Of a DNA stretch of 62,000 bases, positions 1-62,000 are shown in pieces; the first letter of the stretch is position 1, and each line of letters begins with the position of its first letter. Both the position numbers and the translations under genes were made by a program. Origin of the DNA: Tubiluchus corallicola (taxonomy: Eukaryota; Priapulida; Priapulimorpha; Priapulimorphida; Tubiluchidae); contig JAQGDQ010000468.1 in the NCBI GenBank assembly GCA_030141605.1, forward strand, positions 1 through 62,000, read 5' to 3'. Below the pieces are notes generated by a model, which saw nothing but the letters and a program-made list of their open reading frames with translations, was not told where the DNA came from and searched no databases.

Positions 1-144
1 CTCATCTCCTATACTTAATTGGGATAAAATTTCATGTAGTGTAGGAGCATCACTAACCGACCAACCAATGCACGCAACATTATTGCTTATAAACTCAAGA
101 GAAACATCTTTATCATAATACGCTCCTATCCCATATATAGCCAT
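1..144 (-). CDS. Hypothetical protein, N-terminal 48 codons only
   Basis: An open frame on the minus strand starts with ATG at 144 and runs off the window edge. The visible start reads MAIYGIGAYYDKDVSLEFI, followed by a stretch with NNVACIGWS and LHEILSQLSIGDE. I do not recognise the family with certainty. The compact, globular look and lack of a signal peptide suggest a cytoplasmic protein of the accessory patch. It follows the 436-codon gene on the same strand after a gap of about 100 bases. No function is assigned. Confidence 0.6.
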   Translation of the reverse strand, partial: MAIYGIGAYYDKDVSLEFISNNVACIGWSVSDAPTLHEILSQLSIGDE

Positions 145-243
145 ATCTAAATATTATTTACTTTCTTGTGGTATTTCTTTTATAAATTCTCCATGTTCGT
201 ATAACCTTACTTTTAAGCCATACCTAAAAGTAGTACATGGCCA

Positions 244-1530
244 TCAGTTTTGTATAGCCGTTAGTTTACCATTCTCAAAATAGAGATATGTTTTTATTGA
301 ATAGACCCATTGCTCATGAACAAGCCCTTTCACTTGTGTAGTATTAATCGAAAGAGGGTAGCCCCATGCATCTTCACACATTTCAGATGTCATGCCTATT
401 ACTACTTGATTCTTTCCTACTAATGTACCATAGTGAGAACCGTATTTTTTAATCATATCCTGCTTCCACATCTCCTTTTCCTGTTCTCTCTTTTTAGCTT
501 CTTCTCTTGCTAAACGTTTTCTGTCTTCCTCCGCTAACTGTTGTCTTTCAAACTCATTTTTGTCTATAAAGTAAGAAAGAGAGAGCCTATCTCTATAACG
601 ACTTTTGCTATTTTTATCAACTAAAATTTCATGATTTCCATCAGTCAAAACTAACCGTAATTGCATCAAATCTTCTGCTACTTTTGAGGGAACAAACTCT
701 AAAGAAGTACACTTCCATTCTGTATTTTCAGAAATAGTAATCTTCTCACCCGTATTAATGTCAATTGCATTTTCTTTAATAGTTTCCTTGCATAGGAAAT
801 TCTTTTCAACGAAGGTTTTTTGTAAATATTCATAATAAGGAACCATTACAAACCCTAATTCATTTTTCATTGAAGATTTTCCCGCATTCCAATAATGAGC
901 TGATCTTTTAATATATAACGTATCTCCTTCCTCATCTAATAGATATAAATAAAAATAATTATAACCCTCATACTCTTGTTTCATATCAATAATGGTAAAA
1001 TACTTACCCCTAAAAGCACTATCAGGAGTTTTCAGGGATACCTCTATGGGTTCATAATAACGTCTACTACTACTATGATTTGGCTGTAGTGCTTTAGGCT
1101 TATAAACATCTGTCTTTATTTCTCCTGCATAAGATTTATCAAGTGCTTTCTTTGCTTTGTCGTACTTCTCTTTCCAATGACCTGAATTAGGATATGGAGG
1201 GTTAAAATCTGGTTTGTGAGCTGACAAATCATATTTGAATACCTTTTCCGTTTTATAACGCAAGTAAGGTGTGCCATGTTCTACAGAAGGAGTAGTTCTA
1301 GGAATAAAGAATATTTTATGCCCGACATAATATTGCATTCTCTTAAAATTTTTCTCTAAAGACTCCTTCTCATTGTATTGATCATATGAAAAGTAAAAGT
1401 CTGAAGAGCCATCATATACAGATGGTTTATATACAGGCTTTGTTTTAGCCTCTTCTCTTACAGATATTTGTGAAAATAAATCTGCTCCACATAGAAAAAA
1501 AATAACTACTGTCAAAAATTGCTTGTTCAT
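244..1530 (-). CDS. Secreted protein of unknown function with C-terminal OmlA/SmpA-like domain
   Basis: The open frame extends to a TTG at 1554, but the ATG at 1530 gives a clean signal peptide (MNKQFLTVVIFFLCGADLFSQ begins there, cleavage after FSQ), so I choose it. The protein has about 428 residues. The middle is not recognised. A charged stretch rich in E, K and R lies at about residues 335-365 and is followed by a C-terminal domain of about 60 residues with the pattern GMTSEMCEDAWGYP ... EQWVY ... LYFENGKLTAIQN, which resembles small OmlA/SmpA (BamE-type) modules frequent at the ends of Bacteroidota envelope proteins. It is probably periplasmic. The role is unknown. The stop is TGA; the frame stays open for 30 more codons after it, which I regard as chance. 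Confidence 0.75.
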   Translation of the reverse strand: MNKQFLTVVIFFLCGADLFSQISVREEAKTKPVYKPSVYDGSSDFYFSYDQYNEKESLEKNFKRMQYYVGHKIFFIPRTTPSVEHGTPYLRYKTEKVFKYDLSAHKPDFNPPYPNSGHWKEKYDKAKKALDKSYAGEIKTDVYKPKALQPNHSSSRRYYEPIEVSLKTPDSAFRGKYFTIIDMKQEYEGYNYFYLYLLDEEGDTLYIKRSAHYWNAGKSSMKNELGFVMVPYYEYLQKTFVEKNFLCKETIKENAIDINTGEKITISENTEWKCTSLEFVPSKVAEDLMQLRLVLTDGNHEILVDKNSKSRYRDRLSLSYFIDKNEFERQQLAEEDRKRLAREEAKKREQEKEMWKQDMIKKYGSHYGTLVGKNQVVIGMTSEMCEDAWGYPLSINTTQVKGLVHEQWVYSIKTYLYFENGKLTAIQN

Positions 1531-1746
1531 GATAAGTATAAATTTGTTGTGCAAAGATACAAAGTATTACACAAATATTAATAAAAACCCTTGCTTAAGT
1601 AACTTATGCCTCACCCATTTTTCCCAAAAAGGCATAAGTAGTTCTATGAAAAGGGCTGTTTTGTTTGTAGCCTTGTAGCTGTTTTATCAGCTTTGCCAGC
1701 TCACTATAGGTGTACTTGTTCAGTACCTTTTGAGGGCAACCAATCT

Positions 1747-2277
1747 ATGGGAGGAAATAAACTCACTGAGGTAGCGGGTCCCACAGAAGATACAGATGGA
1801 GCAAATAAGCAGTATGTAGATGATAAGGTAAATGAAAAAGTATCAAAAACAGGAGACACTATGACGGGGATATTGAATATGGATAACAACAAAATAACCC
1901 ATGTAGATACGCCTACCGAAAATAAAGATATAGCTAATAAACAATACGTAGATGAAAGCATACAAGCTATCCCTCTATCAGGCACACGTGTCATTGGTTG
2001 GCTAAGAATGCTGGACAACCATACCATTGAGGCACAAGGTGGAGAAATAGATTTTTCTTATTCAGGTTCTACAACTGGAGTATGGTCAATTAGTATTACG
2101 AACAATGGATTGACCATAGAGAATGCCTCTGTTTCTATCTATAAAGGATATTCTTCTTCAAAAGGAGATACCCTCTCCATTAATGTCATATTCGGCACTT
2201 TGATTCAGGTAGAAAACAACAATGTGAGCTCAGGGAGAAGAAATGTAGGATTCACACTTATCGTTTTTGGCAAATAA
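1747..2277 (+). CDS. Phage tail-fibre-like repeat protein, start region probably broken
   Basis: Two copies of a repeat of the type NK-L/I-T-x-V-x-x-PTE-x-x-D-x-ANKQYVD are seen, with KTGDTMTGILNMDNNKI between them; this pattern is typical of phage tail fibres and collar proteins. The C-terminal 90 residues look like a small beta domain. ATG 1747 is the first ATG in frame, but the frame is open from 1642, and a signal-peptide-like start (MKRAVLFVAL) sits in another frame at 1646 and hits TAG after 10 codons. This suggests a frameshift has separated a leader from the body. The next gene starts 5 bases after the stop, so the two are probably co-transcribed. It is likely a relic of a larger surface or phage-derived protein. 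Confidence 0.5.
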   Translation: MGGNKLTEVAGPTEDTDGANKQYVDDKVNEKVSKTGDTMTGILNMDNNKITHVDTPTENKDIANKQYVDESIQAIPLSGTRVIGWLRMLDNHTIEAQGGEIDFSYSGSTTGVWSISITNNGLTIENASVSIYKGYSSSKGDTLSINVIFGTLIQVENNNVSSGRRNVGFTLIVFGK

Positions 2278-2282
2278 GAACT

Positions 2283-2582
2283 ATGAAAGTAATATACAAC
2301 AACCTAATCCCCATAAAAGGCTATGTGGCAATGGCTTTTTATCCGTTTGTTTTTGTGAGAAAAGAGTACAAAGGTAGAGACCTAACCGTTACCTTTAACC
2401 ACGAACAGATACACTTTGCACAACAAAAAGAGCTGTGGTTTATAGGGTTTTACCTGCTATATTTATGGTTTTGGATGCGTTACGGCTACCGAAACATACC
2501 ATTTGAAAAAGAAGCCTACAAACATCAAAAAGACCTCTCTTATTTGAAAAATAGGGAAAGATGGGCGTGGAGGTATTACTGA
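2283..2582 (+). CDS. Small membrane protein with HExxH motif
   Basis: A 99-residue protein with N-terminal MKVIYNNLIPIKGYVAM, a NHEQIHFAQQKEL segment (HExxH, residues about 41-45), a hydrophobic stretch FIGFYLLYLWFWMRYGY and a C-terminal FEKEAYKHQKD...YLKNRERWAWRYY. From memory this matches a small protein family common in Bacteroidota, in which the HExxH, the later FExEAY and the terminal aromatic residues are conserved. The HExxH plus a downstream glutamate look like a zinc site, but no activity is known to me. It is 5 bases after the tail-fibre-like gene, which suggests a shared transcript. Confidence 0.7.
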   Translation: MKVIYNNLIPIKGYVAMAFYPFVFVRKEYKGRDLTVTFNHEQIHFAQQKELWFIGFYLLYLWFWMRYGYRNIPFEKEAYKHQKDLSYLKNRERWAWRYY

Positions 2583-2656
2583 TGTCTGTTACTTAAAAAA
2601 GGGAATGAAGTGTCTATAGGGTTTTAAGAATATTTATTGTCGTAGTATAAGTAAAA

Positions 2657-2686
2657 AGCACTATCTCATAAACTGTGTAAATAGAA
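2657..2686. repeat. Left terminal inverted repeat of the IS256-type element
   Basis: Starts AGCACTATCTCATAAACTGT. Its reverse complement is found without a mismatch at 3995-4024. Confidence 0.93.
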
Positions 2687-2689
2687 AAT

Positions 2690-2717
2690 GCCGAGGGTTG
2701 CAACCCTCGGCATTTTT
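2690..2717 (+). terminator. Hairpin plus T-run just inside the IS left end
   Basis: GCCGAGGGTTGCAACCCTCGGC is a perfect palindrome (2690-2711), here quoted only by its arms GCCGAGGGTTG / CAACCCTCGGC, and is followed by a run of seven T. It has the form of an intrinsic terminator reading into the element and would block transcription from outside into the transposase gene. The right arm with its T-run (ACCCTCGGTATTTTTTT) recurs just after the transposase stop, at about 3950-3967. Confidence 0.65.
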
Positions 2718-2745
2718 TTGTTTAATTTTAAAACTTTAGACAGTA

Positions 2746-3942
2746 ATGAAAAAAGAAGATTTATTAAATGATGATTTCCTTGAACAGTTTAATTCAGGGG
2801 AAGAGCTCAATGGTTTTTTACAAGAGCTCCAAAAACGAGGCATTGAAAAGATGCTTGAAGGAGAACTCGATGGTCATTTAGGCTATGATAAGAATCAAAA
2901 ATCGGATAATCAGAATGCCCGCAATGGCTATTCAGAGAAGAGAGTCCGAACCACTCTGGGAGAATCCAACATTCAGGTTCCCCGAGACCGTGATGCTTCG
3001 TTTAATCCGATGATTGTACCCAAAGGAGGGAACATGGTCGATGGCTTAGAGAATATCATTGTTTCGTTTTATGCTAAAGGAATGAGTAATAGCGATATTG
3101 AAGAGCAAATTCGGGAGCTATACGGTTTTGAAGTTTCTACATCCACCATATCAAGGATTACCGATTCAGTCACCAACGACATTGTAGCGTGGCAGAACCG
3201 ACCTCTGGAAATTGTATACCTAATTGTTTGGATGGATGGCATTGTATTTAAAGTGCGGGAGAACTCTAAGGTCGTCAACAAAACCGTTTACATTGCCGTA
3301 GGACTTCGCAGAGATGGGAAAAAAGAGGTTCTTGGCTTATGGTTGGGCAAGAGTGAGTCCGCTGCCTTTTGGATGAACGTACTTACCGATATGAAAGCCC
3401 GTGGAGTTAACGATATCCTGATTACGGCAACAGATAACTTGAATGGCTTTACAGATACTATCCGAACTGTTTTCCCTGAATCTAAAACACAAATATGTGT
3501 TGTTCATCAAATCCGTAACGCAAGCAGATACGTGGTTTGGAAAGATAAAAAGGCATTTACAAAAGATATGAAGCAAATCTATAACGCCCCTACAAAAGAG
3601 GCTGCAAAAGCAGCTTTAGAAGATTTTGCAGCAGCTTGGGAGGATAAATACTCTTACGCAATTAAAAGCTGGCGAGACAACTGGGAAGACCTAACAGTAT
3701 TCTTTGAGTTTCCGCTGGAAATCAGAAAGATAATTTATACAACCAACCTGATTGAGAATCTCAACGGAAAAATCAGAAAATACACAAAAAACAAACTTTC
3801 ATTCACGTCAGACCAGGCTGTAATGAAATCTGTATTTTTGGCAACCAGAGAAGCAACTAAAAAATGGTCAATGCCAATCAGAAACTGGGGCATTGTCTTG
3901 AATCAGTTCTTAGTTATATTTGAAAAAAGGGTCCAGCTATAA
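2746..3942 (+). CDS. IS256-family transposase
   Basis: 398 residues, the usual size for the mutator/IS256 family. The DDE residues can be placed: D in [11 protein letters not shown] in [10 protein letters not shown] and E in [19 protein letters not shown]. The N-terminal part has [20 protein letters not shown] and [15 protein letters not shown], both typical of the family. The gene is intact and should encode an active enzyme that cuts and joins the 30-bp ends. It starts at ATG 2746, 35 bases after the hairpin at the left end. The neighbouring genes show no disrupted frame, so the element sits between genes. Confidence 0.95.
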
Positions 3943-3969
3943 ATAGCCAAACCCTCGGTATTTTTTTAG

Positions 3970-4024
3970 TTTACACACTTTGTGAAACAGTGTCTTCTAT
4001 TTACACAGTTTATGAGATAGTGCT
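3970..4024. repeat. Tandem pair: degenerate copy plus right inverted repeat of the IS
   Basis: 3970-3994 (TTTACACACTTTGTGAAACA...) and 4000-4024 (TTTACACAGTTTATGAGATA...) are direct repeats with a 30-bp period. The outer copy is part of the perfect terminal repeat (3995-4024). The inner one has diverged. It could be an extra transposase-binding site. Confidence 0.7.
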
Positions 4025-4036
4025 CCTTCTCATCTG

Positions 4037-4522
4037 TTAGTCTGCCTCATAAAATGCTGATACTCCCGGATAGTGAAAATCCGACTTTGCTTTTTCAAGA
4101 GGAAAAATAAAATACTTCACTACTGCATATGACGCAAGCTTCCCATCAGCACTAAGCAACCTGGCGTCAATAACTGCAATCCTGCCGTTAAGCTCTTTCA
4201 ATGACGCACGAAGCGTTATCTTGCCCTCGTCAATTCTTACCGGCCGCTTATAGCTTATATCAAGGCCCACTGTTACCCCGACTGTTTCACACTTTGTACA
4301 CACGACCCAACTTGCTATCTCGTCCAAAAGAGTAGCCTGAATGCCTCCGTGCAAAATATTCACATACCCCTGATACAGCTCATCCGGAATCCACTCAGCT
4401 ATAACCTCATCTCCTGCATCCCAAAACTCAAGCTTCAGTCCGATATCATTTGTAGGAGAACAGGCAAAACACTTATGGTTGGGGTTTCCCTCTTCTGCAT
4501 AGGGATTTACTATTTTTCTCAT
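4037..4522 (-). CDS. PaaI-type hotdog-fold thioesterase
   Basis: 161 residues. The hotdog core shows in ILHGGIQATLLDEIASWV (central helix, with the HGG turn and the acidic residue used by PaaI/4HBT thioesterases), followed by VGLDISYKRPVRIDEGKITLRASL and the final strand KLASYAVVKYFIF. An N-terminal NPNHKCFAC is common in the Bacteroidota branch of this family. It likely hydrolyses an acyl-CoA; the substrate is not visible. It starts with ATG 4522. The 3' end lies 12 bp from an IS256 element, but the protein seems complete. Confidence 0.85.
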   Translation of the reverse strand: MRKIVNPYAEEGNPNHKCFACSPTNDIGLKLEFWDAGDEVIAEWIPDELYQGYVNILHGGIQATLLDEIASWVVCTKCETVGVTVGLDISYKRPVRIDEGKITLRASLKELNGRIAVIDARLLSADGKLASYAVVKYFIFPLEKAKSDFHYPGVSAFYEAD

Positions 4523-4686
4523 TAATAACTTGTGTTGATATATATTATAGACTAATTAATTTATGTGACTCATCCTAAAAACACATCAACAAAATTAACC
4601 TATAATTATAATTCCCCTTTTCAAATTTAAACAAATTAGTGACTACCAGATAGGGAAAATCCGACACAATGAATTACAATAACAAT

Positions 4687-4712
4687 GCTTTTACAAAGCG
4701 AAATATTTTGCG
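4687..4712 (+). repeat. Dispersed intergenic repeat, left-end fragment
   Basis: GCTTTTACAAAGCGAAATATTTTGCG matches the left arm and AT palindrome of the repeat family described at 26248-26384. The inner and right parts are missing. It lies between the SusD gene 3' end and the thioesterase 5' end, in + orientation. Confidence 0.55.
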
Positions 4713-4740
4713 AATGATTTATTTCCACAAAAACATCAAA

Positions 4741-6570
4741 TCAATAGCCCGGGTTTTGTACCAGCTGGGGAGCTTTTTTTATCTCCTCTGTAGGGATCGG
4801 TATCCAGTACAGCTTTTCAGAAGCAGGCCCGCGCCTTTGCACATTGATTTGTCGCCATGTTGTCGTAATAACTCCATCCTCTTCCTGCTCAATAATATCT
4901 ACTCCCAGCGCATCTGTCAACACCTCATCCAATATCTTCCACCTTCGTACATCATACCAGCGCTTATCTTCAAAAGCAAACTCTATCTTGCGCTCATAAC
5001 GCAATGCTTTGGTAATATCTCCTATAAAATCAGGAAGTCCTGCCCTATTTCGAATCATATTTATATACGTGGTAGCCTCATCATGCTCCCCCAACCCAAT
5101 ACACGCCTCAGCATAATTTAATAATATTTCAGCATAACGAAACTCAATCCACACATTATCGTTATACTCGTCACGCCCAATAATATCATGATCCAGCATT
5201 TTTTTCATAAGATATCCTGTATAACCACCATTCCAATCCTCAATAGGACCTTTTCGTGTATCTATCCCGTATATATCTATGGTGTCTGTACCTTTAATGG
5301 TACGATGTGTGCGACGCTCATAAATACCAAGAGGATCTCTCTCTGCCAAATTATCAAAGCGAGACTGCCAGCGTGCACTATCGTATAAAACTGTTGCGTA
5401 AAACCTGGGCTCACGATTATAATACGGATTCTCGTTAAAATACTTACTCGACTTATTTATATAGTACCTGTCACTACTCAGATCAAAATGATCTTCAAAT
5501 GGAGTACCATCCTCCATTTGGTAATAATCTACAAAATTTTGAGTAGGGTTATTGCCCCCCCAACAGTTCAATCCATTGGGGCCGTTCCAAAGATTTGAGC
5601 GGTGTCTCGCCCCAACATCTTTCAAAAACATTTTACCCCATATAATTTCATTGCTCAGCAAATTTTCAGACCGAAAAAAATCATAATACTCCTCAGCTAC
5701 AACTTTTTGATCATCTCCTCCAAAATCCTCCAAAGAGTACGAATACCCGGGAAAAGTCATCAACTCATAGGCTGCTTCTTTAGCTCTTGTCCACAATGCA
5801 TTACGATCCGGGCCTATATATCCCACATACTCACTTTTTGCAGCACCATCAGCAGTAAGATCACTGGCTGCAAAAAGCAATATTCTTGACTTAAGAGCCA
5901 TTGCTGCACCTTGCGTTGCTCTCCCAAGCTCCATCTCATCCTTTGCTGCAAGGCGCTTTTGGGCCTCTTCACAATCTTCCAGTATGAAGTTGACAGTCTC
6001 TTCAAAAGTTGCGCGCTCTACCTGCAAAAAATCATCCCTTATTTTAAAGGGGGTTCTTATTATTGGTAGCCCCCCATAAGTGCGACACATCTGAGTATAA
6101 GCATAGGCCCTAAGAAAATATGCCTCTCCTTTTATTCTGTTAACCTGCTCCATTATGTTTTCTCTATCTATCTCCGGATAAGCTTTGGGCACATCATCAA
6201 TATTCGCCAAAAATATGTTGACCTTCTGAACTGCATTAAACAGCCACCATGAAGTATGCTGGTATCTTGTATTGCTTCCCCACGTACCCGTATTATCAGC
6301 AGTAATATTACCCTGCAAGTACACGTTACTGGCGTAAACATGAATGAAAAACGTCTCATCAGTAACTGCAGAAAGCATCATCTCATTCATCCCATGCCTC
6401 AGACTGTGATAACAATCGTTCAGGTAAGCCTTGGATAAATTGATATCCGACCACATATCCGCATCTGAATATTTATCTAATGGATTCTTATCCAGGATAC
6501 TATGATTGCACGACAATAACAATAACGGTGCAAGAGCAGAAATTGCGATACTTATTTTAAAGCTTCTCAT
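4741..6570 (-). CDS. SusD/RagB-family nutrient-binding outer-membrane lipoprotein
   Basis: 609 residues. The start MRSFKISIAISALAPLLLLSC gives a lipobox with the acylated Cys at position 21, so the protein is anchored at the outer membrane. The SusD pattern is seen: NPLDKYSDADMW near the N-terminus, TPR-like helices including IKGEAYFLRAYAYTQMCRTYGGLPII, and the C-terminal block NYAEACIGLGEHDEATTYINMIRNRAGLP ... LRYERKIEFAFEDKRWYDVRRWKI. It caps the SusC channel encoded 67 bases upstream and helps to capture an oligosaccharide or other ligand. The substrate cannot be read from the sequence, as no glycosidase lies beside the pair. Confidence 0.95.
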   Translation of the reverse strand: MRSFKISIAISALAPLLLLSCNHSILDKNPLDKYSDADMWSDINLSKAYLNDCYHSLRHGMNEMMLSAVTDETFFIHVYASNVYLQGNITADNTGTWGSNTRYQHTSWWLFNAVQKVNIFLANIDDVPKAYPEIDRENIMEQVNRIKGEAYFLRAYAYTQMCRTYGGLPIIRTPFKIRDDFLQVERATFEETVNFILEDCEEAQKRLAAKDEMELGRATQGAAMALKSRILLFAASDLTADGAAKSEYVGYIGPDRNALWTRAKEAAYELMTFPGYSYSLEDFGGDDQKVVAEEYYDFFRSENLLSNEIIWGKMFLKDVGARHRSNLWNGPNGLNCWGGNNPTQNFVDYYQMEDGTPFEDHFDLSSDRYYINKSSKYFNENPYYNREPRFYATVLYDSARWQSRFDNLAERDPLGIYERRTHRTIKGTDTIDIYGIDTRKGPIEDWNGGYTGYLMKKMLDHDIIGRDEYNDNVWIEFRYAEILLNYAEACIGLGEHDEATTYINMIRNRAGLPDFIGDITKALRYERKIEFAFEDKRWYDVRRWKILDEVLTDALGVDIIEQEEDGVITTTWRQINVQRRGPASEKLYWIPIPTEEIKKAPQLVQNPGY

Positions 6571-6637
6571 CGTTAAATAATTTTACACTAACTTAAACAC
6601 ATATACCTTTAAATTATTAATCATCTTCTCTCTAGGG

Positions 6638-9600
6638 CTAAAAAGCAACCTTTGCACCTATGGAGTAAGTTGCCATAAGCGGATAATTGTTCATCCCTCC
6701 TATTTCAGGATCCATAATATTATTGGCAGAATATATAAGAAACAGATTCTGCCCTGACACGTATACCTTTGCATCTTTCATTAATAGTCTTTCCTGAACT
6801 TTCTTGGGCAAAGTATACATCAATTGAAGGTTTTTTAATCTGCAATACGCTGTATTTTGATACATATATGTATTGGTATACCCTGTAAAATTGCTATAAT
6901 CCCCTTGCCTCCAATACTCCTCCTCACGTTCAAAAGCCCTTGGCTTTGACGCATTTATATTACTCTCTGTCCACCTCCCATCTGCATCATACATAAAATA
7001 ATTACCAGCAGTACCCTGTCTTAAATCAGTATATATTCGCCTCATGGAATTTCCAGCCCCCTGTACTAATGCGGACAAATCAAAACTCTTATACTTCATC
7101 ACTATACTCAGCCCATAAGTAATCTCAGGATCAGCTGTTTTATCAAACAACTGCTTATCAGCATCCGTAATCTTTCCATCCCCATTAAAATCTTCGAATA
7201 TAAGATCCCCGGGCCTTGCCCCCTCTACATGGGGATAACTGTCCAACTCATTTTGATCGCTAAAAACACCTATCACATTATAGAGAAGAGCTGTGCCTTG
7301 CGGATGTCCCGTAAGAACCTGATGCGGCTCATTCCTGGCAGGCTCATCAAACTCAACAATTTTATTTCTCGCAAAAGCAAAATTTCCACTCACAGAATAG
7401 GAGAAACTACCCCTCGTGTCTGTAAACCCTATAGAAGTATCAACACCTCTATTCTCTACAACACCATAGTTCTCATCTGGCAAAGATATTCCGGTAAAAT
7501 CGGGCACTGAAGCATTACGGGTAATAAGAATATCGCTCCTTCTTTCGAAAAAATACTCAAAATCAAAACTCACTTTGCTATTAAACCACTGTGACTCAAA
7601 GCCAACATTGGTTATATTTGCAACTTCCCAGGTTATGTACGGGTTGGGTGTTCCGTCCAGATACAGTCCGGCTAAGTATATCTTATCTTCATCCCAAACC
7701 ATGCCAGTGCCAAACGCATACTTTGCAATATACTGAAACGGAGATACCAGATCATTCCCCATTTGACCCCACGACACTTTTAATTTAAAGTAATCAGCCA
7801 CACCTATACTATTTCTCCAAAAATCCTCATCAGAAATACGCCAACCTGCCAAAATCCCCGGGAAATTCCCCCAACGTCCACTCTCCTTTGAAAAACGCAA
7901 TGACCCATCTCTGCGAAAAGTAAACTGAAACAGGTACCTCTCTTCAAAATTATAGCTTAGCCGGCCAAAGTAATTAATGCGGGAATCTATATCTACCCAC
8001 TCGTCATTACTCTTCTCTTCATCACCTCCGGCAAACAGGTACGGTATCTTGTCTGAAATAAAATACCTGCGATAAGCCTCAAAACCCTTGGCAACATACT
8101 CTGAACTCTCATAAGCAACGAAAACATCAATATTGTGCCTATCTTTAAAACTGTTTTGATAATCTGCTTTCAAATTATAGGTCTTTGTAGTAGAATCATC
8201 AGAATAATTTGTTAAACGGGGCTCGGATACACCTTTCTGACTCCCTATAAGAAACTCTGAACCATCCTCTTTCCCCGTGTTTCCAGCAGCTAAATAGGCA
8301 GCCTCATCAAGCTGGTAAAGAGTCCACGGCTTTTGAAAATTCTTCCTGATTTTGAAATACATATCATATGCAAAATAACCGCTTACGGTCAGCCCTTTTA
8401 CCCCCGGCACTTTCAACCTTGCCGTAACCTGGTTCTGACTTCTGTAGCGCTTATCATCATCAAAACCGGTCTCAAAGGTGGATGAAACGACAGGCTGGTC
8501 TCCATACTCAATATCAGGGCCGGGCAGGCCATTAGGGTAAACAGCGGTATTTGTGGGTTTACTTCTTATCATTGCACTAAATATAGAACCTGCCCCTTTG
8601 GTAGGAAACATTCTGTTCTCTTGCGAGCCATTAACATCAACACTGAGCCCCAAATAACTATTTATCTTAATATCAAGATTCACCCTGAGATTATACCGGC
8701 TATACGAAGTTGCAGAATTTTTATATGCTCCATCTGTATATTGGGAAGCAAACGAAGTATAATAAGAGGTATACTTCCCCCCTCCGTTAATAGATACAGT
8801 ATGGTGGTTCATTCTACTAAACTTTTTAAGCGTTGCATCAAACCAATCTGTATTCGGGTGTGTCCACGGAAACTCACCTGACTTATACTTCTCTATATCC
8901 TCTAGTGAGAATGTCATGTTCGACTCATCCTCTCCTTTATATGTTTGAACTTCACGTATCATTTGCGCATAAGTAGTGGCATCAGCCATCTCCGGCAGCA
9001 TAGTGGGTGTGCTCCACCCCTGATAAAACTCATACCTCAGTGTCGGAGCAGAATCCTCTACTCCCCGCTTGGTAGTAATAAGAATAACACCATTTGCCGC
9101 ACGGGAACCATAGATAGCAGCCGAAGCATCCTTTAGTACTGTCAGGCTTTCAATATCACTCGGATCAATAGAATTAAGGTCCCTTCCGGGAATACCATCT
9201 ACCACCACGAGAGGTGCGTTTTTGTCAATATCGTCGCCTGAATTAATTGTCGATGAACCACGAACCTTTATGTCTGCACCATCATACCCAGGCTCTCCAC
9301 TTCTCTGCTGTACAACTACACCGGGAAGACGCCCCGCCAGCGCATTAGAAACAACAGAAACAGGCGCACTGGTTAGCTCCTCATTCCGCACAGTCACTAC
9401 GGAACCTATAACATTCTCCTTCTTCTGCACTCCATAGCCAACAGCTACAACCTCTTCCAACCCGATTGCACTATATCGCATCAAAACATCTATACTGCTT
9501 TGTCCATCAATAGAAACCTCCTCAGTATCCATACCAATAAATGAAAACACCAAAACATCAGCACTCTCCCGTAACTCTAAACTGTAGTTCCCATTCATAT

Positions 9601-9862
9601 CGGATACAGTACCAATGGTGGTACCTTTTACAATAACTGTTACTCCAGGAATAGGTATTCCCTCCTGGTCTGTTACTTTACCCGAGACTCTACCCTGCTG
9701 TTCGTTCTCAACAATGCAGGCAACAACAGGTACTACATCCACCCCGGTACCCTTGGCCGGTAGCCCCCACATAAAAAAAATAGGAAATATAGTTTGGACA
9801 ATAACAACAACCTTGCAATAGTGTGTCACCATGCGGTATCCCTCAGGAGATTCTTTTTTCAT
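6638..9862 (-). CDS. SusC/RagA-family TonB-linked outer-membrane transporter
   Basis: 1074 residues. After a signal sequence (hydrophobic stretch VVVIVQTIFPIFFMWGLPAKG) comes a carboxypeptidase-D regulatory-like domain (GRVSGKVTDQEGIPIPGVTV, about residues 56-135), a TonB plug (VVAVGYGVQKKENVIGSV ... VVVDGIPGRDLNSIDPSDIE) and a large barrel with the family block DFNGDGKITDADKQ near the C-terminus. It imports a ligand captured by the SusD partner, with energy from TonB-ExbBD. It is the first gene of a two-gene transcript. No STN domain or adjacent ECF/anti-sigma pair is seen, so the regulator must be elsewhere. The region upstream was hit by an IS4 element. Confidence 0.95.
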   Translation of the reverse strand: MKKESPEGYRMVTHYCKVVVIVQTIFPIFFMWGLPAKGTGVDVVPVVACIVENEQQGRVSGKVTDQEGIPIPGVTVIVKGTTIGTVSDMNGNYSLELRESADVLVFSFIGMDTEEVSIDGQSSIDVLMRYSAIGLEEVVAVGYGVQKKENVIGSVVTVRNEELTSAPVSVVSNALAGRLPGVVVQQRSGEPGYDGADIKVRGSSTINSGDDIDKNAPLVVVDGIPGRDLNSIDPSDIESLTVLKDASAAIYGSRAANGVILITTKRGVEDSAPTLRYEFYQGWSTPTMLPEMADATTYAQMIREVQTYKGEDESNMTFSLEDIEKYKSGEFPWTHPNTDWFDATLKKFSRMNHHTVSINGGGKYTSYYTSFASQYTDGAYKNSATSYSRYNLRVNLDIKINSYLGLSVDVNGSQENRMFPTKGAGSIFSAMIRSKPTNTAVYPNGLPGPDIEYGDQPVVSSTFETGFDDDKRYRSQNQVTARLKVPGVKGLTVSGYFAYDMYFKIRKNFQKPWTLYQLDEAAYLAAGNTGKEDGSEFLIGSQKGVSEPRLTNYSDDSTTKTYNLKADYQNSFKDRHNIDVFVAYESSEYVAKGFEAYRRYFISDKIPYLFAGGDEEKSNDEWVDIDSRINYFGRLSYNFEERYLFQFTFRRDGSLRFSKESGRWGNFPGILAGWRISDEDFWRNSIGVADYFKLKVSWGQMGNDLVSPFQYIAKYAFGTGMVWDEDKIYLAGLYLDGTPNPYITWEVANITNVGFESQWFNSKVSFDFEYFFERRSDILITRNASVPDFTGISLPDENYGVVENRGVDTSIGFTDTRGSFSYSVSGNFAFARNKIVEFDEPARNEPHQVLTGHPQGTALLYNVIGVFSDQNELDSYPHVEGARPGDLIFEDFNGDGKITDADKQLFDKTADPEITYGLSIVMKYKSFDLSALVQGAGNSMRRIYTDLRQGTAGNYFMYDADGRWTESNINASKPRAFEREEEYWRQGDYSNFTGYTNTYMYQNTAYCRLKNLQLMYTLPKKVQERLLMKDAKVYVSGQNLFLIYSANNIMDPEIGGMNNYPLMATYSIGAKVAF

Positions 9863-10243
9863 AGATTTTCGTATTTTTATATTGACAACAAACCGCTTAA
9901 GCCCTCTAAACGCTTCTCTCCATCAACTTCACTCACATAACGTAAATATAAATAGTCAGTTTTAAACACAGGGAAACGCCAAGTTAAATAAATTAATTAT
10001 TATTTTCAGCACAAACACTCCTTATTTTTCATACTTATAATCTTGCATCCTGCCTCTGCGGTATTGATACTTTTTTGTAACCTGAGCGCTGTATATAGCA
10101 CCAAGTGGTATTTAAAACCTTTAGAATAAAAAAGAATCTCTCGAAACCTTTACAAGGCAATTAAAAATAGTAGTTTGATGATGTAAATGAGGATTTTGAC
10201 AAAATATTAATAAAAAGATGAATTTTGTAAAACTCTCAATATA
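9863..10243. other. Intergenic stretch upstream of susC-like gene
   Basis: No gene is seen. It should hold the promoter of the susC/susD-type pair on the minus strand, although I find no convincing TAnnTTTG element. The right part contains a dispersed repeat (10143-10237) preceded by a 29-bp remnant (10114-10142) that has both a left-end-like and a right-end-like sequence. The IS4 element begins directly after it. Confidence 0.6.
10143..10237 (+). repeat. Dispersed intergenic repeat, copy with inner deletion
   Basis: 95 bp. Left end GAAACCTTTACAAGGC, inner block GATGTAAATGAGGATTTTGA, then AATAAAAAGATGAATTTTGT and right end AAAACTCTC. The AT palindrome and the adjoining GGCTCAGACT block are missing. 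The right end is 6 bp from the IS4 element; these 6 bp are the target duplication of that element. Confidence 0.8.
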
Positions 10244-11600
10244 CAATAGTTCGTTAAATAATCATGCAGCGATAGTGCCGTAAGTTATTAATTCTCTGAT
10301 TTTGGATTTATTTTTGGTTAAGTTTGGTCTCACCGCGAACACGCTAAAAAATCTATTTAGCAGTAATTCATTGTGATACATTGTTTTTATATCGGCCATA
10401 GAAAAAGCATTTCTATTGATTTTTGGTATAGCTAACCAGTGGTTAATCTTGGCCAAATTGACTGCAGTAAGAGACGCATTAAAATGAAAATGTAATTTAT
10501 TTTCACTTCTTGCCTGACAGTCTTTCAATCCGGTATATTGTTTTGCATCTCTGTAAATGAACTCAATCTGGAATCTGGCTTGATAATATTCAAGAATCGT
10601 CTCGGCTTTCATTTGCAAATCAGTAGAGAAGTATAACTTGTGAGACCACTTTCGGGATGTTCCTTTTGTAAAAACAACAACAAGATTAACATCTCGTTTT
10701 AATGATTTTGCATAAACTGTTGCTCCGTATATTTTGCATTTTTCGTTTTGCTCAAAGCATTCAAAATATTTTGATTTTAAATTATCAAAGTCAATCTTTC
10801 CTTCATATTTTCTAGGTCTTCCTCTACCAGCTTTTTGCTGACCATAAAATTTGTATTGTAAGTTAGCATCATCTCTCAGGCGACTAATCACTTCAAATCC
10901 ATTTTCGCAAAGCTTGGTTACAAACTTATTCTTTGAAAAATAGGCATCTGCCAAAACGTATTTTGATACACATAACAGATTGTCCTTGCGTTGAATCAAA
11001 ACATTTGCGTAATGATCAACCAGACTTTCTGCTTCAAGATTATTAGGGGTTTGAATAGCTTCTAAATGAAAAGCTGTATGATTATCAATATCAACGGCTG
11101 CTATTCCTGCAATCTCTAAGCCCCATTTTGTTTTGCCGGCACATCCTGACCAAAAGTAACCAGCCCCAGATGTATGCTTTCCTGACTTGCTTATATAGCT
11201 TGGATCAAAGGCTATGGCTTGATGGTTGCTTGCGTAATGGATTACCGACTCTTTGTTAAAAGTCATAAAATCAAACCCTTTTTCAAATTGATATCTATAA
11301 CGTTGCTCACAGTGATTTCCATATCTACCAAATTGAAGAAAGTTCATCTTTCCTTTGATACTAAGAAATAGTCCGAAGATGTCTAGCATAAAATCGAATT
11401 GCCACTTATTTATTCCTTCCATTTGGTTTAAAATCATTTTTACCTGATCTTTATATCTTGATATTTCCTTGATAATCATATCTAAAATTGTCGGTCAAAA
11501 ACAACTTTAAGATACTGATTATCAGGGGGATTATCCTAATTTTTTCAACATTTATTTTATTGATTGTCAGATATTTATGTAAATGTTTAACGAACTATTG
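10244..11600 (-). mobile_element. IS4-family insertion sequence, 1357 bp, with target duplication
   Basis: Inverted repeats: left CAATAGTTCGTTAAATA (10244-10260) and right TGTTTAACGAACTATTG (11584-11600), with one mismatch over 17. The 6 bases AATATA occur on both sides (10238-10243 and 11601-11606), adjoining the ends exactly, and are read as the target duplication. The element contains one intact transposase gene on the minus strand. The clean ends point to a fairly recent insertion into the region between the susC-like gene and the DUF1080 gene. Confidence 0.88.
10262..11479 (-). CDS. IS4-family DDE transposase
   Basis: 405 residues. The first catalytic Asp is in AFDPSYISKSGKHT, the second in YVLADAYFSKN. 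The third acidic residue sits in the IS4 signature Y-x2-R-x3-E-x6-K, here YQARFQIEFIYRDAK. The GRGRPRKYEGK segment between the second and third acidic residues is common in this group. The frame is intact and starts at ATG 11479. The gene stop lies 18 bases from the left end of the element. Confidence 0.93.
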   Translation of the reverse strand: MIIKEISRYKDQVKMILNQMEGINKWQFDFMLDIFGLFLSIKGKMNFLQFGRYGNHCEQRYRYQFEKGFDFMTFNKESVIHYASNHQAIAFDPSYISKSGKHTSGAGYFWSGCAGKTKWGLEIAGIAAVDIDNHTAFHLEAIQTPNNLEAESLVDHYANVLIQRKDNLLCVSKYVLADAYFSKNKFVTKLCENGFEVISRLRDDANLQYKFYGQQKAGRGRPRKYEGKIDFDNLKSKYFECFEQNEKCKIYGATVYAKSLKRDVNLVVVFTKGTSRKWSHKLYFSTDLQMKAETILEYYQARFQIEFIYRDAKQYTGLKDCQARSENKLHFHFNASLTAVNLAKINHWLAIPKINRNAFSMADIKTMYHNELLLNRFFSVFAVRPNLTKNKSKIRELITYGTIAA

Positions 11601-11767
11601 AATATAGATAACCCAGAATTTTATTTCTTAACACTATGTGCCTATCTTAGCGTACAAAATTGAAGTTAAAAATGGGGTAACCCGAAACCGATGTAACACA
11701 AAATGCTATTGCGGTCTTTAATTATGAACTTAATCTAGTGGTTATAAACTTAAAATTAATCAACCTA

Positions 11768-12379
11768 ATGAAAAGAAACCTTATTTTTTTAATGATTTTC
11801 GCTGTGGCTTTACTTCTGGCCTCTTGCGATAGCAAACCTGAATGGCAATCAATGTTTGACGGCAAAAGCATTGACAACATGACTATTAGGGGTAATGCAA
11901 CCTGGAAAGTTGAAGATGGTGTCCTCATAGGTGAAGGAGGCATGGGGCATATCTATTTTGGGCCTGACCTAACTGATATGGAAGCAAAAGGCACTTTTCG
12001 CCTCACAGACCAGGGAGGTGGCAGTAATAGTGGCTTTTACTTTCGTGCTGTAGAGCCTCCAAACAACCCAAATGGATGGCCACACGGCTATGAAGCTCAA
12101 ATCTGCCACAACCAAGAAGCACGCACAGGCTGGCTTTGGCTACCTGGAAAACCAACAGGGAAAGCATTGAAATTCGTGGGTAAGGATGACGAATGGTTTG
12201 ATTACAAAATCAGTGCCATTGGTAATGAGATAAAATTCTGGTTCAACAATAAACTGGTGATGCACTATACAGATGAAAACTCTACCTTCACCAAAGGACA
12301 CTTCGCTATTCAGGGGCATAACCCGGGAATGAAAATAGAAGCAAAAGACCTGTACTACCGGGATTTAAGCAAAAAATAG
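11768..12379 (+). CDS. DUF1080 (3-keto-disaccharide hydrolase/lyase type) lipoprotein
   Basis: ATG 11768 is chosen over an upstream ATG at 11738 because it yields a lipoprotein signal, MKRNLIFLMIFAVALLLASC, with Cys 20. The remaining 184 residues are one DUF1080 domain (concanavalin-like fold): WQSMFDGKSIDNMTIRGNATWKVEDGVLIGEGG, GGGSNSGFYFRAV, YEAQICHNQEARTGWLW, WFDYKISAIGNEIKFWFNNKLV and GHFAIQGHNPGMKIEAKDLYYRDL. Some Bacteroides members act on 3-keto-glycosides formed by Gfo/Idh-type oxidoreductases. Such an oxidoreductase is encoded 3.3 kb downstream at 15679, with a transporter between. The role in 3-keto-sugar use is an inference. Upstream DNA carries the end of an IS4 element. Confidence 0.9.
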   Translation: MKRNLIFLMIFAVALLLASCDSKPEWQSMFDGKSIDNMTIRGNATWKVEDGVLIGEGGMGHIYFGPDLTDMEAKGTFRLTDQGGGSNSGFYFRAVEPPNNPNGWPHGYEAQICHNQEARTGWLWLPGKPTGKALKFVGKDDEWFDYKISAIGNEIKFWFNNKLVMHYTDENSTFTKGHFAIQGHNPGMKIEAKDLYYRDLSKK

Positions 12380-12396
12380 AAAAACCTATCAACTTT

Positions 12397-12502
12397 GAAA
12401 CCTTTGCAAGTCAAAATATTTTGACTTAAACCGTAATCTACAGATGTAAATAAAGACTTTAAAGAAGATTTTAACAAAAATATTAACTCTTGCAAAAGTC
12501 TC
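12397..12502 (+). repeat. Dispersed intergenic repeat with perfect 20-bp palindrome
   Basis: 106 bp. Left end GAAACCTTTGCAAGTC runs into AAGTCAAAATATTTTGACTT (12408-12427), a perfect palindrome. The inner block is GATGTAAATAAAGACTTT and the right end TTGCAAAAGTCTC. A further right-end-like sequence, TGCAAAAAAGGTCTC, follows at 12509-12523. It lies between the convergent DUF1080 and rubrerythrin genes. Confidence 0.85.
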
Positions 12503-12588
12503 GAATTGTGCAAAAAAGGTCTCACACTGCAAATGTGGGGAATATCACGAAAGATAATGACACCTCCCGCATATCGACTGAATATAGC

Positions 12589-12636
12589 TTACTAGCCTGT
12601 GCTCAACTAAAAAAGCAAGAGTGAACAGGCTAGTAA
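12589..12636. terminator. Hairpin overlapping the rubrerythrin stop codon
   Basis: TTACTAGCCTGT (12589-12600) and ACAGGCTAGTAA (12625-12636) form a perfect 12-bp stem around a 24-base loop. There is no clear T-run on either strand, so it may be a weak bidirectional terminator or an mRNA 3'-end stabiliser between two converging genes. Confidence 0.5.
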
Positions 12637-13205
12637 TTATTCTCTTTAACCTCAAAATAAGATTGAGAATGTAAGCAAGCAGGGCACTTTTGTGGAGCCT
12701 TGGTTGACTGATGAAGAAAGCCACACTTACGACACTTCCAAACTACATCATCATCTTTCTCAAACACCCTGCCAGTCTCAACATTATTGTACATTATGCG
12801 ATACCTCTCCTCGTGCGCCTTCTCCACAGCAGCAATCATCTTGAATGCCACAGCAACCTCCTTAAACCCCTCATCCTCCGCAATCTTTGCAAACATAGGG
12901 TACAACTCTGACCACTCCTCATTTTCTCCATCAGCAGCACTTTTAAGATTTTCCAGTGTTGTCCCTATTACCCCAGCTGGATAAGAGGCAGAAATCTCCA
13001 CCATACCCCCTTCAAGAAACTTGAAAAATCTTTTTGCATGCTCCTTCTCATTTGCCGCAGTCTCTTCAAAAACAGCAGCAATCTGTTCAAAACCATCTTT
13101 CCTTGCCTGCTTGGCAAAATATTCGTAACGCATTCTGGCTTGAGACTCGCCTGCAAAAGCTTTAAGCAGGCTCTGCTCAGTTTGTGTCCCTTTAATACTT
13201 TTCAC
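12630..13205 (-). CDS. rbr: Rubrerythrin
   Basis: 191 residues. The start [21 protein letters not shown] matches classical rubrerythrins and is read from a GTG codon at 13205. The diiron four-helix domain shows [29 protein letters not shown] and [12 protein letters not shown]. The C-terminal rubredoxin-like domain has the two Cys pairs CRKCGF and CPACLH. The enzyme reduces hydrogen peroxide to water with electrons from rubredoxin or NADH oxidoreductases and protects anaerobes from oxygen. It stands alone on the minus strand inside a set of + genes for sugar use. A TAnnTTTG-type -7 element (TATATTTG) is seen on the minus strand at 13279-13286. Confidence 0.96.
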
Positions 13206-13315
13206 TTGGTTAATAGATTTTGTTTAGTAAGCAATAAAACTACAATAATTATACTCATTTAAAAAAAACTCCTCCAAATCAAATATAATCTTTTTGAAGA
13301 CAATAACATGCAATG

Positions 13316-13449
13316 GCACCTTTACTAAACTAAAAAATCGGGTTAGGCCAAAAAATAATCTGCAAAAAAGCCATAGCTTACTGATATAAATGAAGATCTT
13401 GAAAAAAAAATGACAAAAAATAATAAAAAGACAAATATTGCAAAGCTTT
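13316..13449 (+). repeat. Dispersed intergenic repeat
   Basis: About 134 bp. It begins GGCACCTTTACTAAAC, has CTTACTGATATAAATGAAGA and AATAAAAAGACA, and ends ATTGCAAAGCTTT. A second copy follows 43 bp further on. Together the two copies fill most of the 480-bp gap between rubrerythrin and the symporter gene. Confidence 0.75.
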
Positions 13450-13492
13450 AAAAATAAACTTTCGATATTTGTGTAATATGACAATATGGTAT

Positions 13493-13608
13493 GAAACCTT
13501 TGCAAAGCGAGTTATTCTAAAAAAATCAATTAAAAACCATAATTTACTGACGTGAATTAAGCCTTTAAAGAAAACTTTAATAAAAAGATGAGATTTTGCA
13601 AAGCCCTC
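13493..13608 (+). repeat. Dispersed intergenic repeat
   Basis: 116 bp. Left end GAAACCTTTGCAAAGC, block AATTTACTGACGTGAATTAA, then AATAAAAAGATGAGATTTTG and right end GCAAAGCCCTC. It ends 77 bp before the symporter start codon. Confidence 0.85.
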
Positions 13609-13685
13609 AAAATGTGAATAACTGACACCTTGCTTGACAGTATAGCAAGTATTATGAACTATAACCTTATGAACTATAACCTACT

Positions 13686-15347
13686 ATGAGCGCTCTTGAC
13701 TGGAGTATTTTGAGCCTTTTTATACTTGCCCTTATAGGAATAATTATTTGGGTTCTGAGACAAAAAGAGGATAACACTACAGACTATTTTCTTGCTGGAC
13801 GCGACGCCACGTGGATTGCTATAGGAGCCTCCATCTTTGCATCCAACATTGGATCGGAGCACTTAGTAGGATTAGCAGGAGCAGGAGCCGAAAGTGGAAT
13901 GGCAATGGCTCACTGGGAGATGCACGGATGGCTTATTCTGATACTGGGATGGCTTTTTGTGCCATTCTACTCCAGGAGTAAAGTATTTACCATACCCGAA
14001 TTTCTCGAAAAAAGATATAATGCCCAGTCAAGGTCGTTCCTTTCCATAATATCATTAGTAAGCTATGTACTTACCAAAGTAGCTGTTACTGTATATGCTG
14101 GTGGAGTAGTGTTTAAAGACATATTTAACATCGATGCTATAAGATTTGGAAGTGTGGAAATCGACTTTTTCTGGATTAGCGCAATAGGACTCGTTGTGCT
14201 TACAGGGCTGTATACTACCTTTGGAGGAATGAAAGCAGTGCTGTATACTTCAATGCTACAAACTCCCGTGCTCCTTATAGGATCTTTAATGGTACTGATA
14301 ATTGGGTTGACAAAAATAGGTGGATGGGGAGAAATGATGGAGGTCTGTCGCGCCAACATATCGGAACATGGCGACCCAATGACCAGCCTTATGCGCTCAT
14401 CAAAAGACCCGGATTTCCCATGGACAGGTATCTTGCTGGGGTCGGCAATTATAGGATTTTGGTATTGGTGTACAGATCAGTTTATAGTACAGCGGGTGCT
14501 TGCGGGGCGTGATCAAAAACAATCACGAAGAGGGGCCATCTTTGGAGCTTACCTAAAAATAACACCCATATTTATATTTCTGATACCTGGAATGATTGCA
14601 TACACAATGCATCAAAAAGGAATGATAAATCTACACTCAAATGATGCTGCCTTTTCCACACTAGTAAAAGAGCTGTTACCAGCAGGGTTTAAGGGTATTG
14701 TTGTAGGAGGAATACTCGCAGCATTAATGAGTTCGCTAGCATCACTCTTTAACTCCTCCTCAATGCTATTTACCGTTGATTTTTACAAAAAATACAGACC
14801 TGAATTATCTGAAAAACACTATGTATTCGTAGGAAGGATAGCTACAATTATTATTGTGTGTCTGGGTATAATGTGGATTCCGGTTATGAAAGGACTGGGA
14901 AAAGTACTATATGAATACCTTCAGGATGTCCAGTCTCTATTAGCTCCTGGAATAGCTGCCGTCTTTTTGCTTGGGATACTTACGAAAAGAACAACACCTA
15001 AGGCCGGATTTTATGGGCTCGTAATTGGCTTCGTACTTGGAATGTCACGCCTGGTATTAAAAATATTTGCAGAACAGATAGGACAGGATAATATACTGTA
15101 CAGACTGTTCATTGCCCCCAACTGGCTGCACTATGAAATATATCTATTTTTTATTGTAATTGCAGCCATGATCATCATTAGCTACTTCACAAAACAGGCA
15201 GATGAAAAAAGCATAAAGGGGTTAACGCTGAAATCGGCATCGCCTGAGCAGATTGCAGAAACACGTGCAAGCTGGGGAAAATGGGATATTATCAACTCTA
15301 TTATCATTATCACAATTACTATACTATTTTACATATATTTTTGGTAA
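13686..15347 (+). CDS. Sodium/solute symporter (SSS family), sugar type
   Basis: 553 residues with about 13-14 membrane segments. The SSS signature region is clear: DYFLAGRDATWIAIGASIF, then ASNIGSEHLVGLAGAGAESG, and GGILAALMSSLASLFNSSSM in the middle, which holds the Na-binding serine pair. This arrangement is typical of the SglT/SLC5 branch, which moves sugars or related polyols with sodium across the inner membrane. It starts at ATG 13686 and probably serves the same pathway as the flanking DUF1080 and Gfo/Idh genes, which share its strand. The actual substrate is not visible. Confidence 0.93.
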   Translation: MSALDWSILSLFILALIGIIIWVLRQKEDNTTDYFLAGRDATWIAIGASIFASNIGSEHLVGLAGAGAESGMAMAHWEMHGWLILILGWLFVPFYSRSKVFTIPEFLEKRYNAQSRSFLSIISLVSYVLTKVAVTVYAGGVVFKDIFNIDAIRFGSVEIDFFWISAIGLVVLTGLYTTFGGMKAVLYTSMLQTPVLLIGSLMVLIIGLTKIGGWGEMMEVCRANISEHGDPMTSLMRSSKDPDFPWTGILLGSAIIGFWYWCTDQFIVQRVLAGRDQKQSRRGAIFGAYLKITPIFIFLIPGMIAYTMHQKGMINLHSNDAAFSTLVKELLPAGFKGIVVGGILAALMSSLASLFNSSSMLFTVDFYKKYRPELSEKHYVFVGRIATIIIVCLGIMWIPVMKGLGKVLYEYLQDVQSLLAPGIAAVFLLGILTKRTTPKAGFYGLVIGFVLGMSRLVLKIFAEQIGQDNILYRLFIAPNWLHYEIYLFFIVIAAMIIISYFTKQADEKSIKGLTLKSASPEQIAETRASWGKWDIINSIIIITITILFYIYFW

Positions 15348-15390
15348 CTTCAGTTGCACAAAAACTAAATCAGACATGAAAATCAAAACA

Positions 15391-15516
15391 GAAACATTTG
15401 TATGGCAAAACACCTTAGTTAAAACTGAAAAAAATCGATGAAAAATCACATCTTATCAGTATAAATGAGAATTCTAACAAACATACCGATAGGAAAATGG
15501 ATCTTGCAAAGATCTC
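15391..15516 (+). repeat. Dispersed intergenic repeat
   Basis: 126 bp. Left end GAAACATTTGTATGGC, blocks TTATCAGTATAAATGAGAAT and GGATCTTGCAAAGATCTC at the right end. The rest of the 331-bp gap between the symporter and oxidoreductase genes is AT-rich and shows no gene or clear promoter. Confidence 0.75.
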
Positions 15517-15678
15517 ATAGCTGATTACGGTCACAAATTAACGCATGTGAAAGTTTAAAAACATAAAATATTTTGATTACTTTACATAATCAAAACTCAC
15601 AGACATCTCAGTATGCCAACTTTAAATTTTTAACTCAAATAAATACTTTTAATATTTCAAATTAAATCAATAATAACA

Positions 15679-17037
15679 ATGGACAAACAGACTGAAAATA
15701 GAAGAAGCTTTGTAAAAAAAGCAGCCATTGGGGCTACAGGGTTAACAGTGGGGATGAGTGCTAAAAGTTATGGACGGATTATAGGAGCTAACGATCGTGT
15801 AAACGTTGGTATAGTAGGTTTTTCAAATAGAGCCAAAGGCTCACTCATTCCATCCCTCCTGAAACACAGCAAACAGCAAAACTTTGATATAATAGGTGTA
15901 TCAGACCTGTGGAAGCGTCGAAGAGCGGAAGGTAAAGAAAATATTGAAAACAAAGTCGGGCATAAAATCAAAGCTTACCGTAACAACGATGAACTGTATG
16001 ACGACAAGAACATTGATGCAGTAATTATATCTACGCCCGACTTTGCACATGCATTGCACACTGTTGAAGCAGCAGAAGCGAAAAAGGACGCTTTTGTTGA
16101 AAAACCATTTGCCGAAACGATGGAAGACAACAGGAAAGCGTTAGAAGCAGTAAAAAAATCTGGAATTATTGTACAAATAGGGTCGCAACGTAGAAGTGGC
16201 AGAAATTACCACGCTGCAAACGAATACATTAAGTCTGGCAAATTCGGAGACATTGTTATGGTTGAAATGACGTGGAATGTAAACCAGCCAGGTAGGTGGA
16301 GGCTACCAAACCTTATTAAAGAAATAAGAGAGAAAGATACTGACTGGAAACGCTTCCTTTTAAATAGACCATATGAAAAATGGGACCCAAGAAAATACTG
16401 TGAATACCGTCTATTCTGGCCATACTCTTCAGGTATACCTGGACAGTGGATGGCACACCAGATAGACACAGTACACTGGTTTGCCGATCTTCCTCATCCA
16501 CGTAGTGTAGCTGCTAATGGTGGCATATATCTTTGGAAGGATGGCCGCAAAAACAATGACACCATGACAGCAGTATTCGACTATGGCTCATTCAATGACA
16601 ACTCTAAGGGATTTCAGGTTCTATACTCATCAAGGTTTACAAATTCAGCGGGAGGAATAAAAGAAATATACTACTCTAATGGGGGTGAACTCAATTTGCA
16701 AACCAATATGGTAACTCCCAGTGGAGGGCTAACAGAAAAACATGCCTCAAGAATGAACATTAAACCCAACCTACTGGAAGAGTACTCCCTATCCGATAGC
16801 AATGTTAAAGTTGTAACATCAGCCAATACAGGTGCAGACAACACCACAACTCTACACATGCTAAACTGGATGGAGTGTATAAGAAGCCGTAAAACCCCTA
16901 ATGCTTCTGTCGAGTCGGGATATAACCACTCTATCGCCAATATAATGACAACTGCAGCCTTGAGAACAGGACAGTTTGTTACATTTGACAGAAAAAATCA
17001 GGAAGTCCTGGCGGGAGGCAAAGTATTTAAATATTAA
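15679..17037 (+). CDS. Gfo/Idh/MocA-family oxidoreductase with Tat signal
   Basis: 452 residues. The N-terminus carries a twin-arginine motif RRSFVKK (residues 8-14) before a hydrophobic stretch, so the folded, NAD(P)-loaded enzyme is probably exported to the periplasm. The Rossmann part begins VNVGIVGFSNRAKG, and the family motif EKPF is in AFVEKPFAET (about residue 138). A long C-terminal half with GQWMAHQIDTVHWFAD is typical of the periplasmic glycoside-oxidising members. Such enzymes oxidise sugar hydroxyls, for example to 3-keto-glycosides, which matches the DUF1080 gene of the same cluster. The exact substrate is not known. Confidence 0.92.
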   Translation: MDKQTENRRSFVKKAAIGATGLTVGMSAKSYGRIIGANDRVNVGIVGFSNRAKGSLIPSLLKHSKQQNFDIIGVSDLWKRRRAEGKENIENKVGHKIKAYRNNDELYDDKNIDAVIISTPDFAHALHTVEAAEAKKDAFVEKPFAETMEDNRKALEAVKKSGIIVQIGSQRRSGRNYHAANEYIKSGKFGDIVMVEMTWNVNQPGRWRLPNLIKEIREKDTDWKRFLLNRPYEKWDPRKYCEYRLFWPYSSGIPGQWMAHQIDTVHWFADLPHPRSVAANGGIYLWKDGRKNNDTMTAVFDYGSFNDNSKGFQVLYSSRFTNSAGGIKEIYYSNGGELNLQTNMVTPSGGLTEKHASRMNIKPNLLEEYSLSDSNVKVVTSANTGADNTTTLHMLNWMECIRSRKTPNASVESGYNHSIANIMTTAALRTGQFVTFDRKNQEVLAGGKVFKY

Positions 17038-17059
17038 GCTGATACTGATTGACACAAAG

Positions 17060-17102
17060 CATCGCTCTGCTTTATGGTTAAACATCCTATAGCAGGGCGA
17101 TG
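17060..17102. terminator. Hairpin between convergent genes
   Basis: CATCGCTCTGCT (17060-17071) pairs with AGCAGGGCGATG (17091-17102) with one G-T pair in 12. It lies in the 70-bp gap between two converging genes and probably serves both as a terminator, although the T-runs are poor. Confidence 0.55.
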
Positions 17103-17108
17103 TCCTTA

Positions 17109-17834
17109 CTAAGTAAGTAGCTGCTTGCCACTGTCACAAAATAGAATCTGTCCTGTCAAATCATCATTATCCAGTATATACTCCAGGCTCTTTACTACAG
17201 GTAAAAGACCTGCGGCCCTCTTCAATGGCACACCCTCTATCTTCTTTTCAAAACCTTCCGGCTTATGCTCCTGTGGGAGAATAAGCCCAGGAGCTATTGC
17301 ATTAACCCTGAAACTTGGTGCAAACTCAAGAGCTGACATCTTTGTAAGTTCCCACAACAGCTTTTTTGAAAGGGTATAAATGGCATAGTTGCACTCATTG
17401 CTTGTTACTCGGGTATCTAAAAAGTTAACTATAACGCCTTCGTTCGAATACTTCACATAATCCCTGGAGAGAATAAAAGGAGAGCAGAAATTTATACCGA
17501 TATGTCTCTCAAGCATATCCATACTGGTATCTTTGATGCAGCCCTCTTCAAATATTGATGCATTATTTACTAAAAGGTTAAGGCCACCAAACATGTCCAT
17601 AACACTTGAAATAAGGTTCTCTACCTCAGAAACCTTACTAAAATCAGCCCTTAGCAGCCTAAAACTATTATCAGGGAAAGACATCTTTAACTCCTTCTCC
17701 AACACCTGCACCTTTTCGCGCGAAGTGTTGTAGTGTAAAGCCAGATCCCAACCCTTGCTTGCCAGGTAGCGGGAAATAGCATTACCAATACGCTTGGCAC
17801 TACCAGTAACCAAAGCAACTTTACTCTTACTCAT
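17109..17834 (-). CDS. Short-chain dehydrogenase, pteridine-reductase (FolM)-like
   Basis: 241 residues. TGSAKRIG (residues 10-17) is the nucleotide-binding loop; the KRIG form is typical of pteridine and dihydromonapterin reductases. NNASIFEEG (about residue 91) and the catalytic YTLSK (about residues 152-156) follow. The C-terminal VNAIAPGLIL is also normal for the family. It likely reduces a pterin such as dihydrobiopterin or dihydromonapterin with NADPH, but other SDR substrates cannot be excluded. It starts at ATG 17834 and is divergent from the mltG gene. Confidence 0.8.
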   Translation of the reverse strand: MSKSKVALVTGSAKRIGNAISRYLASKGWDLALHYNTSREKVQVLEKELKMSFPDNSFRLLRADFSKVSEVENLISSVMDMFGGLNLLVNNASIFEEGCIKDTSMDMLERHIGINFCSPFILSRDYVKYSNEGVIVNFLDTRVTSNECNYAIYTLSKKLLWELTKMSALEFAPSFRVNAIAPGLILPQEHKPEGFEKKIEGVPLKRAAGLLPVVKSLEYILDNDDLTGQILFCDSGKQLLT

Positions 17835-17879
17835 CCTTCCTCATTTAAATTAATGCTTTTAAAGGTAAATGGAAAATAT

Positions 17880-17930
17880 GGAACCTTTGCAAAACTTACC
17901 TTTTTGTTAAATATTTTCTTAAAAAGTCTC
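17880..17930 (+). repeat. Dispersed intergenic repeat, short form with both ends
   Basis: 51 bp. Left end GGAACCTTTGCAAAAC, a short AT core TTAAATATTTTCTT and right end AAAAAGTCTC. The inner blocks are missing. It lies between two divergent genes. Confidence 0.6.
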
Positions 17931-17980
17931 CTTGAAAACTACCACTTTGCACCCCCACCTCTTAACTTTTACCAGCCTGT

Positions 17981-18010
17981 TTTGTGTTATTTGAGGTATT
18001 GCTAACTTTG
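17981..18010 (+). promoter_or_regulatory. Bacteroidota-type promoter of the mltG gene
   Basis: TTTG at 17981-17984 and TAACTTTG at 18003-18010, with an 18-bp spacer, match the -33 TTTG / -7 TAnnTTTG pattern of the phylum's housekeeping sigma factor. The start codon is 17 bases further on at 18028. Confidence 0.6.
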
Positions 18011-18027
18011 CGTAAAATAATTTTGTT

Positions 18028-19089
18028 ATGGGGATAAAACAGAAAAACCGTCCATTAGTTTTTCCGAGACTTGTTCGGGGGACTGCTCTTATATTGGGGA
18101 TAAGCGCTGCTATCGCTCTATACTATGTCTATGGCCTGTATAAATCTGTATTCCACCCAAACGTGAAAAAAGATGGTATTATCTATATTACCGACAACGC
18201 ATCATACCAACAAGTGCTAGATACTTTAACGGCAGGTGACTTCCTAAAAAAAGCCAAAACCGTTAACTGGGTAGCAAACAAAAAAAAATACCCTGACATG
18301 GTTAAGCCCGGAGCATATAAACTTGAAAAGGGTTGGAACAACAATAAACTTATTAATGTACTTAGATCAGGCGAACAGGTGCCAATAAAAGTAACATTTA
18401 ACAATATAAGGTTACTCGAATCCCTCTCAGGGCGCTTATCAAAATACTTCCAAGCCGACTCATCAGCATTCTCTGAAATTTTGCTGAGCCCCGAAACCGC
18501 AAAAGAATATGGATTCTCCACAGAATCTTTTCCCGCTATGTTCATACCCAATACCTATGAATTCTATTGGACCACAAAACCCAAAAAATTTGTAGATAGA
18601 ATGAAAACAGAATATACTCAATTCTGGTCTGAAGAACGTGCAAAAAAAGCTAGCAAGATTGGGTTCACACCTTTAGAAGTGACCATTATCGCATCAATTG
18701 TTCAGGAAGAAACTGTGAAAGAATCTGAAAAATGCAGGATCGCAGGTGTCTATATCAACAGATTGAAAAAAGGGTGGCCCTTAGGCGCTGACCCAACCAT
18801 AAAATTTGCTATCGGTGACTTTTCCATAAAACGCATTCTGTACAAAGACCTCAATATAGACTCTCCCTACAACACATATAAGCACTCAGGATTACCACCA
18901 GGCCCAATCAACCTCCCCGACATCTCAAGCATTGATTCAGTATTAAACTTTGAACACCATAAATACATGTACTTTTGCGCAAGAGAAGACTTTTCCGGAT
19001 ACCATAACTTTGCCGTAACAGCCGCACAACACTCACGCAACACAAAAAAATATCATAATGCTCTCAACAAGAATAGTATAAAAAGGTAG
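18028..19089 (+). CDS. mltG: Endolytic murein transglycosylase MltG (YceG)
   Basis: 353 residues. One N-terminal membrane segment (ALILGISAAIALYYVYGLY) anchors it in the inner membrane. The YceG/LysM-like module follows, and the catalytic domain shows IIASIVQEETVKESEKCRIAGVYINRLKKGWPLGADPT with the catalytic Glu in QEE, then SPYNTYKHSGLPPGPINLP, both strong signatures. The enzyme cuts nascent glycan strands and sets their length. It ends 35 bases from the convergent murB gene, another envelope gene. Confidence 0.96.
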   Translation: MGIKQKNRPLVFPRLVRGTALILGISAAIALYYVYGLYKSVFHPNVKKDGIIYITDNASYQQVLDTLTAGDFLKKAKTVNWVANKKKYPDMVKPGAYKLEKGWNNNKLINVLRSGEQVPIKVTFNNIRLLESLSGRLSKYFQADSSAFSEILLSPETAKEYGFSTESFPAMFIPNTYEFYWTTKPKKFVDRMKTEYTQFWSEERAKKASKIGFTPLEVTIIASIVQEETVKESEKCRIAGVYINRLKKGWPLGADPTIKFAIGDFSIKRILYKDLNIDSPYNTYKHSGLPPGPINLPDISSIDSVLNFEHHKYMYFCAREDFSGYHNFAVTAAQHSRNTKKYHNALNKNSIKR

Positions 19090-19123
19090 TGGACCTTACT
19101 CTCTTTTTCTAACCATAAATAGG

Positions 19124-20140
19124 TCAAACAACACTTACCTCCCTTTCCAGCTCTATCTCAAACTTCCTCAGCACATCACCTCTTATGCGTTCCGATAGCT
19201 CAAATATCTCTTTCCCCGTTGCTCCCCCTCTGTTGACTAAGATCAAAGCCTGCTTGTCATGAACAGCAGCATCACCCAGTGCTTTCCCCTTCCAGCCAGT
19301 CTGCTCTATCAGCCATCCTGCCGCTACCTTCACACCGTTTTCTCCAACATAATACAACGGAATATGAGGATACTTATCCCTGAGACTACTAGCGTGACTC
19401 GTACTTATCGTTGGATTTTTGAAAAAACTCCCAGCACTACCCACCGTATCAAAATCAGGGAGCTTCGACTTGCGTATGTCAACGACTGCATCTCTTATAC
19501 TGCACAAAGACACCTCTCCAAATCCCTCCACCTCCCTTTTCAAACCTTCATAATCTAAACAAGGATTTGGAACCTTAGATAACCTGAAAATGACAGATGT
19601 AATAACAAATTCGTCTTTCAATCCAGCTTTAAAAATACTGTCACGGTAAGAAAAACAGCACTCCTCTCCAGGAAGCTCCTTAACTGCAAGCTCTTTTAAA
19701 CTTACCCCTCTTACAGCCTCGATAACTGAGCCGACCTCCACTCCATAAGCCCCAATATTTTGAACAGGGGCAGCCCCAACCGTCCCAGGAATATAAGAAA
19801 GATTTTCAATGCCCCACCAACCGTTTAACACACATCCTTTAACAAAACTATCCCAGATAACACCCGCTCCTGCTTCGACCCAAACAAACCGCTCATCCTC
19901 CTTCACTACAACAACCCCTTCGATCATCGGCCTAATAATCAACCCATGAAAATCACGTGTAAACAACAGGTTGCTTCCTGAGCCCATAACTAAGCACCTT
20001 GAATAGGTGCCGCTACACTTGTCAGACAAAAAATTGATAAGCTCAAGACTGTCATCAAACTCAAGAAAAAAATCTGCATTCTGGCGAATATTGAAGGTTG
20101 TTTTCCCCAGCAACGAAACATGGTGGTAAAGATTTAGCAT
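19124..20140 (-). CDS. murB: UDP-N-acetylenolpyruvoylglucosamine reductase
   Basis: The ATG at 20140 is preferred over an upstream TTG at 20164; it gives 338 residues starting MLNLYHHVSLLGKTTFNIRQ, the usual type I MurB start. FAD-binding parts are seen (LVMGSGSNLLF, GIENLSYIPGTVGAAPVQNIGAYGVE). The active-site SYRDSIFK and GSAGSFFKNP, with the catalytic Ser, are present, as is a C-terminal Glu. It reduces the enolpyruvyl group with NADPH to form UDP-MurNAc in the cytoplasm. An FtsE-like gene lies 41 bases upstream on the same strand. Confidence 0.96.
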   Translation of the reverse strand: MLNLYHHVSLLGKTTFNIRQNADFFLEFDDSLELINFLSDKCSGTYSRCLVMGSGSNLLFTRDFHGLIIRPMIEGVVVVKEDERFVWVEAGAGVIWDSFVKGCVLNGWWGIENLSYIPGTVGAAPVQNIGAYGVEVGSVIEAVRGVSLKELAVKELPGEECCFSYRDSIFKAGLKDEFVITSVIFRLSKVPNPCLDYEGLKREVEGFGEVSLCSIRDAVVDIRKSKLPDFDTVGSAGSFFKNPTISTSHASSLRDKYPHIPLYYVGENGVKVAAGWLIEQTGWKGKALGDAAVHDKQALILVNRGGATGKEIFELSERIRGDVLRKFEIELEREVSVV

Positions 20141-20180
20141 AAAAGCTTTGACAAATAAATACAAGAAATAAAGACAGCAC

Positions 20181-20891
20181 CTACCCTACTCCAGCAATGT
20201 TCCCATCAATTACCTCTTCCTTTTCCCCTATTTCCTTCAACGCTCCATCCTCACAAATTAGCTTACGGGCAGGAAACTTCCTTATAAGCGGATAATCATG
20301 TGTCGCAAACAATATGGTCTTGCCTTCTTTATTTATCTCTAACAGCACTGACATTAAAGACTCTGAGGCTTCAGGATCAAGATTGCCTGTTGCCTCATCA
20401 GCAAGTATAATCTCAGGATTGTTTAAAATCGCTCTGGCAATAACAACTCTCTGCTGCTCACCACCAGACAGACGATGAGGCATAACATCCGCGACACTCC
20501 CCAGGTTAACAATCGACAAAACCTCTCTTATTCGGTCCTTGATAGCATGCTCGTGCTTCCATCCTGTCGACTTTAGTACAAACCGTAGATTCGCGTAAAC
20601 AGTGCGGTCGTGCATCAATTGAAAGTCCTGAAATACGACTCCAAGCTTTCTTCGCAAATGAGGAACATGCTTAGATTTTATATTGAGTAGATTATACCCG
20701 GCAATATAGCCTTCACCACCTATCAGTGGCAGCTCATTATAAAGCGTTTTTAACAAACTTGATTTCCCACTCCCCACCTTACCTATAATATAAACAAAAT
20801 CGCCCTGGTAAATAGTCAAATTAACACTATCTAAAATCGTGTTTTCTTGTTGGATAATAGGTGCATTTACAAGCTTAATAACTGTATTCAC
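20181..20891 (-). CDS. ftsE: FtsE-like ABC transporter ATP-binding protein
   Basis: 236 residues, read from GTG 20891. Walker A GKVGSGKSS (about residues 37-45), Q-loop VVFQDFQLM, signature LSGGEQQR, Walker B IILADEATGNLD and switch His ATHDYPLI are all intact. The short, single-domain form and the ATGNLDPEAS segment fit FtsE, the ATPase that pairs with FtsX to control peptidoglycan hydrolases at division. No ftsX gene lies in this window, so the assignment rests on sequence only. The gene is followed by murB on the same strand. Confidence 0.85.
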   Translation of the reverse strand: MNTVIKLVNAPIIQQENTILDSVNLTIYQGDFVYIIGKVGSGKSSLLKTLYNELPLIGGEGYIAGYNLLNIKSKHVPHLRRKLGVVFQDFQLMHDRTVYANLRFVLKSTGWKHEHAIKDRIREVLSIVNLGSVADVMPHRLSGGEQQRVVIARAILNNPEIILADEATGNLDPEASESLMSVLLEINKEGKTILFATHDYPLIRKFPARKLICEDGALKEIGEKEEVIDGNIAGVG

Positions 20892-21083
20892 TCTTTATAC
20901 TCTTTATTAAATATTAAAAAAATAAGACTCTCTTAAAAAATAGTTTTATACACAAAGCTAAGCTTTTTTAATAAAACTTACATTATAGCTTACATACGAG
21001 TAAATATAAAGATAAAAGGGTAAATTTGGGGATTGATTACAGGAACCTGTATCTCTCTTTGGCAGATTGTAAACATATAAACT

Positions 21084-21206
21084 GAAACCTTTGCAATGCG
21101 AAAGAGTTGTACAGGGCTAGAAAAGGTTTGACAAAAACCGCAGTTTACTAATGTAAATGAGTGTTTTGACGAAAACATTAACAAAAATGAGTTCTGAAAA
21201 GACCTC
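21084..21206 (+). repeat. Dispersed intergenic repeat
   Basis: 123 bp. Left end GAAACCTTTGCAATGC, block GTTTACTAATGTAAATGAGT, then ACATTAACAAAAATGAGTTC and right end GAAAAGACCTC. The 420-bp gap between the divergent FtsE-like and TPR genes holds nothing else that I can name. Confidence 0.85.
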
Positions 21207-21311
21207 AAATATTAAATGCTGTGAAGCGCTCACAATTTTATAAAATATTACAAGCACAACTATAAAATATCGTGGAGTTCTACTCGGCAAATAAAAATAA
21301 ATTATAAGCAG

Positions 21312-24300
21312 ATGAAAGGTATTACCACAATAACAGTATTTGCAATTATCCTGTTGTGTTTACCGGGGTTCGTTACCGGACAGCCAACCTCTGAACATAT
21401 GCGTTACAATGAAATATATCGCACTGCTCTCGAACTATTTAATAAAGATAAGTTTGGGGCAGCATTACGTGAATTTAACAAACTACAAACCTCTCTTGAG
21501 CCATCCTCTGTCCTCTATGAGGAAATACTGTTTTACAAAGCAATTTGCAGCATGGAAACAGGGAAAGAAGAGGGGAAGATGGAGCTGGAAAACTTTATCA
21601 AAAGCTATAAAAACTCAGTACATGACACTTCAGCTTTACTATGGCTGGGGAATGACGACTTCGAAAACGGGCACTATGAAAGTGCGCTATCTCACTACAC
21701 TAAAATTGACAAACATAACCTACCCTACAACAAGCTGGATGAGTTTCTGTTCAAAACAGGATACTGCTACTTTATAATAGAAAACTATGACAAATCGAAG
21801 CCATACCTATATGAACTTGACAAAACAAGCAACCCATACTCCTGGCTAGTCCACTACTACCTCGCGCACATAAACTATATAGAGGGGAATTATGAAACAG
21901 CGATAGCAAAAATGAATAAAGTGCATGAAAATGACCAGCTCGCAAACATAATACCGCTGTATAAAGTGCATATACACTTTTTGCAAAAAAGATACGCAGA
22001 CGTTGTTAAGGAGGCTCCTCCACTACTGGAATCCGTTTCTACAGAAAACAGGGCAGAAATGTCAAAGATTATTGGCAGCTCTCACTACTACCTTAAAAAC
22101 TACGAAGATGCTATCCCATTTCTTGAAAAATACCATCAGAAAGAAAGCATACCAGACACAAAAGACAACTACATACTGGGAATTTGCTACCACATGAGTG
22201 GACACAATAAAAAAGCTGTTAAATACTTGCAAAAAGCTACCGAAAATAAAGATGAAATAACGCAAAATGCGTACTACCACCTTGCAGACGCATACCTCAA
22301 AGAAGGAGAAAAGCAGAAGGCCATGACCGCCTTTAGCAGCGCTTCAGAACTTGGATTCGATGACAAAATTAAAGAAGATGCTCTATTTCAATATGCCAAA
22401 ATAACATACGAGCTTAACTACTCCCCTTTCAATGAAGCCATAAACGCCTTTGACAAGTATATCTCACTATATCCGGATTCTGAAAGAAGCGGTGATGCAT
22501 ACGACTACCTTGTAAAGGTATTTATGTCTACAAATAACTACAAAGACGCTCTCACATCTTTAGACAAAATAAAAATAAAAAACCCTGCCATACAAAAAGC
22601 ATATCAGCGTGTCGCATATCACAGAGCTCTAGAACTTCTTAAAGACAGACAGTATGAAGATGCAATATCCCTTTTCTATAAATCATTAGAATATAAACAG
22701 TACAACAATGATCTGGAGGCACTTACATACTACTGGAGAGGAGAAGTATTTTTTAGGCAGGAAAAATTGGACGATGCGCTCGCCGACTATAGAAAATTTC
22801 AAAATGTCCCGGGCTCTTTCAACCTAGAGGAATATGCTGTTTCAAACTATAACATAGGCTACATCTACTTTGATCGAGGTGAATTTGAAAGCGCTGCAAC
22901 ATGGTTTAGACGATTTATTAACGCTTCCCACAGTGCCGATCCGCAATATATTTCAGACACCCACAATCGCATTGGGGACTGCAACTATATGCAACGCAAC
23001 TTTAATGACGCCATCAGTTCATACAACAAAGCGTATGAACTGGATGGGCATGATGCCGACTATGCGCTATATCGGATTGCTTTCTGTGAAGGACTGCTAG
23101 GCAACCATGGACAAAAAATAGATCTCGCAATTAAACTGCAGAAGCAGTTCCCCGAATCTTCATACACAGACGATGTCATGTTTGAGTTGGGACGCACCTA
23201 TGGCGAAATAGGGAATTACGGTAAAGCAATAGAAAACTATAATAATTTACTGGAAATGTCCCCGGCAAGCCCATACGCTCCTGAGTCTTTACTGCAATTG
23301 GGGTTAATCCACTACAACCAGGATAAATATACAGAATCTCTCCGCTACTTTAAACAGGTTGTAGAAAAACACCCCTTAAGCCGGGAATCAAAAGATGCCA
23401 TTAAAGGTGTGGAAAACAGCTATATGGAAATGGGAATGCTGGAAAATTACTTCCTCTATATCAGTGGGTTGGAAGGAGTAAGCCAACCCTCAATTTCGAA
23501 ACAGGACTCACTAACTTACTTTGTTGCAGAAAAACTATACATGGAAAAAAACAATACGGCAATAGACAAGCTATCGCAATACCTAGAGCAATTTCCAAAT
23601 GGAAGATTTGCGTTAAATGCAAATTTCTATAAAGCTGAGCGACACCACAACAATGGCGAAATGAAAAAAGCTATAAAAGGATATGAATTTGTTCTATCTC
23701 AGCCGGATAACATTTTTACAGAAGTTGCACTTTTGAAAACTGCAAACATAGTATTTAAAGAAAAAGAATATGCTAGAGCCCTCTCTCTCTTCGAACGGCT
23801 GGAAAATATTACTAACAATAGTAAAAACAGACTTATTGCACTTGAAGGCCAGCTTCACTGCAATTATGAGCTAAAAAACTTTGAAAAGGTTACACACATC
23901 TCATGGCAGCTTAGAAACACTGAAAAAGTACCAGAAGAGCTTGTTCGGGATGCCCAATTCCTGGCAGCAAAATCGTATACTGAACTAAATCAACCTGAAA
24001 AAGCCTTTCCTATATGGACAGAGCTTGCCAAAGATGCAAAAACATCGGAAGGAGCAGAGGCTAAATACAGAATTTGCAAATACTACTTTGATAATAATCA
24101 GTTGGAAAAGGCAGAAAAAACTATAAATAGCTTTATAGAAATAAACACCCCACATCAACACTGGCTTGCAAAAAGCCTTATACTTCAGGCAAAAGTATGT
24201 ATCAAAAAAAATAACCACTTCGAAGCAGTTCACACACTCAAAAGTGTCATCGAAAACTATAAAAATAATAAAGATGGAATTATTGACGAGATAAACGAAC

Positions 24301-24356
24301 TGCTAAATGAACTTGACTCTGTCGAAGAAATGGAAAGCAACACAGTACATGGGTGA
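21312..24356 (+). CDS. Large secreted tetratricopeptide-repeat protein
   Basis: 1014 residues. It has an N-terminal signal peptide (hydrophobic ITTITVFAIILLCLPGFVTG) followed by some two dozen TPR-type helix pairs from about residue 30 to 990, for example AIPFLEKYHQKE, DALADYRKF, YNIGYIYFDRGEFESAATWFRRF and DVMFELGRTYGEIGNYGKAIENYNNLLEMSP. It is probably a periplasmic or outer-membrane scaffold that holds partner proteins. The next gene, a beta-barrel protein, begins at the stop codon, so the pair is likely made as one transcript and may act together. No enzyme motif is seen. Confidence 0.9.
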   Translation: MKGITTITVFAIILLCLPGFVTGQPTSEHMRYNEIYRTALELFNKDKFGAALREFNKLQTSLEPSSVLYEEILFYKAICSMETGKEEGKMELENFIKSYKNSVHDTSALLWLGNDDFENGHYESALSHYTKIDKHNLPYNKLDEFLFKTGYCYFIIENYDKSKPYLYELDKTSNPYSWLVHYYLAHINYIEGNYETAIAKMNKVHENDQLANIIPLYKVHIHFLQKRYADVVKEAPPLLESVSTENRAEMSKIIGSSHYYLKNYEDAIPFLEKYHQKESIPDTKDNYILGICYHMSGHNKKAVKYLQKATENKDEITQNAYYHLADAYLKEGEKQKAMTAFSSASELGFDDKIKEDALFQYAKITYELNYSPFNEAINAFDKYISLYPDSERSGDAYDYLVKVFMSTNNYKDALTSLDKIKIKNPAIQKAYQRVAYHRALELLKDRQYEDAISLFYKSLEYKQYNNDLEALTYYWRGEVFFRQEKLDDALADYRKFQNVPGSFNLEEYAVSNYNIGYIYFDRGEFESAATWFRRFINASHSADPQYISDTHNRIGDCNYMQRNFNDAISSYNKAYELDGHDADYALYRIAFCEGLLGNHGQKIDLAIKLQKQFPESSYTDDVMFELGRTYGEIGNYGKAIENYNNLLEMSPASPYAPESLLQLGLIHYNQDKYTESLRYFKQVVEKHPLSRESKDAIKGVENSYMEMGMLENYFLYISGLEGVSQPSISKQDSLTYFVAEKLYMEKNNTAIDKLSQYLEQFPNGRFALNANFYKAERHHNNGEMKKAIKGYEFVLSQPDNIFTEVALLKTANIVFKEKEYARALSLFERLENITNNSKNRLIALEGQLHCNYELKNFEKVTHISWQLRNTEKVPEELVRDAQFLAAKSYTELNQPEKAFPIWTELAKDAKTSEGAEAKYRICKYYFDNNQLEKAEKTINSFIEINTPHQHWLAKSLILQAKVCIKKNNHFEAVHTLKSVIENYKNNKDGIIDEINELLNELDSVEEMESNTVHG

Positions 24357-24406
24357 AAACTAAAAAAATCAAAAACTTGTCCAACAATCAAAAGCAATAT
24401 GCGACA

Positions 24407-26182
24407 ATGAAAAAGACATTCAAAAATATTATTCTTGCAATATACATATCTGCTGTGCCTGTAAACTGCTTTGCACAGCAAGACTCTACAGGCCTGAAAC
24501 AACAGGTTGAAGTTACTAAAGCATATCGCCCAGATATTTCCGATGCACTGAGAATAAGCAAGATGCCTGTCGTTGATGACACAACAATGTTCCTGCCTGA
24601 ACTCGATTACTCCATCTCCTTTAAACCATACACACCCAGACTTGAAGCACCTACCATCTCTGCCATACAGATTAAACTGCAAAAAGAAGAAAGGAGTTCA
24701 GATTATGGATATATAAAAGCAGGAATGGGAACATACACCACTCCGTATGGAGAACTATTTTTCAACAAAACAAAAGCAGGAGACAATGAACTGTCATTCG
24801 GTACATACTTCAGGCACCTCTCATCCACAGGTAAAATTAAGCTTAACTCAGAAGACAAGGTAAACGCTCCATATAGCTACAACAACCTGGAAATCTTTGG
24901 AAATAAATCCATAGGGGATAATACCCTTTTATTTAGTTTTGCATACGACAGAGACGCCTTTAACTACTACGGGTATCCCGACACTATCCCTTCTGGCGAA
25001 ACATCACAGAATACATACTACTTTGGAGAAAAACAAAGATTCCAGAAATTTGCGCTAAACATTGGGATCAGCAACACAAAAGGAAACACTTCCAGGCTCA
25101 AGTATAAGACGGGAATCCAGTATCACGCTTTTAACACTAAAACAAGCCAAAAAGAAAACAACACAAAACTGTTTTGTAATCTGAACTATGACTTTAAAAA
25201 CTTTAGCAGCATTCTTGATGCTTATATAACTAATCTGAAGACAGATAATATTTTAAACACTGACAACCTTGCCTCAAAACAAAAAACGGGGATATGGATG
25301 GGATTAAACCCATCTATCCTTATTAGTAAAGACACATGGAAACTGAAGGGCGGAATAAACTTAAGCTCAATGCAGGATAAAGACAGTGACAACGTAATAA
25401 AAATATATCCAGCGCTTAACTTTGAATGGAATCCGGTGGGAAAAAACATAGCACTATATGCCGGACTTGGCGGTAGCCTTCAAAACAACAGCTACTCGCT
25501 GATTGCTTACGAAAATAACTTTGTAGACCCATCACATGACATAAAGTGGACAAACAATAAATACACTATATCTGCAGGGGTAAAAGGGGCACTCTTTACC
25601 TACCTGTCATACAACTTTGGGATGAAATACAATGAAATTGAAAATATGTATTTCTACACTATGAGAGGGTATGCAGAAAGTGCAGAAAGCGATGCAAATA
25701 TAACCTACCGTAACGACTTTGATGTTGTATATGACAACGGTAGCAGGGTCGACATAAGTGCAGAAGCTTCATTTAACACAGGGGACATCCTCTACTTCAC
25801 ACTAAAAGGCATCTACTATATCTATGCAATGGATAACCTTGAAACAGCATCACATGCACCAGACTTTGAAATTGTTGCCACCTGGAACTTCCCAATCATG
25901 GAACGCTTGTCAGTTTTTGCCGATATGTACTGTGTAGGAGGAAAAAATGTTATTGTTAGCATCCAGGAACAAGAAGACAGCCAGCTAAGCTTTGAACCAC
26001 TTACCAGGATTGAAAATATCGATCCGATTGTAGAGATAAACATAGGAGCATCCTATGACCTTCCATACAACCTGAGCCTGTTTACAAGAATAGACAACCT
26101 GCTTGGACAAAGATATGAAAAGTGGTATGGTTACACATCTCAAAAGCTAAGACTTATGGCTGGGGTAACATACCTTTTTTAG
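24407..26182 (+). CDS. TonB-receptor-like outer-membrane beta-barrel protein
   Basis: The frame opens at a GTG (24353) that overlaps the stop of the TPR gene. ATG 24407 is preferred because it gives a proper signal peptide (MKKTFKNIILAIYISAVPVN, cut near FAQQ). The mature part of about 570 residues starts with VEVTKAYRPDISDA and continues as alternating beta strands to a terminal strand YTSQKLRLMAGVTYLF with the aromatic end typical of barrels. No full plug domain is visible. It probably sits in the outer membrane with the TPR protein as partner. The function is unknown. Confidence 0.8.
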   Translation: MKKTFKNIILAIYISAVPVNCFAQQDSTGLKQQVEVTKAYRPDISDALRISKMPVVDDTTMFLPELDYSISFKPYTPRLEAPTISAIQIKLQKEERSSDYGYIKAGMGTYTTPYGELFFNKTKAGDNELSFGTYFRHLSSTGKIKLNSEDKVNAPYSYNNLEIFGNKSIGDNTLLFSFAYDRDAFNYYGYPDTIPSGETSQNTYYFGEKQRFQKFALNIGISNTKGNTSRLKYKTGIQYHAFNTKTSQKENNTKLFCNLNYDFKNFSSILDAYITNLKTDNILNTDNLASKQKTGIWMGLNPSILISKDTWKLKGGINLSSMQDKDSDNVIKIYPALNFEWNPVGKNIALYAGLGGSLQNNSYSLIAYENNFVDPSHDIKWTNNKYTISAGVKGALFTYLSYNFGMKYNEIENMYFYTMRGYAESAESDANITYRNDFDVVYDNGSRVDISAEASFNTGDILYFTLKGIYYIYAMDNLETASHAPDFEIVATWNFPIMERLSVFADMYCVGGKNVIVSIQEQEDSQLSFEPLTRIENIDPIVEINIGASYDLPYNLSLFTRIDNLLGQRYEKWYGYTSQKLRLMAGVTYLF

Positions 26183-26617
26183 ACACAGAACCTTCGCATA
26201 ACTACTATACGGCTGTAACAAAAATCTCGCCTCTAAACTAACACTATAAAACCTTTGCAAAGCAAAATATTTTGGCTCAGACTTGAAGAAAAACTCGATA
26301 AAAAACCACTCCTTATCGACACAAATAATGGTTTTGAAAAAAATGACAAAAATATTAATAAAAAGATCTGCTTGAAAAAGTCTCAGGATAAGTTTTGCAA
26401 AGACATTTTGCTGCGTATACAGGTAATAATATCCACCCTCCTGTGAAAGAAAATTATTATATTTGCACACCAACAGAGGCACATTTTGAATGCCACAAAA
26501 ATCCTTTTGAAATAGAAAGGCACAAAAAAAGAAAATGGTATCAAAATTACCATCTCTTGAATGGGAAAATATGGAAACCCAAATGCTTCCCATAACTTTT
26601 AAATTAAATTCGACACA
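26183..26617. other. Intergenic stretch upstream of gyrB
   Basis: 435 bp without a convincing gene. It holds a full dispersed repeat (26248-26384), a second right-end-like sequence (TTTTGCAAAGAC, about 26392-26403) and a -7-like element TATATTTG at 26458-26465 without a clear -33 element. If that element is used, gyrB has a leader of about 145 bases. Confidence 0.5.
26248..26384 (+). repeat. Dispersed intergenic repeat, near-consensus copy
   Basis: 137 bp, the best example of the family. Left end AAAACCTTTGCAAAGC, near-palindrome AGCAAAATATTTTGGCT, CAGACTTGAAGAAAAACTCG, then AATATTAATAAAAAGAT and right end GAAAAAGTCTC. The two ends are inverted copies of each other (CCTTTGCAAA against the reverse complement of TTTGCAAAAG in other copies). 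It lies between two + genes. Confidence 0.88.
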
Positions 26618-28582
26618 ATGAGTGATACTAAAAATAACGAAGTGAATGGTGCTGCCGAATACTCGGCAGACAGTATTCAGGTACTGGAGGGACTGGAAGC
26701 CGTAAGAAAGCGCCCGGCAATGTATATAGGTGATGTAAATGTAAAGGGATTACATCACCTTGTTTATGAAGTAATTGACAACTCTATTGACGAAGCGCTT
26801 GCAGAACACTGTACAGACATCGGAATCATTATAAATGAAGACGACTCAGTTACCGTCATCGATAATGGGCGTGGAATCCCGACTGAACGTCACTCAAAAG
26901 AGAACAAATCTGCACTGGAAGTTGTAATGACTGTATTGCATGCAGGAGGGAAATTTGACAAAGACTCATATAAAGTATCAGGAGGACTTCACGGCGTAGG
27001 AGTCTCTTGTGTAAACGCACTATCTTCCTATTTAAGAGCAGAAGTACACAGAGAGGGCAAAATTTGGGAACAAGAATATGAAAAAGGTAAACCAAAAGGG
27101 GATGTAAAAATTATAGGAGACTCTGACAAAACAGGAACTATTATTACTTTTAAACCCGATAGCACCATATTTAGTACTACATCCTATAAATTTGATATCT
27201 TATCTGCGCGCCTGCGCGAACTTGCATTCCTAAATAAAGGCATTAAACTGTCTATAATTGACAAACGTAAAAAAAATGAAGAAGGCGACCACAAGAAAAT
27301 GGAATTCCTTTCTCAAAAAGGACTTTCCGAATTTGTGGAATACCTAGATGGAACGCGCGATGCCCTTATAGGTGAACCTATCCACATATCTACCCAAAAA
27401 AATGGTATCCCTGTGGAACTGGCTATGAGCTACAACTCATCTTTCACCGAAAACGTGTTCTCATATGTCAATAATATTAACACTATAGAGGGGGGAACCC
27501 ACCTTACAGGATTTAGGAGGGGGCTTACACGTACTCTGAAAAATTACGCAGAAAGCAGCGGTATGCTGCAAAAACTGAAGTTTGACATCAGTGGTGATGA
27601 CTTTCGTGAAGGACTAACATCTGTTATATCAGTTAAAGTTGCAGAACCACAATTCGAGGGCCAGACCAAAACAAAACTTGGAAACTCCGAAATAAGTGCT
27701 TCAGTAGATCAAGCTGTTAGTGAAATGTTAAACAACTATCTTGAAGAGCACCCCAAAGAGGCCAAAGTGATAGTAAGCAAAGTTGTTTTAGCAGCTCAAG
27801 CCAGACATGCAGCAAGAAAAGCACGTGAACTCGTACAACGAAAAACAGTACTTTCCGGTGGTGGATTGCCGGGAAAACTTGCAGACTGCTCAAAAAAAGA
27901 CCCTGAAAGTTGTGAAGTATTTCTGGTAGAGGGAGACTCTGCGGGTGGCACAGCAAAACAAGGAAGAGACAGACAGTTTCAGGCAATTCTTCCGCTTAGA
28001 GGGAAAATCCTGAATGTTGAAAAAGCAATGTCACATAAAGTCTTTGAAAGCGAAGAGATCAGAAACATCTACACAGCACTCGGAATTACAGTCGGAACAG
28101 AGGAGGATCAAAAAGCCCTCAATCTTGAAAAATTGCGATACCATAAAGTAGTTATTATGACGGATGCCGATGTCGATGGCTCACACATAGCAACTCTAAT
28201 TATGACATTCTTCTTTCGATATATGAAAGACCTTATCAAAAAAGGATACATCTATATTGCAACACCACCTCTTTACCTTATAAAAAAAGGGAAAAAAGAA
28301 GAATACTGCTGGACAGAACAACAACGTTTGCGGGCAATTGAATCACTGGCGAGCGGTGACGAAAAAGGAGTTCATACTCAACGCTATAAAGGATTGGGAG
28401 AGATGAACTCCGAACAGCTGTGGGATACCACCATGAACCCAGAAAAGCGTACATTACGCCAGGTTACAATAGAAAATGCAGCAGAAGCTGATCATATATT
28501 CTCAATGTTGATGGGGGATGATGTGCCACCCAGACGTAAATTTATTGAAGAAAATGCAACATACGCAAACATAGATGTTTAA
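26618..28582 (+). CDS. gyrB: DNA gyrase subunit B
   Basis: 654 residues, the usual size for GyrB without the proteobacterial insert. The GHKL ATPase domain shows RPAMYIGDV, EVIDNSIDEAL, VIDNGRGIPTE and VSGGLHGVGVSCVNALS. The TOPRIM domain has EVFLVEGDSAGGTAKQGRDR and MTDADVDGSHI, with its acidic metal ligands. The C-terminal block ends HTQRYKGLGEMNSEQLW and FIEENATYANIDV. With GyrA it introduces negative supercoils. No gyrA, dnaA or recF gene lies nearby. ParE is less likely in view of the C-terminal sequence. Confidence 0.97.
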   Translation: MSDTKNNEVNGAAEYSADSIQVLEGLEAVRKRPAMYIGDVNVKGLHHLVYEVIDNSIDEALAEHCTDIGIIINEDDSVTVIDNGRGIPTERHSKENKSALEVVMTVLHAGGKFDKDSYKVSGGLHGVGVSCVNALSSYLRAEVHREGKIWEQEYEKGKPKGDVKIIGDSDKTGTIITFKPDSTIFSTTSYKFDILSARLRELAFLNKGIKLSIIDKRKKNEEGDHKKMEFLSQKGLSEFVEYLDGTRDALIGEPIHISTQKNGIPVELAMSYNSSFTENVFSYVNNINTIEGGTHLTGFRRGLTRTLKNYAESSGMLQKLKFDISGDDFREGLTSVISVKVAEPQFEGQTKTKLGNSEISASVDQAVSEMLNNYLEEHPKEAKVIVSKVVLAAQARHAARKARELVQRKTVLSGGGLPGKLADCSKKDPESCEVFLVEGDSAGGTAKQGRDRQFQAILPLRGKILNVEKAMSHKVFESEEIRNIYTALGITVGTEEDQKALNLEKLRYHKVVIMTDADVDGSHIATLIMTFFFRYMKDLIKKGYIYIATPPLYLIKKGKKEEYCWTEQQRLRAIESLASGDEKGVHTQRYKGLGEMNSEQLWDTTMNPEKRTLRQVTIENAAEADHIFSMLMGDDVPPRRKFIEENATYANIDV

Positions 28583-28751
28583 AACTGCTTAACATACAGT
28601 AAAAAAACTCACTATTCCTCACTAAGTAGAATAGTAAAATAGCACAAACTCAACTAAAGATATACTGCTGAAAGCGACGGCTTTACCACCAAATAGCATA
28701 ACTCTGGCTTCACAGTAGCTTTGATTTTTAAAATGAACTTTTAACTTTGAC

Positions 28752-28865
28752 GAGACATTTACTGTGCTAAGTCCCTTTGATTAAAAATGAAAAAAGGCGA
28801 TGAAAACTACAGCTCGTTTATGTAAACGAGGATTTTAATAAAAATATAAATTTTGAAAAAGTCTC
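28752..28865 (+). repeat. Dispersed intergenic repeat with perfect inner hairpin
   Basis: 114 bp. It begins GAGACATTTACTGTGC, contains CTCGTTTATGTAAACGAG (a perfect 18-bp palindrome at the site of the usual CTTACTAATGTAAATGAG block) and ends TTTTGAAAAAGTCTC, 27 bp before the next start codon. The remainder of the 310-bp gap after gyrB shows only a small imperfect hairpin near 28610-28635. Confidence 0.78.
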
Positions 28866-28892
28866 GAAGAAACATAATCAAATCTCTGCCTT

Positions 28893-29555
28893 ATGAGCAT
28901 ATCAAATATACTATTTTGGAATGTTGATACTCAAATAGATTTTATGGAGCCATCTGGAAAGCTTTATGTCCCGGGTGCAGAAAAAATAAAACCTACTCTT
29001 GAAAAAATTACTCAATTTGCTAAAGACAACAACATACGGGTTATTAACACAGCCGACTACCACCACATAAACTCCCGTGAGCTGTCATCTAACCCCGACT
29101 ATAAAAAACGATACCCTCCACACTGCATGGCTGAAACAAAAGGAGCAGAGTATATTAAGGAGACCAATCCTGAAACACCTGCTATCGTGGACTGGAACAA
29201 AAGTGTTAAACTTACTTCCGATATAAAAGATATTTCCAAGTACAGAAATATTGTCATACGAAAAGATATTTTCGATGTTTTTGAGGGCAACCAGCACACC
29301 AAGGCAATACTTAAACTACTGGACCCTTCGGTAATATTTGTATATGGAGTTTCCAGTAATGTCTGTGTAGATATGGCAGTAGTAGGACTGGTAAAACAAA
29401 AACGAAAACTTTTCGTGATTAAGGATGCTATAAAAGAATTACCAAATTTACCTTTGCCATACGACAATTGGAATAAACTGGGGGTTAAAACAATCGATTT
29501 CTCAGAAGCAACTAAAATTATAGAAAATCTTTGCTCAGCTGAGAACAACAACTAA
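28893..29555 (+). CDS. Isochorismatase-like cysteine hydrolase (nicotinamidase type)
   Basis: 220 residues. The catalytic triad can be placed: Asp in FWNVDTQIDFM (residue 12 or 16), Lys in IVIRKDIFDVF and Cys in VYGVSSNVCVDMAVVGL. The TADYHH segment supplies the metal-binding Asp/His residues seen in nicotinamidases. It may turn nicotinamide into nicotinate for NAD salvage, but other amidases of this superfamily look alike. It converges on the map gene with only 15 bases between. Confidence 0.82.
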   Translation: MSISNILFWNVDTQIDFMEPSGKLYVPGAEKIKPTLEKITQFAKDNNIRVINTADYHHINSRELSSNPDYKKRYPPHCMAETKGAEYIKETNPETPAIVDWNKSVKLTSDIKDISKYRNIVIRKDIFDVFEGNQHTKAILKLLDPSVIFVYGVSSNVCVDMAVVGLVKQKRKLFVIKDAIKELPNLPLPYDNWNKLGVKTIDFSEATKIIENLCSAENNN

Positions 29556-29570
29556 AATCATACTCAACAG

Positions 29571-30347
29571 CTACTTGGCGCTATACTCACCACTAACATC
29601 TGTGAGGACCTCATACCCGGTATCAGTAACAAGCAAGGTGTGCTCAAATTGAGCTGAAAGCTTTTTGTCAATAGTTCTTGCAGTCCACTTATCCGCCATA
29701 TCAATTTTAACCTTTGCTTTACCCTGATTTATCATTGGCTCAATGGTAAACACCATTCCTGGCCTCATTTTCTCCCCACTATTTCTTCGTGCAGAATGAT
29801 CCACATGGGGGTCCTCATGAAACCGGATACCTATGCCATGCCCACAAAACTCGTACACTACACTATAACGCTTTGACCTTGCATACCTTGAAATAGCATG
29901 CCCTATATTGCCAAAATAATTTCCGGGACGCACCTGCTGTATCCCAAGAGACAAACAATGTTTTGCAGCATCAATAAGATCTGAAGCCTCCTTGCTAACA
30001 CTCCCTACTGTAAACATTGTACTGGTATCGCCAAAATACCCATCCAATATGGTGGTTACATCTATATTAAGAATATCCCCATCTCTCAATATTGTTTCCT
30101 CAGATGGTATCCCATGACAAACAACCTCATTCAGAGATATACAACATGACTTGGGATATCCTGAATAATTAAGGGTCGCAGGAACTGCGTTATTTCTTAC
30201 AATAAAATCATGAATCAAACCATTCAGATATTCAGTACTCACTCCCTCTTTTACATACTCTCTTATAAAAAGCAGAGCCTCTCCCGCAAGCTTAGAACTC
30301 TTTCTAATACCATCTATCTGCTCTTCACTCTTAATAATAATGCCCAT
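29571..30347 (-). CDS. map: Methionine aminopeptidase, type I
   Basis: 258 residues. Metal ligands of the pita-bread fold are seen: D in NIDVTTILDGYFGDTS (two Asp), His in CGHGIGIRFHEDP and Glu in VFTIEPMIN and in QFEHTLLV. The enzyme removes the initiator Met from new proteins in the cytoplasm. There is no N-terminal zinc-finger extension, so it is the short bacterial form. It starts at ATG 30347. Confidence 0.96.
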   Translation of the reverse strand: MGIIIKSEEQIDGIRKSSKLAGEALLFIREYVKEGVSTEYLNGLIHDFIVRNNAVPATLNYSGYPKSCCISLNEVVCHGIPSEETILRDGDILNIDVTTILDGYFGDTSTMFTVGSVSKEASDLIDAAKHCLSLGIQQVRPGNYFGNIGHAISRYARSKRYSVVYEFCGHGIGIRFHEDPHVDHSARRNSGEKMRPGMVFTIEPMINQGKAKVKIDMADKWTARTIDKKLSAQFEHTLLVTDTGYEVLTDVSGEYSAK

Positions 30348-30381
30348 TCACTAAAAAACTTTTTCAAACAAATAGTAAAAA

Positions 30382-30419
30382 AAAACCTATGCAAAAGTGG
30401 ATAAATAAAGACTCAAATC
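30382..30419 (+). repeat. Possible short derivative of the dispersed repeat
   Basis: AAAACCTATGCAAAAGTGG resembles the left end, followed by ATAAATAAAGACTC, which resembles the inner block. The right end is not seen. The assignment is uncertain because the region is AT-rich. Confidence 0.35.
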
Positions 30420-30473
30420 AAAACAATCAAAAGCATCATCCAAAAGATAGGCTCAATTAAGTAAAACTAAGGA

Positions 30474-31583
30474 CTACTTGAGCTCATATCCCCATCTGTC
30501 AAAAACAAAACCCCAGTGCTTGTTTACTATATCTACTGTAGCCGGATCATAACTGTACCTGTTCTTCCTATAGCCTTTCTTGGCATTAATATAATCTACA
30601 ATTGAGGAAGAAGCCTTCTCAAAACCTGCAATCTTTAACCTATCATATATTACCTCTGTTATACTCAGGGGATCAGATTCAAAATCCTCAAACTTTACCT
30701 CTAAAAGATTGCACTCAGGGATAATATTCTTGTCGCTTTCATACTTCACATATAACTTTTTATACACCTCCAGTATGGTATGCTCCATCTTCTCAGATGT
30801 AAACTCCTGAAACTTCAAAGGCTTAATAGTATTGCAGAAAAAATTACGTGTCGATTCGAAAACCGTATAAGGGTTGCGCATTAAATAAATAAACTTAGCA
30901 TTTGGGAAAATCTTTAGTAACTGGGGGACTCTCCCTGTATGAGGAGGATTCTTCGACAAAAAGCGGGTACCTCCAGTGTTGTACATTGATGTCTTAATCA
31001 ATCTTACAAACTCTTTCTTAAAAATGTCAAGCTCACTATCTGTAATCCCTTTGAAAAGAAGATACTTCTCACAATACTCCAACACATCATTAGGGAAAAA
31101 CCAAAAATTATAGTAGCTGTAAGGCATAATATTTGCCAATGCAAACTCTTCTTCTTGTGGTTGGTCAGCAGATAGCTCCATATTGTCTGTTGGACGCCTA
31201 TCCGGCATAATTCTGCTCAACACATACTTAAAAAGTGGCTGTCCCCACATTACAAGATTTGGAAAAACTGTCTGATAGGTGGTGTTATACGCAAACTGTC
31301 GATCTTGTGCCAGTACATTGTGTAAAAATGTTGTGCCACTCCTCCAGTGCCCCAATATAAAAACAGGATCATCTTCCATCTCCACCAAGGCTGATCTCTT
31401 CCTGTACAACCTGTCTTCAAAAGGCTGAAAGGAACTTAACAACCTACACACAAAACGAGTACGATTAAACAATCCCCTGTACCTTTCATCCATCTCCCGC
31501 CCTTTGGTAATTGCCTTAAAATTGTCCCACCGGCTACCTATAAGCGTATTTACCGGGAAACGTGTAAAATCAAACCGCGCCAT
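30474..31583 (-). CDS. Sulfotransferase family protein
   Basis: 369 residues. The 5'-phosphosulfate loop is clear in FILGHWRSGTTFLHNVLAQD (about residues 73-92) and the 3'-phosphate region in FIYLMRNPYTVFESTRNFF. The C-terminal part has EVKFEDFESDPLS, also usual for this group. It likely transfers sulfate from PAPS to a lipid or sugar; some gut Bacteroidota use related enzymes on sterols or sphingolipids. The acceptor is not visible from context. It starts at ATG 31583 and is divergent from the M20 peptidase gene. Confidence 0.9.
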   Translation of the reverse strand: MARFDFTRFPVNTLIGSRWDNFKAITKGREMDERYRGLFNRTRFVCRLLSSFQPFEDRLYRKRSALVEMEDDPVFILGHWRSGTTFLHNVLAQDRQFAYNTTYQTVFPNLVMWGQPLFKYVLSRIMPDRRPTDNMELSADQPQEEEFALANIMPYSYYNFWFFPNDVLEYCEKYLLFKGITDSELDIFKKEFVRLIKTSMYNTGGTRFLSKNPPHTGRVPQLLKIFPNAKFIYLMRNPYTVFESTRNFFCNTIKPLKFQEFTSEKMEHTILEVYKKLYVKYESDKNIIPECNLLEVKFEDFESDPLSITEVIYDRLKIAGFEKASSSIVDYINAKKGYRKNRYSYDPATVDIVNKHWGFVFDRWGYELK

Positions 31584-31725
31584 ATAAAACCTCTATTCTT
31601 ATGAACTCTATTAACAAAAGTAACACTCTAAACTGTAAGCCAAATATAATGCACATCTTTACAACACTCACAACAACACCAGTACATAAACAAAACCCGT
31701 AACCACTTTGCTCAAAAACAAAACC

Positions 31726-31866
31726 AGGCCTTTGCAAAGCAAAGTATTTTAGCTTAGATTAAGGAAAAATTCTATGAAAAACCACTCCTCGTTGGCACAA
31801 ATAAAGGCCCTATAAAAAGATTTCGACAAAAATACTATCTAAAAAGATGAGTTTCGTAAAAGTCTC
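31726..31866 (+). repeat. Dispersed intergenic repeat
   Basis: 141 bp. Left end AGGCCTTTGCAAAGCAAAGT, then TCTATGAAAAACCACTCCTC, TAAAAAGATGAGTTTCGT and right end AAAAGTCTC. It occupies most of the right half of the 331-bp gap between the divergent sulfotransferase and M20 genes. The left half shows nothing. Confidence 0.85.
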
Positions 31867-31914
31867 GCTACTTCTAAAAAATTATTTTACTTTAGTGGAG
31901 CTAAAAAAAAAATT

Positions 31915-33279
31915 ATGAACTACATTGATAAATACATTGAAAAAAACAAGGAGCGATTCCTTGAAGAGCTATTCGAACTAATACGAATCCCATCTGTTAG
32001 CTCTATTGCAGAACATAAACCTGACATGTATAAAGCCGCCGAATACTGGAAAAAAATTCTGCTTCAGGCAGGAGTAGATAAGGCAGAAGTATACGAGACA
32101 GACGGCAACCCGGTTACTTATGGGGAAAAAATTATTGACCCGACAAAACCGACAGTGTTGGTTTACAGCCATATGGATGTTATGCCCGTTGACCCAATCG
32201 AAAAATGGGAAACAAATCCATTCGAGCCTGTAATTAAAAATGGTAAAATATGGGCTCGCGGTGCTGATGATGACAAAGGGCAGGGATTTATGCATGCCAA
32301 AGCCTTTGAGCTAATGGTAAAAACAGACACCCTGCCGTGCAATGTGAAATTTATGATAGAGGGAGAAGAAGAGATCGGATCACCAAACCTCGGTAAGTTT
32401 TGTAAAAAGAACAAAAATATGCTAAGCGCGGATGTAATACTTGTATCAGATACATCAATGATTGCTTCTGACATACCCTCTATAACTACCGGACTGAGAG
32501 GACTGGCATACTGGCAAATGGAGGTAACCGGCCCCGACCACGATCTCCACTCAGGAGTATTTGGGGGAGCCGTAGCAAACCCAATAAATATATTATGTAA
32601 AATGCTTGCGGGGGTGCTAAATGAAAATAACAAAATAACAATTCCCGGTTTTTATGACGATGTACTGGAAATAACAGCAGAAGAAAGGGCTAAACTGGCA
32701 GAAGCGCCATTTAACGAAAAAGAGTATAAAAAAGCAATTAACGTACAGGCTCTTTCTGGAGAAAAAGGCTACAGCACCAACGAACGTACTGGCATACGCC
32801 CGTCATTTGACGTATGTGGTATTTGGGGTGGATATACCGGTGAAGGAGCCAAAACGGTGCTGCCCTCAAAAGCATATGCAAAGATTAGCTGTAGACTGGT
32901 ACCCAACCAAAATCATGAAAAAATAGCAAAACTACTTGCGGAGCATCTAAAATCCACCGCCCCGGAATGTGTAACGGTTAAGATAGAACCACTTCATGGT
33001 GGGCAAGCCTATGTATGCCCCATAGATATGCCATCATACAGGGCAGCAGAAAAAGCTTACAAAGAAGTATTTGGCAGACAGCCCGTACCAGTAAGAAGTG
33101 GCGGAAGTATACCAATCATATCAACATTTGAAAACATACTAAATATAAAATCAATACTAATGGGGTTTGGATTGGAATCAGATGCCATTCATTCGCCAAA
33201 TGAAAACTATCCGCTGGAAAGCTTTTACAAAGGAATTAAAACAATTCCACTGTTCTATAAACACTTTGCTGAAGGGTAA
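31915..33279 (+). CDS. M20-family dipeptidase
   Basis: 454 residues. Metal ligands of the M20 fold are present: His/Asp in VYSHMDVMPVDP, Asp in ARGADDDKGQ, Glu pair in IEGEEEIGSPNL, Asp in LVSDTSM and the late His in DAIHSPNE. The lid domain carries GPDHDLHSGVFGG, as in the dipeptidase/carnosinase-like branch. It probably splits dipeptides in the cytoplasm; no signal peptide is seen. A terminator-like hairpin follows the stop codon. Confidence 0.93.
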   Translation: MNYIDKYIEKNKERFLEELFELIRIPSVSSIAEHKPDMYKAAEYWKKILLQAGVDKAEVYETDGNPVTYGEKIIDPTKPTVLVYSHMDVMPVDPIEKWETNPFEPVIKNGKIWARGADDDKGQGFMHAKAFELMVKTDTLPCNVKFMIEGEEEIGSPNLGKFCKKNKNMLSADVILVSDTSMIASDIPSITTGLRGLAYWQMEVTGPDHDLHSGVFGGAVANPINILCKMLAGVLNENNKITIPGFYDDVLEITAEERAKLAEAPFNEKEYKKAINVQALSGEKGYSTNERTGIRPSFDVCGIWGGYTGEGAKTVLPSKAYAKISCRLVPNQNHEKIAKLLAEHLKSTAPECVTVKIEPLHGGQAYVCPIDMPSYRAAEKAYKEVFGRQPVPVRSGGSIPIISTFENILNIKSILMGFGLESDAIHSPNENYPLESFYKGIKTIPLFYKHFAEG

Positions 33280-33308
33280 TAAGAGAGACTATTAACAAAA
33301 TAACCTAA

Positions 33309-33355
33309 AAAACAGGTAAAGCATGTATCATACGCATGCCTTATCTGTTTTTTTT
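33309..33355 (+). terminator. Intrinsic terminator after the M20 dipeptidase gene
   Basis: AACAGGTAAAGCATG and CATGCCTTATCTGTT form an imperfect stem around a short loop, followed by a run of eight T (33348-33355). Confidence 0.75.
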
Positions 33356-33377
33356 ATGTTTTAGCGGGTAATAGATT

Positions 33378-33519
33378 AAAACCTTTGCAAAGAAAAATAT
33401 TTTGGCTCAGACTGAGGAAAGGCTCAATGAAAAGCCTCAACTTAATAATGTAAATGAAGAGCTTAAAAGAGAGCTCCGAAGAAAACATTAATAAAAAAGA
33501 CGAACTATGCAAAAACTTC
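33378..33519 (+). repeat. Dispersed intergenic repeat
   Basis: 142 bp. Left end AAAACCTTTGCAAAGAAAAA, then ATTTTGGCTCAGACTGAGGA, TTAATAATGTAAATGAAGAG, ACATTAATAAAAAAGACG and right end TGCAAAAACTTC. A small hairpin AGGCT / AGCCT is seen inside. The gap to the glutamine synthetase gene (33280-33686) otherwise holds only the terminator. Confidence 0.87.
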
Positions 33520-33686
33520 AATATTTTACCATAAACAAAACAATTACACGTCATTTTTCAATAGGTCAACATGAAAAAAAACATCAAATTCCACGTCTAT
33601 ACCCCCCAAAAAACACACCCATTTCTAAAAATTTTATATATTTAGCCAACTTTAATAATAAAAATAAATAAACACATTAAAACACT

Positions 33687-35876
33687 ATGTCTCAATTTAG
33701 ACTGAAAGCTTTAGAAACACTGCTTCAAAGGCAACCCATCGCGGTAAAAAGAGAAAAAAAACTGACCTCAGACTACTATGGATCTCTTGTGTTCGACAGA
33801 AAAAAAATGAAAAAATACCTGTCGAGAGAAGCGTACAGCGCAGTTATTGATGCTATAGACAATGGCACCACTATCGACAGAAAAGCGGCAGACGATGTTG
33901 CAACAGGGATGAAAGCCTGGGCCATGGAAAATGGAGCCACACACTACTCCCACTGGTTCCACCCACTAACTGACGGAACCGCAGAAAAACATGATGCATT
34001 TATTGATCATGATAACGCAGGAGGAGTGGTTGAGACATTCTCAGGAAAACTACTTGCTCAGCAAGAGCCGGATGCATCCTCCTTTCCCAGTGGCGGAATA
34101 CGCCAAACCTTCGAAGCGCGCGGCTATACAGCATGGGATGTAAGCTCACCCGCATTTATCATCGGAACTACACTAACCATTCCCACAATATTTGTATCAT
34201 ACACAGGGGAATCTCTTGATTACAAATCTCCCCTTCTGAAGGCATTAAACACCATCGACAAAGCAGCCGTTGATGTTTGTCACTACTTCGACAAAAATGT
34301 GAAAAAAGTACATGCAAATCTGGGGTGGGAACAGGAGTACTTTCTTATTGACGAAGGGCTTTATTACGCACGTCCCGACCTTATGCTCACCGGACGTACA
34401 CTGATGGGACACGCATCTTCAAAAGACCAGCAATTGGATGATCATTACTTCGGATCAATACCGGAGCGAGTAGGATCTTTTATGGTAGACTTTGAAAACG
34501 AAGCATATAAACTTGGCATTCCAATAAAAACACGCCATAATGAAGTTGCCCCAAACCAATTCGAAGTTGCCCCTATCTTTGAAGAGGCCAACCTGGCAAA
34601 TGATCACAACCAGTTAATAATGATTCTGATGAAAAAGATAGCACGCCACCACGGGCTGAGGGTGCTCTTTCACGAAAAACCATTTTCCGGTATCAACGGC
34701 TCGGGAAAACACAACAACTGGTCGCTGGCTACAGATACAGGCGTGAACCTCTTTGCCCCAGGGAAAAACCCAAAATCAAATATGCAATTCCTAACATTTG
34801 TTATAAACACACTAAAAGCTGTTTATGACAATCAGGACCTTATTCGTGCATCAATAGTATCAGCAGGGAATGCACACCGCCTGGGTGCAAATGAAGCCCC
34901 ACCTGCAATTATATCGGCATTTCTGGGATCGGAAGTTGGAAAAATGTTAGATATCCTTGAACAGTCGGTTAGTGATCACAAGATGACCCCCGATGAAAAA
35001 ACAGCCCTGAAGTTGGACATTGGGCGTATCCCCGAAATACTGCTCGACAACACCGATCGCAACCGTACATCACCATTCGCCTTCACGGGAAATCGCTTTG
35101 AATTTCGTGCAGTCGGCTCAACAGCAAACTGTGCGTCTGCAATGATTGTGCTAAATGCTGCACTGGCCAAGCAGTTGAAACAGTTCAAAACAGACACTGA
35201 TACAATTATTGAGAACGGAGTAAAAAAAGATGAAGCCATACTGCAAGTACTTAAAAAATACATTATAGAATGTAAACCTATACGTTTCGATGGTAACGGG
35301 TATAGCGATGAATGGATAAAAGAGGCAAAAAATCGCGGGTTGACAAATATTTATAATGTTCCCGCCGCCCTCGATGCTTACCTGTCTGAAAGCTCCAAAA
35401 AGCTACTCTCTGAATTAGGTATACTCAGTGAAACTGAACTGGAAGGACGTACAGAAGTTGAATTTGAAAAGTTTACAATGAAAGTGCAGATCGAAGCACG
35501 TGTACTTGGAGACCTGGCTATTAACCATATCGTACCAACTGCCGTGCAGTATCAAACCATGCTTATCCAGAATGTCCGAGGACTTAAAGATATACTCTCA
35601 GATGTCGAATATAAAAACCTGGCATCCAATAGGCTTGAGCTTATTAAAACCATATCGGACCATATCGCTATAATAAAAACAAAAGTTGACGAAATGGTAG
35701 AAGCGCGTAAAATAGCTAACATAATAGCAGAAGGGCGTGAAAAAGCTTTTGCATATGACAAAACAGTTCGTCCATATCTGGATAGCATACGCTACCACAT
35801 AGACAAACTTGAACTCATTGTCGACAACAAACTATGGCCGCTACCTAAGTATCGCGAACTGCTCTTTGCAAGATAG
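33687..35876 (+). CDS. glnN: Glutamine synthetase type III
   Basis: 729 residues, the size of GSIII and much longer than GSI. Typical GSIII blocks are present: SHWFHPLTDGTAEKHD, FPSGGIRQTFEARGYTAWD, the metal/glutamate site NLGWEQEYFLIDEGLYYARPDL, KTRHNEVAPNQFEVAPIFEEAN and the ATP-site FSGINGSGKHNNWSLATDTG, then NRTSPFAFTGNRFEFRAVGS. It makes glutamine from glutamate, ammonia and ATP and is the main enzyme of its kind in many Bacteroidota. It is a single-gene unit with its own terminator. Confidence 0.97.
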   Translation: MSQFRLKALETLLQRQPIAVKREKKLTSDYYGSLVFDRKKMKKYLSREAYSAVIDAIDNGTTIDRKAADDVATGMKAWAMENGATHYSHWFHPLTDGTAEKHDAFIDHDNAGGVVETFSGKLLAQQEPDASSFPSGGIRQTFEARGYTAWDVSSPAFIIGTTLTIPTIFVSYTGESLDYKSPLLKALNTIDKAAVDVCHYFDKNVKKVHANLGWEQEYFLIDEGLYYARPDLMLTGRTLMGHASSKDQQLDDHYFGSIPERVGSFMVDFENEAYKLGIPIKTRHNEVAPNQFEVAPIFEEANLANDHNQLIMILMKKIARHHGLRVLFHEKPFSGINGSGKHNNWSLATDTGVNLFAPGKNPKSNMQFLTFVINTLKAVYDNQDLIRASIVSAGNAHRLGANEAPPAIISAFLGSEVGKMLDILEQSVSDHKMTPDEKTALKLDIGRIPEILLDNTDRNRTSPFAFTGNRFEFRAVGSTANCASAMIVLNAALAKQLKQFKTDTDTIIENGVKKDEAILQVLKKYIIECKPIRFDGNGYSDEWIKEAKNRGLTNIYNVPAALDAYLSESSKKLLSELGILSETELEGRTEVEFEKFTMKVQIEARVLGDLAINHIVPTAVQYQTMLIQNVRGLKDILSDVEYKNLASNRLELIKTISDHIAIIKTKVDEMVEARKIANIIAEGREKAFAYDKTVRPYLDSIRYHIDKLELIVDNKLWPLPKYRELLFAR

Positions 35877-35915
35877 GAGGTGTAAACCACTTACAGAACA
35901 AAAAATTTGATCAAA

Positions 35916-35962
35916 ATAGGGGGCTGCCGAAAATTCCTTTTAAAGCAGCCCCCTATATTTTT
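35916..35962 (+). terminator. Strong intrinsic terminator after glnN
   Basis: ATAGGGGGCTGC (35916-35927) and GCAGCCCCCTAT (35945-35956) form a perfect 12-bp stem. T-rich on the right and A-rich on the left, so it may act in both directions. Confidence 0.9.
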
Positions 35963-36030
35963 ATCTCAACAAAAATTAACTCTTAAGGAGCGACTAACTA
36001 AAGGAGGACTTACAGTATCTAACCATATTA

Positions 36031-36170
36031 AGCCCTTTCCAAAATGAAAACACCTTGGCTATCGCTGAAAATACCCAGTGAAGACTTTCAGTCCGCTCGC
36101 ATAAATGAAGGCTTTGAACAAGGCTCCCTCGAAAACCACCAATACAAAAGACAAACTCTGCAAAGGCTTT
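36031..36170 (+). repeat. Dispersed intergenic repeat
   Basis: 140 bp, a diverged copy. Left end AGCCCTTTCCAAAATG, then CACCTTGGCTATCGCTGAAA, GCATAAATGAAGGCTTTGAA and right end CTCTGCAAAGGCTTT. It lies between two convergent genes. Confidence 0.7.
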
Positions 36171-36371
36171 AAACCTTAACCCTATGCACAGCAGGATACC
36201 CTCCATTTCTTCTATATCGTTAAAATGATACTGGGGGCATAAAAAAGAGAAAACCGACAGGAAATTAGCAAACTGCTTTCTTACATTAACCAGACACCCT
36301 GCATTTTAGCGAAATAAAAAAACGAACCTCGGACCTTATGCCTTTTCTATCAAGGGTAAAAAAGTATACAT

Positions 36372-36406
36372 AAAAAAAGCTGCCCCAAAATTACTTTTGA
36401 GACAGC
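36372..36406 (-). terminator. Intrinsic terminator of the chitinase gene
   Basis: On the minus strand a stem GCTGTCTCAAAA / TTTTGGGGCAGC (two mismatches) is followed by seven T (36378-36372). It lies 40 bases after the chitinase stop codon. Confidence 0.75.
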
Positions 36407-36445
36407 CCTTCTTGAACTATTGAGTTATAAAAAAATAAACCTTTA

Positions 36446-38251
36446 CTAGTCGTTACAATCCCTGACATACTTCCAAACGCCCCACTCTCCTCCTTTGCCA
36501 GGCTCATCTCCCTGAGTCCACCAGCTGTTTTTCCATATCTTGGAGTTGTGGTACACCTCACTTCCTTCGGTAGCATACACTGTAATATCTTTCCAGGCAT
36601 ACACATCACAATACTTCTCACCTACCGTTACTCCACCACCACTACCACTACCCTTGCAGGTAAATTCGTCATCTCCTTCATATGGCTCCATATCGAAGTC
36701 TTCAGCACCCGCAATAGCTGTACTTGTATCGCTACCATTTAGTACTGAGGAGGCTACATTCATATAACCGTATGCTGAGCTAACTTGACTTTTCATTCTC
36801 AGCTCCCAGATCATTACACCATCCCCCTCACCTGCCCTGCTATCGTTCCTACCTGTGTCTCCTCCATCATGTATATGCTTGGTCAAATCAGCTACCTCAT
36901 CGTATGAAAACTCATAATACGGACCCCAAGGCTCACTAGGGAAATGAACGCCTGCCGCTATTCTAAAGCCGTGTTTATTGGCATAATGAGCATAAGCATC
37001 ATACATCAACTTTCTATTAGCCGAACCTCCAGTATTATATCCCTGATATGCCACAATATCTATATCTTCTCCCACAGCTTCAAATACAGGTATCATATGA
37101 CCGGTAGCACTAAACCTAAATAACATCATACCGTTATCACTCACAGACCAATCCGGCGAATCAATATGAGTTTCTCCTGTAATACTCTCTCTATTTTCAT
37201 ATTTGTAAGGAGAATCAGGGTCATTGTTGATCTCTCCCCCCAAAGCACCTACTCCCGCAGGGGCACAGGCTATAATATAGTTATCTTTAGGCATCAGCTT
37301 ACGGGACTCCCTAATCATTGTTATAAAATGATTAACATTTGTCTGGGAGCCAATGTTGGCAAAACTACCATTAGGCTCAAAATCCCAATCTATTCCCGCA
37401 AAACCGAAATCATCAACAAAATCTTTGATCTCTTTATAGTTAATTCTATAGTATATGTTACTATCATACCAGAACGTCTCACCACCTATTGAAAGAATAA
37501 CCTTAATTCCTTTCGCAGACAACGCAGCTACCGTCTCTTTAAGCATACATCCGGCTTCCTCATTCACTGCGGGAGTACCTGTACCATAAGGCACCTCTAA
37601 TCCTGTCTTGGAAAAATCGTAAGAACCTTTCTCATATCTCATATCCGGCTTTACAAAAGACAAAAATATGTGGGTCACAAAACTGGGGATATCTCTAAGC
37701 GTAGAAGAAGCTCCCTCCAGCGGCCAGGTCTCGCCCCAGCTTCCAAAGTAGCCCAACACAATCGGCTCATCAGGATCACCAAGGTCAGGACGCGGTGTTT
37801 CCGGGCCCGGGCCCGGGTCCGGATCTGGGTCCGAGTCTGTAGGTGGAGTAGCAGGCTCACCTTCTCTATGCACATCTATAATGTACGCAACAAGATCCTC
37901 TGGATTGCATGTAGAAATTATTACATAAGTCACATGATCTCTAAAATCCAGCCCTACGCTGCCCAATGCCGGCATAATAAGCCCTCCCTCATACTCTATT
38001 GTTGGAACCAAAAAGGATAAATCCACATCGTCATCAACAACTACTTCTATATAAGTACCGTCTATCTCTCCCTCATAACTCTTTGTAAGAATACCAGGGT
38101 TTAATTCCGCGTCTAACCTGAAAGACTTTATCTCTCTCCTTGTAACGTCATCAGGCAAGTCGCTCTTTTGACAAGAGGTAGAAATAGCAACAGTAGCTAA
38201 TAATACTACTACAACTGCTAGCATAGCCCTCTTCATAATAGATATTTTCAT
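36446..38251 (-). CDS. Modular GH18 chitinase, surface lipoprotein
   Basis: ATG 38251 is chosen; an ATG at 38284 is possible but adds residues before the signal. The signal ends in a lipobox with a Cys (VAISTSC), so the protein is probably exposed at the outer membrane. Modules in order: a DUF5018-like Ig-type domain (about residues 35-130), a linker rich in Asp, Pro and Gly (DPDPDPGPGP), a GH18 barrel with the catalytic pattern FAGIDWDFE (D-x-D-x-E) and KVILSIGGE, and a C-terminal CBM5/12-type chitin-binding module with KNSWWTQGDEPG. It hydrolyses chitin or related beta-1,4-GlcNAc chains with retention. The GC-rich linker DNA differs from the AT-rich surroundings. Confidence 0.93.
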   Translation of the reverse strand: MKISIMKRAMLAVVVVLLATVAISTSCQKSDLPDDVTRREIKSFRLDAELNPGILTKSYEGEIDGTYIEVVVDDDVDLSFLVPTIEYEGGLIMPALGSVGLDFRDHVTYVIISTCNPEDLVAYIIDVHREGEPATPPTDSDPDPDPGPGPETPRPDLGDPDEPIVLGYFGSWGETWPLEGASSTLRDIPSFVTHIFLSFVKPDMRYEKGSYDFSKTGLEVPYGTGTPAVNEEAGCMLKETVAALSAKGIKVILSIGGETFWYDSNIYYRINYKEIKDFVDDFGFAGIDWDFEPNGSFANIGSQTNVNHFITMIRESRKLMPKDNYIIACAPAGVGALGGEINNDPDSPYKYENRESITGETHIDSPDWSVSDNGMMLFRFSATGHMIPVFEAVGEDIDIVAYQGYNTGGSANRKLMYDAYAHYANKHGFRIAAGVHFPSEPWGPYYEFSYDEVADLTKHIHDGGDTGRNDSRAGEGDGVMIWELRMKSQVSSAYGYMNVASSVLNGSDTSTAIAGAEDFDMEPYEGDDEFTCKGSGSGGGVTVGEKYCDVYAWKDITVYATEGSEVYHNSKIWKNSWWTQGDEPGKGGEWGVWKYVRDCND

Positions 38252-38284
38252 AAAAATAAAAAGTTTAAAAATTACTTCAACCAA

Positions 38285-39057
38285 CTATAATATTAACAAT
38301 GATAGACATTCAGAAATACAATAACTCTAATTTTAGTGTGTAAAGATATATTATTTTTTGTTAAAAAAACCTTTTGCAAGCAAAAAACCTGATCCAGACT
38401 AAGGAAAATACCGTGGGTTACTGATATAAATAAGGATTTTAATGTAAAAAGGACTCTCGGAGCAGTTTTGATGCATTAATAATCCATCATCCCACAATAT
38501 GCTTATACCTATATGCTTTTGAGCTCTTAAAAAAAATTACTTAATACCATCACCCGACCAAGCATGCGATGCCACCACCTTTATTATCACTAAAAGCAAT
38601 GGAAACTGGCACATCGAATGATGATTTACACACTTAGTAAAACCCCTCCTTTTTCATTGGCTACAGGTACTGGACTTTGAAGCGATGTACGCGTCCCAGA
38701 ATTCCCTTATTTCGTAGGTTCAGTTATTGGCTTGCCTATAGTCGGTGACCATAAACACTCTCACTTATAGCAACCCCAGCTTGCTTAATTTTACCAAACT
38801 GTACTCAGGTTTCCAGAAGACGCCATTTATAGTTGTTCTGATGTAGACTATTCAAAATCGTAAATAAAGTACCTATTTCCATATTTTACGATTCGTGTAC
38901 TCAATCCACCTCGATACCTATTTCCTATTGCAGGTAATACACACCGTCTGCTTCAAAAGAGACTGCCGGCATACATGCTATTGCATGAACATTTCAGAAG
39001 CGGTTACCCAATTTTCAAAACTCAACCCTCTTAACCAGCAACTTACAAACATATCTT
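38285..39057. other. Long gene-free stretch between chitinase and sulfatase
   Basis: 773 bp. It holds a dispersed repeat (38366-38458). From 38620 to 39050 the composition is more mixed than in other gaps but no frame of useful length is seen. A 9-bp inverted pair AATCGTAAA (38856-38864) / TTTACGATT (38885-38893) and a twice-used word TACCTATTTCC are visible. On the minus strand short frames (for example one with RGGLSTRIVKYGNRYFIYDF) are cut by stops, as in a decayed gene, but I cannot name it. Confidence 0.5.
38366..38458 (+). repeat. Dispersed intergenic repeat
   Basis: 93 bp. Left end AAAACCTTTTGCAAGC, then CCTGATCCAGACTAAGGAAA, TTACTGATATAAATAAGGAT and right end AAAAAGGACTCTC. The AATAAAAAGATGA block is missing. 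Confidence 0.78.
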
Positions 39058-40842
39058 TTAAACACCATCCCTTTTAACCTCGACATAAAAAGGCATTTTA
39101 TAAACTGTTTTATCTTTTGTCTTAATAAATACTACCGGAATGATATCGGCATGGCCCGACTTAAGCTGAAACTTACCAAGAGCTAGTTGACTTCTCATTG
39201 GCTTTATAAATGTAAAAGTGTGCTCTATTTCACCTATAGATAATTGCACCTCGCAGTCATTCTCAATCTCATTTCTAAAATAAATGTTAATATCGTAGCT
39301 GCCTTCTCTGGCAATCTCCGTTTCCCAATAAACCACACTTCCTTTTACATCTCTGTATTTGGTAAAGTTCACATCATTCAGGTTTAAGTAGCTGGGATTT
39401 TCAAACTCAGTGCCTATTATTGTGCGTGGCGATTGCAAATAACAAGGCGATGCCAGCATATCACTTAGCCAATCATCCAGTTCATTTTTCATAGCAACAG
39501 CAACACTATTATCTCTCGCTACAATATTGTTAAGCTCATAAGGGTCACTTGCCAGATTAAATAATTCAAACTCCTCTATTTCCGAATTCTCCTCACACTT
39601 GCCTACCAACTTATATTCGCCCTTACGAATCATCATATTATTATACTTACTCGGTTTTTTACGAGTCCAATAACGACATGTTGAGCGCTCAGGCAATGTA
39701 GCTTGTTCTTGTTTTAACAAAGATAGTAGGCTGATGCCGTCTATTTGTCGGTCTTGAGGCATCTTGCCACCACACAACTCAATTAAAGTAGGAAAAATAT
39801 CATAATGTGAAGCAGTATAATTGATATCACGGTTGCCTCTAAAAGCTGCAGGATAGCGCCAAAAACATGGTACATGTATGCCACCTTCGTACACAAACGA
39901 TTTTCGCCCTCGCATTCCGGCTAAATACCTAAAAGGGACAGGACCGTTATCAGTCATAAAAATCACTAAAGTATTTTCATCCAGTTTTAACTCCTTCAAC
40001 TTAGCAAGCAAGCGCCCCATATTATCATCTATGTTGCTAACCATGGCGTACACTTTTCTGGCTTTTTCCTTCATTGTCTCTGTCATTTCAGGAAATGGCC
40101 TGCTATCATTTTCAAAGCCTGCTGCTGGATCAATGTCCTTGTACATGTTATAATAACTTTCAGGAACCTGCAAAGGATCGTGTGGAGCGTTATATGACAG
40201 ATAAAGAAAAAACAGCTCCTCTCTGTTTTTTTCAATAAAACTTAGTGCTGCATCAGTAAAAACATCCGTACAGTAGCCACTGCTTGCTATCATCTTGCCA
40301 TTTTCCCAAAGTGTTGGACTAAAGTAGCTTTTATCGTGTTTCAAATGATTTGGCCAATCACCCCACTGACCAATACCTCCTGCCAAATGCCGCAATGTAT
40401 ATTCAAAACCTTGATCTTCTGGCCTAGATGGATAATTATCGCCCAAATGCCATTTACCTATCATCCCTGTTTTATAACCAGCATCTCGTAACACCTCGGC
40501 TATGGTAACTTCACTTGAAGCCATTATTGCTCCTCCCTGATAAGTATCATAAACACCCGTTCTCAAAGAGTAACGCCCTGTCATTAACGAAGCCCGAGTA
40601 GGTGCACAAACTGGCGAAACCAGAAAGTCGCTGAAGCGAACACTTTCCTCCGCCATTTGGTCTAATACCGGCGTTTTAATATGGTGATTACCATAATAAC
40701 CCAAATCACCAAAACCCTGATCGTCGGTCATAACCAGAATGACATTAGGCTTGATTTGCTTACTCCTTTTACTGCTGCTAGAACAGCTACCTAAAATAAC
40801 TATCGTGATAAGCAGTCCAATATAGCAGAATAACTTATTCAT
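39058..40842 (-). CDS. S1-family (formylglycine) sulfatase, lipoprotein
   Basis: 594 residues. The lipobox Cys is residue 20 (LITIVILGSC). Metal ligands are in VMTDDQGFGDLGYYG (Asp 40-41). The C-x-P-x-R motif is in SPVCAPTRASLMTGR, with Cys 79 as the residue converted to formylglycine, so an anSME-type maturase is needed from elsewhere. Further family blocks are GYKTGMIGKWHLG and FMTDNGP. A C-terminal beta domain of about 110 residues resembles sugar-binding modules. It removes sulfate esters, presumably from a polysaccharide; the S1 subfamily is not known. Long gene-free stretches lie on both sides. Confidence 0.94.
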   Translation of the reverse strand: MNKLFCYIGLLITIVILGSCSSSSKRSKQIKPNVILVMTDDQGFGDLGYYGNHHIKTPVLDQMAEESVRFSDFLVSPVCAPTRASLMTGRYSLRTGVYDTYQGGAIMASSEVTIAEVLRDAGYKTGMIGKWHLGDNYPSRPEDQGFEYTLRHLAGGIGQWGDWPNHLKHDKSYFSPTLWENGKMIASSGYCTDVFTDAALSFIEKNREELFFLYLSYNAPHDPLQVPESYYNMYKDIDPAAGFENDSRPFPEMTETMKEKARKVYAMVSNIDDNMGRLLAKLKELKLDENTLVIFMTDNGPVPFRYLAGMRGRKSFVYEGGIHVPCFWRYPAAFRGNRDINYTASHYDIFPTLIELCGGKMPQDRQIDGISLLSLLKQEQATLPERSTCRYWTRKKPSKYNNMMIRKGEYKLVGKCEENSEIEEFELFNLASDPYELNNIVARDNSVAVAMKNELDDWLSDMLASPCYLQSPRTIIGTEFENPSYLNLNDVNFTKYRDVKGSVVYWETEIAREGSYDINIYFRNEIENDCEVQLSIGEIEHTFTFIKPMRSQLALGKFQLKSGHADIIPVVFIKTKDKTVYKMPFYVEVKRDGV

Positions 40843-40929
40843 AGTAAACTTTAGTTTTTAATACTCTGTTTGACTTCATTTTTTCACAAACTAATTTCTC
40901 CCATCAGCTCTTGAAGCAAACCCGAAAAT

Positions 40930-40980
40930 AGCTTCGCAAAGAACTAATCCTCAGAAACTTTTTTTATTAAAAAGATGATT
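40930..40980 (+). repeat. Possible internally deleted dispersed repeat
   Basis: AGCTTCGCAAAGAACTAATC, CTCAGAAAC and TATTAAAAAGATGATT recall the left arm, the CTCAGACTGAA block and the AATAAAAAGATGA block in the right order, in + orientation. The right end is not seen. Confidence 0.4.
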
Positions 40981-41218
40981 GTTAATACTTATACCATCGA
41001 TATTGGCACTCATAATATCGACAACCTTAGATACACGCCCGTAGTGTAAGTGACCCTAAAACTCGCTAAAAATTAAAAATATAAAAGTAGCCATAATTCT
41101 AGAGACATGAAAACAAGCGGATTTGAAGGAGCCACAAATGTATATTTCCAGACTAAGAATTAAAGAGGTTCTTTTCTTGTATTTTCTGCAAAAGACCTAA
41201 ACTGGAACCTAATACAAT

Positions 41219-41256
41219 AAAAAAAAGCGCCCAGAACATTAGTCTTAAGCACTTTT
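41219..41256 (-). terminator. Intrinsic terminator of the tRNA-Gly/tRNA-Leu unit
   Basis: On the minus strand AAAAGTGC and GCGCTTTT pair (one G-T pair) around an 18-base loop and run into a T8 tract. It lies 27 bases after the end of tRNA-Leu. Confidence 0.75.
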
Positions 41257-41282
41257 ACAATCATATTAATACTTCAAAACTG

Positions 41283-41367
41283 TACCCGGGGCGGGACTTG
41301 AACCCGCACGGCCACAATGGCCATTGGATTTTAAGTCCAACGTGTCTACCAATTCCACCACCCGGGC
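41283..41367 (-). tRNA. tRNA-Leu (UAA)
   Basis: 85 nt with the long variable arm of a class II tRNA. Acceptor stem GCCCGGG pairs with CCCGGGT, D arm TGGTGGAATTGGTAGACACG, anticodon loop ACTTAAAAT with anticodon TAA, variable arm around TGGCCATTGTGGCCG and T arm GCGGGTTCAAGTCCCGC. CCA is not encoded. It follows tRNA-Gly by 17 bases on the same strand. Confidence 0.96.
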
Positions 41368-41384
41368 AACAAGCTTTAAGCTTG

Positions 41385-41457
41385 AGCGGAAAACGAGACT
41401 CGAACTCGCGACCCTAACCTTGGCAAGGTTATGCTCTACCAACTGAGCTATTTCCGC
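41385..41457 (-). tRNA. tRNA-Gly (GCC)
   Basis: 73 nt. Acceptor GCGGAAA / TTTCCGC, D arm AGCTCAGTTGGTAGAGCA, anticodon stem TAACC / GGTTA with loop TTGCCAA (anticodon GCC) and T arm CGCGAGTTCGAGTCTCG. CCA is not encoded. A -7-like TATATTTG on the minus strand (41576-41583) could belong to its promoter. Confidence 0.96.
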
Positions 41458-41652
41458 AACACTTAATCATCGTCTACCTGGAATAAAGTAAAAATTAAAA
41501 TCACCAGCACCTCCCACAAGCCATACCCAGCACACCACGCTTTACATTTTACACTTTCCCGGCAAACACGAACCGCAAATATAAAAACAAATTTTCATTA
41601 CCCGGGAAAATATTTCACTTTTTAACACGGGTAAAATAAAAACCCGAAAAAC

Positions 41653-44277
41653 CTACCCAACACCCGTTATCTTTTTAATCTCATTTAACTTATTCAGCGC
41701 ATCCACAGGGGTAAGATTATTAATATCTATACCCGCAATCTCATCCCTTATCTGCTTAAGAACAGGATCATCCAACTGAAAAAGACTCAACTGGAAACCT
41801 TCCCTGCTCTCTGCTATATCACCAACCGGCTTGGCAGGGCACTCTCCTTTTCTATTATCCCCTTCCAACTGCTTCAATATCTCATCTGCCCTTTTCACAA
41901 CACTCGGCGGCATACCAGCCATTCTAGCAACATGAATACCAAAACTGTGATTACTACCTCCGGGAATAAGCTTTCTCAAAAAAATAACCCTATTATCAAC
42001 CTCTTTAATAGACACATTAAAATTCTGCACCCGCCCAAATGTCTTCTCCATTTCATTCAGCTCATGGTAATGAGTGGCAAACAACGTTTTTGCTCTGGCC
42101 TTTGGATGCTCATGTATATACTCTACAATAGACCAGGCAATAGAAATACCGTCATAGGTACTCGTACCCCTCCCCAGCTCATCCAGCAATATCAGACTTC
42201 TGTCCGACAAATTATTCAAAATACTGGCAGCCTCATTCATCTCAACCATAAAGGTGGACTCCCCAAGAGAAATATTGTCGGATGCTCCCACACGCGTAAA
42301 TATCTTATCAACATAGCCTATTGTTGCAGACTCAGCAGGTACAAAACAGCCCACCTGAGACATAAGAGTAATAAGTGCAACCTGCCTTAACATTGCAGAC
42401 TTACCGGACATGTTGGGGCCGGTAACTATTATTACCTGCTGATCATCCCTATCAAGAAAAATATCATTTGCCACATAACTTTCACCCAAAGGCAACTGAT
42501 GCTCAATCACCGGATGCCTGCCACCCTTTATATCGATCACAGAACTCTCATTTACCTCAGGCCTCTTATAGCCATTCTGAATTGCTGCCACAGCAAAAGA
42601 AAGAAGACAATCGACCTGCGCAAGTACACTCGCATTTAACTGAATTATCTGTATATAATCAGACAAAGCAAACACCAGGTCACTAAACAGCTTGCCCTCC
42701 AACTCAGCAATTTTCTCCTCTGCACCGAGTATCTTGGTCTCATACTCTTTTAGCTCCTCGGTAACATATCGCTCTGCACTCACAAGTGTTTGCTTGCGTA
42801 TCCAGCTCTCCGGAACCTTATTTTTATGGGTGTTTCTCACCTCAATATAATAACCAAACACATTATTGAAGCCTATTTTCAGCGATGGAATATCTGTCTT
42901 TTCGCTCTCTCGCTTCTGCATACTGTTCAAAAAATCTTTCCCCGAACACGCTATGCTCCGTAACCTATCAAGCTCTTCCGATACACCGTCAGCTATAACC
43001 TTACCTTTCCCAACCTGCGTTGAAGGACCCTCTACTATCTCTTTATCAATCCTAGCTCGTATCGTCTCACAAGTATTTAACTGCTCCCCAAAACGGTTTA
43101 ATGTCCTATTCCCAGACTTCTCACACAACTGCTTTATAGATGCTATAACAGTTAAAGCATTTCGGAGCTGACGTACCTCCCTAGGATTAATACGCCCCAC
43201 AGCAACTTTCGATATGACCCTCTCTAAATCACCAACATGCTGCATATGCTCCTCCATACCCTCCCTTAAATCCGGGAACTCAATGAAATGCCCAACCACA
43301 TCAAGCCTTTCATTTATGCGCCCAACCTCCTTTAAAGGTAGTGCAATCCACCTTTTAAGCATTCTGGCACCCATAGGAGACACCGTCTTATCAATAACAT
43401 CCACAAGTGTCTTTGCACCCTCGTTAATAGAAGAAAATAGCTCCAGATTTCTAACAGTAAAACGATCGAGCCACACATACTTCCCCTCCTCAACACGCGA
43501 CAACCCGGTAATATGGGAAACACGGTTGTGCTGTGTAATATCCAGGTAGTGTAAAATGGCGCCTGAAGCAATTATTCCCAACGGAAGACCTTGTACACCA
43601 TAACCCTTTAGCGATCTGGTCTCAAAGTGGCGTATTAACCTCTCCTCCGCAGCATCCTCAGTATAAACCCAGTCTTCAAGTGAAAACCTATAAAGCTTAT
43701 CGCCAAAATGCTTATTAAACAACTCCTCCCTCCCCTTCTGAAAAAGAACCTCCTTAGGCTGAAAACTATTTAAAAGCTTATCTACATACTCAAGCGAACC
43801 TTCTGCTGTAAAAAACTCGCCTGTAGATATATCTAAAAATGAAACCCCACCCTTGCTCTTATTGAAATGTACTGATGCCAGAAAATTATTTTCCCTGTGC
43901 TCTAAAACATTATCATTAAAAGAAACTCCCGGAGTTACCAGCTCAGTAATACCCCTCTTTACAACCTTCTTTGCAACTTTCGGATCCTCCAGCTGCTCAC
44001 ATATTGCCACTCTTTGCCCAGCACGAACCAGCTTTGGCAAATAGGTATCAAGAGAATGATGTGGAAAACCGGCAAGCTCAACATAGCTGGCCGCCCCATT
44101 AGCTCTCCGGGTAAGCGTGATACCCAATATCTCGGAGGCCTTTATCGCATCCATCCCAAACGTCTCATAAAAATCACCCACACGAAAAAGTAGTACAGCA
44201 TCAGGATGCTTTGCCTTAATGCTATAGTACTGCTTCATCAAAGGCGTTTCAACATATTTTTTCTTAGTAACGGGCAC
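41653..44277 (-). CDS. mutS: DNA mismatch repair protein MutS
   Basis: 874 residues, read from GTG 44277. The mismatch-reading motif F-x-E is in [11 protein letters not shown] (about residue 36-40). The connector, lever and clamp domains follow, and the ATPase domain shows Walker [34 protein letters not shown], Walker [17 protein letters not shown] and FATHYHEL. It finds mismatches after replication and recruits MutL. The protein is full length. The gene is followed by two tRNA genes on the same strand. Confidence 0.97.
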
Positions 44278-44409
44278 AAACTATCTCCTATATGATTTAT
44301 ATGAACAAATATAAAAAAAACAAAATCAATCTGATTAGCAGTTAAAACCCGTAATAGAATATTAAAGCACCAGCAATCTGCTAAAAATGCAAAACCTTAC
44401 CTAAGAACA

Positions 44410-44541
44410 GAAGCCTTTACAAAACAAAACACTTTGGCTTGCACCAAAAAGAATCAATGAAAGCTTTCGGCTCGCTTATTAATCAAAACTTTAAAAAATA
44501 TTCTCACAAAAAATTAAAAAAATAAGCTTTGTGAAATGCTC
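44410..44541 (+). repeat. Dispersed intergenic repeat
   Basis: 132 bp. Left end GAAGCCTTTACAAAACAAAA, then CTTTGGCTTGCACCAAAAAG, CTCGCTTATTAATCAAAACT and right end TTTGTGAAATGCTC. It stands between two minus-strand genes, so it is antisense to both. Confidence 0.78.
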
Positions 44542-45703
44542 AAACCTTAGGTAAAATATTTTTCAATGCCCTTGAAAACAATATCAGAGACAACGGAAAA
44601 ACAAGCCAATGAAATGACTGCGGAGAAAATACTGCCAAAAGATAAAACAGGCCTAAAACTACCACAGTAAACCTGTGATAATATATAAACCACCTCCTTT
44701 TATGCTTAAACAACAAAAAAAAAGCAAACACAAAATGCATAGGCAGAGCCCATATAACATTTAGATTCCACTCTGTTGTAGGATGCTCTGAAAAAAATGT
44801 GAGGAATGAAAGAACTATTCCAACTATTCCAAAACCAAAATAAACTACAAAATCTGTCCACACACTATGCCTGCAAGCCAAAAACCCCTTTGCCCCCGCA
44901 AACAAAGCAATCAGTGTCAGCCCAATAATAATAACAGCAGGAGAAAACGGATCGAACACAACACCCTTCTCAGATGCAGCAAGAACAGCTACCACAGGCC
45001 CACAAAGTGGTTGCTCTCCGGTAGAACGCACCACATAGGCCCGCTCAAAATTCCCGGAAAGATGCTCAGGGAGAAACATCTTTTCATATGAAGTTATTAC
45101 CTCATCCGCAGGAATGCCCAAAACAACTTTTATACCAAAATCAAACCATGTCTTCCGGGGAACACATGTCTCCACCATCTGCCGAAAAGTGTATTGCGGT
45201 AAACCATCATCCACCCAGTGAACATTAGAACCCAATACCTCCTCTACTTTATCCCTAAGCTTCGTAGCACAATTATTAAAAAAATAGCTATACCTGTATC
45301 TCCTGTTCTCCGGGCGATTATCATCACGCAGTATATCCAGCAACATCTGCTTCTCATCGTGTGATAGATTCAATTTTTGCTCACTGACACTAACACCCCT
45401 GCTCCTACAACTACTTAAAAAATAACTATATCTATCTATCCCGGACATATAATCTGTCTCACCCTTTGCAAAACGATAGGCAAAATTAGGTGAGCTAAAA
45501 TCAAAACGCCCATAATCAAATATAAGGTCAATACCTGACCTGGGATCATGTACACGAAACCCGCTGTGTCCAAAGAAAGTGTAAACCTCATCCCCACTTC
45601 CAGATGTAATAAGGCTTATCTCCGCTTCTGGAGATAACAATATATTAGCCATGGCTCCCCTTACAAACAGGAGTAGCAACAATGTATATAATAACTGTCT
45701 CAC
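44540..45703 (-). CDS. DUF4105 membrane protein
   Basis: About 388 residues. GTG 45703 is preferred to GTG 45712, as it gives a tidy signal (VRQLLYTLLLLLFVRGAMA). The periplasmic part matches DUF4105: YTFFGHSGFRVHDP, DLIFDYGRFDFSSPNFAYRFAKGETDY and RYSYFFNNCATKLRDKVEE, where the conserved His, Asn and Cys suggest a papain/NlpC-like hydrolase fold. Four to five membrane segments make up the C-terminal third. The function is unknown; an envelope peptidase-like role is only suggested. The stop lies inside the end of a dispersed repeat. Confidence 0.85.
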   Translation of the reverse strand: MRQLLYTLLLLLFVRGAMANILLSPEAEISLITSGSGDEVYTFFGHSGFRVHDPRSGIDLIFDYGRFDFSSPNFAYRFAKGETDYMSGIDRYSYFLSSCRSRGVSVSEQKLNLSHDEKQMLLDILRDDNRPENRRYRYSYFFNNCATKLRDKVEEVLGSNVHWVDDGLPQYTFRQMVETCVPRKTWFDFGIKVVLGIPADEVITSYEKMFLPEHLSGNFERAYVVRSTGEQPLCGPVVAVLAASEKGVVFDPFSPAVIIIGLTLIALFAGAKGFLACRHSVWTDFVVYFGFGIVGIVLSFLTFFSEHPTTEWNLNVIWALPMHFVFAFFLLFKHKRRWFIYYHRFTVVVLGLFYLLAVFSPQSFHWLVFPLSLILFSRALKNILPKV

Positions 45704-45724
45704 ACTACACACTTCAATCCCGCA

Positions 45725-46144
45725 CTACTGCCATACACCAATAATTGCTCCCATTACCATATACCCGGCACAATTAAATCCGGCATGAATAAAAAACAAC
45801 TTCAGTGAACGCCGCTCGTATAAAACATCTGTTATCCTAGCTGTAGATATGCATAATATGGAAACCATAGCTCCAACAATAGCTCCGGAAGCGGGACATA
45901 CACTTGAACCAATAATCAGAGCAATGAAAAAAGCAGCAATAAAAGAAAACACGAAATTCAGAACAAAAACCAACCAGAGAGGCAAGCCCCCTTTCAAATC
46001 CTCCTCAGTAAAACCATTCTCCTTCATCCAGCTCTTTGCAAAAAGTAGTGGAGAATACCATAAACTGCCAACAAGCATGTACGACACAGCAGCAACCAGC
46101 ACTGCTAAAAAATTCACCGAATGAACCGACAACCAATCACTCAT
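45725..46144 (-). CDS. DUF1761 membrane protein
   Basis: 139 residues with four membrane segments (FLAVLVAAVSYMLVGSLWYSPLLF, VFVLNFVFSFIAAFFIALII, SGAIVGAMVSILCI, NCAGYMVMGAIIGVW). The N-terminal VGSLWYSPLLFAKSWMKENGF pattern is that of DUF1761. The function is unknown. It ends 13-22 bases before the DUF4105 gene on the same strand, so the two may be co-transcribed. Confidence 0.85.
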   Translation of the reverse strand: MSDWLSVHSVNFLAVLVAAVSYMLVGSLWYSPLLFAKSWMKENGFTEEDLKGGLPLWLVFVLNFVFSFIAAFFIALIIGSSVCPASGAIVGAMVSILCISTARITDVLYERRSLKLFFIHAGFNCAGYMVMGAIIGVWQ

Positions 46145-46246
46145 AATATACTAGATTTTAATATCTTACAATAATACAAACACACTTAATGGTGCAATTT
46201 ACCATTAAAAAAACTTTTTGTCAAAAAATTACACCTACTACTCAAA

Positions 46247-47014
46247 TCAAAACCTTTCAAAAACTCCAAGACCAAATAGTGCAAAATCATACTTTACAGG
46301 ATCCTCCTTATCAAAAAATGCTAACCGTGATGTCAGCTCCTCCACTGCCTTCCAATCATTTTGTTTACGAGCAAGCAGCCCCAGCTTACGAGCAACACTC
46401 CCTGAATGTACATCAAGAGGCATCATTAATGCAGACGGAGGAATTCTTTTCCATATCCCAAAATCCACACCATACTGGTCACTCCTAACCATCCACCTCA
46501 AAAACATATTAATACGCTTTGCAGCAGATCCTTTACCAGGGTTGGCAAACTGCTTCTCAGTTCTTCTTTCAGGACCATAACCCATAAAAACATGCCTAAA
46601 GTGGCTGATAGCACCGGCCACACTATTCATCCTATCATACCCCATAGAGAAAACAGCCTCCATCCCTCCATGCTCCTTGTAAATATGGCTTAATGCTTCC
46701 AAGAAATATCGGCAATCAATCCCATTAAAAGTGCGGTGCACAAAACTGCCAAACTTCGCAAAATCCCGACTTTGTGAGCACATCAAAAACTCGTAGGGCC
46801 GATTATCCATCAACCCCACCAAAGAAATCGCATTTTTTACTATCACTGGACGTTGCCCCCAAGCGATAGTTGCCGACATAAAACCTGCAATCTCTATATC
46901 CTCTTTCTTGCTAAACCTTTTGGGAACCTGTATTGGATCGGTTTCAACAAAAACAGGATTGTTGTACCGGTAGTACTTCTCCTCTAAAAAATCTCTGAGA
47001 CTCTCCTCTTTCAT
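46247..47014 (-). CDS. TIGR02757 (DUF2400) family protein
   Basis: 255 residues. The family pattern is clear: DFLEEKYYRYNNPVFVETDPIQVPKRF, ATIAWGQRPVIV, FVHRTFNGIDCRYFLEAL, SAAKRINMFLRWMVRSDQYGVDFGIW and LMMPLDVHSGSVARKLGLLAR. The helical layout with DVH near the end recalls HhH-GPD DNA glycosylases, so a nucleic-acid role is possible but not shown. It follows the LolD-like gene by 31 bases on the same strand. Confidence 0.9.
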   Translation of the reverse strand: MKEESLRDFLEEKYYRYNNPVFVETDPIQVPKRFSKKEDIEIAGFMSATIAWGQRPVIVKNAISLVGLMDNRPYEFLMCSQSRDFAKFGSFVHRTFNGIDCRYFLEALSHIYKEHGGMEAVFSMGYDRMNSVAGAISHFRHVFMGYGPERRTEKQFANPGKGSAAKRINMFLRWMVRSDQYGVDFGIWKRIPPSALMMPLDVHSGSVARKLGLLARKQNDWKAVEELTSRLAFFDKEDPVKYDFALFGLGVFERF

Positions 47015-47045
47015 CCATTAACCTATAACAAAAGATCCACTTTAA

Positions 47046-47699
47046 TCACCCCTTGATTAAACCATCGCTTATCCTTACCATCCTGTCGGCTATCCCTGCA
47101 AAATGCTCATCATGCGTTACTACAATAAACGTCTGGTCAAACTTCTCTCGCAGATTAAAAAAAAGCTTGAATAACTCTTTTTGATTCTTTGAATCAAGAT
47201 TTCCCGACGGCTCATCTGCAAGCACAACAGAAGGCTTGTTGATCAATGCACGTGCCACAGCCACACGCTGCTTCTCACCTCCTGAAAGCTCCGCTGGCTT
47301 ATGCTCCATCCTATCTTGCAAATCAAGTATCTCCAAAAGCTCCTTTGCACTGGACTCAACATCAACCTTGCTGCGATGAGCAATATAGCCCGGAATGGAA
47401 ACATTCTCGAGGGCTGTAAACTCTGGCAATAGATGATGAAACTGAAAAACAAAACCTATCTCCTTATTTCTAAAACGGGCAAGCCTCTTGTCCCCAAAAG
47501 TAAAAACATCCCGGTTGTTGATCCACACCTTTCCGGAATCAGGCCTCCCCAGCGTACCAAGAATTTGCAATAAAGTGGTTTTCCCTGCTCCGCTGGCGCC
47601 TACAACAGAAACAATCTCCCCTTTCTTTACATCAAGAGAAACATCCTTCAGTACCTGGAAACTATCAAAAGATTTTGCAATCCGCTCTGCTCTTAACAT
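47046..47699 (-). CDS. lolD: LolD-like ABC transporter ATP-binding protein
   Basis: 217 residues from ATG 47699 (an upstream TTG at 47705 is less likely). Walker A GASGAGKTT, Q-loop FVFQFHHLLPEF, signature LSGGEKQR, Walker B VVLADEPSGNLD and the switch His in VVTHDEHFA are intact. The HHLLPEFTALENV segment is close to LolD, which powers release of lipoproteins from the inner membrane. No LolC/E permease is encoded beside it, as often seen in Bacteroidota. MacB-type ATPases are the alternative. Confidence 0.85.
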   Translation of the reverse strand: MLRAERIAKSFDSFQVLKDVSLDVKKGEIVSVVGASGAGKTTLLQILGTLGRPDSGKVWINNRDVFTFGDKRLARFRNKEIGFVFQFHHLLPEFTALENVSIPGYIAHRSKVDVESSAKELLEILDLQDRMEHKPAELSGGEKQRVAVARALINKPSVVLADEPSGNLDSKNQKELFKLFFNLREKFDQTFIVVTHDEHFAGIADRMVRISDGLIKG

Positions 47700-47778
47700 A
47701 TTCAATGCATTATATAATCACAAAAATATTTGAAAAAACGAAAAAGGCATGCAAGTATTACCGCCAGAAACACAAGGC

Positions 47779-47906
47779 AAGGCCTTTGTAAAACAAAAGA
47801 CTCTGGCTCGGATTGATAAAAAACTAAACTAGAAAAAACCACAACTTACTAATAATAAATGAGGATTCTGACAAAATTAATTAACCAAAAGATGAAACTT
47901 GCGCTC
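47779..47906 (+). repeat. Dispersed intergenic repeat
   Basis: 128 bp. Left end AAGGCCTTTGTAAAACAAAA, then CTCTGGCTCGGATTGATAAA, CTTACTAATAATAAATGAGG, TTAACCAAAAGATGAAACTT and right end TTGCGCTC. It lies between two minus-strand genes. Confidence 0.8.
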
Positions 47907-47939
47907 GCTTAAGCTAATAAACTCCACTGCAAACCCCGG

Positions 47940-48947
47940 TTATCTGCAACACTCCCTAAAATAGAAAATCGTGACAATATAAATAATATACAGCACAAAC
48001 AAAATGGCACCTCCAAAGCGGCTAAGCATACTCCCTGCCGGACTTAAAAGCATTGAAAAACCACCTCTACCATGTGAGTGTAAAAAACGTATATTTGAGA
48101 TAACAGGAATAATAAATATAACTAGAAGAAGCGAAAACAATACCATCCAGATAACATCATATACAAACTCTTCAAAAATAACATCGATAGCCTCTAGTGA
48201 TGCAGTAATGCCAACCACTCCCAATATATTAAATATATTAGACCCTAATATATTTCCGATAGAAATATCTATCTCTCTCCTTGTTACAGCAACCAGTGAT
48301 GTAGTCAGCTCAGGAATACTTGTACCAAAAGCAACAACAGATATAGATATAACCCGCTCTTCAACTCCAAAACTATCGGCAACAGCAGAAGCTCCACCTA
48401 TTAAAAGCTTAGAACCAACTCCTAACCCTACACAGGACAAGACAATCATAATAACGCAAACACCAAACCTGAATTGAGGGGGAAGACTCCCTTTTGCTCT
48501 CTGGGTCTTTCTTGAACGATAGATACTAAACCATATAAAGGCGATAAGTACTCCTACCAAAATGACACCTTCATAACGTGAAATAGTGGAATCTGAAATA
48601 AAAAAACAAAACATCAGCCCAGAAACAAACATAACAGGCCACCAATATCGAACAACATCAACCTTAACAGGTAAAACTGCAAATATGGCAGTCACACCTA
48701 GAACCATGGCTATATTAGCAATATTTGACCCAATCACACTGCCCAAAGCAATATCTGGATATCCGGAAAACACAGCACTGACACTCACAACCAGCTCAGG
48801 AGCGGAAGTTCCCAACGCCACAATAGTAAGCCCTACTACAAGGGTAGAAATCTTAAAATGACAAGCAAGACTCCTACCTCCTTTAACAAGACACTCCCCA
48901 CTTAAAACAACTATTACTAATCCTGAAATGAGATGTATATATTCCAA
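47940..48947 (-). CDS. Calcium/sodium antiporter (CaCA family, YrbG type)
   Basis: The open frame runs to a TTG at 48989, but the TTG at 48947 gives the start (M)EYIHLISGLVIVVLSGECLVKGG that matches the family; no ATG is in frame nearby. About 335 residues form ten membrane segments in two inverted halves. Each half has the alpha-repeat motif: GTSAPELVVSVSA and GTSIPELTTSLVA, with the ion-binding Glu and Ser. It exchanges calcium for sodium at the inner membrane. A tatA-like gene ends about 45 bases upstream on the same strand, which suggests co-transcription. Confidence 0.88.
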   Translation of the reverse strand: MEYIHLISGLVIVVLSGECLVKGGRSLACHFKISTLVVGLTIVALGTSAPELVVSVSAVFSGYPDIALGSVIGSNIANIAMVLGVTAIFAVLPVKVDVVRYWWPVMFVSGLMFCFFISDSTISRYEGVILVGVLIAFIWFSIYRSRKTQRAKGSLPPQFRFGVCVIMIVLSCVGLGVGSKLLIGGASAVADSFGVEERVISISVVAFGTSIPELTTSLVAVTRREIDISIGNILGSNIFNILGVVGITASLEAIDVIFEEFVYDVIWMVLFSLLLVIFIIPVISNIRFLHSHGRGGFSMLLSPAGSMLSRFGGAILFVLYIIYIVTIFYFRECCR

Positions 48948-48991
48948 AACAAATAGTGTGTTTAAAGAAAAATGCAGAAAACACGACAACC

Positions 48992-49294
48992 TCAGTCCTT
49001 CAGCTCTTTCTCAATCTCTCTGCTCATATCGTTTGCGTCACGCTCAATCTCTCTACTCATATCGCTTGCATCACGACTAACAGAATCGGAAACTTCATTT
49101 ATATCCTTACGAATACCATCGGTATGTTCTTCAAGCTCACGCTTTATGTCATTAGTAGCTTTTTTAAACTCCCTCATCCCTTTACCTATGGTCTTTGCAA
49201 TATCAGGTATACTTCTTGCTCCAAAAAACAAAAGGGCCAACAACATCACCAATACCAACTCCGAACCACTAACAAAAAGCATAACACTCATCAT
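48992..49294 (-). CDS. tatA: TatA/B-like protein with long charged tail
   Basis: ATG 49294 is chosen because AAAGGAGTGG stands a few bases before it; earlier starts at 49321 are less good. The 100-residue protein has one membrane segment with the Tat hairpin ELVLVMLLALLFFGARSIPDIAKTIGKGMREFKKATNDI, the hallmark of TatA/TatB. The tail is strongly charged and contains an 11-residue repeat (DASDMSREIER / DANDMSREIEK). It is probably the pore-forming part of the twin-arginine translocase, which fits the Tat-signal oxidoreductase at 15679. No tatC gene is present in the window. Confidence 0.88.
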   Translation of the reverse strand: MMSVMLFVSGSELVLVMLLALLFFGARSIPDIAKTIGKGMREFKKATNDIKRELEEHTDGIRKDINEVSDSVSRDASDMSREIERDANDMSREIEKELKD

Positions 49295-49315
49295 TACCAC
49301 TCCTTTCATCCTTAA

Positions 49316-49350
49316 CAGCAAGCCTCCAAAAGCCGGATAGAAGCTTGCTG
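49316..49350. other. Hairpin upstream of the tatA-like gene
   Basis: CAGCAAGC (49316-49323) and GCTTGCTG (49343-49350) form an 8-bp stem in the gap between secDF and tatA. No T-run follows on the minus strand, so terminator function is doubtful; it could be a leader structure. Confidence 0.35.
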
Positions 49351-49473
49351 AAATAAAGAAACTATTCTATCATAAACTTACAAATTACACTCATCAGCCT
49401 CGCTATAGCAAATACCTGTCACTCTATTCTATATCACCGCGTATAAGGCAATCACAGTGGTGCCATTTAAATA

Positions 49474-52400
49474 CTACCTCCTCCTTCTTTTCTTTTTACT
49501 CTCAGCAACCTTCTCTACCTTTTTATTCTTAGTTGCTTCATAAGATATTGGTGTTGCAATAAACAGAGAAGAATACGTACCTATAACTACACCCATCAAT
49601 AATGCAAAAGTAAACCCTTTGATAGAGGTTCCTCCAAACAGGAAGATTGCCAACAAAACAATAAGGGTTGATAGTGATGTACTAAACGTACGCCGTAATG
49701 TGCTATTCAATGCAGAATCAATCACCTCTACGCGATCTTTCTTCGGATGTAGCTTCAAATACTCCCTGATACGGTCAAATACAACCACCGTATCATTAAT
49801 AGAATATCCCAACACTGTAAGAATTGCCGCAATAAAGGCCTGATCCGCTTCTAAAGAAAATGGGAGCACTCCATCAAGAAGGGCAAACATTCCAAGAACA
49901 ATTATCGAATCGTGAACAAGAGCGGAAATAGCCCCCAGCCCATACTGCCATGTACGGAAACGTATAAGTATGTAGAGAAAAATAATCAACAATGCAAAAA
50001 AGATAGAAATAACAGCATCTCTGCGAATATCATCAGATATAGTTGCCCCAACCTTTTGTGAGCTCATTTTATAATTAGAAAGAAAATCATCTTTCGACAC
50101 ATCCGATTCAATAAACTTTTTCATCCCTTCATACAGACGGCTCTCTACATCTTCATCAATATCAGTTCCATCCTCGCCTATCCTGTAATCGGTAGTAATC
50201 CGTACTTGGTTGTCACCACCAAAAGTTTTCACTTCAGGAGTAGCACCAAACTCCAGAGACAGAGTCTGGGCAACATCAGCAACCAATACAGGATTATTCA
50301 ACCTTACAACATATGCGCGCCCCCCCTTAAAATCTATTGATGTATTTAAACCTTTAGTAGTTAAAACTACCAGGGAGGTAACTACTAGCAGCCCGGAAAC
50401 AACATAAGCAAGCTTGCGCTTCTCGAGAAACTTAATATCAGACTTGCGTAACCAGCTCCTTGTCAGAGCAGTAACAAATGTCACCTTCCTGTTTCTGTGC
50501 AGCCATCTTTCAAATATCAGACGAGTAATAAAAATTGCACTAAACAGTGATGTCAATATTCCAATTATAAGAGTAGTAGCAAACCCTTTTATAGGACCGG
50601 AACCAAACATATAGAGAACAACTCCTGTTAAAAGTGTTGTTAACTGACCGTCAATAATTGCTGAATAGGCATTAGCATACCCCTCCTTTACAGCCAGCTT
50701 GATCCCTTTACCTGCCTGCAGCTCCTCCTGCACTCGCTCATATATCAGCACATTAGCGTCTACAGACATACCTATTGTCAATACTATTCCGGCAATACCG
50801 GGAAGAGTAAGCACCGCTCCAAGTGAAGCAAGCACTCCCACAACAAAGAACAGGTTGGCAATAAGAGCAATATTAGCTACAAGGCCTGCGCGCCCACTAT
50901 AGAAGATAAACATATAGACCAGAATAAAGACAAAGGCTATTACAAACGACCAAAGACCGCTCTGAATAGACTCTCTCCCTAAAGTAGGCCCCACTACATC
51001 CTCTTGTATAATCCGGGCGGGAGCAGGCATCTTACCAGACTTAAGCATATTTGCAAGGTCTTTCGCCTCATTAACGGTAAACTGCCCCTTTATCTCTGTA
51101 CGTCCACCTGATATCTCACCCTCCACAGTAGGGAAAGACTGTACATAGTCATCCAGGACAATCGCAATTGACCGACCAACGTTTTCACGCGTTATGCGGG
51201 CCCAAACCTTAGCACCCTCGCTATTCATGCTCATATTTACCACACAAATAGCCTGGCTACGCCCAAAATCCTGGCGGGCATCCGTAACAACATCTCCGTC
51301 AAGCGGCGCACGACCATCACGTCCTGTAACCTTTAACGCCAACAACTGGAAGAAATTACCAGTATCGTCATACGGCTTTGCCGTCCAGCGAAATATCATG
51401 TTGCGAGGGAAAATAGACCTAATTTGAGGCATACTCATATAATCGTTAACACTTGCAGTATCCTTAAAATGAGCATAACCAACAACAGGCCCTCTCATAA
51501 TTTGCCCTTCACGAGTAGTATTAGGATTTAAAACAGCAAACAAAGGGAAGTTCTTGGCAATATCATCCGGTGTACCAGCCAACAACGAATCGGTAGCCTG
51601 TTGCACCTCATCTATCAGCCCAAGCCCTTCCTCTCCTACCTCTTCCTCTGCTTTATCTCCAGTATCATCCCCTTTATCCTCATCAGTAAGCTCAATATCT
51701 TCATCTACTGACCGCATTTCGCGCAAGCGCTGATTTGCCTCAAGCATATATTCATAAACCTCACTATTCTCATATGTTTCCCAGAACTCCAGCTTAGCTG
51801 TACCTTGTAAAAGCTTTCTCACTCGCTCCTGATCCTCTGCACCAGGAAGCTCCACAAGTATACGCCCTTTGGTTTGCAGCTTCTGTATATTGGGCTGTGC
51901 CACACCAAAACGGTCAATACGTGTGCGTATAATATTAAAAGAATTATCAATTGCATTATCAGTCTCCTGGCGTATAACATCAAGCACATCTGCATTTGTC
52001 GAATTAAAACCAATCTTATCTCTCAGCTCCATTGTCGTAAATATAGCAGCGAGCCGCGCATTTGGGTCAACCTCCTCAAATGCCTTTCCAAAAAGCGTAA
52101 CAAAATCATCCTGGGACTCCCGATAACGCTCAATAGTCAGATTCATAGCCTTAACAAAAGTAGGATCCTGGCTGTAATTTGACATCGAACGAATCAGATC
52201 CACAACAGACACCTCAAGCGTTACATTCATCCCTCCCTGTAAATCAAGACCGAGATTTATCTCATTCTCCTTTACCTCTCGATAGTTATAGCCTTTTATC
52301 CACAAAAAATTGTATACAGTCTCACTGGAAATTGAATCCAGGTAGTAAGCCTCCAACTCCGGATCGCCGTTTGCATAGTTGCGAGCAGCTCTCTCAACCT

Positions 52401-52488
52401 CCTTAGCCTTAAATGTAAACATCAATTGGTATAAGCAAACCAAAGCCAACAGGGCAGTGAAAAGCTTTATCATTCCTTTATTCTGCAT
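49474..52488 (-). CDS. secDF: Protein translocase SecDF fusion
   Basis: 1004 residues. SecD part: N-terminal membrane segment, NEINLGLDLQGGMNVTLEVS, P1-domain blocks NIIRTRIDRFGVAQPNIQ and GRILVELPGAEDQERV, then SGKMPAPARIIQEDVVGPTLG and five more membrane segments with SVDANVLIYERVQEEL. SecF part: STSIDFKGGRAYVVR-like start (residues about 715-735), YSINDTVVVFDRIREYL and the closing TPISYEATK. It uses the proton gradient to pull proteins through SecYEG. The fused form is common in Bacteroidota. A -7-like TATATTTG lies upstream at 52551-52558 on the minus strand. Confidence 0.97.
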   Translation of the reverse strand: MQNKGMIKLFTALLALVCLYQLMFTFKAKEVERAARNYANGDPELEAYYLDSISSETVYNFLWIKGYNYREVKENEINLGLDLQGGMNVTLEVSVVDLIRSMSNYSQDPTFVKAMNLTIERYRESQDDFVTLFGKAFEEVDPNARLAAIFTTMELRDKIGFNSTNADVLDVIRQETDNAIDNSFNIIRTRIDRFGVAQPNIQKLQTKGRILVELPGAEDQERVRKLLQGTAKLEFWETYENSEVYEYMLEANQRLREMRSVDEDIELTDEDKGDDTGDKAEEEVGEEGLGLIDEVQQATDSLLAGTPDDIAKNFPLFAVLNPNTTREGQIMRGPVVGYAHFKDTASVNDYMSMPQIRSIFPRNMIFRWTAKPYDDTGNFFQLLALKVTGRDGRAPLDGDVVTDARQDFGRSQAICVVNMSMNSEGAKVWARITRENVGRSIAIVLDDYVQSFPTVEGEISGGRTEIKGQFTVNEAKDLANMLKSGKMPAPARIIQEDVVGPTLGRESIQSGLWSFVIAFVFILVYMFIFYSGRAGLVANIALIANLFFVVGVLASLGAVLTLPGIAGIVLTIGMSVDANVLIYERVQEELQAGKGIKLAVKEGYANAYSAIIDGQLTTLLTGVVLYMFGSGPIKGFATTLIIGILTSLFSAIFITRLIFERWLHRNRKVTFVTALTRSWLRKSDIKFLEKRKLAYVVSGLLVVTSLVVLTTKGLNTSIDFKGGRAYVVRLNNPVLVADVAQTLSLEFGATPEVKTFGGDNQVRITTDYRIGEDGTDIDEDVESRLYEGMKKFIESDVSKDDFLSNYKMSSQKVGATISDDIRRDAVISIFFALLIIFLYILIRFRTWQYGLGAISALVHDSIIVLGMFALLDGVLPFSLEADQAFIAAILTVLGYSINDTVVVFDRIREYLKLHPKKDRVEVIDSALNSTLRRTFSTSLSTLIVLLAIFLFGGTSIKGFTFALLMGVVIGTYSSLFIATPISYEATKNKKVEKVAESKKKRRRR

Positions 52489-52649
52489 ATAGACTTAATT
52501 TATCTTTAATATATCTTTTACAACTTTAAATAACTCTCTAAACAAGCACGCAAATATATCTATTTTTCCTGAATATAATAGCAGACCTACGGTTCCATAT
52601 CTCTAACCAAGTCCTCTAATAGCTACAACTAAATTATATCCATTCAGGA

Positions 52650-53543
52650 TTAGCGAACTTCTATAATTACTGTATACCTTTTAAAAGTACTGCCATCCTG
52701 TGCCACCACCTGATACTTCACAGGTAGGGTGAAATTTTGCGCATCACCCTTGGGAGGCATTACAGTGGCACCTTCAGAAACCTCTAAAGAGAGAGGAACT
52801 AAACTTCTTAAATGTGCCTTATCTGTGGCAACTCCGGTAATAGTTTGTGCCTCATGGTCAATATTTATATCTGTCACCCCTTTAATATCAAAAGTAGTAA
52901 TTTTCGCATCCACATTTCTATCTATATTAACAATTACAGTATATGTCTCTGTACCTCCATCCTCCGCCACTACTGTATAACGTTTGTTGTTGGTAAAATC
53001 CTGCTCCACTCCGCTACCTGGAGATACACTTACACCTGTATGTGTAATAGTAGGCTTCAACACGCCCTTTGCCTTATAAGAAACAGCAGCACTTATAATC
53101 TTATTATCTATCTTTCCGACAATATCATACTCTAACGCTTCATTATCTTCTGCTTTAAAATCAAAGCCAATAATACTTTTTAATGCACTAAACTCTACCT
53201 CCTCCACAGTTACAATATACTTTTGCGTGCTCCCATCCTCTGCCTTTACTATATATTCTACAGGATCAGTAAAATCCTGCTCCGCCCTACTCTCTGGGCT
53301 TACGGATGCTTTTTCCGACACAATAATATTGGGTATAAGCTTAGTTTTATTAGTACCCACAGGCACCATTACCCTTACGGTGTAATGCTTATGATCTGCC
53401 TTAGCATACCATGCACTATTGATAATCTCAAAAGCTATGATCTCTTTCTTATCCAACTTAAGCGACTCCCCTCTCCCTTGCTTGCACACTGTTGCCACTA
53501 AAAAACTTGCAACCAATAATAGCACGGCTCTTTTCATATCCAT
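52650..53543 (-). CDS. Secreted protein with three DUF5018-like repeats
   Basis: 297 residues. A signal peptide (MKRAVLLLVASFLVATVC; the Cys could be acylated) is followed by three domains of about 85 residues, each ending in a strand pair such as EDGSTQKYIVTVEE, EDGGTETYTVIVN and QDGSTFKRYTVIIEV and containing VSP-E/G-S-x-x-EQDFT. These Ig-like modules also occur at the N-terminus of the chitinase at 36446. They often sit in surface glycan-binding proteins. No catalytic domain is present, so it may bind a polysaccharide or act as a spacer. The gene stands alone. Confidence 0.82.
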   Translation of the reverse strand: MDMKRAVLLLVASFLVATVCKQGRGESLKLDKKEIIAFEIINSAWYAKADHKHYTVRVMVPVGTNKTKLIPNIIVSEKASVSPESRAEQDFTDPVEYIVKAEDGSTQKYIVTVEEVEFSALKSIIGFDFKAEDNEALEYDIVGKIDNKIISAAVSYKAKGVLKPTITHTGVSVSPGSGVEQDFTNNKRYTVVAEDGGTETYTVIVNIDRNVDAKITTFDIKGVTDINIDHEAQTITGVATDKAHLRSLVPLSLEVSEGATVMPPKGDAQNFTLPVKYQVVAQDGSTFKRYTVIIEVR

Positions 53544-53664
53544 TTATCTTTAAAATTCAGAAATTGAAACACACCCCAAACCCTGCTCTAAAAAAACAAA
53601 ATCGCTTTTACGTAAAGCATAAGCTCTATATAATTTTAATATCAGATCTTAATACAGGCCACCC

Positions 53665-55071
53665 TCAGAACCTGAAATAATTATATGCATTATTGAACGA
53701 AATATCCTCCACCATGCGCCCCAACAGCTCCATATCGTTAGGTATCTCCCCATTCTCAACATCATTACCTATTAAATTACACAAAATACGGCGGAAATAC
53801 TCATGTCGTGAATAGGAGAGAAAACTACGCGAATCCGTAAGCATTCCCACAAAACGGCTAAGCAACCCTAAATTTGACAAAGCGTTAATCTGCCTCTCCA
53901 TGCCATCCTTCTGATCAAGAAACCACCAGCCCGAACCAAACTGAAACTTACCCGGTTCAGAACCATCCTGAAAATTACCAATCATTGTCGCAAACACCTC
54001 ATTATCCCTGGGATTAAGATTATATAAAATAGTACGCGTAAGTTTCTGCTCCTCATCCAGCCTATCAAAAAAACGGGACATAGCAGCAGCCATTTTATAA
54101 TCACCAATAGAATCAAACCCCTTATCAGCGCCGACAGAATTAAACATCCGCGTATTGTTATTTCTCATTGCCCCCAAATGAAACTGTTGTGCCCAGCCCC
54201 TTTTATGGTCCATCACAGCAAACTCATATAACATTGCAGAACGAAACTTCTTTAACTCATCATAAGAGGGCTGAACTCCACTTCGAACCTTGCTATATAT
54301 ACTCCCTATCTCACTATTAGTATAAAACTCGGCATACATTGTCTCCAGACCATGATCGGAAAGACGACACCCATTATCATGAAAATACTGATGGCGCTTA
54401 TCTATCGCCTCCAAAAAATCTTCAAACCTGCTAAGATCTGTTCCGGTAAGATCAGAAAGCGTATTAACATACCTATTAAAGCATGCGGGAGACTCTATTG
54501 CCATTGCTCTGTCAGGACGCCAGGCAGGAATAACACTCACCTCAAAACCATCATCTCTTATCTCTCTGTGATACTCAAGCGAATCTATAGGATCATCCGT
54601 AGTGCATATAGTATGCACATTAGCTTTCCTTATAATACCACGACATGAAAACTCCGGTGTACTAAGCATCTCATTACACCTATCCCATATTTCGCGTGCA
54701 GTAGACAAACTCAATATCTTATCAATCCCAAATGGCTTTTTCAACTCCAAGTGTGTCCAGTGATAGAGTGGGTTACGCAGTGTGTAGGGAACTGTTTCTG
54801 CCCATTTCTCAAACTTCTCCCAGTCAGATGCGTCGCCTGTGCAGTACCTCTCGTCAACACCATTAGACCTCATCCCTCGCCACTTATAATGATCCCCCGC
54901 CAGCCATATCTGATACATATTTTCAAACCGCCTGTCTTTAGCTATATCCTGCGGCTGTATATGACAATGATAATCAAATATAGGCATCACAGCAGCATGC
55001 TCATGATATAACTTCCTGGAAACATCAGTTTGCAACAGAAAATCCTCATCCATAAAAGGCTTCATTCTCAT
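53665..55071 (-). CDS. uxaC: Glucuronate (uronate) isomerase
   Basis: 468 residues, a normal UxaC length. Start region MKPFMDEDFLLQTDVSRKLYHEHA, metal site PIFDYHCHIQPQDIA (H-x-H), WAGDHYKWRGMRSNGV, TTDDPIDSLEYH and HLGAMRNNNTRMF are all family blocks. The enzyme turns D-glucuronate into D-fructuronate and D-galacturonate into D-tagaturonate, the first step of hexuronate breakdown in the cytoplasm. The UxaE gene is encoded just upstream on the same strand, and a fructuronate-reductase-type gene lies 3 kb away. Confidence 0.97.
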   Translation of the reverse strand: MRMKPFMDEDFLLQTDVSRKLYHEHAAVMPIFDYHCHIQPQDIAKDRRFENMYQIWLAGDHYKWRGMRSNGVDERYCTGDASDWEKFEKWAETVPYTLRNPLYHWTHLELKKPFGIDKILSLSTAREIWDRCNEMLSTPEFSCRGIIRKANVHTICTTDDPIDSLEYHREIRDDGFEVSVIPAWRPDRAMAIESPACFNRYVNTLSDLTGTDLSRFEDFLEAIDKRHQYFHDNGCRLSDHGLETMYAEFYTNSEIGSIYSKVRSGVQPSYDELKKFRSAMLYEFAVMDHKRGWAQQFHLGAMRNNNTRMFNSVGADKGFDSIGDYKMAAAMSRFFDRLDEEQKLTRTILYNLNPRDNEVFATMIGNFQDGSEPGKFQFGSGWWFLDQKDGMERQINALSNLGLLSRFVGMLTDSRSFLSYSRHEYFRRILCNLIGNDVENGEIPNDMELLGRMVEDISFNNAYNYFRF

Positions 55072-55174
55072 TTTTTTTTAATCCGTTAAACCGGTAAGCT
55101 AAACGCTCGCTCAAACTTTCAAACAATAAGAAACCGCACTCTTGTTCATTCGTCAGGAAATTTAACCTCTCGAA

Positions 55175-56437
55175 TTAATGGGGTAAAACCTGTGCCCCAA
55201 ATAATCTCTTTAAATGTCGATCATAAAGATTTTCCTCTACACACTTCCCAATAATACCACTATGTCTTTTCAGTAAATCAACATACTTTTCACCATACTC
55301 CGACGCAACTTTATAAGCAACATGTATCAATTGCCTGAAATCGGGATTATAATCTGAATGCTCCGGTATATGGCGAAGGCTGTTGGCCAGCTCATTGCCA
55401 CTCCAGCTCTCTATATCTCTTGCAGAAGGTAGTAACCTCTGCCTTATATCAATAACATCGGAATAAGGAGCACACAACTCATCCTTACGGTCCAAGCCCC
55501 TCTTACATATTGACTTTGCCATCTCCAGCGCCTCCCCACCTGCCAGGGCAAGGCCTATTACCTCTTCCAGCCACGATGTGCCGGCAGTTTTAACATGTAT
55601 CCCCTTATCATACTTACTTATAACTTTCGAAATCGCAGGATAGATCGAAAACTTGTCCGAACCGGAATGAATGCTCAGCTTTAAGCTTTGAGGCAACCCA
55701 AAAGACTTAACAGCATAATCTATTACAAGAATATCTTCTTCAAACTCACGAGTAAACTCCTTCACATCACCAACATAATCTACACCTTTATTAAAACGTC
55801 CCGAAAACTTCGGAGCAATAGTCTGGGCGGGGATACCCTGCTCTGCAATCATCTTTAAAATAAAAAGAAGCTCAACAGGAGTTTGGGGAGACCCAACCTC
55901 ATCTATCGAAACTTCAATAATAAAACCTTTACCCCTTTTTCTCTTACTTATAAACCTGTATATGTTGCCAGCCTCCACAATAGCTGCTAAAAAATTCTCA
56001 GCCACACCTCTGATCTGCTCTTCACTAACTTTAAACGGCGTAGAAATACCCGGAATAAACAACTCACCCTGCATACTCTTACACGACCTGACAAACTCGT
56101 CAACCTCTTTATCATTAGGCTTTTCCCCTATATACTCAGCAACATCAATAGTAAAAAAATCGGATACAGATAAAAAATCCTTTACACTATTCATGTTTAT
56201 ATGATCAGCATCAACATAGTACTCCCCTGTATAATTCAAAGCCTTAACCGCCAAATCTGCCTCTGCCCTCGTATCAGAGGGAAGGGAGCGAACTATCTGA
56301 TGCTCACGGTTAGACTTATTCCAAACCGGAACAACATCAATCCCGTCTTTACACACTCTCAAAATTGCTCTTAACTGTGCCTCCCCCTGCATGGAAAATC
56401 TGTCTCCAATACCAAATGTATGCTTATGAATCTTCAT
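55175..56437 (-). CDS. uxaE: Tagaturonate 3-epimerase (UxaE family)
   Basis: ATG 56437 is chosen (start MKIHKHTFGIGDRFSMQGEAQLRAI); the earlier codon at 56470 adds an unlikely leader. About 420 residues. Typical blocks are GIGDRF, WNKSNREH, YVDADHINMNSV (metal site), EVSIDEVGSPQTP, APKFSGRFNKGVDYVGD, LSIHSGSDKFSIYP and VKTAGTSWLEEV. The family converts D-tagaturonate to D-fructuronate, so that galacturonate can enter the fructuronate branch. It is 103 bases from uxaC and the first gene of that unit. Divergent from the LacI gene. Confidence 0.92.
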   Translation of the reverse strand: MKIHKHTFGIGDRFSMQGEAQLRAILRVCKDGIDVVPVWNKSNREHQIVRSLPSDTRAEADLAVKALNYTGEYYVDADHINMNSVKDFLSVSDFFTIDVAEYIGEKPNDKEVDEFVRSCKSMQGELFIPGISTPFKVSEEQIRGVAENFLAAIVEAGNIYRFISKRKRGKGFIIEVSIDEVGSPQTPVELLFILKMIAEQGIPAQTIAPKFSGRFNKGVDYVGDVKEFTREFEEDILVIDYAVKSFGLPQSLKLSIHSGSDKFSIYPAISKVISKYDKGIHVKTAGTSWLEEVIGLALAGGEALEMAKSICKRGLDRKDELCAPYSDVIDIRQRLLPSARDIESWSGNELANSLRHIPEHSDYNPDFRQLIHVAYKVASEYGEKYVDLLKRHSGIIGKCVEENLYDRHLKRLFGAQVLPH

Positions 56438-56662
56438 CCGTACACTATGCGCTTTAAAACTACACAACAATTACACTACACCACACAACAACCTCACACA
56501 GCAAATAACTTGCTGCAAATAAACCTGCTAAGCACTTATGCCGCAGGTCAAAAATAGCCTGAAATGTGCGTTAACTCACTATCATTCTTACTTCACGAAA
56601 ATAACATGAATTTTAACACTGGACAAACAACAAACACAAAAAACATAAAAAATACACATTTC

Positions 56663-56676
56663 CGTGTCCGTACACG
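56663..56676. promoter_or_regulatory. Candidate LacI-type operator between uxaE and the regulator gene
   Basis: CGTGTCCGTACACG is a 14-bp near-palindrome (12 of 14 positions symmetric) in the 312-bp gap between divergent starts. It ends 18 bp before a TAAATTTG -7 element (56695-56702), hence over the -33 zone of the regulator gene's promoter. That place would suit self-control by the LacI-family protein. Confidence 0.45.
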
Positions 56677-56694
56677 AAAAACAAAAATCTTTTA

Positions 56695-56702
56695 TAAATT
56701 TG
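56695..56702 (+). promoter_or_regulatory. Probable -7 element of the LacI-family gene
   Basis: TAAATTTG matches TAnnTTTG and lies 47 bp before the start codon at 56750. No clear TTTG is present at -33; that zone is occupied by the candidate operator. Confidence 0.45.
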
Positions 56703-56749
56703 CTGTGAAAATTTAAACTTCGGACACACATAGCTTCTCCATAAAGACT

Positions 56750-57811
56750 ATGAGAGTAGAAAATAACAACATACGTATTAAAGATATTGCAAAAAAAGCC
56801 GGGACATCCACTGGAACTGTTGACAGGGTCATACACAACCGGGGGGAAGTTTCTGGAGCAACACAGGAAAAAATCCTCCGAATTATTAAAGAACTTGATT
56901 ACAAGCCAAACATACTTGCCCGAAGTCTCGCCTCAAAAAAAAGCATTGTAATAGCCACACTCCTGCCTCTATCTATATCGAAAGAATCCTACTGGGGGAG
57001 GCCAATAATAGGAATAAACAAATCTGTTTCAGAACTGAATCAGTACGGCATAACCCTTAAAAAATATTTCTTCGACCCTGACAACCCTTCAACATTTACT
57101 GAAAAAACCACTCTTATACTGAAACAGCACCCTGACGGAGTAGTAATAGCCCCGTCTGTATCCAGAGAAGCCTCTATCTTTGTCGACCTGCTTGATAAGA
57201 AAAATATCCCCTATGTATTTATAGATTCTGACATTGAAAATGCAAACCCTGTAAGCAGAATTGGGCAAGACTCGTTTCAGAGTGGTTACCTTTCAGCCAA
57301 ACTGCTGGACTACACCCTTCCTGACAACGCACTGGTCTTAATAATACACATCGCTAAAGAACTTGACAACCAGGATCATCTCCTTCAGAGAGAAAAAGGA
57401 TTCTGCAACTACTTTACAAGCCTGAAAAATCGGAGGTTAACACTCAAAAAAATTGAAGTAGCAGGAGAAAAAAGTGAGATAGCAAATAGTATAATTCAAA
57501 ATGGAACTCATATGTCATCAATAGGAGGCATCTTTGTCACCAACTCCAAAGTGCACCATGTAGCCAGGCTTTTTCCAAAATTTCCAAAACTGCCGCGAAT
57601 AGTAGGATATGACCTTACACCTGACAATATAAAATTACTGAAAGCCGGTAAAATTGACTTTCTCTTATGTCAAAAACCCGAAAAACAGGGGTACAATGCA
57701 ATAAACGCCCTGTTTGAACATATTGTGAAAAAACAACCCGTAAAACTACAGAACTACACGCCAATAGATATTATTACCAAAGAAAACCTGAAATATTACA
57801 CATCATTTTAA
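56750..57811 (+). CDS. LacI-family transcriptional regulator of the hexuronate locus
   Basis: 353 residues. The N-terminal helix-turn-helix with hinge is seen in IRIKDIAKKAGTSTGTVDRVIHNRGEVS followed by YKPNILARSLASKKS (residues about 8-62). The rest is a periplasmic-binding-protein-like sensor domain (VIATLLPLSISKESYWGRPIIGI, GVVIAPSV, PYVFIDSDIENANPVSRIGQDSFQSGYL). The GTVDRVIH form is common among Bacteroidota regulators of this type. It probably senses a uronate or its product and controls the flanking genes; this is inferred from position. Confidence 0.9.
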   Translation: MRVENNNIRIKDIAKKAGTSTGTVDRVIHNRGEVSGATQEKILRIIKELDYKPNILARSLASKKSIVIATLLPLSISKESYWGRPIIGINKSVSELNQYGITLKKYFFDPDNPSTFTEKTTLILKQHPDGVVIAPSVSREASIFVDLLDKKNIPYVFIDSDIENANPVSRIGQDSFQSGYLSAKLLDYTLPDNALVLIIHIAKELDNQDHLLQREKGFCNYFTSLKNRRLTLKKIEVAGEKSEIANSIIQNGTHMSSIGGIFVTNSKVHHVARLFPKFPKLPRIVGYDLTPDNIKLLKAGKIDFLLCQKPEKQGYNAINALFEHIVKKQPVKLQNYTPIDIITKENLKYYTSF

Positions 57812-57898
57812 TCATAACAAACCTTATAACAATCAACAAACTTTATAACATTTGCTGATCACTATAGATAATAAGAAAACACTTTAACAAAAAACAAC

Positions 57899-58042
57899 GA
57901 GGCTTTTTATAAAACAAATGAGAACTCGGCTCAGATTAAAAAAACATGATGAAAAATCATAACTTATCGGTATAGAATGAAGACTTTGAAGATATTTTTG
58001 ACAAAAAAACAGTAAACAGACAGATGAGTTATACAAAAGCTC
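57899..58042 (+). repeat. Dispersed intergenic repeat
   Basis: 144 bp. Left end GAGGCTTTTTATAAAACAAA, then CTCGGCTCAGATTAAAAAAA, CTTATCGGTATAGAATGAAG and right end ACAGATGAGTTATACAAAAG. It ends about 32 bp before the next start codon. Confidence 0.78.
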
Positions 58043-58074
58043 AACTCTAACACTCTAAAATTTGATATCACATT

Positions 58075-58926
58075 ATGAATAAAATACCATTTGAAGACCT
58101 AAAAGGGAAAGTATGTGTTATAACCGGAGGCGCCGGGGTTATAGGAACATCAATTGTAAAAGCACTGGCCTCGGTAAATGCGAAAATAGCAATCATTGAC
58201 ATTAACGGAGAGATAGCAGAAAAAAGCGCAAATAAGCTCACATCTGCATATAGCACTGACGTGATTGGACTGAAAGCAGATGTACTTGACAAAAAATCCC
58301 TTGAAGCGGCTAAAAAGAAAATTAATGACAAGTTGGGAGCCATTGACATTCTTATTAATGGCGCAGGAGGAAACTCGCCCCAAGCAACAACAAAAGTGGA
58401 GCAAATACTTAAAAAAGACATTGATAACCTTGAAGACACATTTTATGGGCTGCAAGTGGAGGCATTCGATAAAGTATTTGCCTTAAACTTTAAAGGGACA
58501 CTTCTTCCCACAATGGTTTTCACTCAGGATATGCTGAAAAAAAAATCGGGCGCTGTGCTCAACATATCATCGATGAACTCATACAACCCTTTAACAAAAA
58601 TACCTGCATACTCTGCCGCAAAAGCATCTGTTAATAACTTTACTCAATGGCTTGCTGTGCATCTGGCTAAAGTTGGTATCAGAGTGAATGCTATAGCTCC
58701 AGGTTTCTTCATAACAGAACAAAATCGCTTCCTGGTAATGGATGAGAAAACCGGCAATTACTCGGCACGAGGACAAAAAATAGTGAACAACACTCCAATG
58801 GGTAAATTTGGCAAGCCAGACGACCTGCAAGGAACGTCCCTCTACCTGCTTTCCGACATATCTTCATTTGTGACCGGAGTCGTTATTCCTGTTGATGGAG
58901 GCTACAGCGCTTTTGGAGGGGTGTAA
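58075..58926 (+). CDS. uxuB: SDR-family fructuronate reductase (D-mannonate oxidoreductase type)
   Basis: 283 residues. Rossmann loop TGGAGVIG (residues 17-24), NGAGGNSP (about 100-107, with the long insertion VEQILKKDIDNLEDTFYGL typical of SDR-type mannonate oxidoreductases) and the catalytic Ser-Tyr-Lys in ISSMNSYNPLTKIPAYSAAKAS. The C-terminal FITEQNRFLVMDEKTGNYSARGQ is also usual for that branch. It likely reduces D-fructuronate to D-mannonate with NAD(P)H, linking the isomerase and epimerase of the locus to the 2-keto-3-deoxygluconate route. No mannonate dehydratase (uxuA) is in the window. Confidence 0.87.
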   Translation: MNKIPFEDLKGKVCVITGGAGVIGTSIVKALASVNAKIAIIDINGEIAEKSANKLTSAYSTDVIGLKADVLDKKSLEAAKKKINDKLGAIDILINGAGGNSPQATTKVEQILKKDIDNLEDTFYGLQVEAFDKVFALNFKGTLLPTMVFTQDMLKKKSGAVLNISSMNSYNPLTKIPAYSAAKASVNNFTQWLAVHLAKVGIRVNAIAPGFFITEQNRFLVMDEKTGNYSARGQKIVNNTPMGKFGKPDDLQGTSLYLLSDISSFVTGVVIPVDGGYSAFGGV

Positions 58927-59053
58927 CTCTTTGTAAAAAAACCTCATTACTATAACATAAATAGCAGTGATGAAACATCAATATAAAAAAAACGGAATAG
59001 CTCAAAGGATATAGAATATTTAAAAAAACACACTTGAAAATTCAAAAATTATT

Positions 59054-60349
59054 ATGTGGAAAAATGTAATTGTTGCACAATCAGGAGGCCCCTCTCCGGT
59101 AATTAACAATTCGCTGCGCGGAATTGTGGAAACATGCAAAATGTTTCCCGAATACTTTGGCACTATATATGGAGGATGGCACGGAATAGAAGGAGTACTA
59201 AAAGAGGAGCTATTAAACCTTTCTAAGCAGGATGTTGATGAAATAGCACTACTCAGAACAACCCCTGCGGCGGGGAGCATAGGAACATGTCGGTATAAAC
59301 TAAAGGACACTCAAAAAGAAGACTTCAGTCGTATTATAGAGGTCTTTAAAGCTCATAAAATTGGATACTTTTTCTACATAGGTGGCAACGACTCACAGCA
59401 TACGGCATTTAAAGTAAGTGAACTGGCAAACCAGCATGGACTTGAAATTATAGCTGTTGGCGTGCCCAAAACTATCGACAATGATGTTGGAGACAGTGAA
59501 TTTAAGCTGATTGACCACACGCCTGGCTACGGCTCCGTTGCAAAATATTGGTCTCACATAGTACAGAATATCAACGAAGAAAATGCAGGCTCATCCCCCG
59601 CAGATCCAGTAATTGTGCTCCAGGCTATGGGGCGCAGAATAGGCTACATACCGGCAGCAGCACGCTTAGCCGACCCAAACCGAGAAATGCCTCTGCAAAT
59701 ATATATGACAGAATCAAAAATGTCTGTAGAGGAGATGGCAGACAACGTAAATGAACAGGTCAAAAAAGATGGACGATGTATCGTAGTGGTAAGCGAGGGG
59801 TTTGATGTAGGAAGCACGGGCGAAGTAAAAGACTCATTTGGACACACCTCTTTTGGATCAAGCAAAACAACTGCTCAGCAATCCATTGTTAACTACCTCA
59901 ACAACATCGGAATAAAAGCCAAAGGCGCTGCCCGCGGACAAGTCCCCGGAACAGACCAGCGACACAATATGATCTATGCATCAACAGTCGATCTGGACGA
60001 AGCGTATAAAGTCGGACAAAAAGCTGTCGATATAGCAATGAACGATGGTAACGGATGGATGGCTACAATCCTCCGTAAACCCGGATTTATATACAACATC
60101 TATTACGACAAAGTACCACTGGAAAAAGTGGCTCTCTCTGAGCGCTTCTTTAAAAAAGAGTGGATTGCTAAAAGCAGAATAGATGTAACTGACTCCTTTA
60201 TTAACTATATTCGCCCACTAATAGGAGAAGACTGGGTTAGCATTCCAGTAATTAATGGTATTCAACGCTTTACTAGATTCAAACCTCTGTTTGCAGAACA
60301 GAAACTTGATAAATACACTCCACAGGCATATCGCAATTTAAATCTTTAA
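59054..60349 (+). CDS. Phosphofructokinase-family enzyme, PPi-dependent type
   Basis: 431 residues. Family blocks are VAQSGGPSPVINNSLRG, IYGGWHGIEGVL, FYIGGNDSQHTAFK (residues 110-114) and VPKTIDND (137-144), then VLQAMGRRIGYIPAAARLAD. The Asp in GGNDS and the Lys in PKTIDND are the residues that mark pyrophosphate-dependent enzymes, in place of Gly and Gly in ATP-dependent ones. It phosphorylates fructose 6-phosphate or possibly another sugar phosphate. Its place inside a hexuronate operon, with a HAD phosphatase next to it, makes a special substrate possible. Confidence 0.88.
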   Translation: MWKNVIVAQSGGPSPVINNSLRGIVETCKMFPEYFGTIYGGWHGIEGVLKEELLNLSKQDVDEIALLRTTPAAGSIGTCRYKLKDTQKEDFSRIIEVFKAHKIGYFFYIGGNDSQHTAFKVSELANQHGLEIIAVGVPKTIDNDVGDSEFKLIDHTPGYGSVAKYWSHIVQNINEENAGSSPADPVIVLQAMGRRIGYIPAAARLADPNREMPLQIYMTESKMSVEEMADNVNEQVKKDGRCIVVVSEGFDVGSTGEVKDSFGHTSFGSSKTTAQQSIVNYLNNIGIKAKGAARGQVPGTDQRHNMIYASTVDLDEAYKVGQKAVDIAMNDGNGWMATILRKPGFIYNIYYDKVPLEKVALSERFFKKEWIAKSRIDVTDSFINYIRPLIGEDWVSIPVINGIQRFTRFKPLFAEQKLDKYTPQAYRNLNL

Positions 60350-60408
60350 TAGCAAGGTCTGAAAAGCCCAATTGAACAATTATAAAAACAATATAACTCT
60401 ATACAAAT

Positions 60409-61290
60409 ATGAACCTACAACAACAAATAAAAGACCTGGCTCCAACCAAAGAATTCTTTATCGGTATCGACTCCGATGGATGTGTATTTGACTCAATGGA
60501 GCCCAAACAAAAGGAGTTCTTTTGCCCAAATGTACTACGCTACTTTGAGCTACTCCCTGTATCAAAAATAGCTCGTGAAACTTGGGAGTTTGTTAACCTC
60601 TACTCCAAAACAAGAGGATTAAACCGATTTCAGGCACTGGACTACTTTTTCGACTTGCTAAAAAAACGTCCACAGGTTTTAAACAAAAACATAAAAATAT
60701 ATGACACTGCTCCATTGAAAAAATGGTTAGCAAACGAAACAAAACTGGGAAATCCGGCGCTGGAAGAATACGCTGTGAAAATCAAAACTCCGGAAATAGA
60801 CAGACTCCTCAGATGGTCATTACAGGTAAATATAGAAATAGGTAAATGGGTGAAAAACCTAAAACCTTTTACCTACGTGGAGAAATGCCTAAAAAAAACT
60901 GAAGATAAAACTGATGCGCTGGTTATCTCGCAAACTCCAGGAGAAGCGCTTGATCGTGAATGGAAAGAGAATAACATTGACAAATATGTTCGTGTCATCT
61001 GCGGACAGGAGTATGGAACAAAAACGGAGCACCTGAAATATGCTGCAAAAGGGAAATACCCTTCCGATAAAATACTAATGATCGGAGATGCTCCCGGCGA
61101 TATGAGTGCGGCCAAAGCAAATAACGCCCTGTTTTACCCTATCAACCCCGGACATGAAGAAGAATCGTGGGAACGGTTGTACTGCGAATCACTCGATAAA
61201 TTCTTCACAGGCAAATATGCAGGAGAATATGAACAATCACTCATAGACCTGTTTGAGAAGCATCTTCCTGAAACACCAACATGGAAGTAA
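60409..61290 (+). CDS. HAD-family hydrolase (probable phosphatase)
   Basis: 293 residues. Motif I is in FIGIDSDGCVFDSM (Asp 21 nucleophile, Asp 23 acid/base), motif II Ser/Thr in LVISQTPGEAL, motif III Lys in TKTEHLKYAA and motif IV in ILMIGDAPGDMSAA. A helical cap is inserted between motif I and motif II (about residues 40-160), which selects the substrate. It likely removes phosphate from a sugar phosphate. It lies 60 bases after the phosphofructokinase gene and before a LarA-like gene, all on one strand. Confidence 0.87.
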   Translation: MNLQQQIKDLAPTKEFFIGIDSDGCVFDSMEPKQKEFFCPNVLRYFELLPVSKIARETWEFVNLYSKTRGLNRFQALDYFFDLLKKRPQVLNKNIKIYDTAPLKKWLANETKLGNPALEEYAVKIKTPEIDRLLRWSLQVNIEIGKWVKNLKPFTYVEKCLKKTEDKTDALVISQTPGEALDREWKENNIDKYVRVICGQEYGTKTEHLKYAAKGKYPSDKILMIGDAPGDMSAAKANNALFYPINPGHEEESWERLYCESLDKFFTGKYAGEYEQSLIDLFEKHLPETPTWK

Positions 61291-61304
61291 GCTGTAAACA
61301 CTGT

Positions 61305-61445
61305 AAAATCCTTGCTAAGCAAACGGTTTTAATGCAGACTGAAGAAAACTCAATAAAAAAAGCTGCAACTTACTAACGTAAATGATGACTCCGAAAAGAG
61401 TTTTGACAAAAACGTTAACAAAAAGATGAACTTTGTAAAGGTCTC
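61305..61445 (+). repeat. Dispersed intergenic repeat
   Basis: 141 bp. Left end AAAATCCTTGCTAAGCAAAC, then ATGCAGACTGAAGAAAACTC, CTTACTAACGTAAATGATGA, GTTAACAAAAAGATGAACTT and right end TTGTAAAGGTCTC. It ends 32 bp before the LarA-like start codon, within a presumed operon. Confidence 0.86.
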
Positions 61446-61477
61446 TATTCTTAATCACCTTATAGACACACAGTAAA

Positions 61478-62000
61478 ATGGTACTATTTGAAAAAGGGGA
61501 TGCAAATTACAGCCTCTCCAATAAAAAAATTAAAAAAGCTCTTTTTACAGCGCTGGACAAGTTGGGGAACCGCAAAAAAGTGCTAATTATTCCTCCCGAC
61601 TATACACGCCTATCTTCCGGGGCGGGAGCTCTTACTGAATTTGCATGGGAGTACTATGGTAATAACCTTACAGACATACTACCTGCGTTAGGGACTCACA
61701 ACCCAATGACAAATAAGCAGATATCTCACATGTTTGGCAACACTCCAAAAGCGCTGTTTCGTGAACACGACTGGAGAAACGATGTAATAACTGTGGGAGA
61801 GGTCCCCTCTGACTTTGTAAAAGAGGTCTCTAAAGGCGCAGTAGACTTTGCATGGCCGGCACAGATGAACAAGCTGATTACAGATGGAAACTATGACCTG
61901 ATACTCTCTATAGGACAGGTTGTACCACACGAAGTTGTAGGAATGGCAAACTATGACAAAAACATATTTGTAGGTACCGGAGGAGAACAGGGAATCAACA
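61478..62000 (+). CDS. LarA-like nickel-pincer racemase/epimerase, N-terminal part
   Basis: 174 codons are visible; the gene runs off the window edge. IIPPDYTRLSSGAGALTEFA matches the DxTR segment near the cofactor-binding site of LarA (DUF2088). LPALGTHNPMT has the conserved THxP-like site His, and GQVVPHEVVGMAN has the next catalytic His. LarA-superfamily enzymes invert C2 of 2-hydroxy acids with a nickel-pincer nucleotide; beside lactate racemases, some act on aldonates such as gluconate/mannonate. In this locus, next to a mannonate-forming SDR, an aldonate 2-epimerase is a fair guess. Cofactor-building larB/C/E genes are not in the window. Confidence 0.82.
   Translation, partial: MVLFEKGDANYSLSNKKIKKALFTALDKLGNRKKVLIIPPDYTRLSSGAGALTEFAWEYYGNNLTDILPALGTHNPMTNKQISHMFGNTPKALFREHDWRNDVITVGEVPSDFVKEVSKGAVDFAWPAQMNKLITDGNYDLILSIGQVVPHEVVGMANYDKNIFVGTGGEQGIN

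Follow-up and report, generated by a model that had tools for sequence, protein, structure and literature searches.

The window, i.e., the whole stretch of 62,000 nucleotides analysed here, is part of a contig of 177,544 bp (C1716) that carries bacterial genes, namely gyrB, mutS, secDF and a gene for a SusC-family protein. The assembly comprises 343,548,820 bases in 2,344 contigs and, given this size, is not a bacterial genome alone. GyrB shows up to 86% identity to its best database match and 83% identity to three Prolixibacter proteins, and because of these identities the bacterium carrying the repeats described below probably belongs to the Prolixibacter neighbourhood. On another contig, C1820, three of 20 sampled stretches look bacterial, with a strong skew and, in two of the three, with repeats, and they are embedded in stretches resembling host DNA. 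If 39 open reading frames (ORFs) are taken as genes, and shorter overlapping ORFs are not counted as such, 16.8% of the window is intergenic. A family of short repeats is placed almost exclusively between these genes, as had been proposed: only 2 of 2,012 element bases fall inside the 39 ORFs. The 17 copies found per 62 kb window are listed below with the profiles that detect them; "own-copy" stands for the profile built from the 16 copies listed before and "other-genomes" for the profile built exclusively from copies in other genomes.

10143..10237, plus strand: putative decayed MITE copy; own-copy and other-genomes profiles, the profile extends to about 10115
12397..12502, plus strand: putative decayed MITE copy with an internal deletion; own-copy and other-genomes profiles
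13316..13449, plus strand: putative decayed MITE copy; own-copy profile
13493..13608, plus strand: putative decayed MITE copy, left end exactly GAAACCTTTGCAAAGC; both profiles and left-end pattern search
15391..15516, plus strand: putative decayed MITE copy; own-copy and other-genomes profiles
17883..17986, minus strand: putative weak MITE copy, the sole one on this strand and absent from the earlier list; own-copy profiles
21084..21206, plus strand: putative decayed MITE copy; own-copy and other-genomes profiles
26248..26384, plus strand: putative decayed MITE copy upstream of gyrB; own-copy and other-genomes profiles
28752..28865, plus strand: putative decayed MITE copy downstream of gyrB; own-copy and other-genomes profiles
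31726..31866, plus strand: putative decayed MITE copy; own-copy and other-genomes profiles, whole-assembly search
33378..33519, plus strand: putative decayed MITE copy; own-copy and other-genomes profiles, whole-assembly search
36031..36170, plus strand: putative decayed MITE copy; own-copy profile
38366..38458, plus strand: putative short decayed MITE copy, the weakest of the 16; own-copy profile
44410..44541, plus strand: putative decayed MITE copy with a 2-base overlap with the end of the ORF at 44540-45712; own-copy profile
47779..47906, plus strand: putative decayed MITE copy; own-copy and other-genomes profiles
57899..58042, plus strand: putative decayed MITE copy; own-copy profile
61305..61445, plus strand: putative decayed MITE copy; own-copy and other-genomes profiles

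The 16 long copies of the preliminary description, 93-144 bp in length as listed, all lie at the positions it had given; the intact element measures 140 bp (locus L041). All 16 share one strand, a point on which that description is silent. The own-copy profile recovers 16/16 with E-values of 2.9e-25 to 1.5e-9, which is circular by construction, while the best match to the profile among 20 dinucleotide-shuffled versions of the window, its reversal and its complement reached E 1.3, so that the copies score better than shuffled DNA, as had been expected of them. With a threshold of E<1e-3, the other-genomes profile detects 11 of the 16 and nothing elsewhere in the window; it does not recover the copies starting at 13316, 36031, 38366, 44410 and 57899, nor the weak minus-strand copy at 17883-17986, which scored 15.7, 22.5 and 32.3 bits in three profile searches. 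About four short copies had been mentioned as well, of which one can be placed at 4687, the start of the described range, with 10 bits and E 0.063 in the profile search, i.e., below significance, and the rest cannot be placed. The prediction that a profile would find further copies beyond the window was borne out, both in other genomes (see below) and in the assembly, where the search, with 40 of 124 candidates scored, lists at least 41 matches. Seven copies in three bacterial-looking 10-kb stretches of one contig (L026-L028, from a 20-stretch grid) agree with the density in the window; the figure of over a thousand copies per genome, which had been derived from this density, is an extrapolation, and a count of about a thousand should be read as such.

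The two ends of each element are inverted copies of each other, as the preliminary description had noted, and the TIR of the family is GAGACCTTTGCAA. The consensus of the copies has strong matches (E<=7e-15) in four of 393 sampled Bacteroidales genomes (G277, G285, G343 and G188) and none at this threshold in the remaining 389, two candidates being scored per genome. At E<=1e-3, 75 of the 393 genomes match, the listed remainder being mostly short A/T-rich fragments, and only the four genomes were counted, the next one, G352, matching over 40 nt at 1.1e-8. The class-wide search gave 0/395 genomes at E<=1e-7 (again with two candidates scored per genome), a search of the plasmid collection gave no match, and the Prevotellaceae locus L001 has no profile match, its genome containing only short fragments (best E 0.001 over 28 nt). 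The copies in the other genomes terminate in GAGACCTTTGCAA or variants thereof and are less decayed, with a mean pairwise identity of 81%, compared with 57% in 31 copies from the assembly of the window, the latter value including 12-bp flanks. In many cases a direct repeat of 5 bp, for instance ATTTT, ATATT or AAATT, is present on either side of the other-genome copies. Both ends are available for 13 of 23 such copies; in these, 54 of 65 positions of the target duplications match (35.4 with sd 3.3 after shuffling; 0/2000 shuffles as high), and the duplication is perfect in 7/13. The copies of the window's own genome retain a weaker trace of this duplication, with 66/145 matches at 5 bp and offset 0 versus 49.9 expected (z 3.2) in the 29 of 34 full-length copies that have clearly placed ends; 60 combinations of length and offset were computed, and the other high values fall on the same 5-bp diagonal. 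The window copies alone, with the boundaries of the preliminary description, give no 5-bp signal (25/75 vs 26.3 expected).

In G285, on contig C146, a facing pair of TIRs encloses an element of 1,317 bp with AATTT on both sides. This element encodes a transposase of 362 aa that matches the NCBIfam IS5 model with 249.6 bits (cut-off 140) as well as the Pfam families DDE_Tnp_1 and DUF772, and the element is identical to the consensus of the MITEs from the other genomes in 24/25 of its last and 15/16 of its first bases. No relative of the transposase was found in the assembly of the window, a weak test since an empty answer to such a search is no evidence of absence. The repeats are short, contain no transposase, have TIRs that match those of an IS5-family element and are associated with a 5-bp target duplication. 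Because of these TIRs, the duplications and the IS5-family element with the same ends, they are very probably old and decayed non-autonomous IS5-type MITEs that spread long ago through the intergenic DNA of the Prolixibacter-like bacterium.

The suggestion that no named family is like this one has to be revised in part: the literature search returned no published name for it, whereas its TIR is as in the named BrickBuilt and in IS5-family elements. BrickBuilt elements of Porphyromonas gingivalis, with the IS5-type TIR GAGACCTTTGCA / TGCAAAGGTCTC, are described as likewise intergenic, without transposase and from Bacteroidales; in contrast to the repeats reported here, they consist of tandem 23-nt units, reach up to 991 nt and occur in 19 copies in one strain (PMC4596501). 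The window contains seven tandem arrays, none of them inside a copy, so that tandem 23-nt repeats as in BrickBuilt are absent from the copies, and the likeness to BrickBuilt is one of the ends and of the published description. According to the same account, ISNme1 of Neisseria meningitidis shares the TIR, with GAGACCTTTGCAAAA / TTTTGCAAAGGTCTC, and the ATR element of this species, with 19 copies reported, is a MITE that was attributed to a parent of the IS5 family via its TIRs; both come from another phylum, the likeness being taken from the published description (PMC4596501). The R0 and R2 repeats of Pseudomonas fluorescens SBW25 are described as intergenic and MITE-like with inverted ends that match a resident insertion sequence; there, the orientation of flanking genes (a tail-to-tail excess) was analysed, as far as that description goes, and not orientation versus replication (PMC2718517). 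IS5-type MITEs are already known, and the orientation linked to replication would be the new aspect.

This orientation is apparent already in the window, in which 16/17 copies are on the plus strand, whatever the arrangement of the genes beside them, and in which the other-genomes profile gives 11 plus-strand and no minus-strand matches; the whole contig C1716 contains 25 plus-strand copies and one on the minus strand. At four-fold degenerate sites the plus strand of the window has a negative GC skew, with values of -0.10 and -0.24 for the genes of the two strands. The sign is identical for both gene strands in the window, L028, L030, L032, L033 and L034, so that the skew is replicative; for L026 and L027 the test covers plus-strand ORFs only. 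Because of its negative four-fold skew, the plus strand of the window looks like the lagging strand. Across five contigs with a measured sign of the skew, the left-to-right strand of the element is the strand of negative GC skew in 46/50 copies, the concordant and discordant copies numbering 25:1 on C1716, 6:1 on C197, 3:0 on C1995, 5:0 on C1719 and 7:2 on C1820; outside the window the sign was taken from a single 10-kb stretch (C1716, C197, C1995 and C1719) or from three (C1820). If clusters are counted once, the concordance is 37/41, and outside the window it is 30/33. The orientation is not absolute, four of the 50 copies being discordant. The whole-assembly search adds three concordant and no discordant copies on these five contigs. 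C723, with a near-zero skew in the 10 kb read and copies at 2:2, was excluded, and its inclusion with a weakly positive sign results in 48/54. On the measured contigs, and whatever the direction of the genes, most copies lie with their left-to-right strand on the negative-skew strand, which is usually that of the lagging-strand sequence, the link to replication being read from the sign of the skew.

Judged solely by the majority orientation on each contig, 34 of 38 BLAST matches outside the window agree (random 26.5, sd 1.9; 2/20000), and a single locus may be represented by more than one of the contigs. The contigs that depart from a single orientation are C1700, with five minus-strand and two plus-strand copies, and C1299 and C1, with 1:1 each. 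Matches to the left-end pattern (44 forward and 59 reverse, as against 12 and 14 in the control) were left out of the orientation counts because the ends resemble each other and many of the matches are on contigs that may be non-bacterial.

A bias of this kind might be an artefact of detection, if strand-asymmetric mutation destroyed oppositely inserted copies faster. The window is indeed strongly skewed (4-kb GC skew of -0.298 to -0.008, AT skew up to +0.223). We simulated decay of the other genomes' consensus with the substitution pattern of the own copies in both orientations (n=300 each). At the observed decay the other-genomes profile detected 262 copies in the same and 270 in the opposite orientation, and the own-copy profile 174 and 156. 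With 0.8-fold decay the numbers were 299 and 298 for the other-genomes and 257 and 250 for the own-copy profile, and with 1.2-fold decay 140 and 147, and 70 and 48, respectively, the last pair being the result most favourable to an artefact. Since only the own-copy profile leans toward the same orientation, and far too little, detection does not account for 46:4, and the independent profile still finds exclusively plus-strand copies in the window; this explanation is very improbable.

We consider it highly improbable that the repeats are a structured RNA under conservation or a miniature element with coding function; the orientation does not follow transcription. The copy in G277 and several in G285 are open over long distances in a single frame and look translatable; however, in 12 copies from relatives synonymous and nonsynonymous changes are at chance in all three frames, without an effect of codon position, and the coding element was rejected, in line with the earlier remark that no reading frame is conserved. 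The structured RNA was rejected as well: the test for covariation that had been suggested earlier came out empty, RNAalifold predicting 0 pairs on 31 copies, and Rfam at gathering score recognises two tRNAs in the window and nothing else. Repeats of the REP/REPIN-like or IS200/IS605-derived kind, which a Y1 transposase mobilises in single-stranded form, would directly explain an orientation along the lagging strand. Elements that transpose as single strands are not known to make such a target duplication, however, and the true TIRs and 5-bp duplications in other genomes, together with a DDE element of the IS5 type with the same ends, leave this explanation with hardly any probability.

Two explanations carry more weight. 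On the one hand, the orientation could be set at insertion through a coupling to the replication fork, a reading drawn from the precedent of Tn7 with TnsE, and we give it about an even chance. An IS5-type transposase would have recognised the TIRs of the MITE in trans, as the shared ends and duplications suggest, would have excised the MITE and inserted it at A/T-rich targets of 5 bp, and during insertion the two unequal ends would have been positioned at the fork in a constant direction. The orientation bias of Tn7 insertions made with TnsE is reported to follow the direction of replication, and Tn7, unlike the present family, is autonomous and not a MITE, with a reported contact of TnsE to the beta-clamp (PMC5371812). 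In the repeats, an orientation that follows the direction of replication is found in 46/50 copies by the sign of the skew, and a search of the G285 transposase for motifs found no beta-clamp-like one. On the other hand, insertion could have been random and followed by loss of copies in the wrong orientation, the element being polar with respect to replication, e.g., as a weak fork pause or as a site that binds a protein or guides segregation. The bias is strong among old copies, and the younger G285 copies are without a clear one, the GC skew of the element strand being positive at 10/16 and negative at 6/16 loci, which speaks for selection; this is a weak test, four-fold sites in G285 mostly following gene direction. 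Against selection stand the divergence of the own copies, down to the 57% given above, and alignments with no evident polar motif; as single-stranded DNA, four own copies fold no better than shuffles (z -0.42 to -1.72), and the folds of two young copies involve the TIRs (z -2.61 and -2.26). We regard selection as the less likely course, and if it applied, the present orientation would be a sign of function.

We know of no MITE family that follows replication. Gomez et al. 2014, cited in the Tn7 review (PMC5371812), reportedly dealt with the orientation of bacterial transposable elements relative to replication, these being insertion sequences, which are autonomous, and not MITEs. The literature search, with most subscription journals outside its scope, returned no report of a replication-oriented MITE family. 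Taken as a whole, a DDE (IS5-type) MITE with roughly a thousand copies that were inserted in an orientation given by the fork, their fossils mapping the direction of replication along the chromosome, is a tentative picture to which we assign somewhat less than an even chance. As far as the literature search shows, this would, if true, be the first MITE with a behaviour resembling that of Tn7 with TnsE. The copies constitute a large natural data set for asking if common IS5-type transposases sense the fork and if the orientation stems from insertion or from selection, and the family could mark the direction of replication in a draft genome. On C197, one 3-kb piece (L005) has a total skew of the other sign, +0.107, compared with four-fold values of -0.24 and -0.27 in L030.

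In the assembly that contains the window (G000), matches of identical score and query range lie at G000:C1830:44359, C1721:80431, C1700:337421 and C1658:38535, and the matches at C1853:3373 and C1719:290964 are likewise of equal score and query range. Such equal values on several contigs suggest that the bacterial genome is represented redundantly in the assembly, by copies that differ at the strain level.

Within the 975-kb contig C1820, the stretch at approximately 800–910 kb, covered by samples L026–L028 and flanked by L025 and L029, looks bacterial. These three samples have a GC content of 0.39–0.41 and a GC skew of +0.22 to +0.27, and two of them contain MITE repeats; the remaining 17 sampled stretches of the contig show weak skew and are repeat-free. 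The bacterial-looking stretch is perhaps a misjoin or inserted DNA.

At the start of another contig (L031; G000:C723:1-10000), four MITE copies are found, two per orientation, where the GC skew is approximately zero, and this segment is possibly located near an origin or terminus.

Tandem repeats were also observed. In the window, a 33-bp unit occurs twice at 49010–49075 (90%). On the window's own contig, the 16-bp unit AAAACCTTTGCAAAAC is present three times in tandem at G000:C1716:149989-150036, the third unit being the left end of the MITE copy at 150021.
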